Positions 1 to 64,000 of a stretch of 64,000 nucleotides of DNA are shown piece after piece. The notes under the pieces are model-generated. The model did no database searches. It was not told the origin of the DNA and was given only the letters and a program-made list of their open reading frames with translations. The position numbers and the translations under genes were made by a program. Source of the stretch: Maribellus sediminis (GTDB lineage Bacteria; Bacteroidota; Bacteroidia; Bacteroidales; Prolixibacteraceae); contig NZ_WXUB01000001.1 in NCBI RefSeq assembly GCF_011799805.1, positions 372,001-436,000 of the forward strand, read 5' to 3'. Position 1 is the stretch's first letter, and each line of letters begins with the position of its first letter.

Positions 1-223
1 AACTCATATCAGTTGGTTATAGATTATTAGAATTACTCACTGTCTGTGTTCAAAAATAGTAAAGTTTTTAAAATTAATTTGTAATCAATCTGGTACTTAT
101 TAAAAAAATATGAAATAGAGTGTAGTTTCCTTTCGTTGAATAAATGTTGAAAACTAGCACTTTGTCGGTTTAGCAGCGGTGCGATCATTTTGTATCTTTC
201 GAAATGACTTTAAACCGATAAAA

Positions 224-1111
224 ATGAAGAACATACCTGTTATCACCGTTTCCGGTGTTTCGCTGGCCGAAACTTATGAAAATGCCCTTATCAGTTTGTA
301 CGAACAAGGCACACGCTTTAAAACCCAGTATGATAAACCCGGCGACCCGTTAAGCATTGATTGCACTATGAATATGACCATTCTGGAGCCTGAAACCGAC
401 CCGATGATCCACATGGCTTTTCCCGGAGGAATCGATGATTTGAAGGAGTATGTTCTGGAATTGAAAGGCTATAAAAACCACTGGGTTAAAAACATGAACG
501 ACAAAAGCGACACGCGCTGGGAATACACTTACCATGGGCGCTTGAAGAATTATGGCGTTTGGAAAGATCTGGTGGATGGGGCTTCAACCGAAGTCGGGCC
601 GTTTAAAGTCGATCAGATTGAAAGTGTGATCAATAAACTGTCGGAGCAGCCCTTTACCCGGCAGGCGCAAATGATCACCTGGATGCCCAACCTGGACAAT
701 ACCTGTTACGACCCGCCATGTTTACAATCGCTGTGGTATCGAATTTTAGAGGATGAGGAAGGTGTGTACTGGCTGAACAGCAATATACGGTTCAGAAGTA
801 ACGATGCCTGGGGAGCAAGTTTTATGAATATGTTCGGTTTTATTCAGTTTAACAAAGAAGTGATTGCGGCGGGCGTTGCCGAAAGAACAGGAAAAACCGT
901 AAAACTTGGCCGACTGAACTGGCAGGCCGATTCGTACCACATTTACGGGAAAGATATTAAAGCCGCCAAAGAGCGTTTATTCGAGCGTATTTCCGAAATG
1001 GCTTTCGAAGAACGCACCATGCCCTTCAACGATCCGTTTATTCGCGATATGTACGACGGTGCCGAGCCTGTTGTTATTCAAAAAATAAAGGAGTTTGACG
1101 AGCGGCACTAA
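224..1111 (+). CDS. Thymidylate synthase-family protein (divergent)
   Basis: A 295-residue protein that resembles the thymidylate synthase/dCMP hydroxymethylase fold, in which a cysteine attacks C6 of a pyrimidine nucleotide. The sequence shows a candidate catalytic cysteine in DPPC (Cys166), followed by an FRSND segment (residues 190-194) that matches the Arg-Ser-Asp phosphate and base contact region of ThyA, an MNMFG asparagine segment and a late YHIYG segment comparable with the HIY motif. The usual histidine after PPC is a leucine here, and the protein is longer than typical ThyA (about 264). The open frame extends upstream to a GTG at 179, but the ATG at 224 fits a normal N-terminus. No folate gene lies beside it, so true ThyA activity is uncertain; a hypermodified-base or unrelated nucleotide role is possible. 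Confidence 0.7.
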   Translation: MKNIPVITVSGVSLAETYENALISLYEQGTRFKTQYDKPGDPLSIDCTMNMTILEPETDPMIHMAFPGGIDDLKEYVLELKGYKNHWVKNMNDKSDTRWEYTYHGRLKNYGVWKDLVDGASTEVGPFKVDQIESVINKLSEQPFTRQAQMITWMPNLDNTCYDPPCLQSLWYRILEDEEGVYWLNSNIRFRSNDAWGASFMNMFGFIQFNKEVIAAGVAERTGKTVKLGRLNWQADSYHIYGKDIKAAKERLFERISEMAFEERTMPFNDPFIRDMYDGAEPVVIQKIKEFDERH

Positions 1112-1158
1112 TCAACTGCTGTTGAATTAAGCAGTTCAATAAAGTTGAATTATCTTTT

Positions 1159-1295
1159 GTGCCGTACTTTGGTGCGGCGATTGATAAATACTTCCAGATT
1201 TTTGAATTTTCGGGAATTTTGTAGTTTGAATAATACAAAATTCCCGAAAATTCATTGATTAGCCAATGCAATGACACCGCACTAAAGTACGGTGC
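1159..1295. repeat. Nested inverted repeat, MITE-like
   Basis: The gap between the thymidylate synthase-like gene and lipB holds two nested inverted repeats. Outer arms of 21 bp (1159-1179 and 1275-1295) match with about three mismatches; inner arms of 20 bp (1204-1223 and 1234-1253) are perfectly complementary around a 10-nt loop. The element lies between convergent genes, so it might also terminate transcription in both directions, but its size and nested arms are more than a terminator needs. No transposase is present. Confidence 0.75.
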
Positions 1296-1349
1296 AATAG
1301 ATATTAAAAGAAGATAAGGGGCTTTACTTAAGTCGTTCTCACCTTAATG

Positions 1350-2018
1350 CTAGTAAATCTGATTGAACTTTACTTTAGCGATCTCTTTTAACTCGTCCAT
1401 CGAAATTTCTTTTCCGAGTTCCTGTTGAATGGAAGTTACCGCTGAAGATGCAAATCCGCAGGGATTGATGTAGTTGTAGTAACGCATGTCGGTATTTACA
1501 TTTAGCGCAAAACCGTGCATGGTTACGTAGCGACTTACACGTACTCCGATCGCACAGATCTTGCGGGCACGTACTTTATGATCGGGTTGCAGCCAAACGC
1601 CTGTTGCACCTTCTTTTCTTCCTCCTTCGAGGCCATATTCTGCAATGGTAGCAATAATGGCATCCTCCATTTTTTCGATGTACTCACGCACCCCGATTTT
1701 GTAATATTCGAGGTCGATAATGGGATAACCCACCAATTGTCCGGGTCCGTGATATGTGATATCGCCGCCGCGGTTGATCTTGTAATAAGTAGCGTCAATC
1801 TTTTTCAGGAAATCGGCATTCGCCAGCAGGTTTTTTTCGTCGCCGCTCTTACCCAGCGTATATACATGCGGGTGTTCCACCAGTATGAATTCGTTACGTG
1901 AAGTAGCTTGTTTGGTACTTCGTTTTTCATCTGTAATCTCAGTCAGCCTTGCTTCCTGGTAATCCCAGCAATCTTTGTAATCTTTTAATCCAAGATCTTT
2001 ATAATTGAAATCTGCCAT
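1350..2018 (-). CDS. lipB: Octanoyl-[acyl-carrier-protein]:protein N-octanoyltransferase LipB
   Basis: Moves octanoate from acyl carrier protein to the lipoyl domains of 2-oxoacid dehydrogenases and the glycine cleavage H protein, the first step of lipoate synthesis in the cytoplasm. The 222-residue product carries the family signature GGDITYHGPGQL (residues 84-95), the catalytic lysine in the RKICAIG segment (Lys153) and the catalytic cysteine in NPCGF (Cys187). The frame can be extended to a TTG at 2036, but the ATG at 2018 gives the conserved N-terminus. It lies 133 bp downstream of lipA on the same strand, which fits one lipoate operon; the spacer holds a repeat module that recurs in the central region of the window. 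Confidence 0.95.
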   Translation of the reverse strand: MADFNYKDLGLKDYKDCWDYQEARLTEITDEKRSTKQATSRNEFILVEHPHVYTLGKSGDEKNLLANADFLKKIDATYYKINRGGDITYHGPGQLVGYPIIDLEYYKIGVREYIEKMEDAIIATIAEYGLEGGRKEGATGVWLQPDHKVRARKICAIGVRVSRYVTMHGFALNVNTDMRYYNYINPCGFASSAVTSIQQELGKEISMDELKEIAKVKFNQIY

Positions 2019-2141
2019 TTTTTTGTTTAGCTTCAAGCTACTAGCCGCGAGCTGCGAGTCTTAACCTCACTCACTCAGTAACTCATTTTAATAATTGCTA
2101 AATTGTTCTATTGTTAAACTGTCAACTTCGACTGATTACCG
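2019..2141 (-). repeat. Repeated leader module upstream of lipB
   Basis: Read on the minus strand, this spacer begins with a block (about 2096-2136) that matches the leader of the large gene at 43781 at roughly 35 of 41 positions, including the shared string ACAATAGAACA. It ends with a tract of AGCTCG-like units and an AAACAAA string directly before the lipB start. The same two-part arrangement occurs before the genes at 42145 and 43781. Function unknown; it could be a dispersed repeat that has become part of the mRNA leader. Confidence 0.65.
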
Positions 2142-2151
2142 TTCTTTTCCC

Positions 2152-3015
2152 TTACGCATTTACGTGCTCTTCGGCGCGATACGAACTGCGTACCAGCGGA
2201 GAACTTTCCACAAATTTAAATCCTTTTCGGATGCCGATGTTGCGGTATTCCTTGAATTTTTCAGGAGTAATGTATTCTTCAACCGGCATATGCTTGGTAG
2301 TAGGCGCCAGGTACTGCCCGATGGTCATCACTTTAGCGCCGGCTTCCAGCAGATCGTCCATGGTTTGAAGCACTTCTTCGTGTGTTTCACCCAGCCCGAG
2401 CATAATGCCCGATTTGGCTACCCTGAAATTTTCCGAAACATATTTAATCACATCCAGACTGCGGCGGTATTTCGAAGCAAATCGAATAAAGGGTGTCAAT
2501 CGTTCGGTTGTTTCAAGGTTGTGCGAGATCACATCCGGACCGGCATCAATTACCTGCTGAATGAGTTCCGTTTTCCCACGGAAATCGGGGATAAGTACTT
2601 CTATTTTTGTTTCAGGATTTACGCGTTTTACTTCGCGAATGGTTTCTGCCCAGATTCCCGCTCCCTGATCGTCGAGGTCATCGCGGTCAACCGAAGTGAT
2701 CACGCAGTGTTTTACGCCCATAATACGCACCGATTCGGCCAGCTTTTTAGGTTCTTCCAGGTCGGGAGCCAGCGGTCGGCCACTGGGCACAGCACAAAAT
2801 TTACAGCGGCGGGTACAAATGTTTCCAAGAATCATAAAGGTTGCGGTGCCACGTCCCCAGCATTCGCCAATATTCGGGCAATTGCCACTGGTACAAATGG
2901 TATGCAATCCGTTTTCGGCTACCAGGTTTTTAACTTTCGAGTAGCTTTCGCCTTTTGGCATTTTCATTTTCATCCACCTCGGCAGTCGCTCCCTGCCTTT
3001 CAACTCATGTGCCAT
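2152..3015 (-). CDS. lipA: Lipoyl synthase LipA
   Basis: Radical SAM enzyme that inserts two sulfur atoms into protein-bound octanoyl groups to make lipoyl groups, following LipB. The 287-residue protein has the auxiliary cluster cysteines in CTSGNCPNIGEC (Cys41, 46, 52), the radical SAM motif CTRRCKFC (Cys67, 71, 74) and the C-terminal RSSY segment (276-279) whose serine ligates the auxiliary cluster. Length is normal for the family. The ATG at 3015 is well placed. lipB follows on the same strand. Confidence 0.97.
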   Translation of the reverse strand: MAHELKGRERLPRWMKMKMPKGESYSKVKNLVAENGLHTICTSGNCPNIGECWGRGTATFMILGNICTRRCKFCAVPSGRPLAPDLEEPKKLAESVRIMGVKHCVITSVDRDDLDDQGAGIWAETIREVKRVNPETKIEVLIPDFRGKTELIQQVIDAGPDVISHNLETTERLTPFIRFASKYRRSLDVIKYVSENFRVAKSGIMLGLGETHEEVLQTMDDLLEAGAKVMTIGQYLAPTTKHMPVEEYITPEKFKEYRNIGIRKGFKFVESSPLVRSSYRAEEHVNA

Positions 3016-3163
3016 AATACTAACTGACTAAAAATTTTTGCAAAGGTAAAAGATAAATATCAATTAAAGATGATAAACTCCCATTTGCTAATTTAGTGCT
3101 AAGCTGAAAATTTATGAACATGAATTATTCAGGTTAAAAGAACACTACTTTGTACTTCTGTGT

Positions 3164-3171
3164 TATTTTTG
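3164..3171 (+). promoter_or_regulatory. Putative -7 box for the TPR gene
   Basis: TATTTTTG matches the Bacteroidota -7 consensus TAnnTTTG and lies 18 nt before the ATG at 3190. The nearest TTTG upstream (3149-3152) is too close to serve as a standard -33 box, so only the -7 element supports the call. Confidence 0.35.
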
Positions 3172-3189
3172 TAATCAAGCTGAAATAGT

Positions 3190-5100
3190 ATGCAAAGAAT
3201 CAAATATATAATTCCCTTTCTGATATTCATTTTTGTATTGAATACCGGGAGCGCTCAGCAACGAAAGCAGTCGGAACTGCAGACGAAATCGAGCCTGGCC
3301 ATTCGTTATTACAATGCCAAGGATTACGAGAAAGCCATGCCCTTGCTTCAGGAGGTGTATAAGCTGACGCGCAGCACCACGTATTTTCGTTATTACGTTA
3401 CCTGTCTGACCGAGCTGCATCGTTATGCTGAAGCCGAAGAAGCGATTCAAAACGAAATTAAAAAGCAGAAAGCAGCGCGTCCCGAATTTTACATTAACTG
3501 GGGCTATGTACTTGAAGAGCAGGGCAGAGCCGATGAAGCAAAGGAGAAATACGAGGATGCCATACGTGAGATTCAACCCAACCGGGGGAGTTATTTAACG
3601 GTTGCTAATGCGTTTATGGGCTACCAAAAGTTTGATATGGCCAGAGATGCCTATCTGAAAGGGCGCGAACAACTGCCCGATCAGGAGTTTAATTATGAAC
3701 TTGCACGTGCTTACCTTTATTTGCGCGACTACACCAATATGATGGAAGAATATTTGAACCTGCTGAAAGAAGATGAAAAGCATCTCTCGCGGGTTCAGAG
3801 CAGCTTGTCGTCGGCAATGAGGCTGGACATTGACGATGGCTTGCGCGACCAGTTTCGAGATCAGGTTTTACTGAGAATACAGTCCGATCCCGATGTTCTG
3901 GGTTATAATCGCTTGTTTATTTGGTTCTTGCTTCAGGAGAAGAAATTTGCAAGTGCTTTGCGGCAATCAATCGCTATCGACAGAAGAACAGGTGAAGAAG
4001 CCGGCCAAATTGCACAACTCGGCGACATGGCCTTGCGCAACAAACAATATGCTGAAGCCAAAAAGGCCTACAAATACTTAATGGATAAAGGAATTGAGAA
4101 CAGTTATTTTGCCCAGGCTTTTGCCCGAAACCTTCATGCCTCGTATCTGGAGTTTGTGAATGAAACTCCTGATGATTCAACTGCAGGTGAGGAACTCGCC
4201 AAACAGTTTAATGAGGGGCTGGAATATTTGAAATACGGTCCGGCAACACTTAACCTGGTTCGCGAATATGCACATCTGTTAACTTTTTATCTTAATAATA
4301 CCGACACGGCCTTGAAGGTTCTGGAAAGTGGCTTAAAGATTCCCGGACTGGAACCGGAACAAATTGGAGTGCTGAAAACCGAAATGGCCGACATTTATGT
4401 GTATGCCAACGATCCGTGGGAAGCCATGTTGATTTATTCGCAGGTGATTGATGAAAACAAGAAAAGCAGTTTGGGAGATGAGGTTAAACTGAAAAAGGCA
4501 AAACTGGGTTATTACATGGGCAATTTTAGCTGGGCCAAAGCGCAGTTGGATGTACTCAAAGCGAGTACCTCGAAACTGACCGCCAACGATGCCATGGAAC
4601 TGTCGATGATGATAGGGAACAACCTCAATCTGGATACTACAGCCGTTCCACTAACCATGTTTGCAAAAGCTGATTTGCTCTTTTTTCAGAATAGAAATGA
4701 TGAAGCCATGGTGATACTTGATGGCCTGGCCGAAACTTATCCCTATCATTCGCTGGTTGACGATATTCTTTTCCGCAAAGCAAAACTGGCCATGACGGTT
4801 CAGGATTATGCTTTGGCAGCAGAATATTATGAAGCCATTTTAACCGATTACAGTTACGATTTGCTTGGTGATGATGCCTTGTTTAATCTTGCAGAAATAT
4901 ATAATTACCACCTCGACCAGAAAGAAAAGGCCAGGGACTTGTACAAACAAATGCTGACGGCTTATCCGGGGAGTGTTTATATCGAGGAGTCGCGAAAATT
5001 GTACCGCGAACTGCGCGAAGTATACCCCGACGAACAACTTGATCAGAAAACGAAGGAAGAGCTCTTTATGGAGGGAGTGAAGCCGGATGAATTCGAGTAA
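3190..5100 (+). CDS. Secreted tetratricopeptide-repeat protein
   Basis: A 636-residue protein with an N-terminal signal peptide (hydrophobic segment to about residue 23, ending GSAQ) and helical tetratricopeptide repeats along its whole length; typical TPR spacing of small and aromatic residues is visible in segments such as the one starting AIRYYNAKDYEKAMPLL (residues 37-53) and again near the C-terminus. TPR arrays act as protein-protein scaffolds, here probably in the periplasm; the partner is unknown. The last 14 bp overlap the start of the EamA transporter gene, so the two are likely translated together. Confidence 0.85.
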   Translation: MQRIKYIIPFLIFIFVLNTGSAQQRKQSELQTKSSLAIRYYNAKDYEKAMPLLQEVYKLTRSTTYFRYYVTCLTELHRYAEAEEAIQNEIKKQKAARPEFYINWGYVLEEQGRADEAKEKYEDAIREIQPNRGSYLTVANAFMGYQKFDMARDAYLKGREQLPDQEFNYELARAYLYLRDYTNMMEEYLNLLKEDEKHLSRVQSSLSSAMRLDIDDGLRDQFRDQVLLRIQSDPDVLGYNRLFIWFLLQEKKFASALRQSIAIDRRTGEEAGQIAQLGDMALRNKQYAEAKKAYKYLMDKGIENSYFAQAFARNLHASYLEFVNETPDDSTAGEELAKQFNEGLEYLKYGPATLNLVREYAHLLTFYLNNTDTALKVLESGLKIPGLEPEQIGVLKTEMADIYVYANDPWEAMLIYSQVIDENKKSSLGDEVKLKKAKLGYYMGNFSWAKAQLDVLKASTSKLTANDAMELSMMIGNNLNLDTTAVPLTMFAKADLLFFQNRNDEAMVILDGLAETYPYHSLVDDILFRKAKLAMTVQDYALAAEYYEAILTDYSYDLLGDDALFNLAEIYNYHLDQKEKARDLYKQMLTAYPGSVYIEESRKLYRELREVYPDEQLDQKTKEELFMEGVKPDEFE

Positions 5101-5977
5101 TAAGGCATACCTTTTTGCCGGGTTGTCAGTGTTGTTCTGGTCAACCGTGGCTACTTCCTTTAAACTGGCGCTACGCGACTACGACTTTATTCAACTAATT
5201 TTTTATGCCTCGGTAGTAACCGTTATCCTGTTGTTTTTTGTGTTGCTGGCACAACGAAAAACGCATCTGATTTTTAAACAGACCCGCCGGCAGTGGACAC
5301 ACTCTTTGTTAATGGGCGCCTTTAATCCCTTACTTTATTACCTCGTGCTTTTTAAGGCTTATTCACTGTTGCCGGCGCAGGTAGCACAACCACTGAATAT
5401 GATTTGGCCAATAACTTTGGCGCTGCTTTCGGTGCCACTGCTTGGGCAGAAAATTAGCTGGATCAGTGTGGTGGCACTCATCATCAGTTTTGGCGGTGTG
5501 TTTTTTATTTCGTCACAAGGCGGACTCGATGGCTTCAAAAATACAAATCCGCTGGGTGTAGTTCTGGCCGTGGGAAGTTCTATTTTATGGTCGCTTTACT
5601 GGATTTTTAATGTACGCGACCGCCGCGATGAGGTGGTAAAATTATTTTTGAATTTCACCATCGGAATGATTTTCCTGGTTCCGGTAGTGGCACTGTTTTC
5701 TTCGTTCAGATTTACCTGGGGACCGGGATTTTGGGCGGTTATCTATTCCGGCATTTTTGAAGTAGGGATTACCTATGTACTCTGGTTAAAAGCCATGAAC
5801 CTGACTACCAGCAACGCCAAAATCGGCAACCTGGTTTTCTTTGCACCTTTTCTTTCGCTGGTTTTTATTCATTTTATTCTCAAAGAAACCATATATGCCA
5901 CCACTTTCATCGGGCTGATTTTCATTATCTCGGGAGTTTTGGTTCAGCAACTTGACAGACGAAGAAAGAGAGATTGA
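5087..5977 (+). CDS. EamA/DMT-family inner-membrane transporter
   Basis: A 296-residue protein with about ten hydrophobic segments arranged as two halves of five, the pattern of the drug/metabolite transporter (EamA) superfamily. The first half begins FAGLSVLFWSTVAT and the second begins near residue 160 with LAVGSSILWSLYWI, the repeated EamA start. A charged C-terminal tail (RRRKRD) ends the protein. The gene overlaps the preceding TPR gene by 14 bp. EamA proteins export amino acids or other small metabolites; the substrate cannot be told from sequence. Confidence 0.88.
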   Translation: MNSSNKAYLFAGLSVLFWSTVATSFKLALRDYDFIQLIFYASVVTVILLFFVLLAQRKTHLIFKQTRRQWTHSLLMGAFNPLLYYLVLFKAYSLLPAQVAQPLNMIWPITLALLSVPLLGQKISWISVVALIISFGGVFFISSQGGLDGFKNTNPLGVVLAVGSSILWSLYWIFNVRDRRDEVVKLFLNFTIGMIFLVPVVALFSSFRFTWGPGFWAVIYSGIFEVGITYVLWLKAMNLTTSNAKIGNLVFFAPFLSLVFIHFILKETIYATTFIGLIFIISGVLVQQLDRRRKRD

Positions 5978-6080
5978 TTGGGATTTATTGTGATTCATCG
6001 TAATTGTTTGTTTATCTCAATAATTCACAACTAGTCACAATAAATTACATTAAGTCGCCACAAATCACTATTTTCAAAAA

Positions 6081-6632
6081 ATGGAAAAACCATTGCGTAT
6101 TTTGGGTATTGATCCGGGAACCACGGTAACCGGTTACGGGCTGGTGGAAATACGGCAGAACAAGCCGGTGATCCTGCACATGGGGAACATTACACCTGGA
6201 AAATACTCCGATCATTACCAACGTTTGAAATACCTGCACGAGCGGGCGCTGCATCTGGTGGAGACGTACAAGCCTGATGTGATGGCCATTGAAGCTCCGT
6301 TTTACGGTAAAAACGTACAGTCGATGCTAAAACTGGGGCGAGGACAGGGAGTGTTGATGGCGGCCGCACTGATGCACGGTGTGCCGATCCAGGAATACGC
6401 ACCCTTGCTGGTGAAACAATCGATTACCGGTATGGGACGTGCTTCGAAAGAGCAGGTGGCCTATTTTCTGCAAAAGGTATACAACCTAAAGGAAATGGAT
6501 AAAGTGCTCGACGAAACCGATGCAGTGGCTGTAGCCATCTGTCATTTTATCCAGATGAATAAACCGCAAAAATCGAAAGAATATAAAAACTGGGCCGATT
6601 TTATTAAAAAGAATCCCGATAAAGTGAAATAA
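6081..6632 (+). CDS. ruvC: Crossover junction endodeoxyribonuclease RuvC
   Basis: Resolves Holliday junctions made during recombination and repair, together with RuvAB. The 183-residue protein shows the RNase H-like acidic catalytic set: Asp11 in GIDPGTT, Glu71 in AIEAPFYGKN, and Asp144 and Asp147 in the DETDAVAVA segment. The length is normal. It starts about 100 bp after the EamA gene and is followed 10 bp later by a small membrane-protein gene. Confidence 0.96.
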   Translation: MEKPLRILGIDPGTTVTGYGLVEIRQNKPVILHMGNITPGKYSDHYQRLKYLHERALHLVETYKPDVMAIEAPFYGKNVQSMLKLGRGQGVLMAAALMHGVPIQEYAPLLVKQSITGMGRASKEQVAYFLQKVYNLKEMDKVLDETDAVAVAICHFIQMNKPQKSKEYKNWADFIKKNPDKVK

Positions 6633-6642
6633 ACCGCTTGTA

Positions 6643-6909
6643 ATGAAGAAATCAGTAAAGACATTTTTGATCGTTCTGGCAGTTATTCTGGGCTTTGTTT
6701 TTCTTCCTCCCTTGTTTGAATGGATGAACGGGGGGAAATTTGAAGTTTCGACGGTGGAACTACGTTACGGAATCTTTCTCGGGATTACTACCCCATTTTT
6801 GATTTGGCTTTCATCAAAAATAAAAAGTTCCTGGCTTTTTGTTGTGCTGGCATTGGTAATCATTAGCATTGGCGGATTTTTGTTGAGCATTATTTTTCCG
6901 ATTAAATAG
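6643..6909 (+). CDS. Small membrane protein, function unknown
   Basis: An 88-residue protein with three predicted hydrophobic segments (roughly residues 5-25, 45-60 and 65-85) and few charged residues. It begins 10 bp after ruvC, so it is probably cotranscribed. I do not recognise a family. Confidence 0.65.
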   Translation: MKKSVKTFLIVLAVILGFVFLPPLFEWMNGGKFEVSTVELRYGIFLGITTPFLIWLSSKIKSSWLFVVLALVIISIGGFLLSIIFPIK

Positions 6910-6945
6910 TCTCACGACTCATTACTTAATACTAAAGTCTTAATC

Positions 6946-8553
6946 ATGAAACGACGTTCCTTTTTCAAAACCGGTGCACTGGGAGGTTCGGTGCTTGCGA
7001 TCTCAGGGATTGCTGCCTGCACGGCAGAAAACACCGCAACTCAAACAGACATCGATCTTACCGATTTCGACTTGAATGAAGTTACTGTTAGTGCGCTTCA
7101 GCAAAAAATGGAAGCCGGCGAACTGTCTTCTGAAACGATCTGTAAAAAGTACCTGGAACGAATTGAAAAAGTCGACCCATTTCTTAGATCAGTGATTGAG
7201 CTGAATCCCGATGCGTTGGAAATTGCCAGGCAAATGGATGAGGAACGAAAAAACAATAAGGTTCGTGGTCTGCTGCACGGCATCCCGATAATGATAAAGG
7301 ATAACATCGATACCGGCGATAAAATGATGACCACTGCCGGGTCGCTTGCATTGTCAGGTAATGTGGTTGATAAAGATGCTTTTATTGTAACTAAATTGCG
7401 TGAAGCCGGTGCTGTTTTGCTCGGAAAAACCAACCTAAGTGAATGGGCCAATTTCCGATCGAACAATTCGTCGAGTGGCTGGAGCGGACGGGGCGGCCAG
7501 GTGCGCAATCCTTTTTGTCTTGATAGGAGTCCCTGCGGCTCGAGCTCGGGAACAGGCGCAGCTGTTTCGGCCAACTTGTGTACTATAGGAATCGGCACCG
7601 AAACGAATGGTTCTATTGTTTGTCCGTCGGGAATAAACGGACTGGTTGGCATTAAACCTACGCTTGGTTTATGGAGCCGGCAGGGAATTATCCCGATTGC
7701 CCACAGCCAGGACACGGCCGGTCCGATGTGCCGGAATGTTTCGGATGCGGCAATTTTGCTGGGAGCCTTGGCTGCATCAGATCCAAACGATGCTGAAACA
7801 CATATTGAAAAAGCAGAATTTCCAACAGATTATACACCGTTTCTAAAGGCCGATGGTTTACAGGGGAAGCGAATCGGGATTGCATCACAAATGATTCCGG
7901 ACAACGCAAAAGTAAAAGCGCTGTTCGCCCGGGCGATTGCCGATTTAAAAGCTCAGGGTGCGGAAGTGATAGAGGATGTGAAATTCGAAAATAACCGCAA
8001 GTGGGGAGGGCCGTCGTACCAGGTTTTGTTGTACGAATTCAAAGCCGATCTGAACAAGTACCTGTCAGAACATCCTACAGCACCTTCACGAACCATGGCC
8101 GAGATCATCGAATTCAATAAAAATAATGCCGACAAGGAAATGCCCTGGTTCGGGCAGGAGATCTTCGAACTGGCACAAGAAAAAGGTGATCTGAATTCGG
8201 AAGAATACCTGGAAGCATTGAAAAATTCGAAATTATACGCCGGAAAAGAAGGCATCGACAAAGTGATGGAAGAGCACAACCTGGATGCCATAATTGCACA
8301 AACCAATGGTCCAGCCTGGACGATAGATTGGGTGAATGGCGACCATTTCAGTGGTGGAAGTTCGTCGCCGGCAGCCATTTCGGGTTATCCAAATATTACT
8401 GTTCCCATGGGATTTGTGGAGGGATTGCCCATCGGAATTTCATTTTTTGGCAAAGCCTGGAGCGAACCAAAACTGATTGAGATTGCTTTTGCCTACGAAC
8501 AGGCTACAAAGCACCGCAAAGCACCGGGCTTTATAAAATCGTTGATGGAGTAA
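6946..8553 (+). CDS. Amidase-signature family protein with Tat-like lipoprotein signal
   Basis: A 535-residue amidase-signature enzyme that would hydrolyse a carbon-nitrogen amide bond. The Ser-cisSer-Lys triad is visible: Lys118 in PIMIKDNID, the cis-serine in SPCGSSSG (about residue 199) and the nucleophile Ser223 in GTETNGSIVCPS. The N-terminus has RRSFFKT followed by a hydrophobic stretch and a lipobox-like GIAAC, so the protein is probably exported by the Tat route and anchored as a lipoprotein. A periplasmic amidase of this type might act on peptides or aromatic amides; the substrate is unknown. The next gene converges on it with a 10-bp gap. Confidence 0.9.
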   Translation: MKRRSFFKTGALGGSVLAISGIAACTAENTATQTDIDLTDFDLNEVTVSALQQKMEAGELSSETICKKYLERIEKVDPFLRSVIELNPDALEIARQMDEERKNNKVRGLLHGIPIMIKDNIDTGDKMMTTAGSLALSGNVVDKDAFIVTKLREAGAVLLGKTNLSEWANFRSNNSSSGWSGRGGQVRNPFCLDRSPCGSSSGTGAAVSANLCTIGIGTETNGSIVCPSGINGLVGIKPTLGLWSRQGIIPIAHSQDTAGPMCRNVSDAAILLGALAASDPNDAETHIEKAEFPTDYTPFLKADGLQGKRIGIASQMIPDNAKVKALFARAIADLKAQGAEVIEDVKFENNRKWGGPSYQVLLYEFKADLNKYLSEHPTAPSRTMAEIIEFNKNNADKEMPWFGQEIFELAQEKGDLNSEEYLEALKNSKLYAGKEGIDKVMEEHNLDAIIAQTNGPAWTIDWVNGDHFSGGSSSPAAISGYPNITVPMGFVEGLPIGISFFGKAWSEPKLIEIAFAYEQATKHRKAPGFIKSLME

Positions 8554-8563
8554 TCTGCCAGAA

Positions 8564-9859
8564 TTATTGGATCGGTAAGGCATCGAAATCGATTGCCGGG
8601 TGATCTTTTTTCGACTGTTCTCTTTCGAAGATGGTACCTTTCTCCACATTTTCGTTAAAGAAACCACAGTTTTTCAGGAAAAACGATTGCTTGTTTTTTG
8701 TAAGGCCGCCACTGTAGTCAGCTCGTCGTTTTGCATTGGCTGTGGCGTCGTAGGTAAATTTTGCCTCGGCCAGTTCCATCCATTCCCCTTTTTCAGTAAC
8801 AATCCACTGGTTGGCAAATTCAACTTCCCGGGTCAGGTGTCCCTGCGAGGGAATAAAATTTTCGAGAAATGAATGTGGGCGGGTATACCAGGTAACCTTT
8901 TGTGGTCGCGAGAATGAAGCAATTAATCGCCAGTCGTTTTGATTCGGATCGAAAAACCACGAGGTATAAACGGTTGCTCCTTCGCGGTTCTGATCAGGAT
9001 GAATACGAGTCAGGAATCTATAAGTTTGTCCGGCTTTCCAGGGATAACGTAAAAAGCTTTGACCACCTGAACCTTCTCCGCCAAATTCTTTGGTTACCAC
9101 ATCTTTTCCTTTTCCGAGTAAATGCACTTCAGCGTCTTCCGGAATTTCTTCAGGATTATCGGTTTTGTAAGGGCTCCATACCGAGAAAAGGATGCGTCGT
9201 TCGTCGGGCGAGTTCACCTGGATGCCACAATAGCCTTCTCCAAATCCATTCACCATGTAATACGAACCAATTACATCTTCACCTTTTGGCACTGTTACTT
9301 CGTTGTAAAAATATTCTACGTTGCCTGCCGTTTCCGGTATCTGGTAAGAAAGATGAACCGAAGGGCCACGTCTTCCGAAATAAAAATTATCGGGTTCGCG
9401 AACAAAAATAAGCGGTTCGTCTGCGGCTGCTCCATCGATGATAATATCCGAAATTTCGGCAAAAACAGAACCTGTACTCGATTTACCTTGAAAGTCAACC
9501 TGCACATGTTGATTTTCTTTCACTTTGACGCTACCAACTTTAATTATTTCCCACGTAGATTTAGTGATATTTACCGGGAATTTTTTCCCGTCAATCGTGA
9601 CTAAAATTTCAGAAGTGCCTTCCGGTACTTTCGCTTTAATCGCCAGGTTTAACTCCCCGCCTTGGCTTACTTTAAACCAGCTGCTGATTACCGCATCTTT
9701 GTTGTCCCAGTTACGAAGGCCTGATTTTGAAATTTCAACATTTCCAGCTTTTTGGGTGACATAGGCATTTCCGCCAAGAGGAATGTTAACGGCCGGCTGA
9801 TTTGCAAATCCGTTAATAAATGCGAACACAAGAAGAAGTGTGAATATTTGAAATTTCAT
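8564..9859 (-). CDS. DUF5077-DUF3472 secreted protein
   Basis: A 431-residue exported protein. A signal peptide (residues 1-19, ending GFAN) is followed by a beta-rich N-terminal domain like DUF5077 (about 20-145) and a C-terminal domain like DUF3472 (about 155-400; segments such as RRGPSVHLSY and WSPYKTDNP are characteristic). Such proteins are common near polysaccharide-utilisation genes of Bacteroidota, and a carbohydrate-related role is suspected but not shown. There are no glycoside hydrolase genes next to it here. The 3-prime end converges with the amidase gene. Confidence 0.8.
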   Translation of the reverse strand: MKFQIFTLLLVFAFINGFANQPAVNIPLGGNAYVTQKAGNVEISKSGLRNWDNKDAVISSWFKVSQGGELNLAIKAKVPEGTSEILVTIDGKKFPVNITKSTWEIIKVGSVKVKENQHVQVDFQGKSSTGSVFAEISDIIIDGAAADEPLIFVREPDNFYFGRRGPSVHLSYQIPETAGNVEYFYNEVTVPKGEDVIGSYYMVNGFGEGYCGIQVNSPDERRILFSVWSPYKTDNPEEIPEDAEVHLLGKGKDVVTKEFGGEGSGGQSFLRYPWKAGQTYRFLTRIHPDQNREGATVYTSWFFDPNQNDWRLIASFSRPQKVTWYTRPHSFLENFIPSQGHLTREVEFANQWIVTEKGEWMELAEAKFTYDATANAKRRADYSGGLTKNKQSFFLKNCGFFNENVEKGTIFEREQSKKDHPAIDFDALPIQ

Positions 9860-9995
9860 CTGTAACTATTTTATTGCTGTGGGGCAAACATACCATTTAA
9901 ACATTAAACGAAAAGACACTTTTGTCAGGTTTCAAAACGCTTTGTTTTTAATGCGGTCAGATTCAGGGAATAAGATGCGGCAAAAAAAGAAACTG

Positions 9996-10003
9996 TATCT
10001 TTG
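9996..10003 (+). promoter_or_regulatory. Putative -7 box for rlmN
   Basis: TATCTTTG is a perfect match to the Bacteroidota -7 consensus TAnnTTTG, 19 nt before the chosen rlmN start. A clear -33 TTTG is not seen. A purine-rich GAAAGGGA lies just before the ATG. These signals support the start at 10023 rather than an upstream one. Confidence 0.5.
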
Positions 10004-10022
10004 TCGAAAATTTGAAAGGGAA

Positions 10023-11042
10023 ATGGAACGCTTATTCGGAAAAACATTAGCGGAATTGCAGGAAATTGTGATCGAACTTGGTTTGCCTAAGTTTACGGCC
10101 AAACAAATTACCGATTGGTTATACAAGAAACAGATTTCGTCGATCGACGAGATGACCAACCTTTCGCTTAAAACGCGTGAATTGTTGAGCGAGCGTTTCG
10201 AATACGGATTGACCGCTTATACAAAAGTGCAGGCCAGTGTCGACGGCACAAAGAAATACCTTTTCCCAACCATTCAGAATAAATTTATTGAAACGGCCAT
10301 GATTCCTGAACGCGACCGTAAAACCGTTTGCGTGAGCTCACAGGTAGGTTGTAAAATGGGCTGCCTGTTTTGCTTTACTGCCAAGCAGGGATTTCAGGGG
10401 CAGCTTTCGGCCGGAGAAATTGTCAACCAGATTCGCAGCATCGACGAGTTGAACGAGGTAAGCAACATTGTTTACATGGGCATGGGAGAACCCTTCGATA
10501 ACCTGGAAGAAGTGCTGAAGAGCCTCGAAATTCTGACTTCGGAATGGGGTTACGCCATGAGTCCGCGACGGATAACGGTTTCTACCATTGGTATTATTCC
10601 CGGCATGCTTACATTCCTCGAAAGGAGTGAAGCACACCTGGCAGTTAGTCTTCATACTCCTTTTCATGAAGAGCGCCAGAAACTGATGCCCGTGCAGGTA
10701 GCCTATCCGGTGGAACAGGTGGTGGAAGAAATAAAAAGTTGGGATTTTGGCCGGCAGCGACGTGTTTCGTTCGAATATATTGTTTTTGAAAATCTGAACG
10801 ATTCGCAGGAGCATGTAAACGAACTGGCGCGATTGCTAAGCGGCTTAAAATGCCGTATCAACCTGATCCGTTTTCACCCGGTTCCGGGAACACCATTAAA
10901 AAGTCCCGACGATGCAACCATTCAGAAATTTAAGGATGCATTGAATAAAAAAGGAATTCTAACTACTGTTCGTGCCTCGCGCGGACAGGATATTTATGCC
11001 GCCTGTGGTTTGCTTTCTACAAAAGAGCTGGTGAAAAATTAA
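10023..11042 (+). CDS. rlmN: 23S rRNA (adenine-2503-C2) methyltransferase RlmN
   Basis: Radical SAM enzyme that methylates C2 of A2503 in 23S rRNA (and A37 of some tRNAs). The 339-residue product has the radical SAM motif CKMGCLFC (Cys110, 114, 117) and the conserved C-terminal methyl-carrying cysteine in AACG (Cys328), plus the MGMGEP glycine motif. The open frame extends 144 bp upstream, but that extension has no family similarity and overlaps a promoter-like TATCTTTG, so the ATG at 10023 is preferred. Its stop overlaps the stop of the convergent lipoprotein gene by 4 bp. Confidence 0.95.
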   Translation: MERLFGKTLAELQEIVIELGLPKFTAKQITDWLYKKQISSIDEMTNLSLKTRELLSERFEYGLTAYTKVQASVDGTKKYLFPTIQNKFIETAMIPERDRKTVCVSSQVGCKMGCLFCFTAKQGFQGQLSAGEIVNQIRSIDELNEVSNIVYMGMGEPFDNLEEVLKSLEILTSEWGYAMSPRRITVSTIGIIPGMLTFLERSEAHLAVSLHTPFHEERQKLMPVQVAYPVEQVVEEIKSWDFGRQRRVSFEYIVFENLNDSQEHVNELARLLSGLKCRINLIRFHPVPGTPLKSPDDATIQKFKDALNKKGILTTVRASRGQDIYAACGLLSTKELVKN

Positions 11043-11848
11043 TAATACTTGTATTCTCTGAGTGAGACCATCATAGGTTCCTGATCTTTGTAGGCCACGC
11101 ATTTAATCCAGTTTCCGGCTGTATCGTATTCATATTTGTAAACGGTAGTACTCTGTGTTTCGTTATTCGTGCCAAAAATTTCCTGTTTATCCATAAAACC
11201 TTCAGGGTTGTGAGTAAAATTCATTCCTCCTCTAATGGTATCGGCTCGCGAAACAGTGTAACCGGTTAACTGCCCGGTTCCATCGTATTTGAAATTGTAA
11301 GTATAGGTTGGTTCACCTTTAAAGTTCCTGATTCGAAAATTATCAAATAATTTGTCTGCTTTGAGTGTGATCAATATGGATGAACGCAATGTATCCGTTT
11401 CAGGATCAAAAGTCTCGATTTTGAAAATTCCGTCATCCGTTTTAGTGATTGTTTCTTTGTGTACTACTTTATCCTTTACTATTCTTTGGGCTGAGGTGTA
11501 ATAATTTTCATCGCTGTTTATTTTCCAGCTATAAAGAATTTCTCCGTTGTCGCCCAGTGTAAACGATTCTTCTGCAAATCCTAATGGGTTATACTTAACT
11601 TTAAAATCATTTGTCCAACTAATGCTGTCGCGGGCTGCTACGGTAAGTGGTTCTCCGGCTTCAATCTGGCCCTCTTTTACGACAGGCCAGAAACTGGTTT
11701 CAGTGATTTCCATTACATTCCCGTGTAGAACTTCGGGGAAGGTAAAGTACGGAGTATAGTTCCCGACAATGGTTTTTTCTTTGGCTTTTTCATTCGAGCA
11801 GGCCAAACTGAATAACAAAACACAAATAATACAAATTAGCTTTTTCAT
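11039..11848 (-). CDS. Lipoprotein of unknown function with YD-like repeats
   Basis: A 269-residue protein with a lipoprotein signal peptide; the lipobox SLAC places the lipidated cysteine at residue 17. The rest is beta-rich. The C-terminal third has segments such as YNFKYDGTGQLTGYTV and YKYEYDTAGNWIK that look like the YD repeats of RHS-type proteins. Probably an outer- or inner-membrane-anchored periplasmic protein; no function can be given. It converges with rlmN. Confidence 0.7.
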   Translation of the reverse strand: MKKLICIICVLLFSLACSNEKAKEKTIVGNYTPYFTFPEVLHGNVMEITETSFWPVVKEGQIEAGEPLTVAARDSISWTNDFKVKYNPLGFAEESFTLGDNGEILYSWKINSDENYYTSAQRIVKDKVVHKETITKTDDGIFKIETFDPETDTLRSSILITLKADKLFDNFRIRNFKGEPTYTYNFKYDGTGQLTGYTVSRADTIRGGMNFTHNPEGFMDKQEIFGTNNETQSTTVYKYEYDTAGNWIKCVAYKDQEPMMVSLREYKYY

Positions 11849-12049
11849 AATTTTGGTTTTTTTAGTTTTAGAAGTGCACTTGTTGATGTATTCCTATTTG
11901 CAGAGATACAAGTGCTGCTACTTTTAATGCTTTACTTATTCGTTTTTTATGCTAAAAAGTTACAGTATGCCTCTATGAATGTATTATTCAGTTTATTAGT
12001 GTATTGAAGTGAGTCAGGAAGAACATGAGATTGTATTGAAAAATTCAGT

Positions 12050-13540
12050 TTAAACCAACATCATCTTTTCAATATAAATATCCTGAAACGCCGGGTCGCT
12101 TTCAAGACTGATATGGGTAGTAAGATCAAGAATTCTTTGGATTTCTGCTTCCTCTTCGAATAGAAACATTTTAGCGCCGATCAGTGCTGTATTTCCCAGT
12201 TTGTGAATTTTTTCTTCAGGTGCTTCGATCAGTCCGGTTCTGATCACATTTTTCAGATTCAGGAAATTCCCAAAACCGCCGGCGATGTATATTTTTTCAA
12301 CATCATCCATCGAAATTTGCAGCCGGTTTAGCAACAACTGAACACCTGTTGCAACGGCCGCCTTGGCCAGCTGGAATTCGCGGATATCCTGTTGGATGAG
12401 ATTTACATTATTTGTAATTTTTACTTCCTGATAGCCACTTTCTATCTCTCCAAACATCCCGATCTTTTGTTGCTCCAGAAGAATTGCCATAATGTCAATC
12501 AGCGCACTGCCGCAGATCCCCCGCGATTCTACATTGCCGATAACGTGGCAGCTTAAATCTTCGCCCGCGAATTCAATAGAAGAAATGGCACCCGTGGTTG
12601 CCCGCATGCCCTGGCTGATTTTTGCACCTTCGAAAGCCGGCCCGGCAGCGGTTGAGGCACAAATGATTTTCTCGCGATTCCCGACAACGATTTCACCGTT
12701 GGTTCCCAAATCGATGAGAATGGAGTAAGCCTCTTGTTCAGCCATTTTTGTAGCGGCAATTCCGGCAAGAATATCGCTTCCAACAAAACTGCCGATTGAA
12801 GCATTGAACTTGATTGTAACATCCGGCTGAATTTCCCAGCCAAGTTCGGAAGCAGTAAAAATTTTAGTACCCAGGTTGGGCGATTCAAAAGGATACATGG
12901 AAAGTGGCTGTACGTCGAGGCTGCAAAACAGGTGTTGCATTACGGTATTACCAACCAGTACAACTTTTACCAGATGGATGGGGTGTTTCGCAAGCATTCT
13001 TTGAATCATCTCACCGATTTTTTCCCTGATCAGTTTTTGCAAGTCAACCTGTTTCCCGTTGAGGCAACTTTCGATGCGTGAAATCAGATCAGCCCCAAAT
13101 TTAGCTTGCGGATTTACATCAGAAACCGAATCGATGATGCTGCCGTTTTGAAGATCGACAAGCTGGGCGACAATTGTGGTTGTACCCAGGTCAACCGCAA
13201 TTCCTGCACCTTCCTGTGGTTTAAAATTAAACTCGGAATTATCAGCCAGAATGATGTGTTCAAACTGCGAAACCTCGAGTGTAATATCCGAAGTTGCTTT
13301 GCAATAACAGGCCAGTCTGTAATTTTTGGGGTACCTGAGTTTTCTCAGTTTTTCAGCTTCCTGAGTACCGGTCTCCATATTGCCACCGAGAAGCTTTACT
13401 TTGCAGGTGCCGCAACTTCCTTTTCCGCCACAGGGAAATTCCACACCGTATTCATGCAATACATCGATAAGAGGTGTACCTTTTTGCACTTTAACGGTTT
13501 CGCCAAGTGGTTGAAAAGTAATATGAACAGGATCACTCAT
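12050..13540 (-). CDS. Ferredoxin-ASKHA (RACo-like, DUF4445) protein
   Basis: A 496-residue protein. The N-terminus (about 1-85) is a plant-type 2Fe-2S ferredoxin domain: Cys37, Cys43 and Cys46 in FPCGGKGSCGTC and a fourth near Cys78. The rest is an actin-like ATPase (ASKHA) domain with phosphate motifs such as VDLGTTT and LIDLGTNGEI. Known relatives (RACo and other reductive activators) use ATP to drive an electron onto a cobalamin corrinoid protein that has become oxidised. No corrinoid protein or methyltransferase gene is adjacent in this window, so the partner lies elsewhere. It is shorter than acetogen RACo, lacking part of the linker region. Confidence 0.85.
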   Translation of the reverse strand: MSDPVHITFQPLGETVKVQKGTPLIDVLHEYGVEFPCGGKGSCGTCKVKLLGGNMETGTQEAEKLRKLRYPKNYRLACYCKATSDITLEVSQFEHIILADNSEFNFKPQEGAGIAVDLGTTTIVAQLVDLQNGSIIDSVSDVNPQAKFGADLISRIESCLNGKQVDLQKLIREKIGEMIQRMLAKHPIHLVKVVLVGNTVMQHLFCSLDVQPLSMYPFESPNLGTKIFTASELGWEIQPDVTIKFNASIGSFVGSDILAGIAATKMAEQEAYSILIDLGTNGEIVVGNREKIICASTAAGPAFEGAKISQGMRATTGAISSIEFAGEDLSCHVIGNVESRGICGSALIDIMAILLEQQKIGMFGEIESGYQEVKITNNVNLIQQDIREFQLAKAAVATGVQLLLNRLQISMDDVEKIYIAGGFGNFLNLKNVIRTGLIEAPEEKIHKLGNTALIGAKMFLFEEEAEIQRILDLTTHISLESDPAFQDIYIEKMMLV

Positions 13541-13629
13541 TGTTTAATTATGAAATACGGGCTGAATTTTACGGTGTCGCTAATTTATAAAAGTTACGGT
13601 ATGAAACGGACATGTTAATTAAGATTTCC

Positions 13630-13752
13630 TCACCGGAGGCTAATAATCTGCCAGCTGACTAATGTGCAAATTCCGGCTATTCCCGTAACGATAAGTAATT
13701 TTAGCAGGGGGATAGTCGTGTTATTCTTTTTCCCCGAGGTGTTGTAAAAAGA
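13630..13752 (-). other. In-frame conceptual extension with a hydrophobic segment
   Basis: Directly after the stop codon of the outer-membrane protein gene (minus strand), the same frame stays open for 40 more codons before a TGA at 13630-13632. The translation has a basic stretch (GKKNN) and a membrane-like segment (LLKLLIVTGIAGICTLV). No ATG, GTG or TTG start opens it. It may be the decayed start of a following membrane-protein gene, or chance. The rest of the 13541-13629 gap shows nothing. Confidence 0.3.
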
Positions 13753-15006
13753 TTATATGTCGAGTTGAAACCAGTTGGAATTACCTTTCAGATAAGTAAA
13801 ATGAATACTTGCCGTAAGCCACGGAACAGTCGGAGTCCAGAATTTGAATCCTGTGCCAAATGATATTCGTGGCTTCCGTTTATAGATTTCGAAATAATGG
13901 TCATCAGCCATTCCCCAATTGGTGTATATAAAATGTTCCAAAGCAAACCAGTTGAAATATAGGTAGGTAAAACTGCCTCTCAACCAGGCGTTGTAATGCC
14001 CCTGTCCCGACTCCTGTCCGTTTACAATACCTTTTATTTCGTTCGAGTTCACATAGTGTAGAAGCGACGGGATGGTTGATGTACTGTATCCCGTTGAAAA
14101 GCCGGCCGACAATTCAACAACTTTGTTAAGCGTTTTAAAATATGAGGCCCCAAATCCAAAGGAATGATAAATAGGACTATTCGCATCAAGCCCGATACCA
14201 ATTCCGTAAGTACCCGAAACCGAGTATCCATCTAATTGGTGCCTGATTCGGTTAATCAAACCAATGGATTCTCCAATTGAAAGTGCAAGGTAATTTATGG
14301 TGTAATCATCAACAAAGGGGACTTCGGTTTTTAAAAGCGAAGTATCGGTTTTGTGTTGAAAAAGGTTCCAGCCAAAATTAGGCGAAAAGGTGTACTTATA
14401 GTCGGTATGCCACGGATTTCCTATGTTTCCTGAAATTTGTCTGGAGTGATAGGCTACAGCCGATGCTTTTTGATCGTTTTGGTACCTAAAGCTGTTTCCC
14501 GAACCATTTGAGATATGAAAAGATAAGGTCATATTTTTATACAGTAACTGGCGGGGGATATTTATTTGTGCGCTGTAATTACTGCTGTACGTGCCAACAT
14601 TTCCAATGATAGCAAGGTTAATGTTTCGGCCTAAAAAGTTTTTATCCGAAAATCCCAACGACAGATTTTTTTCATCGCTGTTGCCGTTTAGCGTAACGTA
14701 GGGAACCAGATTAAAGGCATCTTTTGCAGTGAGGTGGAACAAGTAACTGCCGGGTGAAATTGAGTCGATGGAGTAATCGACATCGGTAAAATTTCCAATG
14801 TTCCATACCTGGCTTATCGACCTGTCGAGACATTCATTGTCGATTATCTCTCCCGGATTGAACTGAAGCTCACGTAGAATGATATGATCCCGTGTTCGCC
14901 AGTTCTTAGTGATCTTTATCGAATCGATTTTCCATTCATTGGTTTCCTGTGCCAAAATGTTTACTGCAACCAACAAAAGCAGAATATGTAGAAACAGTTT
15001 TCTCAT
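13753..15006 (-). CDS. Outer-membrane beta-barrel protein with POTRA-like domain
   Basis: A 417-residue exported protein (signal peptide residues 1-20, ending ILAQ). The first part (about 25-110) resembles one POTRA unit, with IDSIKITKNWRTRDHIILREL matching the start of such domains in pieces, followed by about 300 residues of alternating hydrophobic and polar strands ending in aromatic residues, as expected for a barrel of the BamA/TamA (surface antigen) superfamily. It is much shorter than BamA, which has five POTRA domains. The start at ATG 15006 is chosen over 15042 because it opens a clean signal peptide. Role could be membrane insertion or secretion of a partner; not determined. Confidence 0.75.
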   Translation of the reverse strand: MRKLFLHILLLLVAVNILAQETNEWKIDSIKITKNWRTRDHIILRELQFNPGEIIDNECLDRSISQVWNIGNFTDVDYSIDSISPGSYLFHLTAKDAFNLVPYVTLNGNSDEKNLSLGFSDKNFLGRNINLAIIGNVGTYSSNYSAQINIPRQLLYKNMTLSFHISNGSGNSFRYQNDQKASAVAYHSRQISGNIGNPWHTDYKYTFSPNFGWNLFQHKTDTSLLKTEVPFVDDYTINYLALSIGESIGLINRIRHQLDGYSVSGTYGIGIGLDANSPIYHSFGFGASYFKTLNKVVELSAGFSTGYSTSTIPSLLHYVNSNEIKGIVNGQESGQGHYNAWLRGSFTYLYFNWFALEHFIYTNWGMADDHYFEIYKRKPRISFGTGFKFWTPTVPWLTASIHFTYLKGNSNWFQLDI

Positions 15007-15338
15007 TTGAAATTGCTTTAAAAATAGCGGACAGTGTGGCAACCGAATAGTGTTTTATCGGGAATGGGATAAAGTGATGCTATAAGGGATGAATTTTATT
15101 TGAGGTGGGATAAAAAGGCGATATTTGTGGTTAACCGGAATTGACCTTTGTATACTTTTACCAGTGAATTGCATTTGGTCTGAGATGCTGATGACATTTG
15201 AAGCTATCGTCTCAAAAGTTTGTTCAGGCTTTGCCGCGAATTATGGAAAAATGAAACATATCAGATTTGATGTATAGATTTCTTTTGTTTAAGCAACCTT
15301 TTTTTCTGAAACCGCATCCATTGGTTAAAAGCTGAATC
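15007..15338. other. Intergenic region between divergent genes
   Basis: This 332-bp gap separates the divergent barrel and lipoprotein genes, so it should hold both promoters. I see AT-rich sequence but no convincing -33/-7 pair, no hairpin and no gene. Confidence 0.5.
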
Positions 15339-15758
15339 ATGAAAATTACACAACTAATATTTCTGCTTGCTCTCGTGCTTCTTTCTTCCTGCCGCGACAA
15401 GGATAACAATCTTGATGATAGCATCCTTGGAAAATGGGAAATAAAGGAATTTATGTCGCTTGAATCGGTTTTATATGCTAAAGATGCCGATTATAGCCCA
15501 ATTATTGAATTCAATGACGATGGAACCTACAGTTTGCAACTCGACAGGAATGGCTGTGTGGGCAGTTTTGAATTTGGTGAAGGCGATGCCATCAGTATTT
15601 CTGCGGCCGGATGTACAAAAATTTGTTGCGACAGTGATTTTTCAGAAAAAGCAACAACAATGTTGTCTCAGGTAGAAAGTTTTGTGTTACAAAAGAATGA
15701 GCTGGAATTACATGTTCCGGGCTGGGGCTGGCTGGTTCTGAATAAAGTTTCAAACTAG
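15339..15758 (+). CDS. Small lipocalin/META-like lipoprotein
   Basis: A 139-residue protein with a lipoprotein signal peptide (lipobox LSSC, lipid-attached Cys18). The mature part begins ILGKWEIKEF, continues with IIEFNDDGTYSLQLDRNGC and ends in a strand-rich segment; this order (G-x-W, then F-x-x-DGTY) is typical of the lipocalin-like and META/HslJ-type small barrels common in Bacteroidota. It has a cluster of cysteines (CTKICC). Function unknown. Confidence 0.65.
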   Translation: MKITQLIFLLALVLLSSCRDKDNNLDDSILGKWEIKEFMSLESVLYAKDADYSPIIEFNDDGTYSLQLDRNGCVGSFEFGEGDAISISAAGCTKICCDSDFSEKATTMLSQVESFVLQKNELELHVPGWGWLVLNKVSN

Positions 15759-15813
15759 TTTTTAGAGATCAAATTTTGATTTGGAGCGCTTTTGTAACGA
15801 TTAAGAGTCTGAT

Positions 15814-16893
15814 TTATTCTGTTTTCAAATTGTACTTTTTATGATAGTCGGTATCCTGCGAAAAGTCCATCACGTGTTTTACCACGCCATAATAATCGTC
15901 GATACCTTTTTCAACTTTATTCGATTTCAGGTACACATCGTTTACTTTTGAGGCCACCTTTTCGTAGCTCTCCTTCTGAAGTTCAAGCCAGTGCTCCCGA
16001 ATCCTGTCAAAATCTTCCTGAACTTTTGGGTCGAGCATTTTTACCAGTTGCGGATATTCTTTCAATCCTCTGGCTGTGCTGAAAAAATACCTCAAAATAA
16101 ACAGATTGCCCGAATATTGTAATTCAGGAGAATCGCTTTGCGAACAGACCAGCCAGGCATAAAAATTGGCTTCCGACTCGCCGGTGATCCCAAACTGGTG
16201 TGCTTTTTCGTGGGTCAGAACCGCGGGATATTCAACCGGCAGGATTTCTTTGTTTACATGTACTTCATTGAAGAATGGTCCGTAATAGCCACTAATTCCC
16301 GATTGTGCAAACAAACGGCTAAAGGTTATCGATTTGTCTTTCCGCTTACCTGCCGGGTACTTGATTTTTAGTGCCGGTGCCAGTTTTTTATAAGAAGCTT
16401 CTATCAGACTGTCGGTGGATGTTTTGTCAATCTCTGAAAGATCGCAGTACCCGGAATTGGTTTTGTAGATCAAATACTTAATCACGTGAACCAGTTCCTG
16501 TTTATCGGGCTGTCTTTCTTCAATACCCAGACGCGTATTTAAATCAGCACGGTAATAATTAAATCCCCAGAACAGGTAAAAGGCAATGTAACTTGTGCCC
16601 AGAATATTCAGGATCAGTTTTCCGGTATTACGAAAGGTGATTTTCCGAAGTAGCAGCAGTACAATCAGGGTGGGGACCAGTGCTATGAGGGCCATGTAGA
16701 ATAGGTCGTCGAGTGAGAATGGAAAAATTGAGCTGATGGCTGACAGTACGCTGGCCAATATCGGGTAAAACGCTTCAGCATACCAACGTTCAATCCATTC
16801 CGGATTTCGACCGGCAAGCAAGGTGCCTAAAAAGCAGAACACTGCCAGAATTGGTACTATCAACCACTTGTATTTCAATCTTCGTATTTCCAT
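15814..16893 (-). CDS. DUF3810 membrane protein with HExxH motif
   Basis: A 359-residue protein of the DUF3810 type. Three hydrophobic segments lie in the N-terminal third (about 11-30, 42-58 and 65-110), followed by a soluble domain. That domain holds HEKAH (residues 228-232), a zinc-metallopeptidase HExxH motif, with a nearby ESEAN segment (239-243) that could give a third ligand. It is therefore likely a membrane-bound metallopeptidase, but no substrate or pathway is known to me. It converges with the small lipoprotein gene. Confidence 0.8.
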   Translation of the reverse strand: MEIRRLKYKWLIVPILAVFCFLGTLLAGRNPEWIERWYAEAFYPILASVLSAISSIFPFSLDDLFYMALIALVPTLIVLLLLRKITFRNTGKLILNILGTSYIAFYLFWGFNYYRADLNTRLGIEERQPDKQELVHVIKYLIYKTNSGYCDLSEIDKTSTDSLIEASYKKLAPALKIKYPAGKRKDKSITFSRLFAQSGISGYYGPFFNEVHVNKEILPVEYPAVLTHEKAHQFGITGESEANFYAWLVCSQSDSPELQYSGNLFILRYFFSTARGLKEYPQLVKMLDPKVQEDFDRIREHWLELQKESYEKVASKVNDVYLKSNKVEKGIDDYYGVVKHVMDFSQDTDYHKKYNLKTE

Positions 16894-17113
16894 ATTTTCC
16901 TATTAACAGCGAATAAAGAAAATAATTTCCCGGGCGATGGAGAAATATATCCCAGTTATTCCTGCAAAAAGTTCGGAACAGTTACTAAATGCATAGCTTT
17001 TATCTTTCAGCAGTTTCGACTTTAGAACGCGAAACGGGACTAAGCGTGCTGCATTCGTTTTTTCGGCAGGCGGGCGAATAAATAAATAGTAACTTATAGA
17101 AATAAAACAATCT

Positions 17114-17121
17114 TATGTTTG
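17114..17121 (+). promoter_or_regulatory. Putative -7 box for the dipeptidase gene
   Basis: TATGTTTG matches TAnnTTTG and lies 45 nt before the chosen start at 17167. No matching -33 TTTG is visible at the expected distance. The rest of the 16894-17166 gap shows no gene. Confidence 0.35.
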
Positions 17122-17166
17122 ATCAATTTGTTATAATTGTACTCCGTAATATTTACAAAAAGAAAA

Positions 17167-18372
17167 ATGATCAAAGCTGTTTTAATCTTGTTGATAATGG
17201 GAGTAGTATTTACACAATGTACATCTGAAACCCCGGAAGAAAAGTTAAATCGAATTCACGAAGGAGCCATAACGGTAGATACCCACTGTGATACGCCGAT
17301 GGCCTTGCTTAATGGAGATTTTGATGTTGCAGAGCGAAATGAGTCGCCGGGGAGTAGGGTAGATTTTCCGCGTATGAAGGACGGCGGACTGGATGCCATA
17401 TTTTTTGCGGCATTTACCGGTCAAAAAGAACGCACTCCCGAGAACACCCAGGCAGCCTACGAAATGGCCAATAAGATGATTGAAAAGACTTACGAAGTTT
17501 GTGAGCAGAACAGCGATGTGGCTGAAGTTGCTACCGAACCGGGCGATGTTATTCGTTTGGAGAAAGAAGGCAAACGAGCCATTTTTATCGGAATGGAAAA
17601 CGGATTCCCATTAGGATCGGAACTCGGCAGGGTGGAGGAGTTCTACAACAAGGGCGTGCGTTATGTTACCCTTTGTCATTCGTCGAACAACGATATTTGT
17701 GATTCATCAACCGACAAGAAAGGCCCGGAACATGATGGTCTAAGCGACTTTGGAAAACAGGTGGTTAAAGAAATGAATCGTTTGGGAATGATGATCGACG
17801 TGTCGCACATTTCAGACAAATCGTTTTACGATGTTATTGAGCTGAGCAAAGCACCGGTAATCGCATCGCATTCAAGTGTTCGAGCCATTGCACATCACAA
17901 CCGGAATATGACAGACCATATGATAAAGACTTTGGCTGAACACAATGGCGTTATCCAAATCTGTTTGCTCGATGATTACATCAAAGATCCTGATACTACT
18001 ACTGTTCGTTATCAAAAACAAAAGGAGCTTCGCGAGAAGTTTACCCAACGCGATAATTTGAGTGATGATGAGATTGCAGCCTTGCGCAAAGAGTGGAGAA
18101 GCCTCGATGAAAAATACCCGAAAGCCTTACCAACAGTTGCTGATTGTGTTGATCATATCGATCATGTTGTTGATTTGGTTGGTGTTGATTATGTTGGTAT
18201 CGGCTCCGACTTTGACGGCGGCGGCGGACTGGAAGATTGTGCCGACGTTAGTCAGTTCCCGAATATCACGGCCGAAATGTTGAAACGCGGTTATACCGAA
18301 GAAGAAATTAACAAAGTTTGGGGCGGTAATTTCCTTCGGGTGTTTAATGCTGTAAGCGAACTGGCAGAATAG
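17167..18372 (+). CDS. Membrane dipeptidase (peptidase family M19)
   Basis: A 401-residue exported zinc dipeptidase that would cleave dipeptides in the periplasm. The N-terminus has a hydrophobic signal followed by FTQC at residue 18, a weak lipobox. Metal-binding motifs of family M19 are visible: DTHCD (His40, Asp42), the glutamate in GMENG, the histidine of CHSSNND and the later DVSHIS and ASHSSVRA histidines. The open frame begins at 17137, but the ATG at 17167 opens the signal peptide directly. No linked transporter gene is seen. Confidence 0.92.
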   Translation: MIKAVLILLIMGVVFTQCTSETPEEKLNRIHEGAITVDTHCDTPMALLNGDFDVAERNESPGSRVDFPRMKDGGLDAIFFAAFTGQKERTPENTQAAYEMANKMIEKTYEVCEQNSDVAEVATEPGDVIRLEKEGKRAIFIGMENGFPLGSELGRVEEFYNKGVRYVTLCHSSNNDICDSSTDKKGPEHDGLSDFGKQVVKEMNRLGMMIDVSHISDKSFYDVIELSKAPVIASHSSVRAIAHHNRNMTDHMIKTLAEHNGVIQICLLDDYIKDPDTTTVRYQKQKELREKFTQRDNLSDDEIAALRKEWRSLDEKYPKALPTVADCVDHIDHVVDLVGVDYVGIGSDFDGGGGLEDCADVSQFPNITAEMLKRGYTEEEINKVWGGNFLRVFNAVSELAE

Positions 18373-18668
18373 CCTCTGCTGTAAGCGGATTTTATTTACT
18401 TCCCCCCTTGATTTATTCAATTGGATAATTGGTCTGAATCCCAGTGTTTTATGTTCAGTACAAGAAATTGTTAAGGATTGTTAAACGGAATATTGCGCTT
18501 CATTTGGTTATCAACAGATCCCATATTGGGACAGTTAACATCGAATCATTTTAAAATCCTTTATTTACAGGCTTTTTGTGAATATCTTTTTCCTGTTCCA
18601 ATGATTGCTTTTGTTGATAATTCTTCGTAGTTTGGTCATTGTTGTAACGAGAAAAAATAGGTATCGTC
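18373..18668. other. Intergenic region before the porP-like gene
   Basis: A 296-bp AT-rich gap. I see no gene, no clear terminator after the dipeptidase gene, and no good -33/-7 pair for the surface-structure locus. Confidence 0.45.
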
Positions 18669-19601
18669 ATCAAAAAGATTACTGTATTAGGAGTATTAGT
18701 CTTACTAATAGCAGTTAACTGTAGGGCGCAACAAGAACCCATTTTAACCTCATACATGTATAATAGCCAGGTGATAAATCCGGCTTATGCAGGTATTTGG
18801 GAGAAAATAGGTTTCACCGCATTAGTGAGAAAACAATGGGCAGGAATTAACCGTTCCCCGCTCACGGAATCGTTTTCATTTCACACGCCCCTCAAGAACG
18901 AAGCTGCTGGTATGGGCCTGAATGTCATGAACGACAAATTCGGGCTTGAAAATCGTTTGAGTGTACTCGGCGATTATGCCTACGAAGTTTACGTTTCACG
19001 CAGAACACGCCTCCGAATGGGCGTTAAATTCGGATTTGTAAACTACAAAAATCCGCTTACCGAATACAAATTATATCCTGATAATAAATACGATCACGCC
19101 TTTGATGAAGATGTAGATTTGAAGTTCCTGCCCAATTTTGGTGTGGGATTTTTTCTTTATCACGAGTATTTCTATGCCGGCTTCTCAGTCCCTAAAATTG
19201 TGGAAAACGACCTGAAAGAGAATTTCCATAACTATTCAACCAGCGCCGAAGTAAGGACTGTTTATTTGAATGGTGGCGTAGTTTTGCCTGTCGATCCCCT
19301 GAATTACCTGGTGTTTAAGCCTACCGTTCTCGTTCGTGCAACATGGGGGACCCCGCTACAGGCCGATTTATCAGCAAACTTGATGATACGCGAAAAACTT
19401 TGGTTGGGAGTGATGTATCGCACCGGTTCAGCAATTTGTTTTACGGGTAACTGGATGTTCAGCAACAACATTCGGGTAGGTTTCGCTATGGACGTGACCT
19501 ATAACGAAATATATCCTTACCAGAATGGAACTTTTGAATTTACGATCGGTTACGATGTCGACTTTTTTGGACGAAGTTATTTGAGATCAAGATATTTCTA
19601 A
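18669..19601 (+). CDS. PorP/SprF-family outer-membrane protein of the type IX secretion system
   Basis: A barrel protein of the PorP/SprF family, partner of large type IX-secreted surface proteins with type B sorting domains. The diagnostic N-terminus AQQEPILTSYMYNSQVINPAYAG is encoded in two parts around 18726-18794, followed by strand-rich sequence to the end (RSRYF). The first ATG (18756) lies inside the conserved region and would remove the signal peptide. In frame upstream, KKITVLGVLVLLIAV encodes a proper signal peptide, but no ATG, GTG, TTG or CTG opens it; the ATC at 18669 sits exactly where MKK would be expected. The start given is therefore inferred (ATC, or ATA at 18657). It precedes the giant surface-protein gene. 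Confidence 0.85.
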   Translation: MKKITVLGVLVLLIAVNCRAQQEPILTSYMYNSQVINPAYAGIWEKIGFTALVRKQWAGINRSPLTESFSFHTPLKNEAAGMGLNVMNDKFGLENRLSVLGDYAYEVYVSRRTRLRMGVKFGFVNYKNPLTEYKLYPDNKYDHAFDEDVDLKFLPNFGVGFFLYHEYFYAGFSVPKIVENDLKENFHNYSTSAEVRTVYLNGGVVLPVDPLNYLVFKPTVLVRATWGTPLQADLSANLMIREKLWLGVMYRTGSAICFTGNWMFSNNIRVGFAMDVTYNEIYPYQNGTFEFTIGYDVDFFGRSYLRSRYF

Positions 19602-19612
19602 TACAACAGATT

Positions 19613-19672
19613 ATGAAAAAGAATTACAAACCCATTGGAGTATTAACAATTAAAATAAAGAGTATTGAGTGA
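19613..19672 (+). CDS. Possible 19-residue ORF between porP-like gene and giant gene
   Basis: An ATG 11 bp after the porP-like stop opens a 19-codon frame (start MKKNYKPIGVL) that closes at a TGA, 36 bp before the giant gene. The MKKNYKPIGVL start looks like the n-region of a signal peptide, but the frame differs from that of the giant gene. It may be a leader peptide, a remnant of an older start of the giant gene, or chance. Confidence 0.25.
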   Translation: MKKNYKPIGVLTIKIKSIE

Positions 19673-19708
19673 TTTTATAACAAAGAACTAAGCCTTAACA
19701 AAAAATAG

Positions 19709-22700
19709 GTGACTAAACAACCACATAACCAGATTTTTAAAACAGCAGTATTTATACTGGCTGTTATTGCTGTGCTTATGGGCAATCTTTCCGTATGTGG
19801 GAGTGTTGTATCACCAAATCATTCTATTCTACTTTCTTCAGAAAATCCGGAACAACAAGTCACTCAAAACGATACCACCGACCTGGTTTGTCCGGAAGAT
19901 CTTTCAACATACACCGACCTGAATTCTTGCGATGCCCTCATCACTTCAGGTCTTTCGATTTTAGATCCTGAAAATTCAATTAGCTCGTTAAACTGGCAAA
20001 TGACCGGTGCCACCCAGGATCAATCACCAACATCTGGTGTTAACCAACTCAGTTCATACGTATTCAACGAAGGCACTACCACCATCACTTACCGTGGCCG
20101 AACCCGTTACAACAATCCTGTTTTTTGCTCTTTTACGGTAACGGTGAGTGATAATGAAGTGCCTCGTTTGATTTATTCACCAGGAGATATCACTGTTTCG
20201 AATATACCCGGTGAATGCTTTGCAAAGGTAAGCTGGACCGAACTGATCGTTTCGGATAACTGTGTACCGAAGGAGAGCCTTATTGTTGATGGAAGTCGCA
20301 GATCAGGAGACAATTTTGTTGTCGGAGAAACCGAGGTGGTGTACCGGATTAGTGACGGTGTAAATGAAACGATGCATCGCTTTACGGTTCGGGTAGTGGA
20401 CCGTGAAGCTCCGGTATTGACAGCTCCTGAACCCATTGTAATTGTTTGTGGTGAAGAAGTGGAAGATGCTTTTACCGACTGGGATCATTTTGAACAGACC
20501 GGCGGAAAAGTGAGTGATAACTGCGCTGTTGATTATTCCAGCTTCCGCTATGTGCGCCAGACCAGTAGCGACATTCGTTGCCCTTACACCATTACCAGAA
20601 CTTACAGCATTGCCGATGTTAATGGTAATTTTACTGAAGTGAAACGTGTTATTCAGGTTACTGGTGAGGAGCCGGAAGAAATTCAGGAAGATAAATCAGA
20701 TCTTTTTTTAAAATCAGCCATGGCTGACTTTACGGCGCAACAATCAGGTAATTGGAACGATACTGCAACCTGGGGCGGTGCCATCCCAACCTCTGCGGAT
20801 GATGTAACTATTTCTTCTGGAATTACAGTGACTGTTGATTCAACAGCTTTTTGTAATTCCATTAGTTTGAATGGAACATTGAATTATGGCGTTGACTCCA
20901 CGCTATTTGTTTATGGGGACTGGACAAATGATGGCTCTTTTAATGCAGGGGGGGGATCAGTTGAATTTATTGGAAGTAATACTGCACTAATTTCTGGTGG
21001 CTCAACATCTATATTTTATAACCTTACTGTAAATAAAGGATCAAGTCGAGCAACTATACTAAATGTTGGTTCTACCGGAGGTGTGACTTGTACGCATTCA
21101 TTCACTATTTCAAATGGATTATTCCGTCCGATTTCCGGAACGGTTAATTTATCAATGTCTAGTGGATTCAATATTCCAGGATCTGCAGGAATAGAGATAG
21201 ATGGAGCTTCTGTTACAGGTAGTGATTACTCCATCACAAATAACGGGCTTTTTAAGATAATATCAGGCGATGTATCGTTAGGGGAGGCTACTGGTAATAG
21301 CTTACAAACTGCATCTGGAGGGACCTTTCAGATGGAAGGAGGTACATTGAGTGTTGCTGGAAGGCTATTTAACACAGCAGGAACAGCAAATATTATTGGT
21401 GGGACAATATATGTTTCAAAAAATGGACATAATAGTGGAACTTATGCAAGTTTCGACATGAGTATTTCAACTGTTCTTTCAATTACAGGAGGAACAATTA
21501 TTTTCGAGAAACCTAACAGCGGTTCTGCTGGGGACATTTGGATTCGTAGCGGTGGATCGAAAAACATTACCGGGGGTACATTCCAGATTGGAGGCACTTT
21601 GACCACGGCAGGTTCTACTTTTATTATTAATTCACCTTATTCGTTATACGATTTAAAAATTAATAGTAACAACAATCCATCGTTACAAATTGCTGGAAGC
21701 GATCTTGCCATAAGCCATTTATTAACCATGAATGGAGGAAACATTGATGCTACCTCTTATGACTTAATTTTGTCTAATTCTTCCACAGGCGCACTCTCAT
21801 ACAGTTCTGGTTATGTTTCGGGTAACTTGCAGAGAGCCATAGCAAGTTCAGGTAGTCCTATTTATTTGTTCCCGGTTGGAAATAGCAGCAATTATACTCC
21901 TTTGAGCCTTACTTTTAACAGTTTGAATTCGGGAGGAAATGTTACCATTGCTTCAATTAGCGGAGACGATTCAAATATTGGATCATCTTTTCTGAATTCA
22001 GGACAGAGTGTAAACAATTATTGGACCGTCAATAATAGTGGAGTAGCCTTTAATACAGTTAATGGAACCTTTAATTTCCCTCCCGGACTTGGAGATGGTG
22101 GAAGTTACATTGTGGGTTCGTATAATGGTTCATGGACTTATCCAACTGTCTCCTCTTCAAGTTCAACTAGTGTAAGCTTTTCCAGTGCAACATCACTGGG
22201 CTCGAGCTATGCTCTTGCTGAATGTACGCCACCTTCTGCCCCAACGGCAGGAAATGTATCTACAACCTACGATGGGAATAGCCACACAGGTACCGCAACC
22301 GCAGCTATTCCAGCTTCAGAAGTTATTGATTGGTATGATGCTTCAACAGGCGGCAATTCAACAACCGCACCATCAGGAACAAATGTCGGCACTTATTCGG
22401 CTTGGGCTGAAAGTAGGAATACACTTACAGGATGTGTAAGTGATACCCGTACTCTGGTAACTGTTGAAATTAATACAGCTTCATTGACAGTAACAGCTAC
22501 TGATGATTCTAAGACATATGATGGAGTTTCATACAGTGGAGGCAATGGAGTAAGTTACTCAGGATTTATTGCGGGAGAAGATGAAACAGTTCTTGGAGGA
22601 ACACTGACCTACAGTGGAACGAGCCAGGGGGCAGTGGATGTTGGTAGTTACGTGATCACGCCGGGAGGATTGACCAGTAGTAACTACAGCATCACTTTTG

Positions 22701-25700
22701 TCGGTGGTACCCTGACAGTAGGCCAAAGAGATTTAACAGTAACGGCAACTGCCTCAGACAAGGTTTATGATGGTAACACCACAGCGACAGTTACTTTAAG
22801 CAGTGATGCTTTGGGAGGCGACGATGTGACGATAAGTTATACGAGTGCGACCTTCGATACGAAAGATGTGGGAGCGGGAAAAACAGTTACCGTAAGTGGC
22901 ATAAGCATAGGTGGAACGGATGCGGGAAATTACAATCTGACCAATGCAAGCACGACTACTACAGCAGCAATTACGGGAATTCCATTGACAGTAACAGCTA
23001 CTGATGATTCTAAGACATATGATGGAGTTTCATACAGTGGAGGCAATGGAGTAAGTTACTCAGGATTTATTGCGGGAGAAGATGAAACAGTTCTTGGAGG
23101 AACACTGACCTACAGTGGAACGAGCCAGGGGGCAGTGGATGTTGGTAGTTACGTGATCACGCCGGGAGGATTGACCAGTAGTAACTACAGCATCACTTTT
23201 GTCGGTGGTAACTTGGAAATTACAGCAATTATAGTTACTCCAAGTATTACAGCTGAAAACAAGTGCTACGATGGTACAACATCTGTCACATTAAGTAGCC
23301 AAACCTTAACAGGTGTTTTATCAGTAGATGATGTTACCCTTGTAGTTGGTTCTGTATCTTTTGACAACTCTGGTGATGGAAGCGGAAAAACAATAACTGC
23401 CACTGGGCTTACATTAAGTGGTACAGATGCTACGAATTATACATTATCATCAACGACAGCAACAACAACGGCCGATATTTATCCATTACCCACAGCCACC
23501 ATCAGCGGCACCACCACCATCTGTGAAGGAGATGCAACTGATCTTACAATTACTTTAACCGGAACCCAGCCCTGGAGTATTACTTATACCGATGGAACTA
23601 CTCCTGTAACAGTAAACAATATTACCAGCAGTCCACACACAATTAGCGTTTCTCCTTCAGCAAACAGTACCTACACATTAACCGATGTTAGTGATGCCAA
23701 TTGTGACGGAACCGTTTCCGGTAGTGCTGCGATTGCCGTCAGACCCGCACCTACAGTTACAATCTCGGGAACTACTGCAGTCTGTCAGAATTCTTCTCCC
23801 ACGCCTCAGATCAACATTACAAATACGTCGGCACATGCGGTGAGGCTTACTTACAACATCAACGATACCGTTACAAACACGGTTGCATTGAATACCGGCG
23901 CATCCACATTTATTTCTCAGGCAACTACTTCAGCCGGTGTATTCAATTATCACTTTGAAAGTGTAGAATATCAGACTGCTCCCAATTGTGTTACAACACT
24001 GGATGATACGATCACCATTGCAATATACCCAACTCCTACAGTCAATCCAATTACCGACAAAACGTATTGTAACGATGATTATATAGTATCAGGTATTGCG
24101 TTTAGCGGGCCTGTACCCGGAACAACATTTGAATGGATGAACAGCAATACTTCCATCGGTCTCGGGGCTGGCGGAACAGGAAATATCCCGGAATTCAGGG
24201 CAACCAATGACACGGATGATCCGATCAGTGCAACCATTACGGTTACTCCTACAGCCAATGGTTGCGTTGGACCCGATGAGACATTTACCATAACGGTACG
24301 TCCAACTTTAAGAGCATCCATCAGTGGAAACGATACGGTTTGTCTGAACTCAGCATCACCCTTGATAACCTTTACTAACCCAATCGGCTTACCGGTTAAC
24401 GTATCCTACAACATAGGCAGTTCACCGCAGCCAGCTCTTACTATCCCGGCCCATGATTCTGTGCAGGTAGCAGTTCCGACCGGAACCGCGGGAACTTTTG
24501 TTTATGATCCTGTGAAGGTGGCTTACCTGGATGGTACTTGTGATGAGTCGTTCCCGGGAACTGCAACTGTAGTTGTCAATCCTGCCGCAGTTGCCATATC
24601 CACGCCATCGTCACAAAATATTTGTTCAGGCGATTCCATCATCCCCATTGTATTGACCAGTGCTACGCCGGATGTTACGTATAGCTGGGTGAGAAACAAT
24701 ACCTCGGTTACCGGTATTGCAGCCTCAGGAGTAGGAGACACGATCACAGGAGCCCTGACCAATACGAGCGGCTCAGCAATTACGGTAATTTTCAACATTA
24801 CACCGATTTATGATGGTTGCCCCGGTACGCCTTCAACCGCCAGGGTAACTGTTTACCCGGTTCCTGAGCTGGTATTAACTCCCGATTCACAAATGAGATG
24901 TTCTGGGGAACCGATCGGTTCCATCGCTCCTTCAACTACAAGCGGAGGAGGAGGAACCTTTACCTGGACAAGGGACCATCTCGATGATGTAATAGGTGTT
25001 GATGCTTCCGGTACGGGAGCAGTACCTTCCACCACTATAACAAATCTTACCAATGAACCGATAATTGTCAATTTTATCTTTACAACCACCTCTGTTAACG
25101 GATGCTACGTGGTTGCCGATACGGCTAAAATACTGGTGAATCCGACACCACAGATCATCGACACTTCAGAAACGATCTGCAACAGCGGAACCTTTAATGT
25201 GACTCCTGTTGACGGGCCTTACGGAGTCGTACCTTTAGGTACAACCTATAAATGGGCGATTCAGACAGTAGAGGCAGGAATTTCCGGGGCTTCAGCTAGT
25301 ACGGACGATGGTGTAACAAGTATTAGCGGTACACTTTCCAATTCTTCCAGTTCAGCACAATCAGTAATTTATGCGGTTACGCCTTATTACGGGGATTGCC
25401 CCAGAGGGGAGTTGTTCCTGCTGACCGTAACGGTAACGCCTGAACCGGACATCGACACCATGTACAAGAGTGTATGTAGCGAAGAATCGTTTAACGTAAC
25501 TCCGTTAAATAACACAGATGGTGTTGTTCCGGCCGGAACTACCTATGAGTGGGAAGTGTTATTTGAACCTGCCGGGGTAACAGGCGCAAATGGTGGCAGT
25601 GGATCGAATATTTCAGATACACTGGTGAATAGCAGCAATACCAACAAGGTTGTCAGCTACACGGTTTGGCCAACCGCAGGTGTTTGTGCAGGAGACTCAT

Positions 25701-28700
25701 TTATTTTGGAAGTTACTGTTAAACCTATACCTGTTATCATTAATTTGGATACGATTGCATGTAGCGAAGAAACGTTTACGGTTACACCGGTACACGGTAC
25801 GGATGGAGTGGTTCCGGCCGGGACTACCTATAGCTGGACAATACCTGATATGCCCGACGGTATGACGGGCGGATCTCCGGGAAGCGGGGCTTCTGTAATT
25901 AGCGGTACATTAACGAATTCGAGCGATACAGCACAAACTGCAATCTACACCGTTACGCCTACTGCCGGGGGGTGTCCCGGTTCACCATTCGAAGTGCAGG
26001 TTACCGTATATCCAAAACCGGCCATTAATCCGATAAGAGATACCATTTGCAGCGGCGGAGATTTTAACCTGATACCGGAAGACGGTGTCAACGGCTCTAT
26101 TCCTGCCGGAACAACCTATAGCTGGTCGGCACCGGTTGTTACAGGTATCGACGGAATATCAGCAGGAACAAATGAAACAAGCATTAGCGATACACTTATC
26201 AACAATAATACGACAGTAAGAACCGTGACTTACACGGTTACACCTACTTCGGGAGACTGTGACGGAGTACCATTTTCTGTGATTATTACTGTAAATCCGC
26301 AATTTACGGTCAGCAATATGTCAGCAACCGTTTGTAGTGATGAAGCTTTCTCTATTGTGCCTGTAAATGGTATTAACGGAACGGTACCTGCAGGTACAAC
26401 TTACAGTTGGTCGGCACCTACCACAGTATATGGAAGTACCGGAGGTGGAGACGGTAGCGGAACATCGATTACTGATACGCTTTTTAATCCGTCCATTCAT
26501 GTTGATACCGTTACTTATATCGTTTCTCCTACTTCAGGAAGTTGTTCAGGAAACGACTTCACACTAAAAGTTATTGTAAATCCTATTCCTGATGTTACGA
26601 TCGGCGGTGATGATTCTACTTGTTACGGAGCGCTGGCTCCCTATGTCACATTTACCAACAACGTGGATTTACCTGTTACGGCCACCTATAAAATTAACGG
26701 GGGTGCAGATTTTACGATCGATATTGGTGGCAATAGTTCGGATTCCGTAGCAGCTACCGTTAACCAGGAAGGTACTTTTATTTACAGTCTCGAAAGCGTA
26801 TCCTACCAGTCAACTCCTTATTGTTCTACTCCTTTAACTGACACCGCTACCATAGTAGTAAGACCGGTTACCACGGTGATTATTTCCAGATCTCCATCAG
26901 GGGCAGTTTGTGAAGGAACACCGGTGACATTTACATCTGCAGTGGCCAATGAAGGTACGGGAGCCACCTACCTGTGGTATGTGAACGGAGTTTCAACTGA
27001 TTCGACAGGAACAACCTATACTCCGACGGATCTAAGCAACAAAGACACAGTTCGCTTGGTGGTTACCACTACAAGTGGTACACCCTGTCCCGGACCCAAT
27101 TCAAGCAACCAGATCATTATGACGGTGAATCCGCTGAATATCCCGGATGTTACCATATATGAATCGTTGAATGACATTTGTGAAGGGACTTCGGTGACCT
27201 TCACAGCCGATCCGGTGATCAACGGTGGTACTAACCCAACTTTTGAATGGTTCTTAAATGATAATCCGGTTGGTGGGAACAGTCTGACCTATGTTACTGA
27301 TTCCTTAAACGATGGTGACCAGGTAAAAGTAGTGCTTACTGCGGATCCATCAGCATCCTGTCCGGGACCGCCGGATACGAGTAATGTCGTAGTGATGACG
27401 GTCAGTCTTTTGGATACTGTAAGTGTAAGTGTAAGTGTAACTGCGGATACTGTGTGCGTTGGAACACCTGTTACTTTAACTGCTACTCCTGTAAACGGTG
27501 GCAGTACTCCGGCTTATCAATGGAGAAAGAATGGAGTAAATGTTGGAACAAACAGTAGTACGTATACCTATACTCCGTTGAATAATGATCAGGTAAGCGT
27601 AATATTAACGTCGAACGCAACATGTACCGCCGGAAATCCAGCGTATTCTGATACTGTTACAATGACTATAGATCCGCTTCCCACAGCTAGTGCAGGAGGG
27701 GACACTACAATTTGTGTTGAAGAAGCTGTTACTTTGAGCGGAGCAACAGCCGGTAACGGAACTATTTTATGGACACATGATGGAAACGGTACACTGGTGG
27801 ATTCAACCACATTGACACCCACTTATACTTCAGCTGCTACAGACGAGGGAACTACAGTGACACTGACCCTGACAGTAGCTGGAGAAAATTCCTGTGGAAC
27901 AGATACTGCTACTGCAAGCTATACCATTAATATTGATCCGCTACCTGTAGCAATTGCAGGCGGAAACGATACGATCTGTTCGAATGCAACAGCAACTGTT
28001 AGCGGGGCTTCTGCCACAAACGGAAACATTGCATGGACTTATGCTGGTGCAGGATCGCTGATTAATCCGGGGACGTTAACTCCAACTTATATAGCGGATG
28101 CAGCGGATGCCGGGAACGATGTAATCCTGACCCTGGTCGTAAGCAGCAATAATGTTTGTGGGACAGCCAGCGATACAGCTTACTATACAATACATATTGA
28201 TTCACTACCCACAGCAAGTGCCGGAGGCGATACTACGATTTGTGTCAATGAAACTGCTACCGTTAGTGGAGCAACAGCTGCAAACGGAACCATTTTATGG
28301 ACAGAAAACGGAGCAGGTACAATTACTTCCGGAGCTGCAACACTAACACCAACATATACTCCGGCCGCAGGTGACGAAGGAAATGATGTTATTCTGACGA
28401 TGACCGTTACAAGTGATAATACTTGTGGAATAGCTAAAGCTACCGCTTTTTATACCGTTACGGTGAATCCATCAATTGATGCAAGTGTAAGTATTGTTGC
28501 TGATGCCACAGAAGTTTGTGATGGAGATGAAATAACATTTACTGCAACTCCTGTTAACGGAGGTGCTTCTCCAGGCTATAATTGGCTTATAAATGGTGCT
28601 TCCGCCGGAGCGGTGGATAGTTCGGTATTTAAAATTAATACTCTTGCTGATGGTGATATCATTTCCGTTGAAATGACTTCTGATGCGCTATGTGCGATAG

Positions 28701-31700
28701 GAGTTGATACGAGTAATGCGATACCGGTAATAATTGTAGACAGTGTGCCGGCAGCACCCGACTCTATAAGTGGTCTCAGTGGTATTTGTCCGCCTTTGCC
28801 AACGGTTTATTCCATTCCTGATAACGGAGCAGATTCTTATACTTGGTTTGTACCAGGTGGGTGGATCATCCAATCGGGTCAGGGAACAACTTTGCTTACG
28901 GTATCAGTGCCGGCAGTTGCAGTTTCAGGATATGTTAAGGTAGTTGCGAATAATGTTTGCGGATCCAGTGATACAACATTCCATTATGTAAATGTTGCGG
29001 CAGCTGCTTATGTTTATGCCGGTGACGATCAGGTGCTGTGCGAAGGAGCTACTTCAGTGGATCTTCACGGACAGGTTGGCGGTGCTGTTAGTACGAACAA
29101 GAAAGATTGGGAATGGGTAGCTGTCGCAGGTAATAATGGCGATTTTAAGCCGGATGATTTGAATACCACCTATGATTTTCCAGGTGGATTTACAACAGGG
29201 ATTCTTTATGTTGTGCTTACCACCGATATTGAGGTGGTAGGTGGTTGTAATGTCATAGCGGATACAATGATGATCACGGTATTGCCCAATCCAACGGTGG
29301 ATGCCGGAGGACCGGATACCGTTTGTCAGTCTTCAACACCTCTGGCGATAACCTTGTCGGGTGCAAGTGTTGGTGGCGGTGCCGACTCTGCTGCCTGGTC
29401 CATAACATCAGGTGGTGGTGCACTAAGTAGTACAGCGTATACACCAACACCTGATGCGATAACTTACATTCCTGCTGCAGATTTCAACGGAACCGTTACC
29501 TTAACCTTAACAACAAATGCTCTTGGCGATTGTACTCCGGTAAGTGCCAACAGAACCATAATCGTTAATCCTGTTGCAACGGTTAATGCCGGATTAAACG
29601 ATACCATTTGTGCCAATGGCGTAGTTACATTGTCTGGTTCTGTAGGAGGATCTGCAACTTCAGGAAACTGGTCGACCAACGGTGACGGTGATTTTGATGA
29701 TGCTACCGATTTATTTGCCACTTATACCCCCGGTTCCACCGATAGTATTAATGGTACAGTAACTCTGACGCTAAGTACTGATGATCCTATAGGACCATGC
29801 GATGCTGTATCTGATGATGTGCTTATAACGATCACCCCGGTGGCAACAGTTGAAGCCGGTGAGCCCGATACGCTTTGTCAGTCGGCAAGTCCGGTAGCCT
29901 TCTTATTATCCGGTGCAAGTGTCGGAGGAAGTGCTTTAACTGCAGCCTGGTCCAGTTCATCGGGTATCGGATTAAGTAGTACTGCACAAACCGCTACGCC
30001 GGGTAATGTAAGCTATACTCCCCAGGCTAATTTCTATGGAACTGATACTTTAACTTTAACCACAAATGCAACGGGGGAATGTCCGGCCGCAACCGATATC
30101 CGGTTAATAGTTATAGAACCGGCTCCTACGGTTGACGCCGGCGGTCCGGATACGATTTGTGAGGAAGAATTTCCTTCTGCCATTACTCTTGATGGAGCAA
30201 GTGTTGATGGCGGAGCAACAACAGGTACCTGGTCAATTACTTCGGGTGGAGGAAGTTTAGGATTTACCTCAGCAACGGAACAACCCGATACTGTAAGTTA
30301 TACACCTGCCGGCAATTATAGCGGTACGGTAATTTTGTCGCTAACCACAAATGCTCCGGCTACCTGTGATGCCGTTAGTGCCACAAGAACAATTGTTATT
30401 GAATCTGCACCAACGGTTGAAGCCGGTTTAGCGGATACAATTTGTGAAGATGGATCGGTGACGCTGGCCGGTTCGGTTGGGGGAGCTGCCACTTCAGGGA
30501 CATGGAGCGGAGGAGGAGGTTCATTCGATCCCGATGCTTCTGCACTGGATGCCATTTACACACCAAATGCAGCTGAAATAGCGGCCGGTTCAGTAACACT
30601 GACGCTTACCAGTAATGATCCTCCGGGACTGTGTGGAGCTGTTTCCGATACGGTTCGAATTACGATTAATCCACTTGTTGTGGTGGATGCCGGTCCTTAC
30701 GATACGATCTGCCAGGGTGATGCGGCGGCTTTGGCCGGTATTATTAGCGGAGGTGGAAGCAGCGGTTCATGGATTGGCGGCAATGGAACTTTCAGTGGAG
30801 GCAGAAATAACCTGAATGCTACTTATACGCCAACAACTGCCGAAGTAAATGCAGGCTCGGTTACTTTAATACTGCGATCTGATGATCCTGCAGGTCCTTG
30901 CGGACCATTAAGTGATACCACAAAAATCACCATTTATAAGGCTGTTGTGATAACCGCAGATCCAGAAAGCAAAGGGGTATGTGTGGGTGATTCAACTGCC
31001 TTGACGGTTGTGGCAAGTGGTAGTCAGTTGGCTTACCAATGGCACAAAAACGGAGTTCCTATCCCGGGCGCCGATACATCAATACTTCAGTTTAGCTCGG
31101 TAAGTTTAGCTGATGACGCCAGTTATTATGTGGTAGTAAGCGGTGCTTCAGAGTGCTCATCTGATACTTCAAATACGGTGACCATTAACGTTGATGCTCC
31201 TATTGCCATAAGCAATCAGCCCGATTCATTGATCCGCTGTGAAGGTACCAATGCGACCTTTAGTGTTACAGCTGATGCTGGAGGTTTGCCACTGAATTAC
31301 CAGTGGCGGCATAACGGAGCTGACATACCTGGTGCTACCTTATCTGCATATATGGTAGCGGGGGTCACTGCAGCTGATTCTGGTCGTTACGATGTGGTGA
31401 TCAGCTCAACAGCAGGATTTACCTGTGATTCCACAATCTCCGATATCGCAACATTGACTGTCAACGGGCCGGGAACAATGGAACGCTTAGGAACCGACTC
31501 ACTAACAATTTGTATGGATTCCACGATTTCAGCTATCAAATATATTATTGGCGGTTCAGCAACCGGTTATACGCTTTCAGGCTTCCTTCCTGCCGGAGTG
31601 ACGCCTTCCATGAGCGGAGATACCTTGACCATTTCAGGAGCGCCAACCGAATCAGGAACATTCGATTTTGCCGTTACAACAACCGGCAGTCCTTGCGCGG

Positions 31701-34700
31701 ATACTTCCTTAAGCGGACAAATTATCGTTGAGGATGTGGCTACTATCAGCCTGGCCGGCGGAAATGCCACTATACCACTGTGTATTAATAATCCGCTGCC
31801 GACCATTACTTATTCAATAGGAGGAAACGCCGACTCAGCTTTAATCATATGGGATTCGGTTCCATCCGGTATCAACGCCAGCTACAACTCATCCAACGGA
31901 TATTTTACCATCAGCGGAACACCAACTTCAGCCGGAATTTATCCGTTCACTGTTGCAACTGTGGGTTCGCCCTGTGGAAATCCTACCTTATCAGGAGAGA
32001 TAACCGTCACTCCGGATGCAATCATCGCATTAACCAGTGGTCCCGACAGTCAGGCTATTTGTATTGGATCGCCCATCGATCAGCTTACTTATGCCATTGG
32101 AGGTTCGGCCGACGGTGCCGTTATTGCCTCAGGTTCTTTGCCCAATGGCGTGAATCTGACTCAACAAAATGACAGTGTTTATACCATTTCCGGTACACCA
32201 AGCCAGGCGGGTACCTATACCTTTATCATTTCTACAACAGGAAACTGCCTGAATGTTTCAGATACCGCAGTTATAACAGTAGATGTGTTACCAGTTGGCG
32301 GGTCATTGAGCCCAGCTACTGATAAAGAGTGTGGTGAGGTTAACGATGGAATTTTGACACTGAGTAACTATACCGGCACCATTTTACGCTGGGAATCGTC
32401 GATTGATGCAGGTTTTAGCTGGGATACGCTTATCGGAACATCAGACACCTATACCTATACCAATCTTCAGCAGTTTACGCAATTCCGGGCAGTAGTTGGA
32501 AATGCTACCTGCGGAGAAACCTATTCAAATGTTGCCACTATAACGGTGGTTCCGTCGTTCACCCCTGTGATCAATGTATCAGGAGGTAATGTATGTACCG
32601 GTGAGCCGATCACACTTTGGGCGACGGCAGAGATTTTGCCGGATACAATTGGAATTATCCAGGGTGGTCATTTTAACTATGCCAACCCTAAGGGATGGAA
32701 CAGTTACCTGGATGGAGTGCTGGGAAATCCTCGCTTACCGGCGAATAACGATAACGAGAAGGAGGACAGGTGGGCTGAGACCAATGGACCAAAAACATTC
32801 TGCGGCGGAAAATTATTTGATTCAGAGGATAAGAAATTTGCCCTTGTAAGTGGTCAGTTTAGTTCCTGGCTCGAAACACCGACATTTAACCTGATTGCCA
32901 TGTCATCGGCCGAACTTTCATTTGACCAGGCCTATATATTTTCAGGCGGTGCAACAGGTACAGTAGAACTGTCAACAGATGGCGGTCTTAATTACAACAT
33001 TGTTTTGGCAGAATACAACGATACCTTAATGAGTGGAATGCCCAATGTTGTAAATCCTGTTGACATTGATCTATCGCCCTACCTTGGAATGAACAACCTG
33101 AAACTCCGTTTTAACTTCAACAGTCCCAACGCATGCAGCGTTTGGGCGCTGGATAATATTAGTATACCCACACCTCAGCCCGACATAGAATACGAATGGG
33201 GACCGGTAGCGGAAATCCCCGGAGGTTCAGGTGAACTGGTTGTTGTGGTACCTCCAACAACTACAACATATACCTTAACGGTTTATATCATGGGATGTCC
33301 CGGAACAGCAACGGATACGCTCATTACAGTTTACGACAATCCCGAAGTCTTTACATCGAATACCTGTGTGGGCGATACGGCAACCTTCGCTCAATCGACT
33401 TTATACGATGGAACCTGGACCGTAAGCGGAGGTGGAAGTATCGACAATAACGGGCTGTTTACCGCCGACTCTGCAGGTTGTTTCGAAGCTACTTTTACCA
33501 CAAGTTCAGGAGATTGCTTCGGAACGGCCAACTTTATGGTGTTCCCGGCTGCACCGCTGCCTGATGTGGATTCAGGGTGCGGCCCTATTAACCTTACTCC
33601 TCCGCCAACTGTGGCAGGATTTGACATTCAGTATAATTTCCTTGGAGGCGACGGTGACTGGACCTATGATAACATTCCGCCAACAGCTGATAATTGTGAA
33701 GGTTATCCGATCCAAATTCGTTACATCACATCAGAAGTTTGTGATACCGTTTCAATCGGTACAATCAATGAATGTAGCGTTTCTGATGTATTCCTGAGAC
33801 GTGTCGACCAGACACCGCCAACATTCACAGTGCCGAAGGATACTACGCTCACAAAAAATGAAAGCTGCGAATACAGTGCCGATCCATCGATTACGGGCTA
33901 TGCATCTAACCTGGCAGACAATTGTGCACTTCTTGGGGGACAGATTGCAACCTATATCGACGATACAATTATCGGTTTATGTGCCGATACCATTTTCCGT
34001 TACTGGACACTGATTGACGATTGCGGCAACGATACCACACAGATTCAAACCATTGCTATTGCCGATAACGGTTATGCACCGACATTTACCGTTCCGGCCG
34101 ACTTCACCATTTATAAAAATGCCGATTGTACCTACGATGCTTCGATTTCAATTACCGGTGATGTGACCGATGAGGACGATAATTGTGCTGTGGGGCTGGA
34201 AGCTACTTATGCCGACACCTTAAGAGATGGCTCTTGTGTGGATACCATTTACCGTTACTGGACACTTGTGGATGATTGCGGAAGCGACAGTACACAAATC
34301 CAAACCATCATAGTTGTTGATAACACTGCCCCGGAATTCGATCCGGTAGCCCAGGATTCAGGCATCCAATGTTCGACCACCGATCCCGATCTTGAACCGG
34401 CTTACCTGGCCTGGCTGGCCAACCACGCAGGGGCAGATGCTAACGACCAGTGCGACCTGAATTTGGTTTGGACGGCTGATACCGCAACTACAAGCTGGAC
34501 CGGTGATCCGGGAAATATCAGCAGATTGGTAACATTTGTCGTTACCGACGGTTGCGGAAATTCGGATACCACATCCGCCACATTCACCATCGTTGATTCG
34601 ATACCTCCTGATTTATACTGTCCGGGTGATTTTACCGATACCATTCCGCCTGACAGTTGTTCTATTTATAAGTTGACCATGGATACGGTTTGGGCAGTTG

Positions 34701-37378
34701 ACGATTGTTCGATACCGGAATTAAATTGGACAATAGTGCGACCAGATGGCTCATCTTACACAGGAAGCGGGCAGGTAAACAACGAAACCTTTGAAGTGGG
34801 AATTTCTTACGTTTATTACGAAGCTGTTGATAATGCGGGACTAACAGATACCTGTTCGTTTAGTGTTGAGGTGAAACAAATTGATATTGCGGATACCATG
34901 TACCAGTGTCCTCAGGATTATTGGGAGGCAGACGCCGATGCCAGTTGTGAGGCTTATCTCGATCTCGATTCCTTGTACATTATATCCGATCCGTGTAATG
35001 TCTTTGATTCCATCTGGCACGATTCTCCATATAGCAGCGATCCGCAAGATGCCGACGGTTCGTATCCGATAGGAACCACCAATTTTAACTGGTATATCCG
35101 TAACATTTCTGGTGTGATTGAAAGCTGTCCGGTGACAGTAGTTGTGAATGATGATTATGCACCAACAATAACCTGCCCAGGCAATGTGGAAGACAGCGTA
35201 TACAATGGAGGTTGTGACAAAATTCCGGATAATATTGGCCTTCCAATTTTGAGCAGTGATTGTAGCCCGCTGGAATTGTACTACGAATTAACCTTGCCGG
35301 ATAGCAGCACCTATGCCGATTCCGGTTTAGTAAATAATTACCGTTTCCCAATCGGACGTACCGATGTTATGTACATCGTTCAGGATACTTTTGGCAATGC
35401 CGATTCCTGTACTTTCTATGTACTTATCAAGGATACCATCAGTGAAGGTTACGAATTTGAATGTCCAAATCCGGATACCATAAAGGAATATGCAGATGCA
35501 AACTGTTTCGCACCAATTAATCTGGGAACTCCTACCATAATTGATACCTGTGATGCCATAGATACATTCTGGCACACTTCGCCCTACGGAGATGCTCTCG
35601 ATCCTAGCGACGATTACCCGATTGGAGCAACCACGTTCTATTGGGTTATCAGAAATTATGCCGGAGACCTTGATTCCTGTGAAGTAAATATCGTGGTTTA
35701 CGATACACTTACTCCTTATTTTACTTACTGTCCGCCTAATGCCATCGATAGTTTGACTAACAATGATTGTGACCTGGTTTCTGATCAGGTTCAAAGTCCG
35801 CGGATTAGTGGAGACTGTAGCCCGCTGGAATTGCTGTATGAACTTTATTTGCCCAACGGAGATACAGTATACGGAACTGATTCGTCAGCAACTTATTATC
35901 CTTATCCTCCGGGACGTACTGATGTTCATTATATCTTAAGAGATTCTGCCGGAAATGAAGACTATTGCGATTTTTATGTCCTTATTAAAGTGGATCTGGA
36001 AGAAGGACAGGATATTGACTACCCCGATAATTTTGTGGAAGAATGGGCCGATCGCGACAGTTGCGGTGCATGGGTAACTCTTCTGCCGGTAACTGTGCTT
36101 GATACCTGTGATGCCATCGATTCGGTATGGCAAGATTCGGAAATCTATATTGATTCGATGAATCCGAGCGGATTCTATCCGATAGATACCACCGTATTTA
36201 ACTGGTATGTAAGGGAACGCGACGGAACTGTTCACACCTATCCGGTTACGGTGCTGGTACACGATTATATGCCGGAGTTGACCTGTCCGCCGGATACTAC
36301 CGTATTTGCGCTCTATAATGAAACCTATGCCATTTTGGAATTGGCGCCACCGATTTTCCACGATAACTGTCCGGATTCAACCCTGATATGGGATGCGTGG
36401 TGGCAAGCTACCCCTGTACTGACTTATGGCGATACCGCTTCAAACGGTATAAATATTCTTACCGGACCTGATACTTTCAACATAGGAGTAACTTATATCG
36501 AATATACCTTTACCGATCAGCATGGTCATGATACAACCTGTACCTTCACAGTAACCGTGGAGGCAGCACCGGAAATTGAATGTCCGCCAAGTGATACCTT
36601 CTATGCCGATGATCAGTGTGAATACTGGTTTGATCCGGGGGTAGCCACATTGATAAAAGGAGCACAACCTATTTGGTGGACCTGGACCGTGACCGATGAG
36701 AACGGAACTATCCTTGATTTTGGACGTGATACAACAACGGCTACCGATACCGTTCTGAGCCCGATTGTACCCACAGCGCCAAATGAATATCCGTTCCAGC
36801 TTGGTGTTACAACCATAACCTGGACGGCAGAGAACCTGGCCGGTGCCGATACCTGTTCGCACTTTATAGAAGTGATCGACACCACACCTCCTGTATTCTA
36901 CGAACTCGACTCGCTCGAAGACTGTATGGAAGTGATTCAATTTGCCATTTACAGTTCATCGGAACAGGACCTGTATTATCCCGACCGGCCCGACCATATT
37001 GTATTCGAACAGGGCGATACCACGCTCGATTTAACTATACTGGATGAATACGACGATAACTGCGAATTAAGTTGTGTCGATAGTATCACCTGGGTGATCG
37101 ATTTCTCAGCATATACCTACCAGGACGGAACCAACGTGCCTGCTCAGGACAGTGCTTACTGGGGGCATGGGCAATTGTCGGACTGGAACATATATAATAG
37201 TTCAGGAGCCTATACCGGAACGGAACTACGCTTCCCGGGCGACGGCACCTATATGGGAGATGTAGAGCACTGGATCAACTATTTTGTTACCGACTGTGCA
37301 GGTAATACCTCGCTGGTAGGACGGAGAAGGATTATTGTAACACCACGACCTAAAATTGAAAAACTGAATTTTTACTAG
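19709..37378 (+). CDS. Giant multidomain type IX-associated surface protein, 5889 residues
   Basis: A roughly 600-kDa secreted protein, probably a surface filament or adhesin. It starts at a GTG that directly follows an in-frame TAG; a basic n-region and hydrophobic segment (to about residue 30) form a signal peptide. Domains in order, with approximate residues: HYR-like units (59-320); a beta-rich region opening GNWNDTATWGG (346-840); two MBG units flanking a YDG unit (925-1257); PKD-like units (1260-2390); Ig-like units (2390-2660); three AGGDTTIC repeats (2660-2920); seven AGxxDTxC repeats (to 3744); two Ig domains (3750-3917); three putative-Ig units (3920-4190); a jelly-roll/MAM-like domain (4310-4490); many HYR-like units (4690-5880). 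It ends VTPRPKIEKLNFY with no recognisable type IX sorting domain. Neighbours suggest it works with the PorP-like barrel and the 3058-residue protein. Confidence 0.9.
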   Translation: MTKQPHNQIFKTAVFILAVIAVLMGNLSVCGSVVSPNHSILLSSENPEQQVTQNDTTDLVCPEDLSTYTDLNSCDALITSGLSILDPENSISSLNWQMTGATQDQSPTSGVNQLSSYVFNEGTTTITYRGRTRYNNPVFCSFTVTVSDNEVPRLIYSPGDITVSNIPGECFAKVSWTELIVSDNCVPKESLIVDGSRRSGDNFVVGETEVVYRISDGVNETMHRFTVRVVDREAPVLTAPEPIVIVCGEEVEDAFTDWDHFEQTGGKVSDNCAVDYSSFRYVRQTSSDIRCPYTITRTYSIADVNGNFTEVKRVIQVTGEEPEEIQEDKSDLFLKSAMADFTAQQSGNWNDTATWGGAIPTSADDVTISSGITVTVDSTAFCNSISLNGTLNYGVDSTLFVYGDWTNDGSFNAGGGSVEFIGSNTALISGGSTSIFYNLTVNKGSSRATILNVGSTGGVTCTHSFTISNGLFRPISGTVNLSMSSGFNIPGSAGIEIDGASVTGSDYSITNNGLFKIISGDVSLGEATGNSLQTASGGTFQMEGGTLSVAGRLFNTAGTANIIGGTIYVSKNGHNSGTYASFDMSISTVLSITGGTIIFEKPNSGSAGDIWIRSGGSKNITGGTFQIGGTLTTAGSTFIINSPYSLYDLKINSNNNPSLQIAGSDLAISHLLTMNGGNIDATSYDLILSNSSTGALSYSSGYVSGNLQRAIASSGSPIYLFPVGNSSNYTPLSLTFNSLNSGGNVTIASISGDDSNIGSSFLNSGQSVNNYWTVNNSGVAFNTVNGTFNFPPGLGDGGSYIVGSYNGSWTYPTVSSSSSTSVSFSSATSLGSSYALAECTPPSAPTAGNVSTTYDGNSHTGTATAAIPASEVIDWYDASTGGNSTTAPSGTNVGTYSAWAESRNTLTGCVSDTRTLVTVEINTASLTVTATDDSKTYDGVSYSGGNGVSYSGFIAGEDETVLGGTLTYSGTSQGAVDVGSYVITPGGLTSSNYSITFVGGTLTVGQRDLTVTATASDKVYDGNTTATVTLSSDALGGDDVTISYTSATFDTKDVGAGKTVTVSGISIGGTDAGNYNLTNASTTTTAAITGIPLTVTATDDSKTYDGVSYSGGNGVSYSGFIAGEDETVLGGTLTYSGTSQGAVDVGSYVITPGGLTSSNYSITFVGGNLEITAIIVTPSITAENKCYDGTTSVTLSSQTLTGVLSVDDVTLVVGSVSFDNSGDGSGKTITATGLTLSGTDATNYTLSSTTATTTADIYPLPTATISGTTTICEGDATDLTITLTGTQPWSITYTDGTTPVTVNNITSSPHTISVSPSANSTYTLTDVSDANCDGTVSGSAAIAVRPAPTVTISGTTAVCQNSSPTPQINITNTSAHAVRLTYNINDTVTNTVALNTGASTFISQATTSAGVFNYHFESVEYQTAPNCVTTLDDTITIAIYPTPTVNPITDKTYCNDDYIVSGIAFSGPVPGTTFEWMNSNTSIGLGAGGTGNIPEFRATNDTDDPISATITVTPTANGCVGPDETFTITVRPTLRASISGNDTVCLNSASPLITFTNPIGLPVNVSYNIGSSPQPALTIPAHDSVQVAVPTGTAGTFVYDPVKVAYLDGTCDESFPGTATVVVNPAAVAISTPSSQNICSGDSIIPIVLTSATPDVTYSWVRNNTSVTGIAASGVGDTITGALTNTSGSAITVIFNITPIYDGCPGTPSTARVTVYPVPELVLTPDSQMRCSGEPIGSIAPSTTSGGGGTFTWTRDHLDDVIGVDASGTGAVPSTTITNLTNEPIIVNFIFTTTSVNGCYVVADTAKILVNPTPQIIDTSETICNSGTFNVTPVDGPYGVVPLGTTYKWAIQTVEAGISGASASTDDGVTSISGTLSNSSSSAQSVIYAVTPYYGDCPRGELFLLTVTVTPEPDIDTMYKSVCSEESFNVTPLNNTDGVVPAGTTYEWEVLFEPAGVTGANGGSGSNISDTLVNSSNTNKVVSYTVWPTAGVCAGDSFILEVTVKPIPVIINLDTIACSEETFTVTPVHGTDGVVPAGTTYSWTIPDMPDGMTGGSPGSGASVISGTLTNSSDTAQTAIYTVTPTAGGCPGSPFEVQVTVYPKPAINPIRDTICSGGDFNLIPEDGVNGSIPAGTTYSWSAPVVTGIDGISAGTNETSISDTLINNNTTVRTVTYTVTPTSGDCDGVPFSVIITVNPQFTVSNMSATVCSDEAFSIVPVNGINGTVPAGTTYSWSAPTTVYGSTGGGDGSGTSITDTLFNPSIHVDTVTYIVSPTSGSCSGNDFTLKVIVNPIPDVTIGGDDSTCYGALAPYVTFTNNVDLPVTATYKINGGADFTIDIGGNSSDSVAATVNQEGTFIYSLESVSYQSTPYCSTPLTDTATIVVRPVTTVIISRSPSGAVCEGTPVTFTSAVANEGTGATYLWYVNGVSTDSTGTTYTPTDLSNKDTVRLVVTTTSGTPCPGPNSSNQIIMTVNPLNIPDVTIYESLNDICEGTSVTFTADPVINGGTNPTFEWFLNDNPVGGNSLTYVTDSLNDGDQVKVVLTADPSASCPGPPDTSNVVVMTVSLLDTVSVSVSVTADTVCVGTPVTLTATPVNGGSTPAYQWRKNGVNVGTNSSTYTYTPLNNDQVSVILTSNATCTAGNPAYSDTVTMTIDPLPTASAGGDTTICVEEAVTLSGATAGNGTILWTHDGNGTLVDSTTLTPTYTSAATDEGTTVTLTLTVAGENSCGTDTATASYTINIDPLPVAIAGGNDTICSNATATVSGASATNGNIAWTYAGAGSLINPGTLTPTYIADAADAGNDVILTLVVSSNNVCGTASDTAYYTIHIDSLPTASAGGDTTICVNETATVSGATAANGTILWTENGAGTITSGAATLTPTYTPAAGDEGNDVILTMTVTSDNTCGIAKATAFYTVTVNPSIDASVSIVADATEVCDGDEITFTATPVNGGASPGYNWLINGASAGAVDSSVFKINTLADGDIISVEMTSDALCAIGVDTSNAIPVIIVDSVPAAPDSISGLSGICPPLPTVYSIPDNGADSYTWFVPGGWIIQSGQGTTLLTVSVPAVAVSGYVKVVANNVCGSSDTTFHYVNVAAAAYVYAGDDQVLCEGATSVDLHGQVGGAVSTNKKDWEWVAVAGNNGDFKPDDLNTTYDFPGGFTTGILYVVLTTDIEVVGGCNVIADTMMITVLPNPTVDAGGPDTVCQSSTPLAITLSGASVGGGADSAAWSITSGGGALSSTAYTPTPDAITYIPAADFNGTVTLTLTTNALGDCTPVSANRTIIVNPVATVNAGLNDTICANGVVTLSGSVGGSATSGNWSTNGDGDFDDATDLFATYTPGSTDSINGTVTLTLSTDDPIGPCDAVSDDVLITITPVATVEAGEPDTLCQSASPVAFLLSGASVGGSALTAAWSSSSGIGLSSTAQTATPGNVSYTPQANFYGTDTLTLTTNATGECPAATDIRLIVIEPAPTVDAGGPDTICEEEFPSAITLDGASVDGGATTGTWSITSGGGSLGFTSATEQPDTVSYTPAGNYSGTVILSLTTNAPATCDAVSATRTIVIESAPTVEAGLADTICEDGSVTLAGSVGGAATSGTWSGGGGSFDPDASALDAIYTPNAAEIAAGSVTLTLTSNDPPGLCGAVSDTVRITINPLVVVDAGPYDTICQGDAAALAGIISGGGSSGSWIGGNGTFSGGRNNLNATYTPTTAEVNAGSVTLILRSDDPAGPCGPLSDTTKITIYKAVVITADPESKGVCVGDSTALTVVASGSQLAYQWHKNGVPIPGADTSILQFSSVSLADDASYYVVVSGASECSSDTSNTVTINVDAPIAISNQPDSLIRCEGTNATFSVTADAGGLPLNYQWRHNGADIPGATLSAYMVAGVTAADSGRYDVVISSTAGFTCDSTISDIATLTVNGPGTMERLGTDSLTICMDSTISAIKYIIGGSATGYTLSGFLPAGVTPSMSGDTLTISGAPTESGTFDFAVTTTGSPCADTSLSGQIIVEDVATISLAGGNATIPLCINNPLPTITYSIGGNADSALIIWDSVPSGINASYNSSNGYFTISGTPTSAGIYPFTVATVGSPCGNPTLSGEITVTPDAIIALTSGPDSQAICIGSPIDQLTYAIGGSADGAVIASGSLPNGVNLTQQNDSVYTISGTPSQAGTYTFIISTTGNCLNVSDTAVITVDVLPVGGSLSPATDKECGEVNDGILTLSNYTGTILRWESSIDAGFSWDTLIGTSDTYTYTNLQQFTQFRAVVGNATCGETYSNVATITVVPSFTPVINVSGGNVCTGEPITLWATAEILPDTIGIIQGGHFNYANPKGWNSYLDGVLGNPRLPANNDNEKEDRWAETNGPKTFCGGKLFDSEDKKFALVSGQFSSWLETPTFNLIAMSSAELSFDQAYIFSGGATGTVELSTDGGLNYNIVLAEYNDTLMSGMPNVVNPVDIDLSPYLGMNNLKLRFNFNSPNACSVWALDNISIPTPQPDIEYEWGPVAEIPGGSGELVVVVPPTTTTYTLTVYIMGCPGTATDTLITVYDNPEVFTSNTCVGDTATFAQSTLYDGTWTVSGGGSIDNNGLFTADSAGCFEATFTTSSGDCFGTANFMVFPAAPLPDVDSGCGPINLTPPPTVAGFDIQYNFLGGDGDWTYDNIPPTADNCEGYPIQIRYITSEVCDTVSIGTINECSVSDVFLRRVDQTPPTFTVPKDTTLTKNESCEYSADPSITGYASNLADNCALLGGQIATYIDDTIIGLCADTIFRYWTLIDDCGNDTTQIQTIAIADNGYAPTFTVPADFTIYKNADCTYDASISITGDVTDEDDNCAVGLEATYADTLRDGSCVDTIYRYWTLVDDCGSDSTQIQTIIVVDNTAPEFDPVAQDSGIQCSTTDPDLEPAYLAWLANHAGADANDQCDLNLVWTADTATTSWTGDPGNISRLVTFVVTDGCGNSDTTSATFTIVDSIPPDLYCPGDFTDTIPPDSCSIYKLTMDTVWAVDDCSIPELNWTIVRPDGSSYTGSGQVNNETFEVGISYVYYEAVDNAGLTDTCSFSVEVKQIDIADTMYQCPQDYWEADADASCEAYLDLDSLYIISDPCNVFDSIWHDSPYSSDPQDADGSYPIGTTNFNWYIRNISGVIESCPVTVVVNDDYAPTITCPGNVEDSVYNGGCDKIPDNIGLPILSSDCSPLELYYELTLPDSSTYADSGLVNNYRFPIGRTDVMYIVQDTFGNADSCTFYVLIKDTISEGYEFECPNPDTIKEYADANCFAPINLGTPTIIDTCDAIDTFWHTSPYGDALDPSDDYPIGATTFYWVIRNYAGDLDSCEVNIVVYDTLTPYFTYCPPNAIDSLTNNDCDLVSDQVQSPRISGDCSPLELLYELYLPNGDTVYGTDSSATYYPYPPGRTDVHYILRDSAGNEDYCDFYVLIKVDLEEGQDIDYPDNFVEEWADRDSCGAWVTLLPVTVLDTCDAIDSVWQDSEIYIDSMNPSGFYPIDTTVFNWYVRERDGTVHTYPVTVLVHDYMPELTCPPDTTVFALYNETYAILELAPPIFHDNCPDSTLIWDAWWQATPVLTYGDTASNGINILTGPDTFNIGVTYIEYTFTDQHGHDTTCTFTVTVEAAPEIECPPSDTFYADDQCEYWFDPGVATLIKGAQPIWWTWTVTDENGTILDFGRDTTTATDTVLSPIVPTAPNEYPFQLGVTTITWTAENLAGADTCSHFIEVIDTTPPVFYELDSLEDCMEVIQFAIYSSSEQDLYYPDRPDHIVFEQGDTTLDLTILDEYDDNCELSCVDSITWVIDFSAYTYQDGTNVPAQDSAYWGHGQLSDWNIYNSSGAYTGTELRFPGDGTYMGDVEHWINYFVTDCAGNTSLVGRRRIIVTPRPKIEKLNFY
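22482..22709 (+). repeat. Perfect 228-bp direct repeat, copy 1 (MBG domain)
   Basis: Identical, base for base, to 22983-23210, 501 bp (167 codons) downstream in the same frame. It encodes one MBG-type Ig-like domain containing KTYDGVSYSGG. Between the copies is a YDG-type unit (22710-22982). Confidence 0.95.
22983..23210 (+). repeat. Perfect 228-bp direct repeat, copy 2 (MBG domain)
   Basis: Second copy of the 22482-22709 unit with no substitutions, even at synonymous sites. It is followed by a different, diverged YDG-like unit that contains NKCYDGTTSVTL. Confidence 0.95.
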
Positions 37379-37534
37379 ATGAAACGAGATTCCGACATAA
37401 AATTTACAATGATGTTCCGGGCGACAGCCCCGGATGGCACTGGCCCGGCTAAGCGGGGAGCAGCCCTGCTGCATAGCGAGGCACCACAACGGTTTGGCAG
37501 ATCGTCCTGCCCGGCAGGGCGGGGTACTCTACCC

Positions 37535-37618
37535 GCAGGGTTGACATTTTGTATGCCCGGGACGGGTCACAAGGTCGCAGGGTTGACATTTTGTAAGCCC
37601 GGGACGGGTCATAAGGTG
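37535..37618 (+). repeat. Two tandem copies of a 42-bp unit
   Basis: Units 37535-37576 and 37577-37618 differ at only a few positions; each begins GCAGGGTTGACATTTTGTA and includes CCCGGGACGGGTCA. There are no unique spacers, so it is not CRISPR. Confidence 0.9.
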
Positions 37619-37824
37619 ACAGGAAGCGTTCACAGATTGACAGGACGGATTAAAGAGCATTCTGAAGTGGTATTCGTGTGTGGGCTCTCCCCTTCAGGGG
37701 CCGGGGGTAGCAAAGGAGCAGGAAGAATGAATGATGAATATCGATTAACGATTGAAGATTTTAGAAGTAAGCTGACGAACGAAATTCGAATTGGAAGAAT
37801 AGATACAACTGAAACAGTAAACAA

Positions 37825-37857
37825 GCTCTGGGCTCACAGCTCTGGGCTCACAGCTCT
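37825..37857 (+). repeat. 14-bp tandem repeat
   Basis: Two perfect copies of GCTCTGGGCTCACA followed by a partial third (GCTCT). It belongs to the AGCTCG-like tracts of this region. Confidence 0.85.
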
Positions 37858-37912
37858 CCTCCCCACACCCTTTTCTTCCCTAAAGGGAGCCGGGATAGTG
37901 CGTTCGATCTCC

Positions 37913-37928
37913 TCCGCCAGCTGGCGGA
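37913..37928. repeat. 16-bp palindrome, copy 1
   Basis: TCCGCCAGCTGGCGGA, a perfect palindrome. It interrupts a block (37703-37751 versus 37931-37978) that is otherwise directly repeated, as if inserted. Confidence 0.85.
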
Positions 37929-38101
37929 TTGGGGGTAGCAAAGGAGCAGGAAGAAGGAATGAAGAATATCGATTAACGAACACTTCCGTTCGTAAGAATT
38001 TCTTTCCCCTCCTTGACAGGAGGGGGTGTGAAGGATCGAGTGATGGCAGGGGTGGTAGATTAAAAGATATAACCGAAACAGCAAACAAGCTTGAAGCTAA
38101 T

Positions 38102-38140
38102 AATATCCAGTTTCCAATATCCAATATCCAATATCCAATA
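38102..38140 (+). repeat. TCCAATA tandem repeat
   Basis: A run of about five 8-bp units of the type ATCCAATA/TTCCAATA. Confidence 0.8.
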
Positions 38141-38187
38141 AGGAATAAGAAACAGGAAATAAAAAGTAAAACTGAAATAACAAACAA

Positions 38188-38220
38188 GCTCGTGGCCCGA
38201 AGCTCGCGGCTCGTGGCTCA
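38188..38220 (+). repeat. AGCTCG-like tract
   Basis: Short units such as AGCTCGTGGCCCG and AGCTCGCGGCTCGTGGCTC in tandem. Three copies of a preceding string close to CTGAAACAGTAAACAAGCTC occur at about 37808, 38073 and 38170, so longer direct repeats are involved. Confidence 0.75.
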
Positions 38221-38325
38221 AAATATTAATTCATTTTCCCCGCAAAACGGGAAAAGGACAGTAGCTAATAAAATAAAACAATCGAGTGCCTATGAAACAT
38301 GACTAATGACTAAAACCTTTTCGGA

Positions 38326-38341
38326 TCCGTCAGCTGACGGA
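38326..38341. repeat. 16-bp palindrome, copy 2
   Basis: TCCGTCAGCTGACGGA, a perfect palindrome, the most common form of this family. Confidence 0.85.
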
Positions 38342-38563
38342 CCGTAAAGTTGGTTCTGTACGGGGTGCTAACAACCCCCGGGGGCGATCGGGAACAGTGG
38401 TATTTTTTCTCTACAACAACAACACGTCTTTTTTGACGATACAACATACCACGTTCCCGGAAGCCGGACCATTCGAAAGAATGCCGATGGACAAGGAAAA
38501 AGCTTTTGTAAGCTAAGCAAACAAAAAGCTTATTGAGTTGCCAATCGGTATCAGGCTTCAAAT

Positions 38564-38585
38564 CCATCCGTCGGCTGACGGATGG
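38564..38585. repeat. 16-bp palindrome family, extended copy 3
   Basis: A related inverted repeat with 9-bp arms CCATCCGTC and GACGGATGG around GGCT; one change from the perfect palindrome in the centre. Confidence 0.75.
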
Positions 38586-38612
38586 AATTTGACAGAGATA
38601 ACAACAACAAAA

Positions 38613-38641
38613 GCGCTAAGCAGTTCGAAACTGCTAAGCGC
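38613..38641. repeat. 29-nt hairpin
   Basis: Arms of 13 bp (GCGCTAAGCAGTT and its complement) with a single A-A mismatch around CGA. It is not followed by a T-run, so it is not a clear terminator. Confidence 0.7.
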
Positions 38642-38750
38642 ATAACAAGAAATAGAAAATGATGTCGCTAGTGGAAGAAAAAAGATGATAGTTCAGATGC
38701 AGGAGTGTAGTTTTATTGACTCACCCTGATTTCGACTACGTCTCAATCGT

Positions 38751-38772
38751 CCCTCTCTACGCGTAGAGAGGG
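38751..38772. repeat. Perfect 22-bp palindrome
   Basis: Left half CCCTCTCTACG is the exact complement of the right half. It lies in a purine/pyrimidine-rich tract and resembles the C-run/G-run hairpins that recur in these gaps. Confidence 0.8.
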
Positions 38773-38931
38773 AGAAGAGGGAGAGTCAGAATAAGACCGA
38801 TATCGATAACAAGAAATAAAATAAAAGAAAAACGAATGTTGAACAAAGGATTACATAGCGAAGGAGTTCAGAGTTCAGAGTTCAAAGTTCAGAGTAATGA
38901 AACGAACTTGACTTCAGCTTCTGGAATGCCA

Positions 38932-38960
38932 CGTCATCCTGAACTTGATTCAGGATCTCA
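38932..38960. repeat. Dispersed CGTCATCCTGAAC-type element
   Basis: A short inverted repeat starting CGTCATCCTGAAC and ending CAGGATCTCA. Elements of this form are widespread in intergenic DNA of many bacteria (established knowledge); translated, it gives the well-known spurious string PELDSGS. Confidence 0.75.
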
Positions 38961-39089
38961 TGCTCGTGGCTCACAGCTCGAGACTCGTAGCTATTCTTTA
39001 AATCCACAAAAACCATTTGCCTATGAAACATGCCTAACAAAAAAAGCGGTACAGTTCATATCATCGCCGACTCAACTTTCTTCAAATCT

Positions 39090-39105
39090 TCCGTCAGCTG
39101 ACGGA
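39090..39105. repeat. 16-bp palindrome, copy 4
   Basis: TCCGTCAGCTGACGGA, identical to copy 2. Confidence 0.85.
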
Positions 39106-39634
39106 GGAGATCCCGGGTATCCGGGAGAGGGGGGAGTATCTTCTGCGAATTATGATATAGTGTACCATATAAACAACCTCATTGACCCGACCCTATTGGA
39201 TCTGCGTTTACCCTTACCAACACAAACTGAGAGAAGTAATACCGATTTAACAACAAAATGTCGCATTCTGTCACTACGTTCAGACTGCTCCTTTGTTGTA
39301 GCATCGGCATTAACCATTGTAAACTCCGAAATTGCCCCTGGCATTTCAGAGAACAATGGATTTAACATTAACAAAAACCGGATTGACAAACAACCTTACC
39401 GTAATGTCGATCCACAAACAAAAACGAAAAAGTTCTGTGATTTTAACTCAGAAATGATACTTGATGAAAGCGAGAATTCCTTATTCGTGCCTGGTTCGCC
39501 ACGAGCACGAATTTCTCCCCCCTGTAAAGGGGGAGCGTCCCTGACCGAAGCGTCAGGAAGAGGGGGGTTGAGTGTATTCCTGTAGAAATTCCGGGAAGAA
39601 TAAACAGAACCGTATTAACTTAAAAATTAATATT

Positions 39635-40855
39635 ATGAAAAAGCAATTTTTAATTTTAATCTTGTTCGTAGCGGCTATTGTCGCCGGAACATCAAAATCC
39701 TATGGGCAGACTGATACTGTACAATTAGGTCAGTATATTACTTCAACAATGGAAATTATTCCGCTTACCTGTGTGGATAGTTCAGAGCCACTTCACCCTA
39801 TTGCCGGTGAGACTTACACGTATAAATTGATAGATACTGGTTTACAAGCAGTGGACCAATGGACATGGTGGGCAACTAAGGATACATCCTTCATTGATGC
39901 CTGGGGACTTAATATGACTGATTCATTAGGCATTAGTGGAACCGAATTACTTTATCACAGTTCCAACTATGGTTCAGCTAATAGTGCCGATAGTGTTGTG
40001 ATTCAATGGTCAGCTGCTATTTTATCTGCAACCGAGTATCAGGCTGATGCTACGGGGTGGCAGACAGCATCCTCTACAAATCCAACACCTACATTCGTAG
40101 TCGGATTTGGGACAGGTGAATTTTGCTCGAACAACATCCAGGTTTATGAAATCGATCCAAAACCAAACTTTACCATTGATATTGCAAATATTGATGCAAG
40201 TGGAGTTACATTGGCTTGGGATGTGAATGATTCATCTTGTGTTTCACCGGTTTACAGTGCAACATACAATACCAGCGCTAACGCTTTGGAAATGAATTAT
40301 GGTTGGGATACGCTGTATTTCGAAATCAGTGCTGCCAACTTCAATACAAATTTCATGACCTACTTCTCATTGATGAGCGGATTGGAGGATAACCAGACAG
40401 CGGAAATGGATTTATACAGAAGCTTAGCAGATGCTGAAGCAGGTACAGATTCTATATGGGGATGGAGCTGGGACAATACGGATGTTCTAGGTGACAGTAT
40501 ATTGGTTCCGGATACATTCTATGCTGGAGACCCAGCGGATATTACTGATGGTGTTTCAGTATTCTTGCGCGCGATTATTGCCAATAATCAATACGAATCA
40601 TTAGCATATAATCCATTTACGATTGCAGTTGATGCCCGTGATGGTAATAACCAGGGAATTTGGGATATGGAAGATGACGATTGCGGAACTTCAGCTTTAG
40701 ATGAGTTCGATCAGATCGACCAGGCAACTCATGTTATTACTCCACGTCCGAGAATCGATCATGGTACACAGGATAGAGGAGCTCCGGATCCAACTACGAT
40801 TATACCAAAAGGTGGTGGCGCAGTTTTCCATAATCCTGACTACCCTGAATGGTAG
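39635..40855 (+). CDS. Secreted protein of the surface-structure locus, 406 residues
   Basis: An exported protein with a clean signal peptide (about residues 1-24, ending SYGQ). The rest is beta-rich and acidic, with segments such as TYTYKLIDTG and VVIQWSAAIL resembling PKD/Ig-like strands, and an internal boundary YEIDPKPNFTIDI. It ends VITPRPRID followed by a Gly/Pro-rich tail closing NPDYPEW. The nine-residue string VITPRPRID is close to the end of the giant protein (VTPRPKIE). No type IX sorting domain is recognised. The open frame extends to 39572, but the ATG at 39635 begins the signal peptide. Position between the two large genes suggests an accessory subunit, perhaps like SprC or SprD of gliding bacteria (inference). 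Confidence 0.75.
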   Translation: MKKQFLILILFVAAIVAGTSKSYGQTDTVQLGQYITSTMEIIPLTCVDSSEPLHPIAGETYTYKLIDTGLQAVDQWTWWATKDTSFIDAWGLNMTDSLGISGTELLYHSSNYGSANSADSVVIQWSAAILSATEYQADATGWQTASSTNPTPTFVVGFGTGEFCSNNIQVYEIDPKPNFTIDIANIDASGVTLAWDVNDSSCVSPVYSATYNTSANALEMNYGWDTLYFEISAANFNTNFMTYFSLMSGLEDNQTAEMDLYRSLADAEAGTDSIWGWSWDNTDVLGDSILVPDTFYAGDPADITDGVSVFLRAIIANNQYESLAYNPFTIAVDARDGNNQGIWDMEDDDCGTSALDEFDQIDQATHVITPRPRIDHGTQDRGAPDPTTIIPKGGGAVFHNPDYPEW

Positions 40856-41233
40856 AATTGTATGAAACTTGCTTTTTCATAACCTAAGATATTCAACAAG
40901 GTTTGTTCTGTTCCACTGGTGCTTTGGCACCGGTGGGGCGGGCAGCCGGGTTGGAAGGAGCAAATGCTTAAATGCAGAAATGCTTTAATGCGTGAATGGT
41001 TATGAAGAAGTGATATACAAGGCAAAATAGAAGTTATGGGTTTAGGATTTGTAGTTAAGCTCATCCCCCTGAATCCCCCCTGTCTACCGAACAGGCAGGC
41101 TTCGAAGGGGGAAGCGCGACGAAGGAGCGCAGGGGATGAAATTGAGGAAACCTGCCAGTAGCTTTGACTTGTAGCTCTGATGGAATTCCGGAGGCAAACG
41201 TGTTGAGGGCAGTGAAGCTGTCCGAAATCCTGA

Positions 41234-41249
41234 TCCGTCAATTGACGGA
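41234..41249. repeat. 16-bp palindrome, copy 5
   Basis: TCCGTCAATTGACGGA, a perfect palindrome; the central four bases differ from copy 2 in a way that keeps the symmetry. Confidence 0.85.
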
Positions 41250-41566
41250 CGTCAGTGCCAAACGGAAATACGAAAAATAAAGCTTTGAGGTCCTTTGTGA
41301 CTCCTTAGTGCTCTTTGTGTCCCGACTCGTCGGATGTTACACAAAGTGCCACAAAGCAAAAACGAAGAACCACTAAGATTTAAATTTAAAATATGGAAAA
41401 ATGTGAACGATAGATATCGCAACATCTGGAAAGGCAATGCCCCGCCAATGGCGAGACTATTGCTAAATATGCGCGACGGGCCTCGTGGCCGTGAACCTGC
41501 AATCGGGTTTACCCGGCTTGCTACGGCCGACGGGGTTCCTGTCACGCTGAAAAATAATTCCTTTGT

Positions 41567-41657
41567 GAATCTCTGTGTGCACGCTGTGTACTCTGTGGTA
41601 AAAATCCGTCAGCTAACGGAAAACCACGAAGAATTACACAGAAGCCACAGAGAATTC
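41567..41657. repeat. Long imperfect hairpin with a 16-bp palindrome at its tip
   Basis: Left arm (GAATCTCTGTG... to GTGGT at about 41599) is imperfectly complementary to the right arm (ACCAC at about 41623 to GAATTC at 41657). At the apex is TCCGTCAGCTAACGGA (41605-41620), copy 6 of the palindrome family with one mismatch. Confidence 0.7.
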
Positions 41658-41899
41658 AGAGGGTTATTAAACAGAGGTAGACCGCGCGCACTGCATCCCG
41701 AGTGCTCGGGACTTGCAGGAGGTTTATGCTTTTGTTTAAAGGATGTTGTGTATGGAAATTGATTCACAAAGATTAATTGAAAAAGTCGCAGAGTTGCACG
41801 GAGAAGACAGACAAACTTAAAAATAGAAGTCCACAGCATGCCTGGATTTCCCCTTTAGGGGCCAGGCGTAGCGCAGGAGAGATTAACGATGTATGATTG

Positions 41900-42144
41900 C
41901 AGATTGAAGATGGCACAGGCTGAGGCACAGGCGAAGCAGAAAGTGAACAGCCACAGTATTCAGTCGCAGTTGACAGTCATACAATTTGGCAATGAAACAG
42001 TTTAGCAATTTTGCAATAAATAAGTATGAAGAAAATTTACATTTAAAAGTTTTACATTTTAACAGTGATACAATTTTGCAGTATCACTAAATGGAATGAC
42101 AAATCAAAAGAAGAAATGGATAGCTTGAGGCTTGCAGCTAAAGA
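41900..42144 (+). repeat. Leader module before the 237-residue gene
   Basis: Contains ATTCAGTCGCAGTTGACAGT and AAACAGTTTAGCAATTTTGC, matching the modules at 2096-2136 (minus strand) and 43660-43710, and ends with an AGCTTGAGGCTTGCAGCT tract that stops 5 nt before the start codon. Confidence 0.65.
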
Positions 42145-42858
42145 ATGACTAAAAAGTCTACACATATCATCCGTTGGGTACCGGGATTGCTCCTGGCACT
42201 GCTTACCATGACCAATGCTTTGGCTCAGGTAGGAGATAAACCTGTGCCTGTAATTCCGCCGGTGACGCAGTGTGATACGATCGTAGTACAGGTTGAAGAT
42301 TTTCCTGCTGACCGGTACACCTGGGATCTGTATAGCGATCCTGATGGTGATTTTGCTATCAACCAGGGCGATATGGAATCGGTTCTTTATTTTGAGAATG
42401 GTATGTACGAAGGCTTTAAAGTACGTATCATAGATCTCCCTACAGGAACGTACTTTTTAAGAGTTATGGCCTGGGACGAAATAGAATGTACCAATAACCT
42501 GATGGTGTTTAAGCTGGAGGTAGTTGAACCTCCACCGCCTATTGTTATTGGCGATTCGGTTTGTGTGGATGAAGTTGCTAAAGTTCATATAGTATTTACA
42601 GGTACCGGACCATGGCAGTTTACCTACACCTATGGCGATGGAGTTAACACTATAAATGGTATTGGAGAAAGTGAAATAGAAGATTATATGTTGGAAATCA
42701 CAGAACCTTTACCTGTTGGAGTAACCTCTTTCTGGATTATGGAAGTAATTGATGGCTGTGGAATTGCGCGTGAATTTACAGGAGATGAACGACCGGGAAC
42801 AGGAATCCTGATCTACCCGAAACCGGCGAAGCAACCGATTTATTTAAAGGAGGAATAG
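42145..42858 (+). CDS. Small secreted protein of the surface-structure locus, 237 residues
   Basis: An exported protein: basic start (MTKKSTHIIRW), hydrophobic segment and ALAQ cleavage-like site at about residue 28. Two beta-rich units follow (about 29-130 and 133-225); the first contains DRYTWDLYSDPDGDF and the second FTGTGPWQFTYTYGDGV, which resembles the GTxPW-x-x-TY core of Ig-like units in the 5889-residue protein. It ends GILIYPKPAKQPIYLKEE, again a strand plus a Pro-x-Pro turn. No type IX sorting domain is recognised. Probably an accessory or linker subunit for the neighbouring large proteins (inference). Confidence 0.75.
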   Translation: MTKKSTHIIRWVPGLLLALLTMTNALAQVGDKPVPVIPPVTQCDTIVVQVEDFPADRYTWDLYSDPDGDFAINQGDMESVLYFENGMYEGFKVRIIDLPTGTYFLRVMAWDEIECTNNLMVFKLEVVEPPPPIVIGDSVCVDEVAKVHIVFTGTGPWQFTYTYGDGVNTINGIGESEIEDYMLEITEPLPVGVTSFWIMEVIDGCGIAREFTGDERPGTGILIYPKPAKQPIYLKEE

Positions 42859-43269
42859 CGTATGGTGAACATAAGTTGTATTTTTAAACAAGGCAAAAGT
42901 GAAAAGGAACAAGTTGAGGAAGGTGAAACCGACTGAAATCCCGATCGAAGCATCGGGAGCAAAAGGATGGATGACGGAAGCCGGAAGAAGGCTGAAGAAG
43001 TGTTCAGTGTTCAGTTCAACACGAACCAGTGACTAATGACCGATGATTGGTGACAAAAGAATGATGAATGATTGCTATTGTAGTTATGAGAATAGATACA
43101 AGAAATAAAGATTGCTTCTCCCGAGTCTTCGGGATCGCAATGACAGGTTGTTGTGGGATCATTGCTCGCTTCGCTCGCGCGACCGCAGGGAGCTCTTTCT
43201 CTATACTGAACTGTCATTCCGAGGAGGTACAGCTTGTCCCGATTATTCGGGAACGAAGGAATCTTTTAT

Positions 43270-43390
43270 TGACTGGTTGACACTTTTACAATTTAGCAAT
43301 GAAACAGTTTTGCAATTTATATGAAAGACATACATTAAATAAAAGATAAACAAGCTCGCGGCTCGTGGCTCGCAGCTTCAAGCTGGATTA
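43270..43390 (+). repeat. Leader module, upstream copy
   Basis: Shares AACAGTTTTGCAATTTATAT, GAAAGACATACATTAA and an AGCTCGCGGCTCGTGGCTCG tract with 43690-43772 in the same order. This copy is followed by a repeat element, not by a gene. Confidence 0.75.
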
Positions 43391-43654
43391 ACGAATGATG
43401 ATTAACGATTTAAGATTTAAGATTGAAAAGGCACAGGCGAAGGCTGAGGCGAAGACAGCCCTGAAGGGGCGACAAGTAATAGCGCAGGGCAACGCCCTGT
43501 GGTAGAAAGCCCACCGTCATCCCGCGCTCCACGTTCCGGCGTTGAGTAAAGACCGATGGCAGCATGGAGCAAGAATTAGAAAGATTAGAGAAAGAATAAC
43601 GAATATTGATTAACGACTGCAAAATGAAGAAGGCAAAGCCAAAGGCGAAGAAGA

Positions 43655-43780
43655 AAGTGATCAGTGTTCAGTCGCAGTTAACAGTTTGACAATAGAACAG
43701 TTTTACAATTTATATGAAAGACAAACATTAAGTAGAATAAAAAGAAGCTCACAGCTCGTAACTCGCGGCTCAAACAAAAT
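43655..43780 (+). repeat. Leader module directly before the 3058-residue gene
   Basis: Order: TTCAGTCGCAGTTAACAGTT, ACAATAGAACAGTTTTACAA, GAAAGACAAACATTAAG, then AGCTC-like units ending a few bases before the ATG at 43781. The same order is found upstream of lipB on the other strand. Confidence 0.75.
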
Positions 43781-46700
43781 ATGAAAAAATTGATGTACAT
43801 AGTATTCTTCCTGCTGATGGCGGCAAATCTGCTCGCCCAGGAGACCTATGTCATCGATTCAGTATGTGTGGGAGCCGAACGTACCTATCGCAGGGATGGC
43901 GGAGCCGGTTATACCTACGATTGGGAAATTATAGATTTACAAGGAGGAGATACCATTTATGTTACGGGCAATGATTTTATTGAAGTAAATGGCTCGGATA
44001 CGACCTGGGGTAACGAAATTGAATACCTCTGGGATGCTGAAGGAGAATTTGATATTGTAGTTCAGGTTTTCAGTGAACACCGCTGTGATACGATTGAACA
44101 GGGCATTGTGAAGGTATTTGAGGAACCTTTTGTTGATGCCGGGCCTGACAGCATCCTCTGCGATGAAATAATAGAAATGACACTTGCGGGAGATACTGCC
44201 TGGAATTACAGCGCGCTCTACTGGGAAACACTTGGCGATGGAACCTTCACAGGAGATGCAGGATTGCATCCGACCTACCGGTTTGGAGCCACGGATATTG
44301 CAAACGGAGAGGTATCCCTGGTTTTAAAAGCTGACGGTTTTGCCTTAAACAATACCTGTGAACCGGCTTACGACACCGTAACCTATTACTTTAGCACACC
44401 TGAACTGACTTCCGACTGGCATGACCCGTACTGTTACAACGACAGCTCCGGTTGGATAAAAGTGAGTGTCAGCGGTGGCTTGCAACCGTTTGATTACTAC
44501 TGGGAAGGTCCACCGGGGTTTGTTAGCTCGAATACCGACAGTATTGGCGGCCTGTGGGCCGGAACCTATTATGTAACGGTAACCGACCGCAACTTCTGTA
44601 CCGATATCGATACGATCGTGCTTTTCAATCCTCCGGAATTGCTGCTTTCAATTGACAGTGTCAGAGATGTGAGCTGTTACGGCTATTCCGATGGATTTAT
44701 TTGGGCCTCAGCCACAGGAGGAACCGGCGAACTTTCATTTAACTGGGAAGGACCTGACGGATATGTAGCTGGCGAAGATTCGATAAGTGATCTTAGGGCC
44801 GGAATTTATGTACTTACCGTTTGGGATGAATACGGCTGTACGCTGATTGATACCGTAACAGTTGAAGAACCGGATCCATTGATTGCCGTGATCGACAGCT
44901 TTATGAATGTGCAGTGTTACGGTTTCAACAATGGCTATGCCCATGTTGAAGTGACCGCCGGAACAGGGCCGTATACTTACTCGTGGAACAGCGATCCTGC
45001 GCAGGATTCAACCTGGGCGACCGACCTCGGCCCGGGATGGTATACCGCCACCATTACCGACCTGAACGGTTGTATGGCCTGGGATTCGGTTTACATTGAT
45101 GAACCGGAACTGCTTGTGGTAACAGGCGACAGCATCGATGCACGTTGTGACGGCGGTAAGCCCGGCGAAATTCACCTCCAGGTTAGCGGTGGAAACCGAC
45201 TGGCCAATGCACCTTTCTATTATTTTGAATGGTATAACGAAGCCGACAGCTTAATTGCTACCACTCAGGATATTTACGGGCTTGCCGGTGACCAGTATTA
45301 TACGGTTTATGTTTCCGATTCATTGGGATGTAACGATTCACTGAGCATTTATGTAAACGAAATCCCGATGATGGAGATGGTTTACAAAGTGGATACAGCG
45401 CGTTGTTACGGAGATTTGTGGAATGTCGCCATTGACGTGAGTCTCGGAAGGCCTCCATATATTTATGAATGGATCGACACTGCAGGAACAGTATTCGCGA
45501 CAACAGATTCAGTGACGGTTCCGGCCGGATTTTATACAGTGAATGTGATCGATCAGGATTCCTGTGTGCTGACCGAACTGTTCAACCTGGTTGAACCTCC
45601 GTTGGTTAAAGTGGACATTTCGGGCGATTCCATTTTGTGTTATGGCGACGAACTGATGCTGCACGGTAATCCACAGGGAGGAACGGGCGTCCTTGCTCAA
45701 AGCTGGACCGGTAACGGTTCCTATTATCTGAATTTTACGGATAGAGCTAATGTAAACTTTGCCTATCAACCACCCGCTGGTGCTTATGACTTTATATACA
45801 CCATAGTTGATGAAGTGGGTTGTGATGCTACCGATACCTTCCTGGTTAATATCTATCCGCCAAGTTATTTCAACGATACTTTGGAGGTTTGTGCTTTCTC
45901 AGAACCATTCCAGTACAATGAACATATAACGATTACCAGTGATGCCGACCGTATATACCGGGATACCATTTTCGGAGGAAGTCAATACGGCTGCGACTCG
46001 CTGATAACAGTGGACGTAAAAGTGCTCTTCCCCGAATATTACGATACCACAATATATGTTTGCGAGAACGTAGCACCCTACCAACCCTACGGAAACATTA
46101 CCATTTATCCCGACCGCGATAGTATTTACTTAGATACATTATCCTATGTGGGAACGGACTGTGACTCCTTGTTGATTACGATCAATGTCTTCACCAAGCC
46201 ACTCACTTACAGCGAACACGATTCAACGCTTTGTGCGGGTGCCGACGAATTCCAATGGAATAACCGCTGGATCCAAACGGATTCAAGCCAGGTATATCTT
46301 GATACTCTTTTGGGAGCGAATCAGTTTGAATGTGACTCGATACTGACCTATATTGTAACGATCAATCCGCCCGATACGACATATCTTTTTGACACGATTT
46401 GTGAGGGATCAGATCCTTATGTTTGGATTGAAACCAGTACAGATACAATAATCGTTCAAACAGCTTACGACAGCATTTATGAGGCTGCACTTCCCAATCA
46501 ATTTGGTTGCGATTCGATTGTGATACTGGATGTCCACCTGCTGCCAACAACAGATACCGTAATCGATACCATGCTGTGTTACAACGAGACTGATTTCTAT
46601 GCCTGGAACCACCGGGTTGTTTATATGCAGCACGATAGCACTTATCTTGATACGCTGGTCAATCAGTGGGGTTGTGACTCACTGCTGACACTTAATGTGA

Positions 46701-49700
46701 CGATCAGGTTCCCGGATACAACAAACATCGACACCACAATTTGTGAGGGCGAACCAATCTTTGCCTGGGGAGTAAATACCATCCACCAGGTGGATGCCTA
46801 TACCGACAGCATTTATACCGACGTTCTTCAGAATCAGTTTGGTTGCGACTCCATTGTAAATCTTGATGTGAGGATACTTCGACCTGCTTATTTCGCTGAT
46901 ACGATCGATATCTGCGAAAGCGAACCTGCTTATTCGTGGTACAGTCACACGATACTGACCGACCGCGACAGCATTTATTACGATACGCTTTATTATGCAC
47001 AAGGATGCGACTCGCTGCGTCTGCAGTTAGAGATTATTTCGCACCCGGTTTATGATATCCCATTCGATACAGTTCTTTGTGAAGGAAGCGATGGCTTTGT
47101 ATGGAACAGTTACACTATTAATACCTTCGTTGATAGCCTCTACACTGATTCGCTGACTACGGTTTGGGGTTGCGATTCGATAGTAAGTCTGGATGTTAAA
47201 ATAGTTCCGGCTTTCAAAGACACATTGCGTGAAGCTTTCTGTTTCGGAGAGCCAATAGCAGACTGGAACGGTCTGGTCATCTCCAATGAATCAGACGGCG
47301 TTTATCTTTATACTGTGCCCGGCCCCGGTGGTTGCGATACCCTGATCTTCTACGAAGTGACCATTAATCCGGTAACGGATACTGTTCTTGATACTGTGCT
47401 GTGTTATGGTTTGGATGACTTTATGTGGAATAACCGTTTGATCTCCGGCACTGTTGGTGGTTCTTATCTCGACACCCTGAAAAACAGCTATGGTTGCGAT
47501 TCCCTGTTAACCTATAACGTAACCATTCTGCCTCCGGATACAGTTCGCATGGATACCATCCTTTGTGTAGGCACTCCGGAATATGACTGGAACGGTAATA
47601 CCGTTTCAACCACTTTGGAAGATGTTTACGAAGCAACGTTGCAAACGGCTTTAGGCTGTGACTCAGTTGTAATTTTGACTGTGTCATTAATTGAAGGAAC
47701 AACCACATATGATACCCTTTATGCCTGCGGAGAATATACCTGGATGGAAGGAACCGGAGAGACCTATTATGTATCTGATGATTATCTGCATACTTTAAAT
47801 GCTGAAGCCGGATGTGCCGACAGTTTATGGCTGCACCTGGTGATCAGTAATCCGGTCATCATTGCTGATTCAGTAAATGTGCTTTGCTATGGCGACAGCA
47901 CCGGATCAATTGATATTACTGTTACAGGAGGGGTTGAGCCATACACTTATTTATGGAGTAACGGAGCTACCACTCAAGATATCAGTGGACTGCCGGCCGG
48001 AACTTATACCGTAACCGTTACTGATGCATTATCTGATACGCTTCCTTGTTTTGCAACACTTGATATTACCATTGAAGAGCCTAAAGAATTGCTTCTTACA
48101 CTGGATGCCGTAACAAATGTTGATGTTATGGGCGAATCGACGGGAAGCATTGAGGTTCTGGTTAGCGAAGGTACTCCGGATTATAGATTCCAGTGGACAA
48201 ACGAAGCCGGTACCGTGGTTGACTCGGTTCAGAACCTGTATAACCAGCCCGCAGGAGATTATACATTAACTGTTTGGGATGCATACGACTGTCCGGCTAC
48301 AATTTCCGCAACGATTACTGAACCTATTCCGCTGCAAAGATATATGGAGCCGGTTGATACTTCAATTTGTTATGAAGACCGCTACAATTTCCCTCTTCTG
48401 GATTCTCTGAAACAATATATTGCCTTACACCCTGACATTGATGTCTTCTCACTTGCGGGTCTCGATACCAGCACCTTTAGGCTTGATTCTGTAATAGTTG
48501 TAGGAAGCAGTTATTGTTACGAAGAAATACGTACCTACAGCATTATGGATTTTGATGGTGAAACCTTAAGCGCCACCCATCGGATTATTGTTGATGACCA
48601 GGAGGATCCGGTAATAAATTGTCCGGATGACTTCTCAGTTTCAGATGGAATTGTTCCTGATCATCTTGATTCTATCGGATTCCTGACTGCAGGTGGCTGG
48701 TTTAGTGATAACTGTGGCGTTGTACGTTTTGACTATGTCGGTCAGCAAAGTGATGGAAACTCTGATCCGGAGATAATATGGAGAACATATGAAGTTGAAG
48801 ATTATTGCGGCAATATAAGTCAGTGTATTCAGGAGATTACCGTTTACACCACTGCCGATCTTGCACTCAACTGCGACGATCTGCCGGATGTTTATTATGA
48901 TTGCAAAGATTTCAGACCAAACTATAGAAATATTGCAGACTTCGAAGCTGCCGGTGGTAAGTATTACAGTTCGGTGCCAATTGACACCTTCTTTTATAAT
49001 GATAATGTGAAAGGCAGTTTCTGTCCGACTATTACCCGGACTTATACACTACGTAATGTTGCAGGACTGGAAGAAAAATGTACTCAGATATTTGAAGTAC
49101 TCGATTCAGTGAAACCGACACTGATTCTTCCCGATAAACACATTTATTGTGATGAAACCTGGCCGACATATGCCACTTATTCCGAAGTAAACAGGTATCG
49201 GAACTCCCACGGAAATTTAGCTTCTGATAATTGTGGTAATGGATCGATAGATTATTTGACTTATGTAAGACAACGAGTGATAGGATCCTGTCCAACAGAG
49301 ATACAAAGAACCTATCGCTTATATGATAAATGTGGAAATTTCAGGGAAACTGTTGAAAGTATATTTGTTTACGATACGATCCCACCTGTAGTAAACAACT
49401 TCCCGGATGAAATTACTGCCGATTGTGATATTCCAACACCATACACTTTAGCCGATTTAGATGTATTTGATGATTGTGTTCCTGCTGTTCAGATATCTTA
49501 TCGCGATTCACTGGGTGATGTAAATGAATCGGGAGTCATGTACCGCATTTACACCTTCACCGATGGATGTAATCCTGTGGTGAAAGTTCAGAAGATTACT
49601 ATTATTTTAACAGAAGTTCCCGAGTTTGACGCCATCGGCCCGATCTGTCAGTTTAACGAAGCTCCGGCATTACCAACTACTGATATTAATGGAATAACGG

Positions 49701-52700
49701 GATACTGGTTGCCTGATAGTATTAATACCGCAATTGCCGGAACTTCCGATTATATTTTCTATCCCGATTCAGGCCAGTGTGCAGGACCATTTAGCCTTGC
49801 AGTTGAGATCCGTCCGGCTATTGATGTGTATGAAGTGTTGCATGTTGACCAGGCATATAATCCCGATTCGGTTGGAGAAATTCGGATTGGTGTACTGGAG
49901 GGAACTGCTCCATTCGATTATTTATGGAGTAACGGAGGAACAACAAATTACATTGATAATCTGCCTGCGGGAACCTATACGGTTTATGTAAACGATGCTA
50001 TCGGTTGTACAGATACTTTAACCATTGAAATTACTGCTGCAGAACCTGAACTGGCCTGTATCCCGGATACGACAATCGAATGTCCTGATCCGTTGCAATA
50101 TCCGCCGGCTTCCACTATTGCTGAATTTATTGCCTATGGTGGCTCCTATAAACCGGACAGTCTGGTAGCAAGAGTGAGCAGCTTTGAAATGGCAGGCGAT
50201 CGCGATTCATGTTTAAGCATCGATCGTTACTATGTGATTGAAAATATTTTCGGACGCAGTGACACCTGTGTGCAACATGTCGACTTCTATGATAATGTTC
50301 CACCTGTGATCATTGCTCCTGAAGGCGATACAGCTGAATGTTTGTCGACCGTAGTTCCGCGGATTGAAACATTTGCAGACTTCCTGGCGATGGATGGCGC
50401 AGATGCCTACGATCCGAATTGTGAGCTTGATCCTACCACATTCACGGTTCGTGATACAGCAATTCTCCTGGCACCTGGTCGCTCGCAAGTGATCTATTCC
50501 TACAGCATTGCCGATTTCTGCGGAAATATTGCACGCGATACCAGCTACTACATCAGTACCGATGACCAGGCACCGGAAGTATTCTGTGCCGATATTACGG
50601 TTTATCTGGATGAAAACGGCGAATATAAACTAAGTGTGCAGGATTCAATTGCTATGGTCGATAGCGTTTATGATAATTGCACTGCACCCGAAGACCTGGA
50701 AGTTCGTCTTTCATGGCGGGCAGTGACCTGTGAAGATGTGGAATCCGGACTTCAGGTTCGTATTGAAGTGTACGATGAAGCTGGTCTTTCTGATGCTTGT
50801 GTAGCTACTGTTACTGTGGTGGATACTGTACCTCCCGTAGCCCTTTGTAAACCGGATACCATTTATCTGGATGAAAATGGACAGGCAAGTATCACTGCCG
50901 ATATGATCAATGATGGTTCGTATGATAATTGTACGGATGTAACACTGGAGCTTGACCGGTATAATTTTGATTGTGTTGATTTAGGAGACAATACGGTTAC
51001 CTTAATCGTTACTGACGGATATGGATTAAAAGATAGTTGCCAGACTACGGTTACAGTATTGGATGCCATATCTCCTGAAATTAGCTGTATCGTTCGTGAT
51101 ACTGTTCGTTTGAGTGAAGAAGACGGTACTTATACTTTGACTTATGATATGGTAACTACTTCAGAGTGGGAGAATTGTGAAATTGTAAGCCGTGAACTGG
51201 ATAGATACGTACTGAATTGCGACGATATAGAGGCAAGCCCGGTTACCATAACGGCAATCGCAACCGACCAAAGTGGTAATATTGGTTACTGTACAGCGGA
51301 ATTTGTGGTATACGGAAATATTCCACCGGTAGCATTGCCAGATTACGATACCACCATTGTAGATGTGCCAATTTCGGTTTATGTAGTTGAGAACGACTAC
51401 GACATAGGACTGAAAACCGATATACGAAATAGCACGCTTACTATCCTGACTCAACCTGGAAGCAATATTGGAACGGCAGAAGCGGATACTGTTAGCGGAT
51501 TTATCAAGTTCACTCCGGCACCGGGATATGTTGGACGGGCTGTGATTCAATATAAAATTTGCGACGATGCTATTCCATGTAAGGAAGAATGTGCTGAAAC
51601 TTACCTGTACATAATGGTTCTTCCGGCTAATAAGCCACCGCTTGCAGTAGATGATTACTTCGATGTGCCATGTATTAGTCTGTCAGGAGATGTATCGTTT
51701 ACCGATTCCGATCCGGATGGCGATGAAATTGAGATCAATCCGGTTCCGCTTGTGTCGCCGGTTAACGGAACACTGGTGTTGTACAGTGATGGTCATTTCG
51801 AATACGAGCCATTTATCGACTTTACCGAAGGAGTTGACAGCTTCCAGTATGAAATTTGGGATAAACCTACATTTGGCGAAAGTCTGCGCGATACAGCCTG
51901 GGTATACATCACCCGTGTACCTGATAACGACTGTGACGGTGTAGCCGATGCAATTGATATCGACGATGACAACGACGGTATCCGTGATAACATTGAAAAC
52001 GGAGGCTTCTGGCCGGAAGATCCGGGTGCGGAACTGATCGACTCCGATAACGATGGAATACCGAATTACCTGGATATTGATTCGGACAATGATGGAATTG
52101 TGGACAATATCGAAGGTCAGTGGGAAAATGGTGACGGATGGGCAAATTGGAATGAACCTGTGGGATGGCGCGACCAGAATAACAACGGCTGGGATGCTCA
52201 TTACGACTGGGAAGAAGGTGCTGGTGGTATTCCGTTTGATATGGATTTGGCTGATACCGATGGAGACGGAGTTCCCGATTACCTTGATAGCGACTCGGAT
52301 AACGACAATGTTCCCGACTACATTGAAGGACATGATGACAATGCCGATGGTATTGCCGATGTGATACGTATTTACAGCGATGTAGACCGCGATGGTTTGG
52401 ATGATGCTTACGACTGGGTTGACGGTTGGGGAATACCTGACCTGATTGATAACGAAACAGGAAGCTCGGCTCCGCTTCAGGACTTCGATGGCGATGGTAC
52501 ACGCGACTGGCGTGATACCAACGACGAAGACGATGAGTACATGACCATCAACGAAGACATTAACGGTAACGGCGATTATAGTGATGATGACCTCGACCTC
52601 GACGGCCATCCGGAATACCTGGATACTGAACTTGAATGTGATCTCTTCATTCCTGAAGGATTCTCACCAAACGACGACGGTGTCCACGACTTCTTCCAGA

Positions 52701-52957
52701 TCCTGTGTATCTACCCGCGTTACCCGGATGCGAAACTGATGATCTTTAACCGAAACGGTAACCTGCTCTGGGAAAAAGAACACTACGGAAACTACGATTA
52801 CTGGGGATGGAACGATGCCTGGTGGTGGGGTACTTCCGATAATAAGCTCACTATTGGTAGGTCAGGAGGATTGCCGGCAGGTAACTACATTTACGTCCTC
52901 TTGTTGAACGACGGCCTTGGCGGCGTTCGTAATGGTACGGTTATGATCGCTTACTAA
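43781..52957 (+). CDS. SprB-like surface protein with type B type IX sorting domain, 3058 residues
   Basis: A very large secreted protein. Signal peptide: residues 1-20 (ending LLAQ). Domains in order: a PKD/Ig-like start; at least four SprB repeats (about 205-610; signatures such as CYGYSDGFI and AGTYYVTVTD); twelve tandem 55-residue repeats each with a GCDS-like core (about 695-1360); two more SprB repeats (to 1520); HYR-like units (to 2500) interrupted by another SprB unit near 2030; two cadherin-like Ig units (2510-2710); acidic thrombospondin type 3 calcium-binding repeats (DNDGI-type, 2715-2950); and a type B sorting domain (2955-3058) starting IPEGFSPNDDGVHDFF. The last domain sends proteins through the type IX system and often pairs with PorP/SprF barrels, which fits the PorP-like gene upstream. 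SprB itself is the mobile adhesin of gliding Flavobacteria; motility here is not shown. Confidence 0.93.
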   Translation: MKKLMYIVFFLLMAANLLAQETYVIDSVCVGAERTYRRDGGAGYTYDWEIIDLQGGDTIYVTGNDFIEVNGSDTTWGNEIEYLWDAEGEFDIVVQVFSEHRCDTIEQGIVKVFEEPFVDAGPDSILCDEIIEMTLAGDTAWNYSALYWETLGDGTFTGDAGLHPTYRFGATDIANGEVSLVLKADGFALNNTCEPAYDTVTYYFSTPELTSDWHDPYCYNDSSGWIKVSVSGGLQPFDYYWEGPPGFVSSNTDSIGGLWAGTYYVTVTDRNFCTDIDTIVLFNPPELLLSIDSVRDVSCYGYSDGFIWASATGGTGELSFNWEGPDGYVAGEDSISDLRAGIYVLTVWDEYGCTLIDTVTVEEPDPLIAVIDSFMNVQCYGFNNGYAHVEVTAGTGPYTYSWNSDPAQDSTWATDLGPGWYTATITDLNGCMAWDSVYIDEPELLVVTGDSIDARCDGGKPGEIHLQVSGGNRLANAPFYYFEWYNEADSLIATTQDIYGLAGDQYYTVYVSDSLGCNDSLSIYVNEIPMMEMVYKVDTARCYGDLWNVAIDVSLGRPPYIYEWIDTAGTVFATTDSVTVPAGFYTVNVIDQDSCVLTELFNLVEPPLVKVDISGDSILCYGDELMLHGNPQGGTGVLAQSWTGNGSYYLNFTDRANVNFAYQPPAGAYDFIYTIVDEVGCDATDTFLVNIYPPSYFNDTLEVCAFSEPFQYNEHITITSDADRIYRDTIFGGSQYGCDSLITVDVKVLFPEYYDTTIYVCENVAPYQPYGNITIYPDRDSIYLDTLSYVGTDCDSLLITINVFTKPLTYSEHDSTLCAGADEFQWNNRWIQTDSSQVYLDTLLGANQFECDSILTYIVTINPPDTTYLFDTICEGSDPYVWIETSTDTIIVQTAYDSIYEAALPNQFGCDSIVILDVHLLPTTDTVIDTMLCYNETDFYAWNHRVVYMQHDSTYLDTLVNQWGCDSLLTLNVTIRFPDTTNIDTTICEGEPIFAWGVNTIHQVDAYTDSIYTDVLQNQFGCDSIVNLDVRILRPAYFADTIDICESEPAYSWYSHTILTDRDSIYYDTLYYAQGCDSLRLQLEIISHPVYDIPFDTVLCEGSDGFVWNSYTINTFVDSLYTDSLTTVWGCDSIVSLDVKIVPAFKDTLREAFCFGEPIADWNGLVISNESDGVYLYTVPGPGGCDTLIFYEVTINPVTDTVLDTVLCYGLDDFMWNNRLISGTVGGSYLDTLKNSYGCDSLLTYNVTILPPDTVRMDTILCVGTPEYDWNGNTVSTTLEDVYEATLQTALGCDSVVILTVSLIEGTTTYDTLYACGEYTWMEGTGETYYVSDDYLHTLNAEAGCADSLWLHLVISNPVIIADSVNVLCYGDSTGSIDITVTGGVEPYTYLWSNGATTQDISGLPAGTYTVTVTDALSDTLPCFATLDITIEEPKELLLTLDAVTNVDVMGESTGSIEVLVSEGTPDYRFQWTNEAGTVVDSVQNLYNQPAGDYTLTVWDAYDCPATISATITEPIPLQRYMEPVDTSICYEDRYNFPLLDSLKQYIALHPDIDVFSLAGLDTSTFRLDSVIVVGSSYCYEEIRTYSIMDFDGETLSATHRIIVDDQEDPVINCPDDFSVSDGIVPDHLDSIGFLTAGGWFSDNCGVVRFDYVGQQSDGNSDPEIIWRTYEVEDYCGNISQCIQEITVYTTADLALNCDDLPDVYYDCKDFRPNYRNIADFEAAGGKYYSSVPIDTFFYNDNVKGSFCPTITRTYTLRNVAGLEEKCTQIFEVLDSVKPTLILPDKHIYCDETWPTYATYSEVNRYRNSHGNLASDNCGNGSIDYLTYVRQRVIGSCPTEIQRTYRLYDKCGNFRETVESIFVYDTIPPVVNNFPDEITADCDIPTPYTLADLDVFDDCVPAVQISYRDSLGDVNESGVMYRIYTFTDGCNPVVKVQKITIILTEVPEFDAIGPICQFNEAPALPTTDINGITGYWLPDSINTAIAGTSDYIFYPDSGQCAGPFSLAVEIRPAIDVYEVLHVDQAYNPDSVGEIRIGVLEGTAPFDYLWSNGGTTNYIDNLPAGTYTVYVNDAIGCTDTLTIEITAAEPELACIPDTTIECPDPLQYPPASTIAEFIAYGGSYKPDSLVARVSSFEMAGDRDSCLSIDRYYVIENIFGRSDTCVQHVDFYDNVPPVIIAPEGDTAECLSTVVPRIETFADFLAMDGADAYDPNCELDPTTFTVRDTAILLAPGRSQVIYSYSIADFCGNIARDTSYYISTDDQAPEVFCADITVYLDENGEYKLSVQDSIAMVDSVYDNCTAPEDLEVRLSWRAVTCEDVESGLQVRIEVYDEAGLSDACVATVTVVDTVPPVALCKPDTIYLDENGQASITADMINDGSYDNCTDVTLELDRYNFDCVDLGDNTVTLIVTDGYGLKDSCQTTVTVLDAISPEISCIVRDTVRLSEEDGTYTLTYDMVTTSEWENCEIVSRELDRYVLNCDDIEASPVTITAIATDQSGNIGYCTAEFVVYGNIPPVALPDYDTTIVDVPISVYVVENDYDIGLKTDIRNSTLTILTQPGSNIGTAEADTVSGFIKFTPAPGYVGRAVIQYKICDDAIPCKEECAETYLYIMVLPANKPPLAVDDYFDVPCISLSGDVSFTDSDPDGDEIEINPVPLVSPVNGTLVLYSDGHFEYEPFIDFTEGVDSFQYEIWDKPTFGESLRDTAWVYITRVPDNDCDGVADAIDIDDDNDGIRDNIENGGFWPEDPGAELIDSDNDGIPNYLDIDSDNDGIVDNIEGQWENGDGWANWNEPVGWRDQNNNGWDAHYDWEEGAGGIPFDMDLADTDGDGVPDYLDSDSDNDNVPDYIEGHDDNADGIADVIRIYSDVDRDGLDDAYDWVDGWGIPDLIDNETGSSAPLQDFDGDGTRDWRDTNDEDDEYMTINEDINGNGDYSDDDLDLDGHPEYLDTELECDLFIPEGFSPNDDGVHDFFQILCIYPRYPDAKLMIFNRNGNLLWEKEHYGNYDYWGWNDAWWWGTSDNKLTIGRSGGLPAGNYIYVLLLNDGLGGVRNGTVMIAY

Positions 52958-53083
52958 GGCAACTTACCCCAAATTATAAGGAATACATGTGACAATTGTC
53001 TTTACGAACTGCCTTTCAGCGGTGAGGTAATATTCCGTTTTGACAATACACTTCGGATTAATTTTGTTGTGATAAACCTACAT

Positions 53084-53117
53084 TTTGTTAATTTATGGAA
53101 CGAAGTTTGTATCTTGA
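53084..53117 (+). promoter_or_regulatory. Possible promoter for the plug-domain gene
   Basis: TTTG (53084-53087) and TATCTTGA (53110-53117) are separated by 22 nt and lie 27 nt before the start at 53145. The spacing is close to the Bacteroidota -33/-7 arrangement but the -7 box is imperfect. Confidence 0.35.
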
Positions 53118-53144
53118 CTGCCAGAGTACTAAATAGCCGTCAGC

Positions 53145-55565
53145 ATGTACAAAACACTTGTCCTCATTGTTTTTTTTCTTGGAAATATTTCGGTGGGTTT
53201 GGCTCAGGATTTAACATTTATTGAACACGAAAAGGCCATTCCTTTCGAGAAGGTATATTTGCAAACCGACCGCGAATTTTATTTTATGGGCGATACACTT
53301 TGGTTTGCCGCCTACCTTGTGAATGCCCAAAGTCATACACCCATCGCGGGGAAATGTAACCTTTATGTCGACCTGATAAATGCTGAAGGTGATTTTATTC
53401 GTCGCGAGCTGTTTATGCTTGATGATGGAACCTGTCCCGGCTATCTGAGTTTTTACGATAAAACGCTGGAAGAAGGCAATTACCTTCTGCGGGCTTATAC
53501 CGACTACCTCAAACCTTTTGGCGATGATTTGTATTTTTCGAAGTCGATAAAACTGCTAAAGGTAAAGAACAGCTTCGGATTTAATGAGGAAGCGGAGAAT
53601 ACGACACCCAAAAAAATCGATCTTCAGTTTTTTCCTGAAGGAGGATTCCTGTTAAACGGGGTGATTAATCATGTTGCATTTATTGCCACCGACGAGAACG
53701 GAAGAGCTATTGATGTGAACGGCAGGGTGGTGGATAATACCGGAAAAGAACTCCTGCGGTTTGAAACAGCATACAAGGGGATGGGACGTTTTATTTTTAT
53801 TCCCGAAACTACAAATACTTACTTCGTAGAGATCGATGGAGTTGGCGACCGCTTTGAACTGCCCGAAATAAGGAAAAAAGGGGCAAAACTTATGGCCGGT
53901 TTGCCAAACAGCGAATTTGTAAATGTGGTAGTGTTAACACCGCAATATATCGCTGATCAGAAATATTCGATTGCTGTTTTGCATCGTGGCGAAGGACTCG
54001 CAATACTTCAGCCCACCTCTGCATCACTTTCCAAAAGCATTAAAATAAGTAACGAATACCTTCGGCCGGGCATTAACAGGTTGGTGCTGCTCGATGAAAA
54101 AATGGAACCGGTTTCGGAGCGTCTGGTCTTCATGGATTTTAAGGATGAAATAAACGTCACAATAAAACTAAATGCCCAAGCACTGACAACACGCGATAAA
54201 GTAGATTTAAGACTGGAACTTCCGGATAACCTTGCTTCGGCAGAGACGGCAAAATTGTCGATGGTGGTGGTTAACGAAAATATTTTGAATGCTTCGGGGC
54301 CGTCGCAGAACATGAAGTCGTACCTGCTTGCAGATTCGGAGCTGAAAGGCAATATCGATGCACCGCTCGACTACTTTTCCGATGATGATAAGCTGAATTC
54401 GGGACAAAAACTCGATTTACTGATGCTAACACATGGCTGGCGAAACTACCTGTGGAATACCATTCGTACCGGCGACGTGGACTTTGAACCAAAAGCACAA
54501 CAGGGAATTTCGTTTAGCGGGATGGTTAAAGCACCCAACAATAAAAAAGTTGTTGCAAACACCGAAGTGGTGTTCAGTTTAGGTGCCGGTAGCGAATCAT
54601 ACCTTATTTTCGGCAGCACCGATCTAAACGGTTATTATGCTTTCAACAATATCGTTTTTCACGATAGTGCATTGGTTTTAATACAGGGGAAAAACCGGCG
54701 CGACAAAACCAATACTACAACTGTTTTGGACGATCCCTGGTTTGCAGCGCCCGAATTGGGCAGGATTAGTGAAAAGAAGCTAAAGGATTTTCACGATATT
54801 CCTGTGTCTGCATTTCGGATGAAGTATTTAAATGAACTGGCACTGGAAGAATTCTATCCCGACAGGAATTCAAGGATGTTGGGGGAGATCAATATACTTG
54901 GACAGAAAAAGGAAGAACCGGAAGACGAACATTTTCGAATTTATGGTACGCCTGACTATTCGATTAAAGTTGATGAAAACAGTTATATGTACACTAACAT
55001 TTTCCAGTTTCTGGTTGGCAGAGTGCCCGGAGTGCAGGTTGTTGGTGAGGAAATTAATATCAGGGGAGCAACATCCTTGTCGGGTGGCGATACAAATCCG
55101 CTGTTTGTGCTCGACGGGATTCCGACAGATAAGGACATGGTTGCCGATATTCCGATGGCTGATGTGGATAAAGTGGAAGTTCTTAAAGGAGCATCAGCAG
55201 CCATTTTTGGCATGCGCGGTGCCAATGGAGTGGTTATAATATTCACCAAGACAGGTGCTTCCTCCAATTATATTTCGCAGCCTATCCCCGGAACGGTTAT
55301 AAAAAAGATAAAGGGATTTGCTCCTTATCGCGAATTTTATTCACCACAGTATACCGCTTCGAATATTAGTTCAGTAATCCCTGATTTCAGGACGACCTTG
55401 TATTGGAATCCCGAAATCCTGATGGATCAGCCGACAAAAAGCTTTTCCTTCTTTACCTGCGATAACTTATCGCATTATAAAGTTTTTGTGGAAGGCATTA
55501 CTTCCGATGGCCGGATTTGTTTGGGTGAAGCCGATTTTGTGGTTGACCGGCGTCGCGAAAATTAA
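53145..55565 (+). CDS. Secreted protein with MG2-like and TonB plug domains, no barrel
   Basis: An 806-residue exported protein (signal peptide to about residue 20, ending GLAQ). The N-terminal part has FEKVYLQTDREFYFMGDTLWF in pieces, the hallmark of macroglobulin MG2-like domains in Bacteroidota. A carboxypeptidase-regulatory-like segment lies near 455-510. Residues about 605-710 form a TonB receptor plug: NIRGATSLSGGDTNPLFVLDG and VEVLKGASAAIFGMRGANGV in pieces. A 22-strand barrel should follow but the protein ends about 100 residues later, so it cannot be a normal receptor. Proteins of this kind are known in the phylum; role unknown. It converges with the PLP-enzyme gene (4-bp overlap of stops). 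Confidence 0.85.
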   Translation: MYKTLVLIVFFLGNISVGLAQDLTFIEHEKAIPFEKVYLQTDREFYFMGDTLWFAAYLVNAQSHTPIAGKCNLYVDLINAEGDFIRRELFMLDDGTCPGYLSFYDKTLEEGNYLLRAYTDYLKPFGDDLYFSKSIKLLKVKNSFGFNEEAENTTPKKIDLQFFPEGGFLLNGVINHVAFIATDENGRAIDVNGRVVDNTGKELLRFETAYKGMGRFIFIPETTNTYFVEIDGVGDRFELPEIRKKGAKLMAGLPNSEFVNVVVLTPQYIADQKYSIAVLHRGEGLAILQPTSASLSKSIKISNEYLRPGINRLVLLDEKMEPVSERLVFMDFKDEINVTIKLNAQALTTRDKVDLRLELPDNLASAETAKLSMVVVNENILNASGPSQNMKSYLLADSELKGNIDAPLDYFSDDDKLNSGQKLDLLMLTHGWRNYLWNTIRTGDVDFEPKAQQGISFSGMVKAPNNKKVVANTEVVFSLGAGSESYLIFGSTDLNGYYAFNNIVFHDSALVLIQGKNRRDKTNTTTVLDDPWFAAPELGRISEKKLKDFHDIPVSAFRMKYLNELALEEFYPDRNSRMLGEINILGQKKEEPEDEHFRIYGTPDYSIKVDENSYMYTNIFQFLVGRVPGVQVVGEEINIRGATSLSGGDTNPLFVLDGIPTDKDMVADIPMADVDKVEVLKGASAAIFGMRGANGVVIIFTKTGASSNYISQPIPGTVIKKIKGFAPYREFYSPQYTASNISSVIPDFRTTLYWNPEILMDQPTKSFSFFTCDNLSHYKVFVEGITSDGRICLGEADFVVDRRREN

Positions 55566-56797
55566 TCAAGTGCCTGTTCAATATCAGCAATTAAATCGCC
55601 TGCATTTTCAATTCCAACCGACAAACGCATCATGGTGTTGCGGATATTTACCTTTGCTCTTTCAGCTTCCGAAAATTCGGCATAAATCGTCGAGTCAGGA
55701 TGAATGATCAGCGATTTATTGTCGTTGAGGTTGGTAGCCCGTCGGATGATCTTTAGTTTATTCATAAAGCTGTAACAGGCTTCTTTCGATTCGAGGTCGA
55801 AACTCATGATTGTTCCGGGTACCCCTCCAAAATATTTTTGAGCCAGCTTGTAACCTTTATCCTGCGGAAGGCCCGGATAATCTACTCTTTTTACTTTTGG
55901 ATGAGCCGATAAAAATTCACTAAGAACCATACAATTTTTGTAGCAGCGTTCAACCCTGATTTCGAGTATATCGAGCCCCTGAATTTGGTAGCGGGCAGTT
56001 TGCGGAGCCATACTTCCGCCGGTGTTCCGGTAGATGTTTTTTCTGATTTTTGCCAGGAAGGCATTTTTACCAAATTTTTCGGTGTAGCTTTTAACGTTCG
56101 GCTGGTTTGTCCAGTCGAAATTACCATGATCAACGATGGCTCCACCAAACGATGTAGCACCACCTGAAATGTATTTTGTTGTGGAAATGACCTCGATGTT
56201 CACGCCAAAATCGGCAGCCCTGAAAACATTTGGAGGCGTAATTGTACTGTCAGTAATAAGCAGTAGTTTGTGCTTCCGGGCAACTGAAGCCAGCAGCTCA
56301 ATGTCGCTTACTTCAAGTTGCGGGTTGGTTACTGTTTCGAAATAAATGGCACGGGTATTACTATCGATCAGCGTTTCAATTTCATTTGCATCCCTTAAAT
56401 CAGAAAAGCGGGTTTCGAGGCCAAATTCCGACAATGTTTGTTGAAACAGTGAGAGCGTGTGGCCAAAAAGCCGGTTGCCGGCAATAATGTTGTCGCCCGA
56501 ACGTGTAATGGCGAGTATGGAATTGGATATGGCTGCCATGCCCGAACTCACCGCAATAACACCGTGACATTCGGTGAGCGCTTTTAATTTTTGTTCGAAA
56601 TATTCAACGGTAGGGCTCGATGAGCGGGAATAAACATGTGCAATATATTCTCCCTTAAAATTGGCTTCTATTTGCTCTGCTGAATCAAATTCAAACGCTA
56701 CTGCTTCGTAAAGTGGCATTTGTAATGCGTTGTGCGGATCTTCTTTTGGATAGGGTACATTAAGCGCTTTAGTAGTGAAACCGGTTTTTGACATCAT
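55562..56797 (-). CDS. PLP-dependent Cys/Met metabolism enzyme (cystathionine gamma-synthase family)
   Basis: A 411-residue fold-type I PLP enzyme of the Cys/Met metabolism family (cystathionine gamma-synthase, O-acylhomoserine sulfhydrylase or methionine gamma-lyase). The PLP-binding lysine is in STTKYISGG (Lys208 counted from this start), with the SSGMAAIS phosphate-binding segment, YSRSSSPT near the start and the C-terminal RLSVGIENAGDLI segment all typical. The open frame runs to 56881, but residues before MMSKTGF have no family similarity; the ATG at 56797 (or 56794) is preferred. Which reaction it performs cannot be decided. No S-box riboswitch is seen upstream. Confidence 0.9.
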   Translation of the reverse strand: MMSKTGFTTKALNVPYPKEDPHNALQMPLYEAVAFEFDSAEQIEANFKGEYIAHVYSRSSSPTVEYFEQKLKALTECHGVIAVSSGMAAISNSILAITRSGDNIIAGNRLFGHTLSLFQQTLSEFGLETRFSDLRDANEIETLIDSNTRAIYFETVTNPQLEVSDIELLASVARKHKLLLITDSTITPPNVFRAADFGVNIEVISTTKYISGGATSFGGAIVDHGNFDWTNQPNVKSYTEKFGKNAFLAKIRKNIYRNTGGSMAPQTARYQIQGLDILEIRVERCYKNCMVLSEFLSAHPKVKRVDYPGLPQDKGYKLAQKYFGGVPGTIMSFDLESKEACYSFMNKLKIIRRATNLNDNKSLIIHPDSTIYAEFSEAERAKVNIRNTMMRLSVGIENAGDLIADIEQALD

Positions 56798-56865
56798 TAA
56801 GTTTTTAGGAAAAACAATCGTAAAACATAAAAAGTTTTGAAAGAATTTAAAAAGTTGGTACGGTA

Positions 56866-56965
56866 TTTGTAAGCTGTCCAACAGTTTTAGATTAATAATT
56901 AAACAGCATTTAAGAATTTATTACTAAACCATGGCGCCCCCCGTCATGGTTTTCTCTTTTTTAGC
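56866..56965 (+). ncRNA. Tandem C-loop hairpin element, copy A (possible small RNA)
   Basis: About 95 bp that recur at 57065-57155. Both copies begin TTTGTAA, share TTAATAATTAAA, and end in a hairpin. Here the stem is AACCATG/CATGGTT (56927-56933 and 56945-56951), the loop contains six Cs, and TTTTCTCTTTTTT follows, like an intrinsic terminator on the plus strand. A TATTTG at 56864 could be a -7 box. I recognise no described family; loops with six Cs recall the 6C RNA motif of Actinobacteria but only in that feature. Confidence 0.5.
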
Positions 56966-57064
56966 TGTTCACGAGCGAAAATTACGAAAGACTTTAACAG
57001 TTCAAAAACATATTCACGGAGTTTTAAAAAATCAGTTCATGAAAAATGTAATTCTGAACTTGTT

Positions 57065-57155
57065 TTTGTAACTTATTCTTCGGTTTTAAATTAATAATTA
57101 AAACCATTTATAGTAGATATAGCCATGGCGCCCCCGCGTCATGGCTTTTGCTTTA
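57065..57155 (+). ncRNA. Tandem C-loop hairpin element, copy B (possible small RNA)
   Basis: Second copy, with stem AGCCATG/CATGGCT (57121-57127 and 57140-57146). Relative to copy A one base pair has changed from A-T to G-C on both sides, a compensatory change. The loop has five Cs and a weaker T-run follows (CTTTTGCTTT). It lies about 235 bp upstream of glgB, so a leader role for that gene is also possible. The rest of the 56798-57389 gap shows no gene apart from a short ORF. Confidence 0.5.
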
Positions 57156-57331
57156 ACTTCGTTACCTCTTCACAATCAACGCTAATCAGTACTGTGGCTG
57201 CAAATCAAAGGAAAAATAATACGATTTGTATTCCTTGTTTTCTGCGTTTCCATATCTTTATAAAAAAAGGGGTGGGGTATTCGGTGTAAGCAGAAAATGA
57301 TTATTTGAAACGGTTAAATACTAGAAATCAA

Positions 57332-57409
57332 ATGAAAAAGTTGCATGCGAATTTCATAAGTCACCACCTGAAACTAAAAAATCGATCGAATGAAGAAATA
57401 CCTGCCTAA
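57332..57409 (+). CDS. Possible 25-residue upstream ORF overlapping the glgB start
   Basis: ATG at 57332 opens 25 codons (start MKKLHANFISHH) and closes at TAA 57407-57409, overlapping the first 20 bp of glgB in another frame. It might couple or modulate translation of glgB; equally it may be chance. Confidence 0.25.
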   Translation: MKKLHANFISHHLKLKNRSNEEIPA

Positions 57410-59408
57410 ACTTGTTCAGGACGATCCCTGGCTGGAGCCATTTTCAAATATAATTTCCGACAGAATGATTGTGGCCGAGAGAAAAGAAAAAGAGCTGACC
57501 GGAGGCAAATCGCTTTATGATTTCGCATCGGGATATCTTTATTTTGGATTACATAAAACTCCACAGGGGTGGACAATGCGGGAATGGGCTCCTAACGCCA
57601 CGCATATTTATCTGGTGGGCACCTTTAATAATTGGGAAGAACAAGCAGAATATTCTTTTGCTCACATTGGTCACGGGGTATGGGAGCTTAATCTGGCAGA
57701 GAGCGCTCTCAGGCATGAAGACTTGTATGCCTTGCACGTGCATTGGTCGGTAAATTTTGGAAAACGCATACCGGCCTGGGCAAAAAGGGTGGTTCAGGAT
57801 GAAGAAACAAAAATGTTCAATGCCCAGGTATGGGCTCCTGAACAACCTTATGTGTGGAAACATGCCGATTTTGAACGAACCGATGAACCACCTTTGATTT
57901 ATGAGGCGCATGTGGGAATGGCCGGCGAAGAACCGCGCGTGCATACTTACAAGGAATTTAGAGAACTGATGCTTCCCCGGATCAAGGAGAACGGTTACAA
58001 CACCATTCAGTTGATGGCCATACCCGAACACCCGTATTACGGAAGTTTCGGCTACCACGTAAGCAGCTTTTTTGCAGCTTCATCGCGGTTTGGAACACCC
58101 GACGAACTTCGCGAACTCATCGACGAAGCACACGGTATGGGAATTGCAGTAATCATCGATCTGGTGCACTCGCACGCAGTAAAAAACGAAGTGGAAGGTT
58201 TGGGGAAATACGACGGGACCCGTTTTCAGTTTTTTCACGACGGGCCAAAAGGTGAGCATCCTGCCTGGGATTCGTATTGCTTCAACTACGGGAAGAACGA
58301 AGTGCTTCATTTTTTGCTTTCGAATATCAAGTTCTGGATGGAGGAATACCGCTTCGATGGATTCAGGTTCGATGGCGTGACCAGCATGTTGTATTTCAAC
58401 CACGGCCTCGAGATTGCTTTTACCAATTATGGCGACTACTTTAATGCCAATGTCGATCACGAAGCAACCACTTATTTCAAAATGGCGAATAAGCTGATGA
58501 AACAGGTGAATCCAAAGTCGATTTCAATTGCAGAAGATATGAGCGGAATGCCGGGTTTGGCTGCGCCGGTGGAATACGGTGGCCTGGGATTCGACTACCG
58601 CATGGCGATGGGTATGCCCGATTTCTGGATTAAAGTGATCAAAGAAAAGGCTGACGAAGACTGGGATGTTGGCGATATTTTCTATCAACTCACTTCGAAG
58701 CGTCTTGAAGAAAAAGTGGTGAGCTACTCCGAATCACACGATCAGGCACTGGTGGGAGATAAAACCATCATCTTCCGCCTGATTGATAAGGAAATGTATT
58801 TCAGCATGCGAAAAGATCAGCCCAATCTGATTGTCGATCGTGGAATTGCCCTGCATAAAATGATCCGGCTTGCTACCGCCAGTTCGGCCGGTGGCGCTTA
58901 CCTGAATTTTATGGGCAATGAATTCGGCCATCCCGAATGGATTGATTTTCCGCGTGAAGGGAATAACTGGTCCTTTAATCATGCCCGTCGTATATGGAGC
59001 ATTGCCGATGATCCGGAGTTAAAATTCCACTGGCTCTACGACTTTGATAAGGAAATGGTACAGTTGATTAATGAAAACAGAATTCTAACGGTGCCTTCGG
59101 TAGATCTGGTGGTGGATAATAAACCCGATCAGGTGCTGGTATACCACCGCGGACTTTTCCTGTTTGTGTTCAATTTTAGTCCTGATAAATCATACGCTGA
59201 TTACGGCATCCCATTAGGGGCAGGCAAATACAAAGTGGTGCTCAGTACCGATTCCGGCCGTTTTGGTGGTTTCGACCGGATTGATGAAGAGATTAGTTAT
59301 TACACCATGCCAAGCGCCGGGGTGAACAGTCAGCACTTCCTGAAATTGTATTTGCCGGCCAGAACAGCGATGGTGCTTAAAAAAGTTGATATTCCAAAGG
59401 CCAAGTAA
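57390..59408 (+). CDS. glgB: 1,4-alpha-glucan branching enzyme (GH13, eukaryote-like)
   Basis: Makes alpha-1,6 branches in glycogen. The 672-residue protein has an N-terminal CBM48-like domain (about 50-140; WAPNATHIYLVGTFNNW in pieces), a GH13 barrel with the nucleophile aspartate in DGFRFDGV (near residue 320), the acid glutamate in IAEDMSG (near 381) and the ESHDQ histidine-aspartate, and a C-terminal beta domain. The shape is that of the eukaryote-type (GH13_8) branching enzymes. It opens a cluster of glycogen genes on the plus strand; the next gene begins on the base after its stop codon. Confidence 0.93.
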   Translation: MKKYLPKLVQDDPWLEPFSNIISDRMIVAERKEKELTGGKSLYDFASGYLYFGLHKTPQGWTMREWAPNATHIYLVGTFNNWEEQAEYSFAHIGHGVWELNLAESALRHEDLYALHVHWSVNFGKRIPAWAKRVVQDEETKMFNAQVWAPEQPYVWKHADFERTDEPPLIYEAHVGMAGEEPRVHTYKEFRELMLPRIKENGYNTIQLMAIPEHPYYGSFGYHVSSFFAASSRFGTPDELRELIDEAHGMGIAVIIDLVHSHAVKNEVEGLGKYDGTRFQFFHDGPKGEHPAWDSYCFNYGKNEVLHFLLSNIKFWMEEYRFDGFRFDGVTSMLYFNHGLEIAFTNYGDYFNANVDHEATTYFKMANKLMKQVNPKSISIAEDMSGMPGLAAPVEYGGLGFDYRMAMGMPDFWIKVIKEKADEDWDVGDIFYQLTSKRLEEKVVSYSESHDQALVGDKTIIFRLIDKEMYFSMRKDQPNLIVDRGIALHKMIRLATASSAGGAYLNFMGNEFGHPEWIDFPREGNNWSFNHARRIWSIADDPELKFHWLYDFDKEMVQLINENRILTVPSVDLVVDNKPDQVLVYHRGLFLFVFNFSPDKSYADYGIPLGAGKYKVVLSTDSGRFGGFDRIDEEISYYTMPSAGVNSQHFLKLYLPARTAMVLKKVDIPKAK

Positions 59409-60401
59409 ATGGGAGACGCCAAATTTCAGACACGGGTTGCGATTCCGGATTATCAGTGGAAGACGGGCTATCAGTGCAAGAACATTTTTATGGGCTCCTG
59501 TTTTACCGAGAACGTGGGACAAAGAATGGAGGACCTGAAATACCCGGTAGATATTAATCCTTTTGGAATTTTGTACAATCCCATGTCGGTCGCAAGTGGT
59601 CTGGAACTTTTACTGGCAGCAAAACATTTTTCCGAAAATGATCTTGTCGAACACAACGGATTGTGGCACAGTTTTTCACACCACGGGCGTTTTTCGGCTA
59701 CCGGTAAAAGTGAAATGCTCGAAGGAATTAATAACAGACTTGAAGCTTCGACAAAATCGTTGAAGGAGGCCGATTTTCTGTTTATTACCTTTGGCACTGC
59801 CTGGATCTACCGTTATAATAAAACCGGAAAAGTGGTTTCGAATTGCCATAAAATACCGGCGGCAGAATTTAACCGCGAACGCTTATCTGTAACCGGGATA
59901 GTGGCTACTTACAAGGATTTACTACCCCGGATCAGAAAGCAAAATTCTAACCTGAAAGTTGTTTTTACAGTTAGCCCGATCCGTCACTGGAAAGACGGCG
60001 CCATCGAAAATCAGCGAAGTAAAGCCACTTTGCTACTGGCCATTGATGAACTTCAGAATCAGTTCCCCGGGTTTTGTACCTATTTCCCTTCTTACGAAAT
60101 CGTTATGGACGAACTTCGCGACTACCGCTTTTATGCTGCCGATATGTTGCACATTAGCGATGTGGCAATCGATCATATCTGGCAGATATTCGAGGAGAAT
60201 TTAATTGATGCCGAAAGCAGGCAGCTGGCTAAAAAAGTGTTAAAAATAAGGAATGCTGTTTCACACCGGCCTTTCAATATGAATACCCCCGAATTCAGTA
60301 AATTCATTCAGAAATTTTACAAAAACATACTTGAACTCGAGGCAGAATATCCTTATCTTAACTTAAAGTTAGAAAAAGAACATTTTATCCTTCATTTGTA
60401 G
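59409..60401 (+). CDS. GSCFA-domain protein
   Basis: A 330-residue protein with the family-naming motif MGSCFTENVG near residue 28 and the further conserved segments NPFGILYNP (about 54) and FGTAWIY (about 130). GSCFA proteins are related to SGNH-type hydrolases and have no firm function. The ATG follows the glgB stop directly (TAAATG), which implies translational coupling, and the next gene encodes a glycogen debranching enzyme, so a role in modifying or processing glycogen or sugar is plausible (inference). Confidence 0.88.
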   Translation: MGDAKFQTRVAIPDYQWKTGYQCKNIFMGSCFTENVGQRMEDLKYPVDINPFGILYNPMSVASGLELLLAAKHFSENDLVEHNGLWHSFSHHGRFSATGKSEMLEGINNRLEASTKSLKEADFLFITFGTAWIYRYNKTGKVVSNCHKIPAAEFNRERLSVTGIVATYKDLLPRIRKQNSNLKVVFTVSPIRHWKDGAIENQRSKATLLLAIDELQNQFPGFCTYFPSYEIVMDELRDYRFYAADMLHISDVAIDHIWQIFEENLIDAESRQLAKKVLKIRNAVSHRPFNMNTPEFSKFIQKFYKNILELEAEYPYLNLKLEKEHFILHL

Positions 60402-60442
60402 GATTTGGGAAGAGTTGACTCCAGAAAGTGAGATAAATCATA

Positions 60443-60450
60443 TAATTTTG
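60443..60450 (+). promoter_or_regulatory. Putative -7 box for the debranching-enzyme gene
   Basis: TAATTTTG matches TAnnTTTG, 67 nt before the start at 60518; a TTG lies 25 nt upstream of it. This would give the debranching enzyme gene its own promoter inside the cluster. Confidence 0.35.
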
Positions 60451-60517
60451 TTTGTGGAGGTTTAACCTTTCTCTCTAACTTTCTGAATCAATAATTCACA
60501 CACAATATTTATAGGTT

Positions 60518-62464
60518 ATGCATTACCTCAGTTTTGATCAGGAACAGTTAATCAATCTCGAATATTCGCTCAATAAGGAAATACTGCGCACCAATAAGGC
60601 GGGTTCATACCTGTGTACAACGCTGAACGGCTGCAACACGCGTAAGTACCATGGTCTGCTGGTAAGCCCGATTGAAAATTTTGGCGGAGAGAAGCATGTT
60701 TTGCTGTCAGCTCTGGATGAAACGGTTATTCAAAACGAAGCCGAGTTCAATCTGGGTATACGGCGTTATCAGGGAGGAACTTACGAGCCCAAAGGCCATA
60801 AATACATCAGAAACGTACAATTTGGGAATGTACCTAAAATAACCTATCGTGTAGGAGGTGTAGTGCTGACGAAAGAGCGTTTACTGGTTGAAAAGGAAGA
60901 GCAGGTACTGATCAGGTATACACTCGAAGAAGCTAAATCGCCAACCGTGCTGCGCCTGAAACCTTTTCTTGCTTTCCGGAATATTCACGCGCTGAGCAAG
61001 GCCAACATGTTTGTGAATACGCATTATCACAAAGCCGACAGCGGAATTTCAGTCAGATTGTACGAGGGCTATCCCGATCTGTTTATGCAAACCAGTAAAA
61101 CTGTCGATTTTGTTCCCGTACCCGATTGGTATTACAATGTTGAATACCTGAAAGAATTAAACCGGGGTTATGATTATCTCGAGGATTTGTTTGTGCCGGG
61201 TTACTTCGAGTTCCCCCTGGCAAAGGGTGAATCAGTAATTTTTGGCGCCGGATTAAAGGAAGTGAAATCGGTTTCTTTAAAACAAAGGTTTACACGCGAA
61301 CTGAAGAAAAGAGGGCAAAAAGAAACTTTTTCCAGTTCGCTTGAACATGCAGCCAAACAGTTTGTCATGCACAAAAAGAAAACGGCCGAGATCATTGCCG
61401 GCTTTCCCTGGTATGGAAGCATTACCCGGCAAACATTTATTTCGTTGCCGGGGCTTTGTTTGTCGCTCAAAGATCGGAACCTGTGCGCTACTATCCTTGA
61501 TTCGTACCTGAAATATTTCAACGATGGTTTTTTCCCTGATAATATTGGTGACGGCGAACTCACTTATCATTCGGCTGATACCTCGTTGTGGTTTATTTGG
61601 GTGGTTCAGCATTGTTACAAAAAGAGGGGAAATCCGGAACAGACCTGGAAAATCTACGGGCCGGCCATTAAACGCATTTTGGAAGGTTACAGAGAATCGA
61701 AGTTGGGTTATGTTGAAATGACCAGCGACGGTTTAATCCAGGCAGCCAAAGATGATGTTGCACTTACCTGGATGGATTCCTATATTCTCGGTCACCCGGT
61801 TGTACCCCGGGCAGGAATGCCGGTTGAAGTGAATGCGCTGTGGTTTAATGCCATTTGCTTTGCTCTTGATCTGGCAGATATGGCCGGTGATATGGATTTT
61901 ATTGAAGAATGGAAAGATATGGTTGAGAAAGTAGCCCGGTCGTTCCTGAAAACATTCTGGAGCGATGGACATGCTTCGTTAGCCGATTACGTATTCGACG
62001 GACAGGCCGACTGGGCCGTGAGGCCAAATATGGTAATAGCTGTTGCGCTCGATTACAGCCCACTTTCAAAAGAACAACAAAAACAGGTACTCAGTGTAGC
62101 CAAACGTAAATTGCTCACCAACCGTGGCTTGAGGTCTTTATCGCCAGATCACTTGCGGTACAAAGGCAGCGTGAGAGGGAATCAGCAGGAGCGTGAAGCA
62201 GCGGTACATATGGGAGCGGTTTATCCCTGGTTGTTGCAGTTCTTTGTCGAGGCCTACCTCAAGATTCACAAAAGAGGGGGACTTCCTTTTGTGAAGCAGA
62301 TTGTGGAAAGTTTCGAACAGGAAATGACCGAAAATTGTGTGGGTACCGTTTCTGAAATGTACGACGGAAACCCGCCACACAGCGGAAAAGGAGCTTTATC
62401 GCAGGCCTGGAATGTTGCCGGGGTATCATATGCTCTGAACCTGATTCAGAAATACAGGGAGTAG
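60518..62464 (+). CDS. Glycogen debranching enzyme (amylo-alpha-1,6-glucosidase type)
   Basis: A 648-residue enzyme of the bacterial/archaeal debranching type that removes alpha-1,6 branches. The N-terminal domain (about 15-240) starts with NKAGSYLCTTLNGCNTRKYHGLL in pieces, the standard signature; the C-terminal (alpha/alpha)6 domain (about 270-645) contains FPDNIGDGELTYHSADTSLWF in pieces and DVALTWMD, where the catalytic acids are expected. The C-terminal SEMYDGNPPHSGKGALSQAW segment in pieces is typical. It follows the GSCFA gene after 116 bp. Confidence 0.92.
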   Translation: MHYLSFDQEQLINLEYSLNKEILRTNKAGSYLCTTLNGCNTRKYHGLLVSPIENFGGEKHVLLSALDETVIQNEAEFNLGIRRYQGGTYEPKGHKYIRNVQFGNVPKITYRVGGVVLTKERLLVEKEEQVLIRYTLEEAKSPTVLRLKPFLAFRNIHALSKANMFVNTHYHKADSGISVRLYEGYPDLFMQTSKTVDFVPVPDWYYNVEYLKELNRGYDYLEDLFVPGYFEFPLAKGESVIFGAGLKEVKSVSLKQRFTRELKKRGQKETFSSSLEHAAKQFVMHKKKTAEIIAGFPWYGSITRQTFISLPGLCLSLKDRNLCATILDSYLKYFNDGFFPDNIGDGELTYHSADTSLWFIWVVQHCYKKRGNPEQTWKIYGPAIKRILEGYRESKLGYVEMTSDGLIQAAKDDVALTWMDSYILGHPVVPRAGMPVEVNALWFNAICFALDLADMAGDMDFIEEWKDMVEKVARSFLKTFWSDGHASLADYVFDGQADWAVRPNMVIAVALDYSPLSKEQQKQVLSVAKRKLLTNRGLRSLSPDHLRYKGSVRGNQQEREAAVHMGAVYPWLLQFFVEAYLKIHKRGGLPFVKQIVESFEQEMTENCVGTVSEMYDGNPPHSGKGALSQAWNVAGVSYALNLIQKYRE

Positions 62465-62518
62465 TAGAAAAGGGGAAGGATTTTTGGGGAGGAAAACAGA
62501 AAACTAAAATTAGTAAAC

Positions 62519-63805
62519 ATGAAAATACTAATGTTTGGATGGGAATTTCCACCGCATATCTCAGGAGGCCTGGGGACAGCTTGCTACGGCCTTACCCGGG
62601 GGCTTTCGGAGATAAAAGATTTGGAAGTAACCTTTGTTGTGCCCAAAGCCTTTGGCGATGAGGAACAGACGGCCATGAAACTGATTGGAGCTAACAATAT
62701 CCCGATAAACAGGAAAGAGATATTTTTGAAAGAAGGCAGTAAATCGATGGATTACATCGAAGTGGATTCGTTGATTGTTCCCTATGTTGGAGAAGAAGAA
62801 TTCTGGAAGCAGAAGAGCAAAAAATATCCGCGTTCTACACGCTTTGTTGAAACCAACGATGGTGTTACCGTTAATTTTAGCGGAAGCTATGGTGACGGCT
62901 TGTTACAGGAGATAAAAAATTACGGTCTGGTGGCCGAAATAATTGCTGCCACTACCGATTTCGATATAATCCATGCCCACGACTGGCTGGCTTATCCGGC
63001 AGGGATAGCAGCCAAACAAGTGAGCGGAAAACCCTTGGTAGTTCATGTGCATGCTACCGATTTCGATCGCAGTGGCGGAAGTGTCAATCCGAATGTCTAT
63101 TCCATCGAACGCGAAGGAATGGAAATTGCCGATAAAGTGATCACCGTAAGCAATCTGACACGCGATACTGTAATTAATAAATATGGTGTTGATCCTGAAA
63201 AAGTGAAAACCGTGTACAATGCGGTTGAACCCGTTGACGATGAACCCGGAACATTGCCACCCAAAGGAATCGACGAAAAAGTGGTGACTTTCCTGGGAAG
63301 GGTCACGATGCAAAAAGGTCCGGAGTATTTTATTGAGGCAGCCAGTCTGGTACTTCGTAAAATGAACAACGTGCGTTTTGTAATGGCAGGCAGCGGAGAT
63401 ATGCTCGATGCCATGATCAACCGAACTGCTGAACTTGGTATCGCCGACAAATTCCATTTCACCGGCTTTCTCAAAGGTTCCGATGTTAACGATCTCTTTA
63501 GAATGACCGATGTGTTTGTAATGCCTTCGGTTTCTGAACCATTCGGAATTGTACCGCTTGAAGCCATGCAGTTGAAAGTACCGGTTATTATTTCGAATCA
63601 GTCGGGTGTTGCCGAAGTTTTGGAAAATGCGATTAAAATCGATTTCTGGGACACCTTCGCCATGGCCGATTCCATTTATGGAATATTAAACTATGCCTCG
63701 CTGGCAACGTATTTTAAGGAAGAAGGAAAGCACGAAGTCGATGAACTACGGTGGTTAGATTCGGCCTTAAAAGTGAAAAATATATACGACCAGGTGTTAA
63801 CCTGA
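62519..63805 (+). CDS. GT4-family glycosyltransferase (glycogen synthase-like)
   Basis: A 428-residue GT-B glycosyltransferase. The N-terminus MKILMFGWEFPPHISGGLGTA in pieces contains the KxGGL-like glycine loop of starch/glycogen synthases; HAHDWLAYPAG lies in the first domain; the second domain has FLGRVTMQKGPEYFI and the EPFGIVPLEAM sugar-nucleotide motif with its conserved glutamates. Placed after branching and debranching enzyme genes and before a GH57 gene, it is likely the glycogen (alpha-glucan) synthase of this cluster, though the exact donor is not known. Confidence 0.88.
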   Translation: MKILMFGWEFPPHISGGLGTACYGLTRGLSEIKDLEVTFVVPKAFGDEEQTAMKLIGANNIPINRKEIFLKEGSKSMDYIEVDSLIVPYVGEEEFWKQKSKKYPRSTRFVETNDGVTVNFSGSYGDGLLQEIKNYGLVAEIIAATTDFDIIHAHDWLAYPAGIAAKQVSGKPLVVHVHATDFDRSGGSVNPNVYSIEREGMEIADKVITVSNLTRDTVINKYGVDPEKVKTVYNAVEPVDDEPGTLPPKGIDEKVVTFLGRVTMQKGPEYFIEAASLVLRKMNNVRFVMAGSGDMLDAMINRTAELGIADKFHFTGFLKGSDVNDLFRMTDVFVMPSVSEPFGIVPLEAMQLKVPVIISNQSGVAEVLENAIKIDFWDTFAMADSIYGILNYASLATYFKEEGKHEVDELRWLDSALKVKNIYDQVLT

Positions 63806-63823
63806 TAATTATAATTCAGCAAG

Positions 63824-63946
63824 ATGAAACGACCATTGAATAATAATTATTTGAATAGAAGAAACGAATATCGAAGAATACTTTTAATGTACAGTGCCAT
63901 GACTGAGGGAGTTACATCGAATTCCATTGAAAACATACAATTTTAA
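63824..63946 (+). CDS. Possible 40-residue ORF
   Basis: ATG at 63824 opens 40 codons (start MKRPLNNNYLNRRNEYRR), closing 4 bp before the GH57 gene. Rich in Asn and Arg. It fills the gap neatly and could be translated with its neighbours, but there is no family match and composition is plain. Confidence 0.3.
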   Translation: MKRPLNNNYLNRRNEYRRILLMYSAMTEGVTSNSIENIQF

Positions 63947-63950
63947 TGAG

Positions 63951-64000
63951 ATGAAATCAATTTGCTTATTTTTTCAAGTTCATCAGCCATTCAGGCACCG
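63951..64000 (+). CDS. GH57-family glycoside hydrolase, 5-prime end only
   Basis: Sixteen complete codons remain before the window ends: MKSICLFFQVHQPFRH. The FQVHQPFR string is the conserved start of GH57 alpha-amylase/alpha-glucanotransferase proteins, and such genes normally follow the GT4 and debranching genes in Bacteroidota glycogen clusters. Truncated by the window edge. Confidence 0.75.
   Translation, partial: MKSICLFFQVHQPFRH

Follow-up and report, generated by a model that had tools for sequence, protein, structure and literature searches.

Conserved C-terminal proline tails on three secreted proteins of a five-gene locus in Maribellus sediminis, a candidate multi-subunit type IX adhesin

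Three secreted proteins encoded at a five-gene locus of Maribellus sediminis end in short, conserved, proline-containing tails, and in none of the three is a known C-terminal sorting domain (type A, B or C) found with Pfam or NCBIfam. Judged by sequence, these tails are a feature newly described here. The locus is part of a window of 64,000 nucleotides (C5:372001–436000 of the 5.6-Mb genome) and also encodes one barrel of the PorP/SprF family and one SprB-repeat protein with a type B sorting domain. The five proteins may well make up a multi-subunit type IX adhesin: the barrel would hold one subunit, and the others would be carried or docked through their short tails. If so, the model of type B substrates and PorP barrels grows from pairs to complexes.

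The genes are in a row on the + strand, and all five open reading frames given in a preliminary description of this DNA (18669–52957) are found there. The barrel gene (18669..19601), a putative shuttle or anchor, has an open frame of 317 amino acids. The match to the Pfam model PF11751 is 220 bits (cut-off 22.3), which places the product among PorP/SprF barrels; nine PF11751 matches are present in the whole genome, one of these within the window. A sequence search of the barrel against the PDB gave no credible match. The second gene (19709..37378, GTG start) encodes a giant of 5889 amino acids with PKD_5, YDG, MBG_2, Ig and HYR domains. Two small secreted proteins follow: small1 (39635..40855), 406 amino acids in beta-sandwich domains, whose start is placed 21 codons too early in the list of open reading frames, and small2 (42145..42858), 237 amino acids in two Ig-like domains. 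Both have signal peptides and neither has a family match in Pfam or NCBIfam. The last gene (43781..52957) encodes the SprB-repeat protein of 3058 amino acids, with SprB repeats (PF13573), Big_9 and a CHU_C type IX domain. This sorting domain (52649..52954) scores 55 bits with PF13585 (cut-off 27), which assigns the protein to the type B substrates; the NCBIfam type B model TIGR04131 gives 28 bits, below its cut-off of 35. The earlier proposal that only the last gene carries a type B sorting domain is in agreement with these searches.

The five-gene set is conserved across the Prolixibacteraceae. Of the named relatives, Maribellus, Draconibacterium and Mariniphaga are the nearest, and small2 of Maribellus sp. 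CM-23 is 78% identical. Gene order in relatives had been set beforehand as a test. The set recurs as a unit, and the order barrel, giant, small1, small2, SprB-like protein is kept in nine of nine genus members inspected (the window, G087, G083, G077, G096, G030, G063, G070 and G093). These have the set at one chromosomal site with the same flanks, a dipeptidase and a PLP enzyme, and in four of the nine a further giant precedes the barrel. Since the same set and order recur in relatives, the set is beyond chance, and its conservation argues for the multi-subunit reading. In G083 (L065–L067) both giants are split in two frames, by assembly error or decay.

Mariniphaga (G062) also has the barrel first, at another site. 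The barrel gene closes the row, immediately downstream of the sorting-domain gene, in Sunxiuqinia (G067) and Mangrovibacterium (G044), in G086, and in the named or MAG loci L152, L154, L157, L160, L162 and L163, and the barrel after the sorting-domain gene is the usual order in 40 loci sampled across the class. Barrel-last order is thus usual in the class sample, in sprCDBF and in the rest of the family, and from this distribution the barrel-first order is probably derived in the Draconibacterium/Maribellus/Mariniphaga group. The barrel order had been described as unlike that of sprCDBF; this is correct for the window, the genus and Mariniphaga, but not for other members of the family or for a second locus in the same genome (C7), where the barrel is last.

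The Sunxiuqinia genes for small2, the SprB-like protein and the barrel are spaced by 3 and 18 bases, which speaks for the multi-subunit reading. The locus in the window is not a compact operon, because gaps of 2.26, 1.29 and 0.92 kb precede small1, small2 and the SprB-repeat gene, respectively (37379–39634, 40856–42144 and 42859–43780), and short dispersed repeats fill them. Terminators and promoters in the three gaps do not exceed the chance level. This 0.9–2.3 kb of repeat DNA between genes weighs against the multi-subunit reading. One repeat, GCTCGCRGCTCGTGGCTC, has 37 genome-wide matches at two or fewer mismatches; its reversed control has none.

At the C-termini, the companions of the barrel and the SprB-repeat protein do have features of their own: all three have conserved short tails that were missed in the preliminary description. 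The giant ends in IVTPRPKIEKLNFY (37334..37375). A P[RK]P motif is present at the C-terminus of 33 of 34 distinct homologous giants and in 10 of 112 interior linkers (Fisher p = 1e-22); as these giants are homologous to each other, 33/34 measures conservation rather than 34 independent origins, and this tempers the support for the multi-subunit reading. The small1 protein ends in VITPRPRI plus a disordered stretch (motif ITPRPRI, 40736..40756), and R371-P372 is invariant in 23 of 23 sequences, with a mean column identity of 31%. The small2 end is IYPKPAKQPIYLKEE, its tail YPKPAKQPIYLKEE is encoded at 42814..42855, and P227 and I232 are invariant in all 23 sequences. In the AlphaFold models of small1 (pLDDT 75) and small2 (pLDDT 81), the tail motif lies at the strand that closes the final beta-sandwich, the predicted small1 strand being at 362–368, and a short lower-confidence end follows. 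The giant and small1 tails have [IL]xPRPx[IV] in common, although the two proteins have no sequence relation. Related ends (VNPVPITSPIFHN, INPTPVTSPIYHN) occur on additional companions encoded at some MAG loci. Tails on three types of companion argue for the multi-subunit reading. The pattern PxPxTxxI[YF]HN-stop was considered as a phylum-wide signal and rejected; it has one match in 396 class genomes, about the chance level, and is found in 2 of 100 genomes of the family, the strict form being a minority variant.

Perhaps the five genes encode separate surface proteins in a conserved neighbourhood, and the tails are plain ends of PKD/HYR-type domains with no function of their own. The giant tail resembles the linker after PKD-like domains inside giants, so that domain ends may explain part of the likeness, and interior linkers of the giant can look like its tail, e.g. 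VYPKPAINPIRD. Such linkers count against the multi-subunit reading and, with the large intergenic gaps, fit separate proteins. However, P[RK]P is far more frequent at giant ends than in interior linkers, the RP of small1 is invariant despite the low column identity, the set is strictly conserved, and small2 is found fused to a sorting domain in Mangrovibacterium. Separate proteins with plain domain ends are therefore considered improbable.

In Mangrovibacterium (L161), small2 is joined to a type B domain and lacks the proline tail; the barrel gene comes immediately after the fused gene. Because the tail is missing where a type B domain is present, it appears to take the place expected for an anchor or export element; the fusion also supports the multi-subunit reading. 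A candidate small2/SprB-like fusion in L152 was rejected, as two separate frames are present. The main rival to joint export or docking is that the tail and the last beta-sandwich domain together form an additional type IX export signal, and that the giant, small1 and small2 are exported singly and partner-free, perhaps through the same barrel. The tails do occupy the position of a sorting signal, the [IL]xPRPx[IV] motif is found in two proteins without sequence relation, and small2 does without a tail when fused to a type B domain. On the other hand, the known signals of types A, B and C are domains approximately 70–100 residues long, with several motifs; the tail has approximately 12 residues and the domains preceding it differ. 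In addition, there are two classes of tail, PRP and PxP(x4)I, and both would need to be read. Autonomous export through the tails is accordingly regarded as unlikely. A further, tentative proposal is that the tails represent a new type IX signal or docking code in which a C-terminal stub resembles a linker plus the start of the next Ig domain, and by which separate chains would be co-exported and joined into a composite filament on the single barrel.

The small1 and small2 proteins are nearly confined to one family. Each is present in 39 of 100 sampled family genomes, and a small1 profile run against 296 class genomes gave, beyond the genome of the window, two weak partial matches in one genome. 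Small1 has no match in a sequence search of the PDB. Fold likenesses barely exceed background and were not used as evidence; small1 resembles pilins and the PorA N-domain (Z 8.8–9.2, rmsd 3.0–4.1, 129–142 aligned), and small2 resembles Ig pairs and GhpA.

The pairing of the barrel with the SprB-repeat protein is approached through pairwise identities. Among 30 barrels, identities between barrels correlate with those between their partner sorting domains at r = 0.95. When the genus is represented by a single member (22 pairs), r is 0.77 and none of 2000 permutations is as high, and for the pair in the window alone r = 0.90; the correlation also contains species relatedness, which reduces its weight for the multi-subunit reading. 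The relatives of the window barrel and of its sorting domain are ranked near-identically: genus members, G062 and the genome's own C9, followed by its own C1, G067 and L152. On the basis of these parallel similarity patterns (r = 0.90), the front barrel at 18669 is very probably cognate to the SprB-repeat protein encoded 24 kb downstream. The proposal of one barrel gene for the set thus gains support, the single barrel being matched to the member with the sorting domain, and the proposal also withstood the check, set beforehand, for giants paired elsewhere with a barrel of their own. Type B substrates require a cognate PorP/SprF barrel and stay bound to it (PMC12618676, PMC9143113). The matching found here fits these published pairs, and both the match and the barrel-bound state of published type B proteins argue for the multi-subunit reading.

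According to the multi-subunit reading, Sec would take the giant, small1 and small2 into the periplasm, and the SprB-repeat protein would leave through SprA by means of its type B domain. The barrel encoded at 18669 would collect this protein and keep it bound as the anchor on the cell surface. Because the giant, small1 and small2 lack any known sorting domain, they would be carried out with the anchor subunit or docked on it outside, and the proline tails that end the last beta-sandwich domain may be the docking elements. A donor strand, with a tail completing the first domain of the next protein, is an option only, because the N-terminus of the SprB-like protein appears from its sequence to have its own strand already. 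A locus with a single barrel, a single sorting domain and three tailed partners, conserved in culturable genera, makes it testable how Sec-exported Bacteroidota surface proteins that lack a recognised sorting domain get to the surface.

A link to type IX secretion, as suggested before, is borne out by the genome: SprA is present at 2706 bits, and GldK, GldL, GldM and GldN are encoded on C7 near 355–361 kb, adjoining another barrel. These components favour the multi-subunit reading. Another rival reading is that the locus is the true counterpart of sprCDBF, a gliding-motility adhesin system whose structure is moved along the cell. SprB repeats, the barrel family, companions lacking sorting domains, GldKLMN and a GldJ-like protein would all suit such a role, but the GldJ score is below cut-off. 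The CxC motif in the periplasmic C-tail of SprF forms a disulfide link to GldK and is needed for gliding (PMC12635249). The barrel in the window ends in GRSYLRSRYF. CxC is absent from its C-tail and from those of 15 related barrels, and neither it nor any of the 15 has more than one Cys among its final 60 residues. A gliding role is unlikely because the barrel lacks the tail that joins SprF to GldK, and a true gliding counterpart is highly improbable.

The locus resembles sprC-sprD-sprB-sprF of Flavobacterium johnsoniae in having a PorP/SprF barrel and neighbour genes alongside a SprB-repeat protein with a type B domain, and the barrel-last order is found in other Prolixibacteraceae loci. The neighbour genes of sprB are reported to support SprB function (PMC5879114). 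It differs in its 5889-amino acid companion giant, in the barrel gene being first in the genus, in the barrel without CxC, and in small1 and small2, which are nearly limited to one family. The sprCDBF order (companions, SprB-type protein, barrel last) is absent from the window and is found in Sunxiuqinia, Mangrovibacterium, G086, L152 and C7 of the same genome. The end of F. johnsoniae sprD had no match in the named genomes in a primer-pattern scan. The locus appears to work like a SprB/SprF pair with companions, and is not classified as a gliding sprCDBF member because neither CxC nor the gene order was found. The type B/PorP-SprF pairs PG1035-PorP and Fjoh_3952-Fjoh_3951 belong to the same families and are likewise matched as pairs. 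Such genes are usually adjacent, with the sorting-domain gene directly upstream of the barrel (most of the 40 class loci), whereas here the barrel is upstream, 24 kb and three genes separate the partners, and no PorE-like gene was seen beside the barrel.

The second locus, at C7:521–530 kb (L011, L012), encodes proteins of 922, 260 and 272 amino acids, a 668-amino acid type B protein and a barrel. It also has three secreted proteins without sorting domains ahead of the type B protein and barrel, and proline-containing ends (SELPSTGEIIPD, INPIPNTSSIITD, ARPNTSGIGTN), but the proteins are different, the barrel is last as in sprCDBF, and there is no giant. The grappling-hook protein GhpA of Aureispira is, like the giant, a Bacteroidota giant multi-Ig-like surface protein; its Ig tandems align with the small2 Ig pair at Z 7.5–8.1 and rmsd 7–9 Å (∼155 aligned), the general level and background for Ig folds. 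C1 and the end of C9 (L010, L013) break at contig ends inside repetitive giants and have sequence common to both; they probably belong to a single locus that encodes two barrels and two type B proteins.

The start of the barrel gene reads ATC GTC ATC AAA AAG, and reading of the signal peptide begins at a non-AUG codon, at either 18663 or 18669. The start at 18669 given previously is plausible, though the codon is ATC rather than ATG. In 20 of 20 genus orthologues (L167–L186), ATG, GTG and TTG are absent from the start of the signal peptide and the element TATCGTCAT[TAC] is kept instead; the start codon is thus probably AUC or AU[UAC]. Non-AUG starts of this kind (AUC, AUU/AUA) are a class sensed by IF3 in E. 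coli. The first canonical codon in most orthologues is a TTG inside the signal peptide, and the window barrel does not have even that, while barrels of other loci (L194–L196) have an ATG start. The signal peptide would be lost by gene callers. After the locus, the window encodes a TonB-plug-like protein of 806 amino acids (53145–55565), and among the relatives inspected a related gene is present at the same site only in G093.
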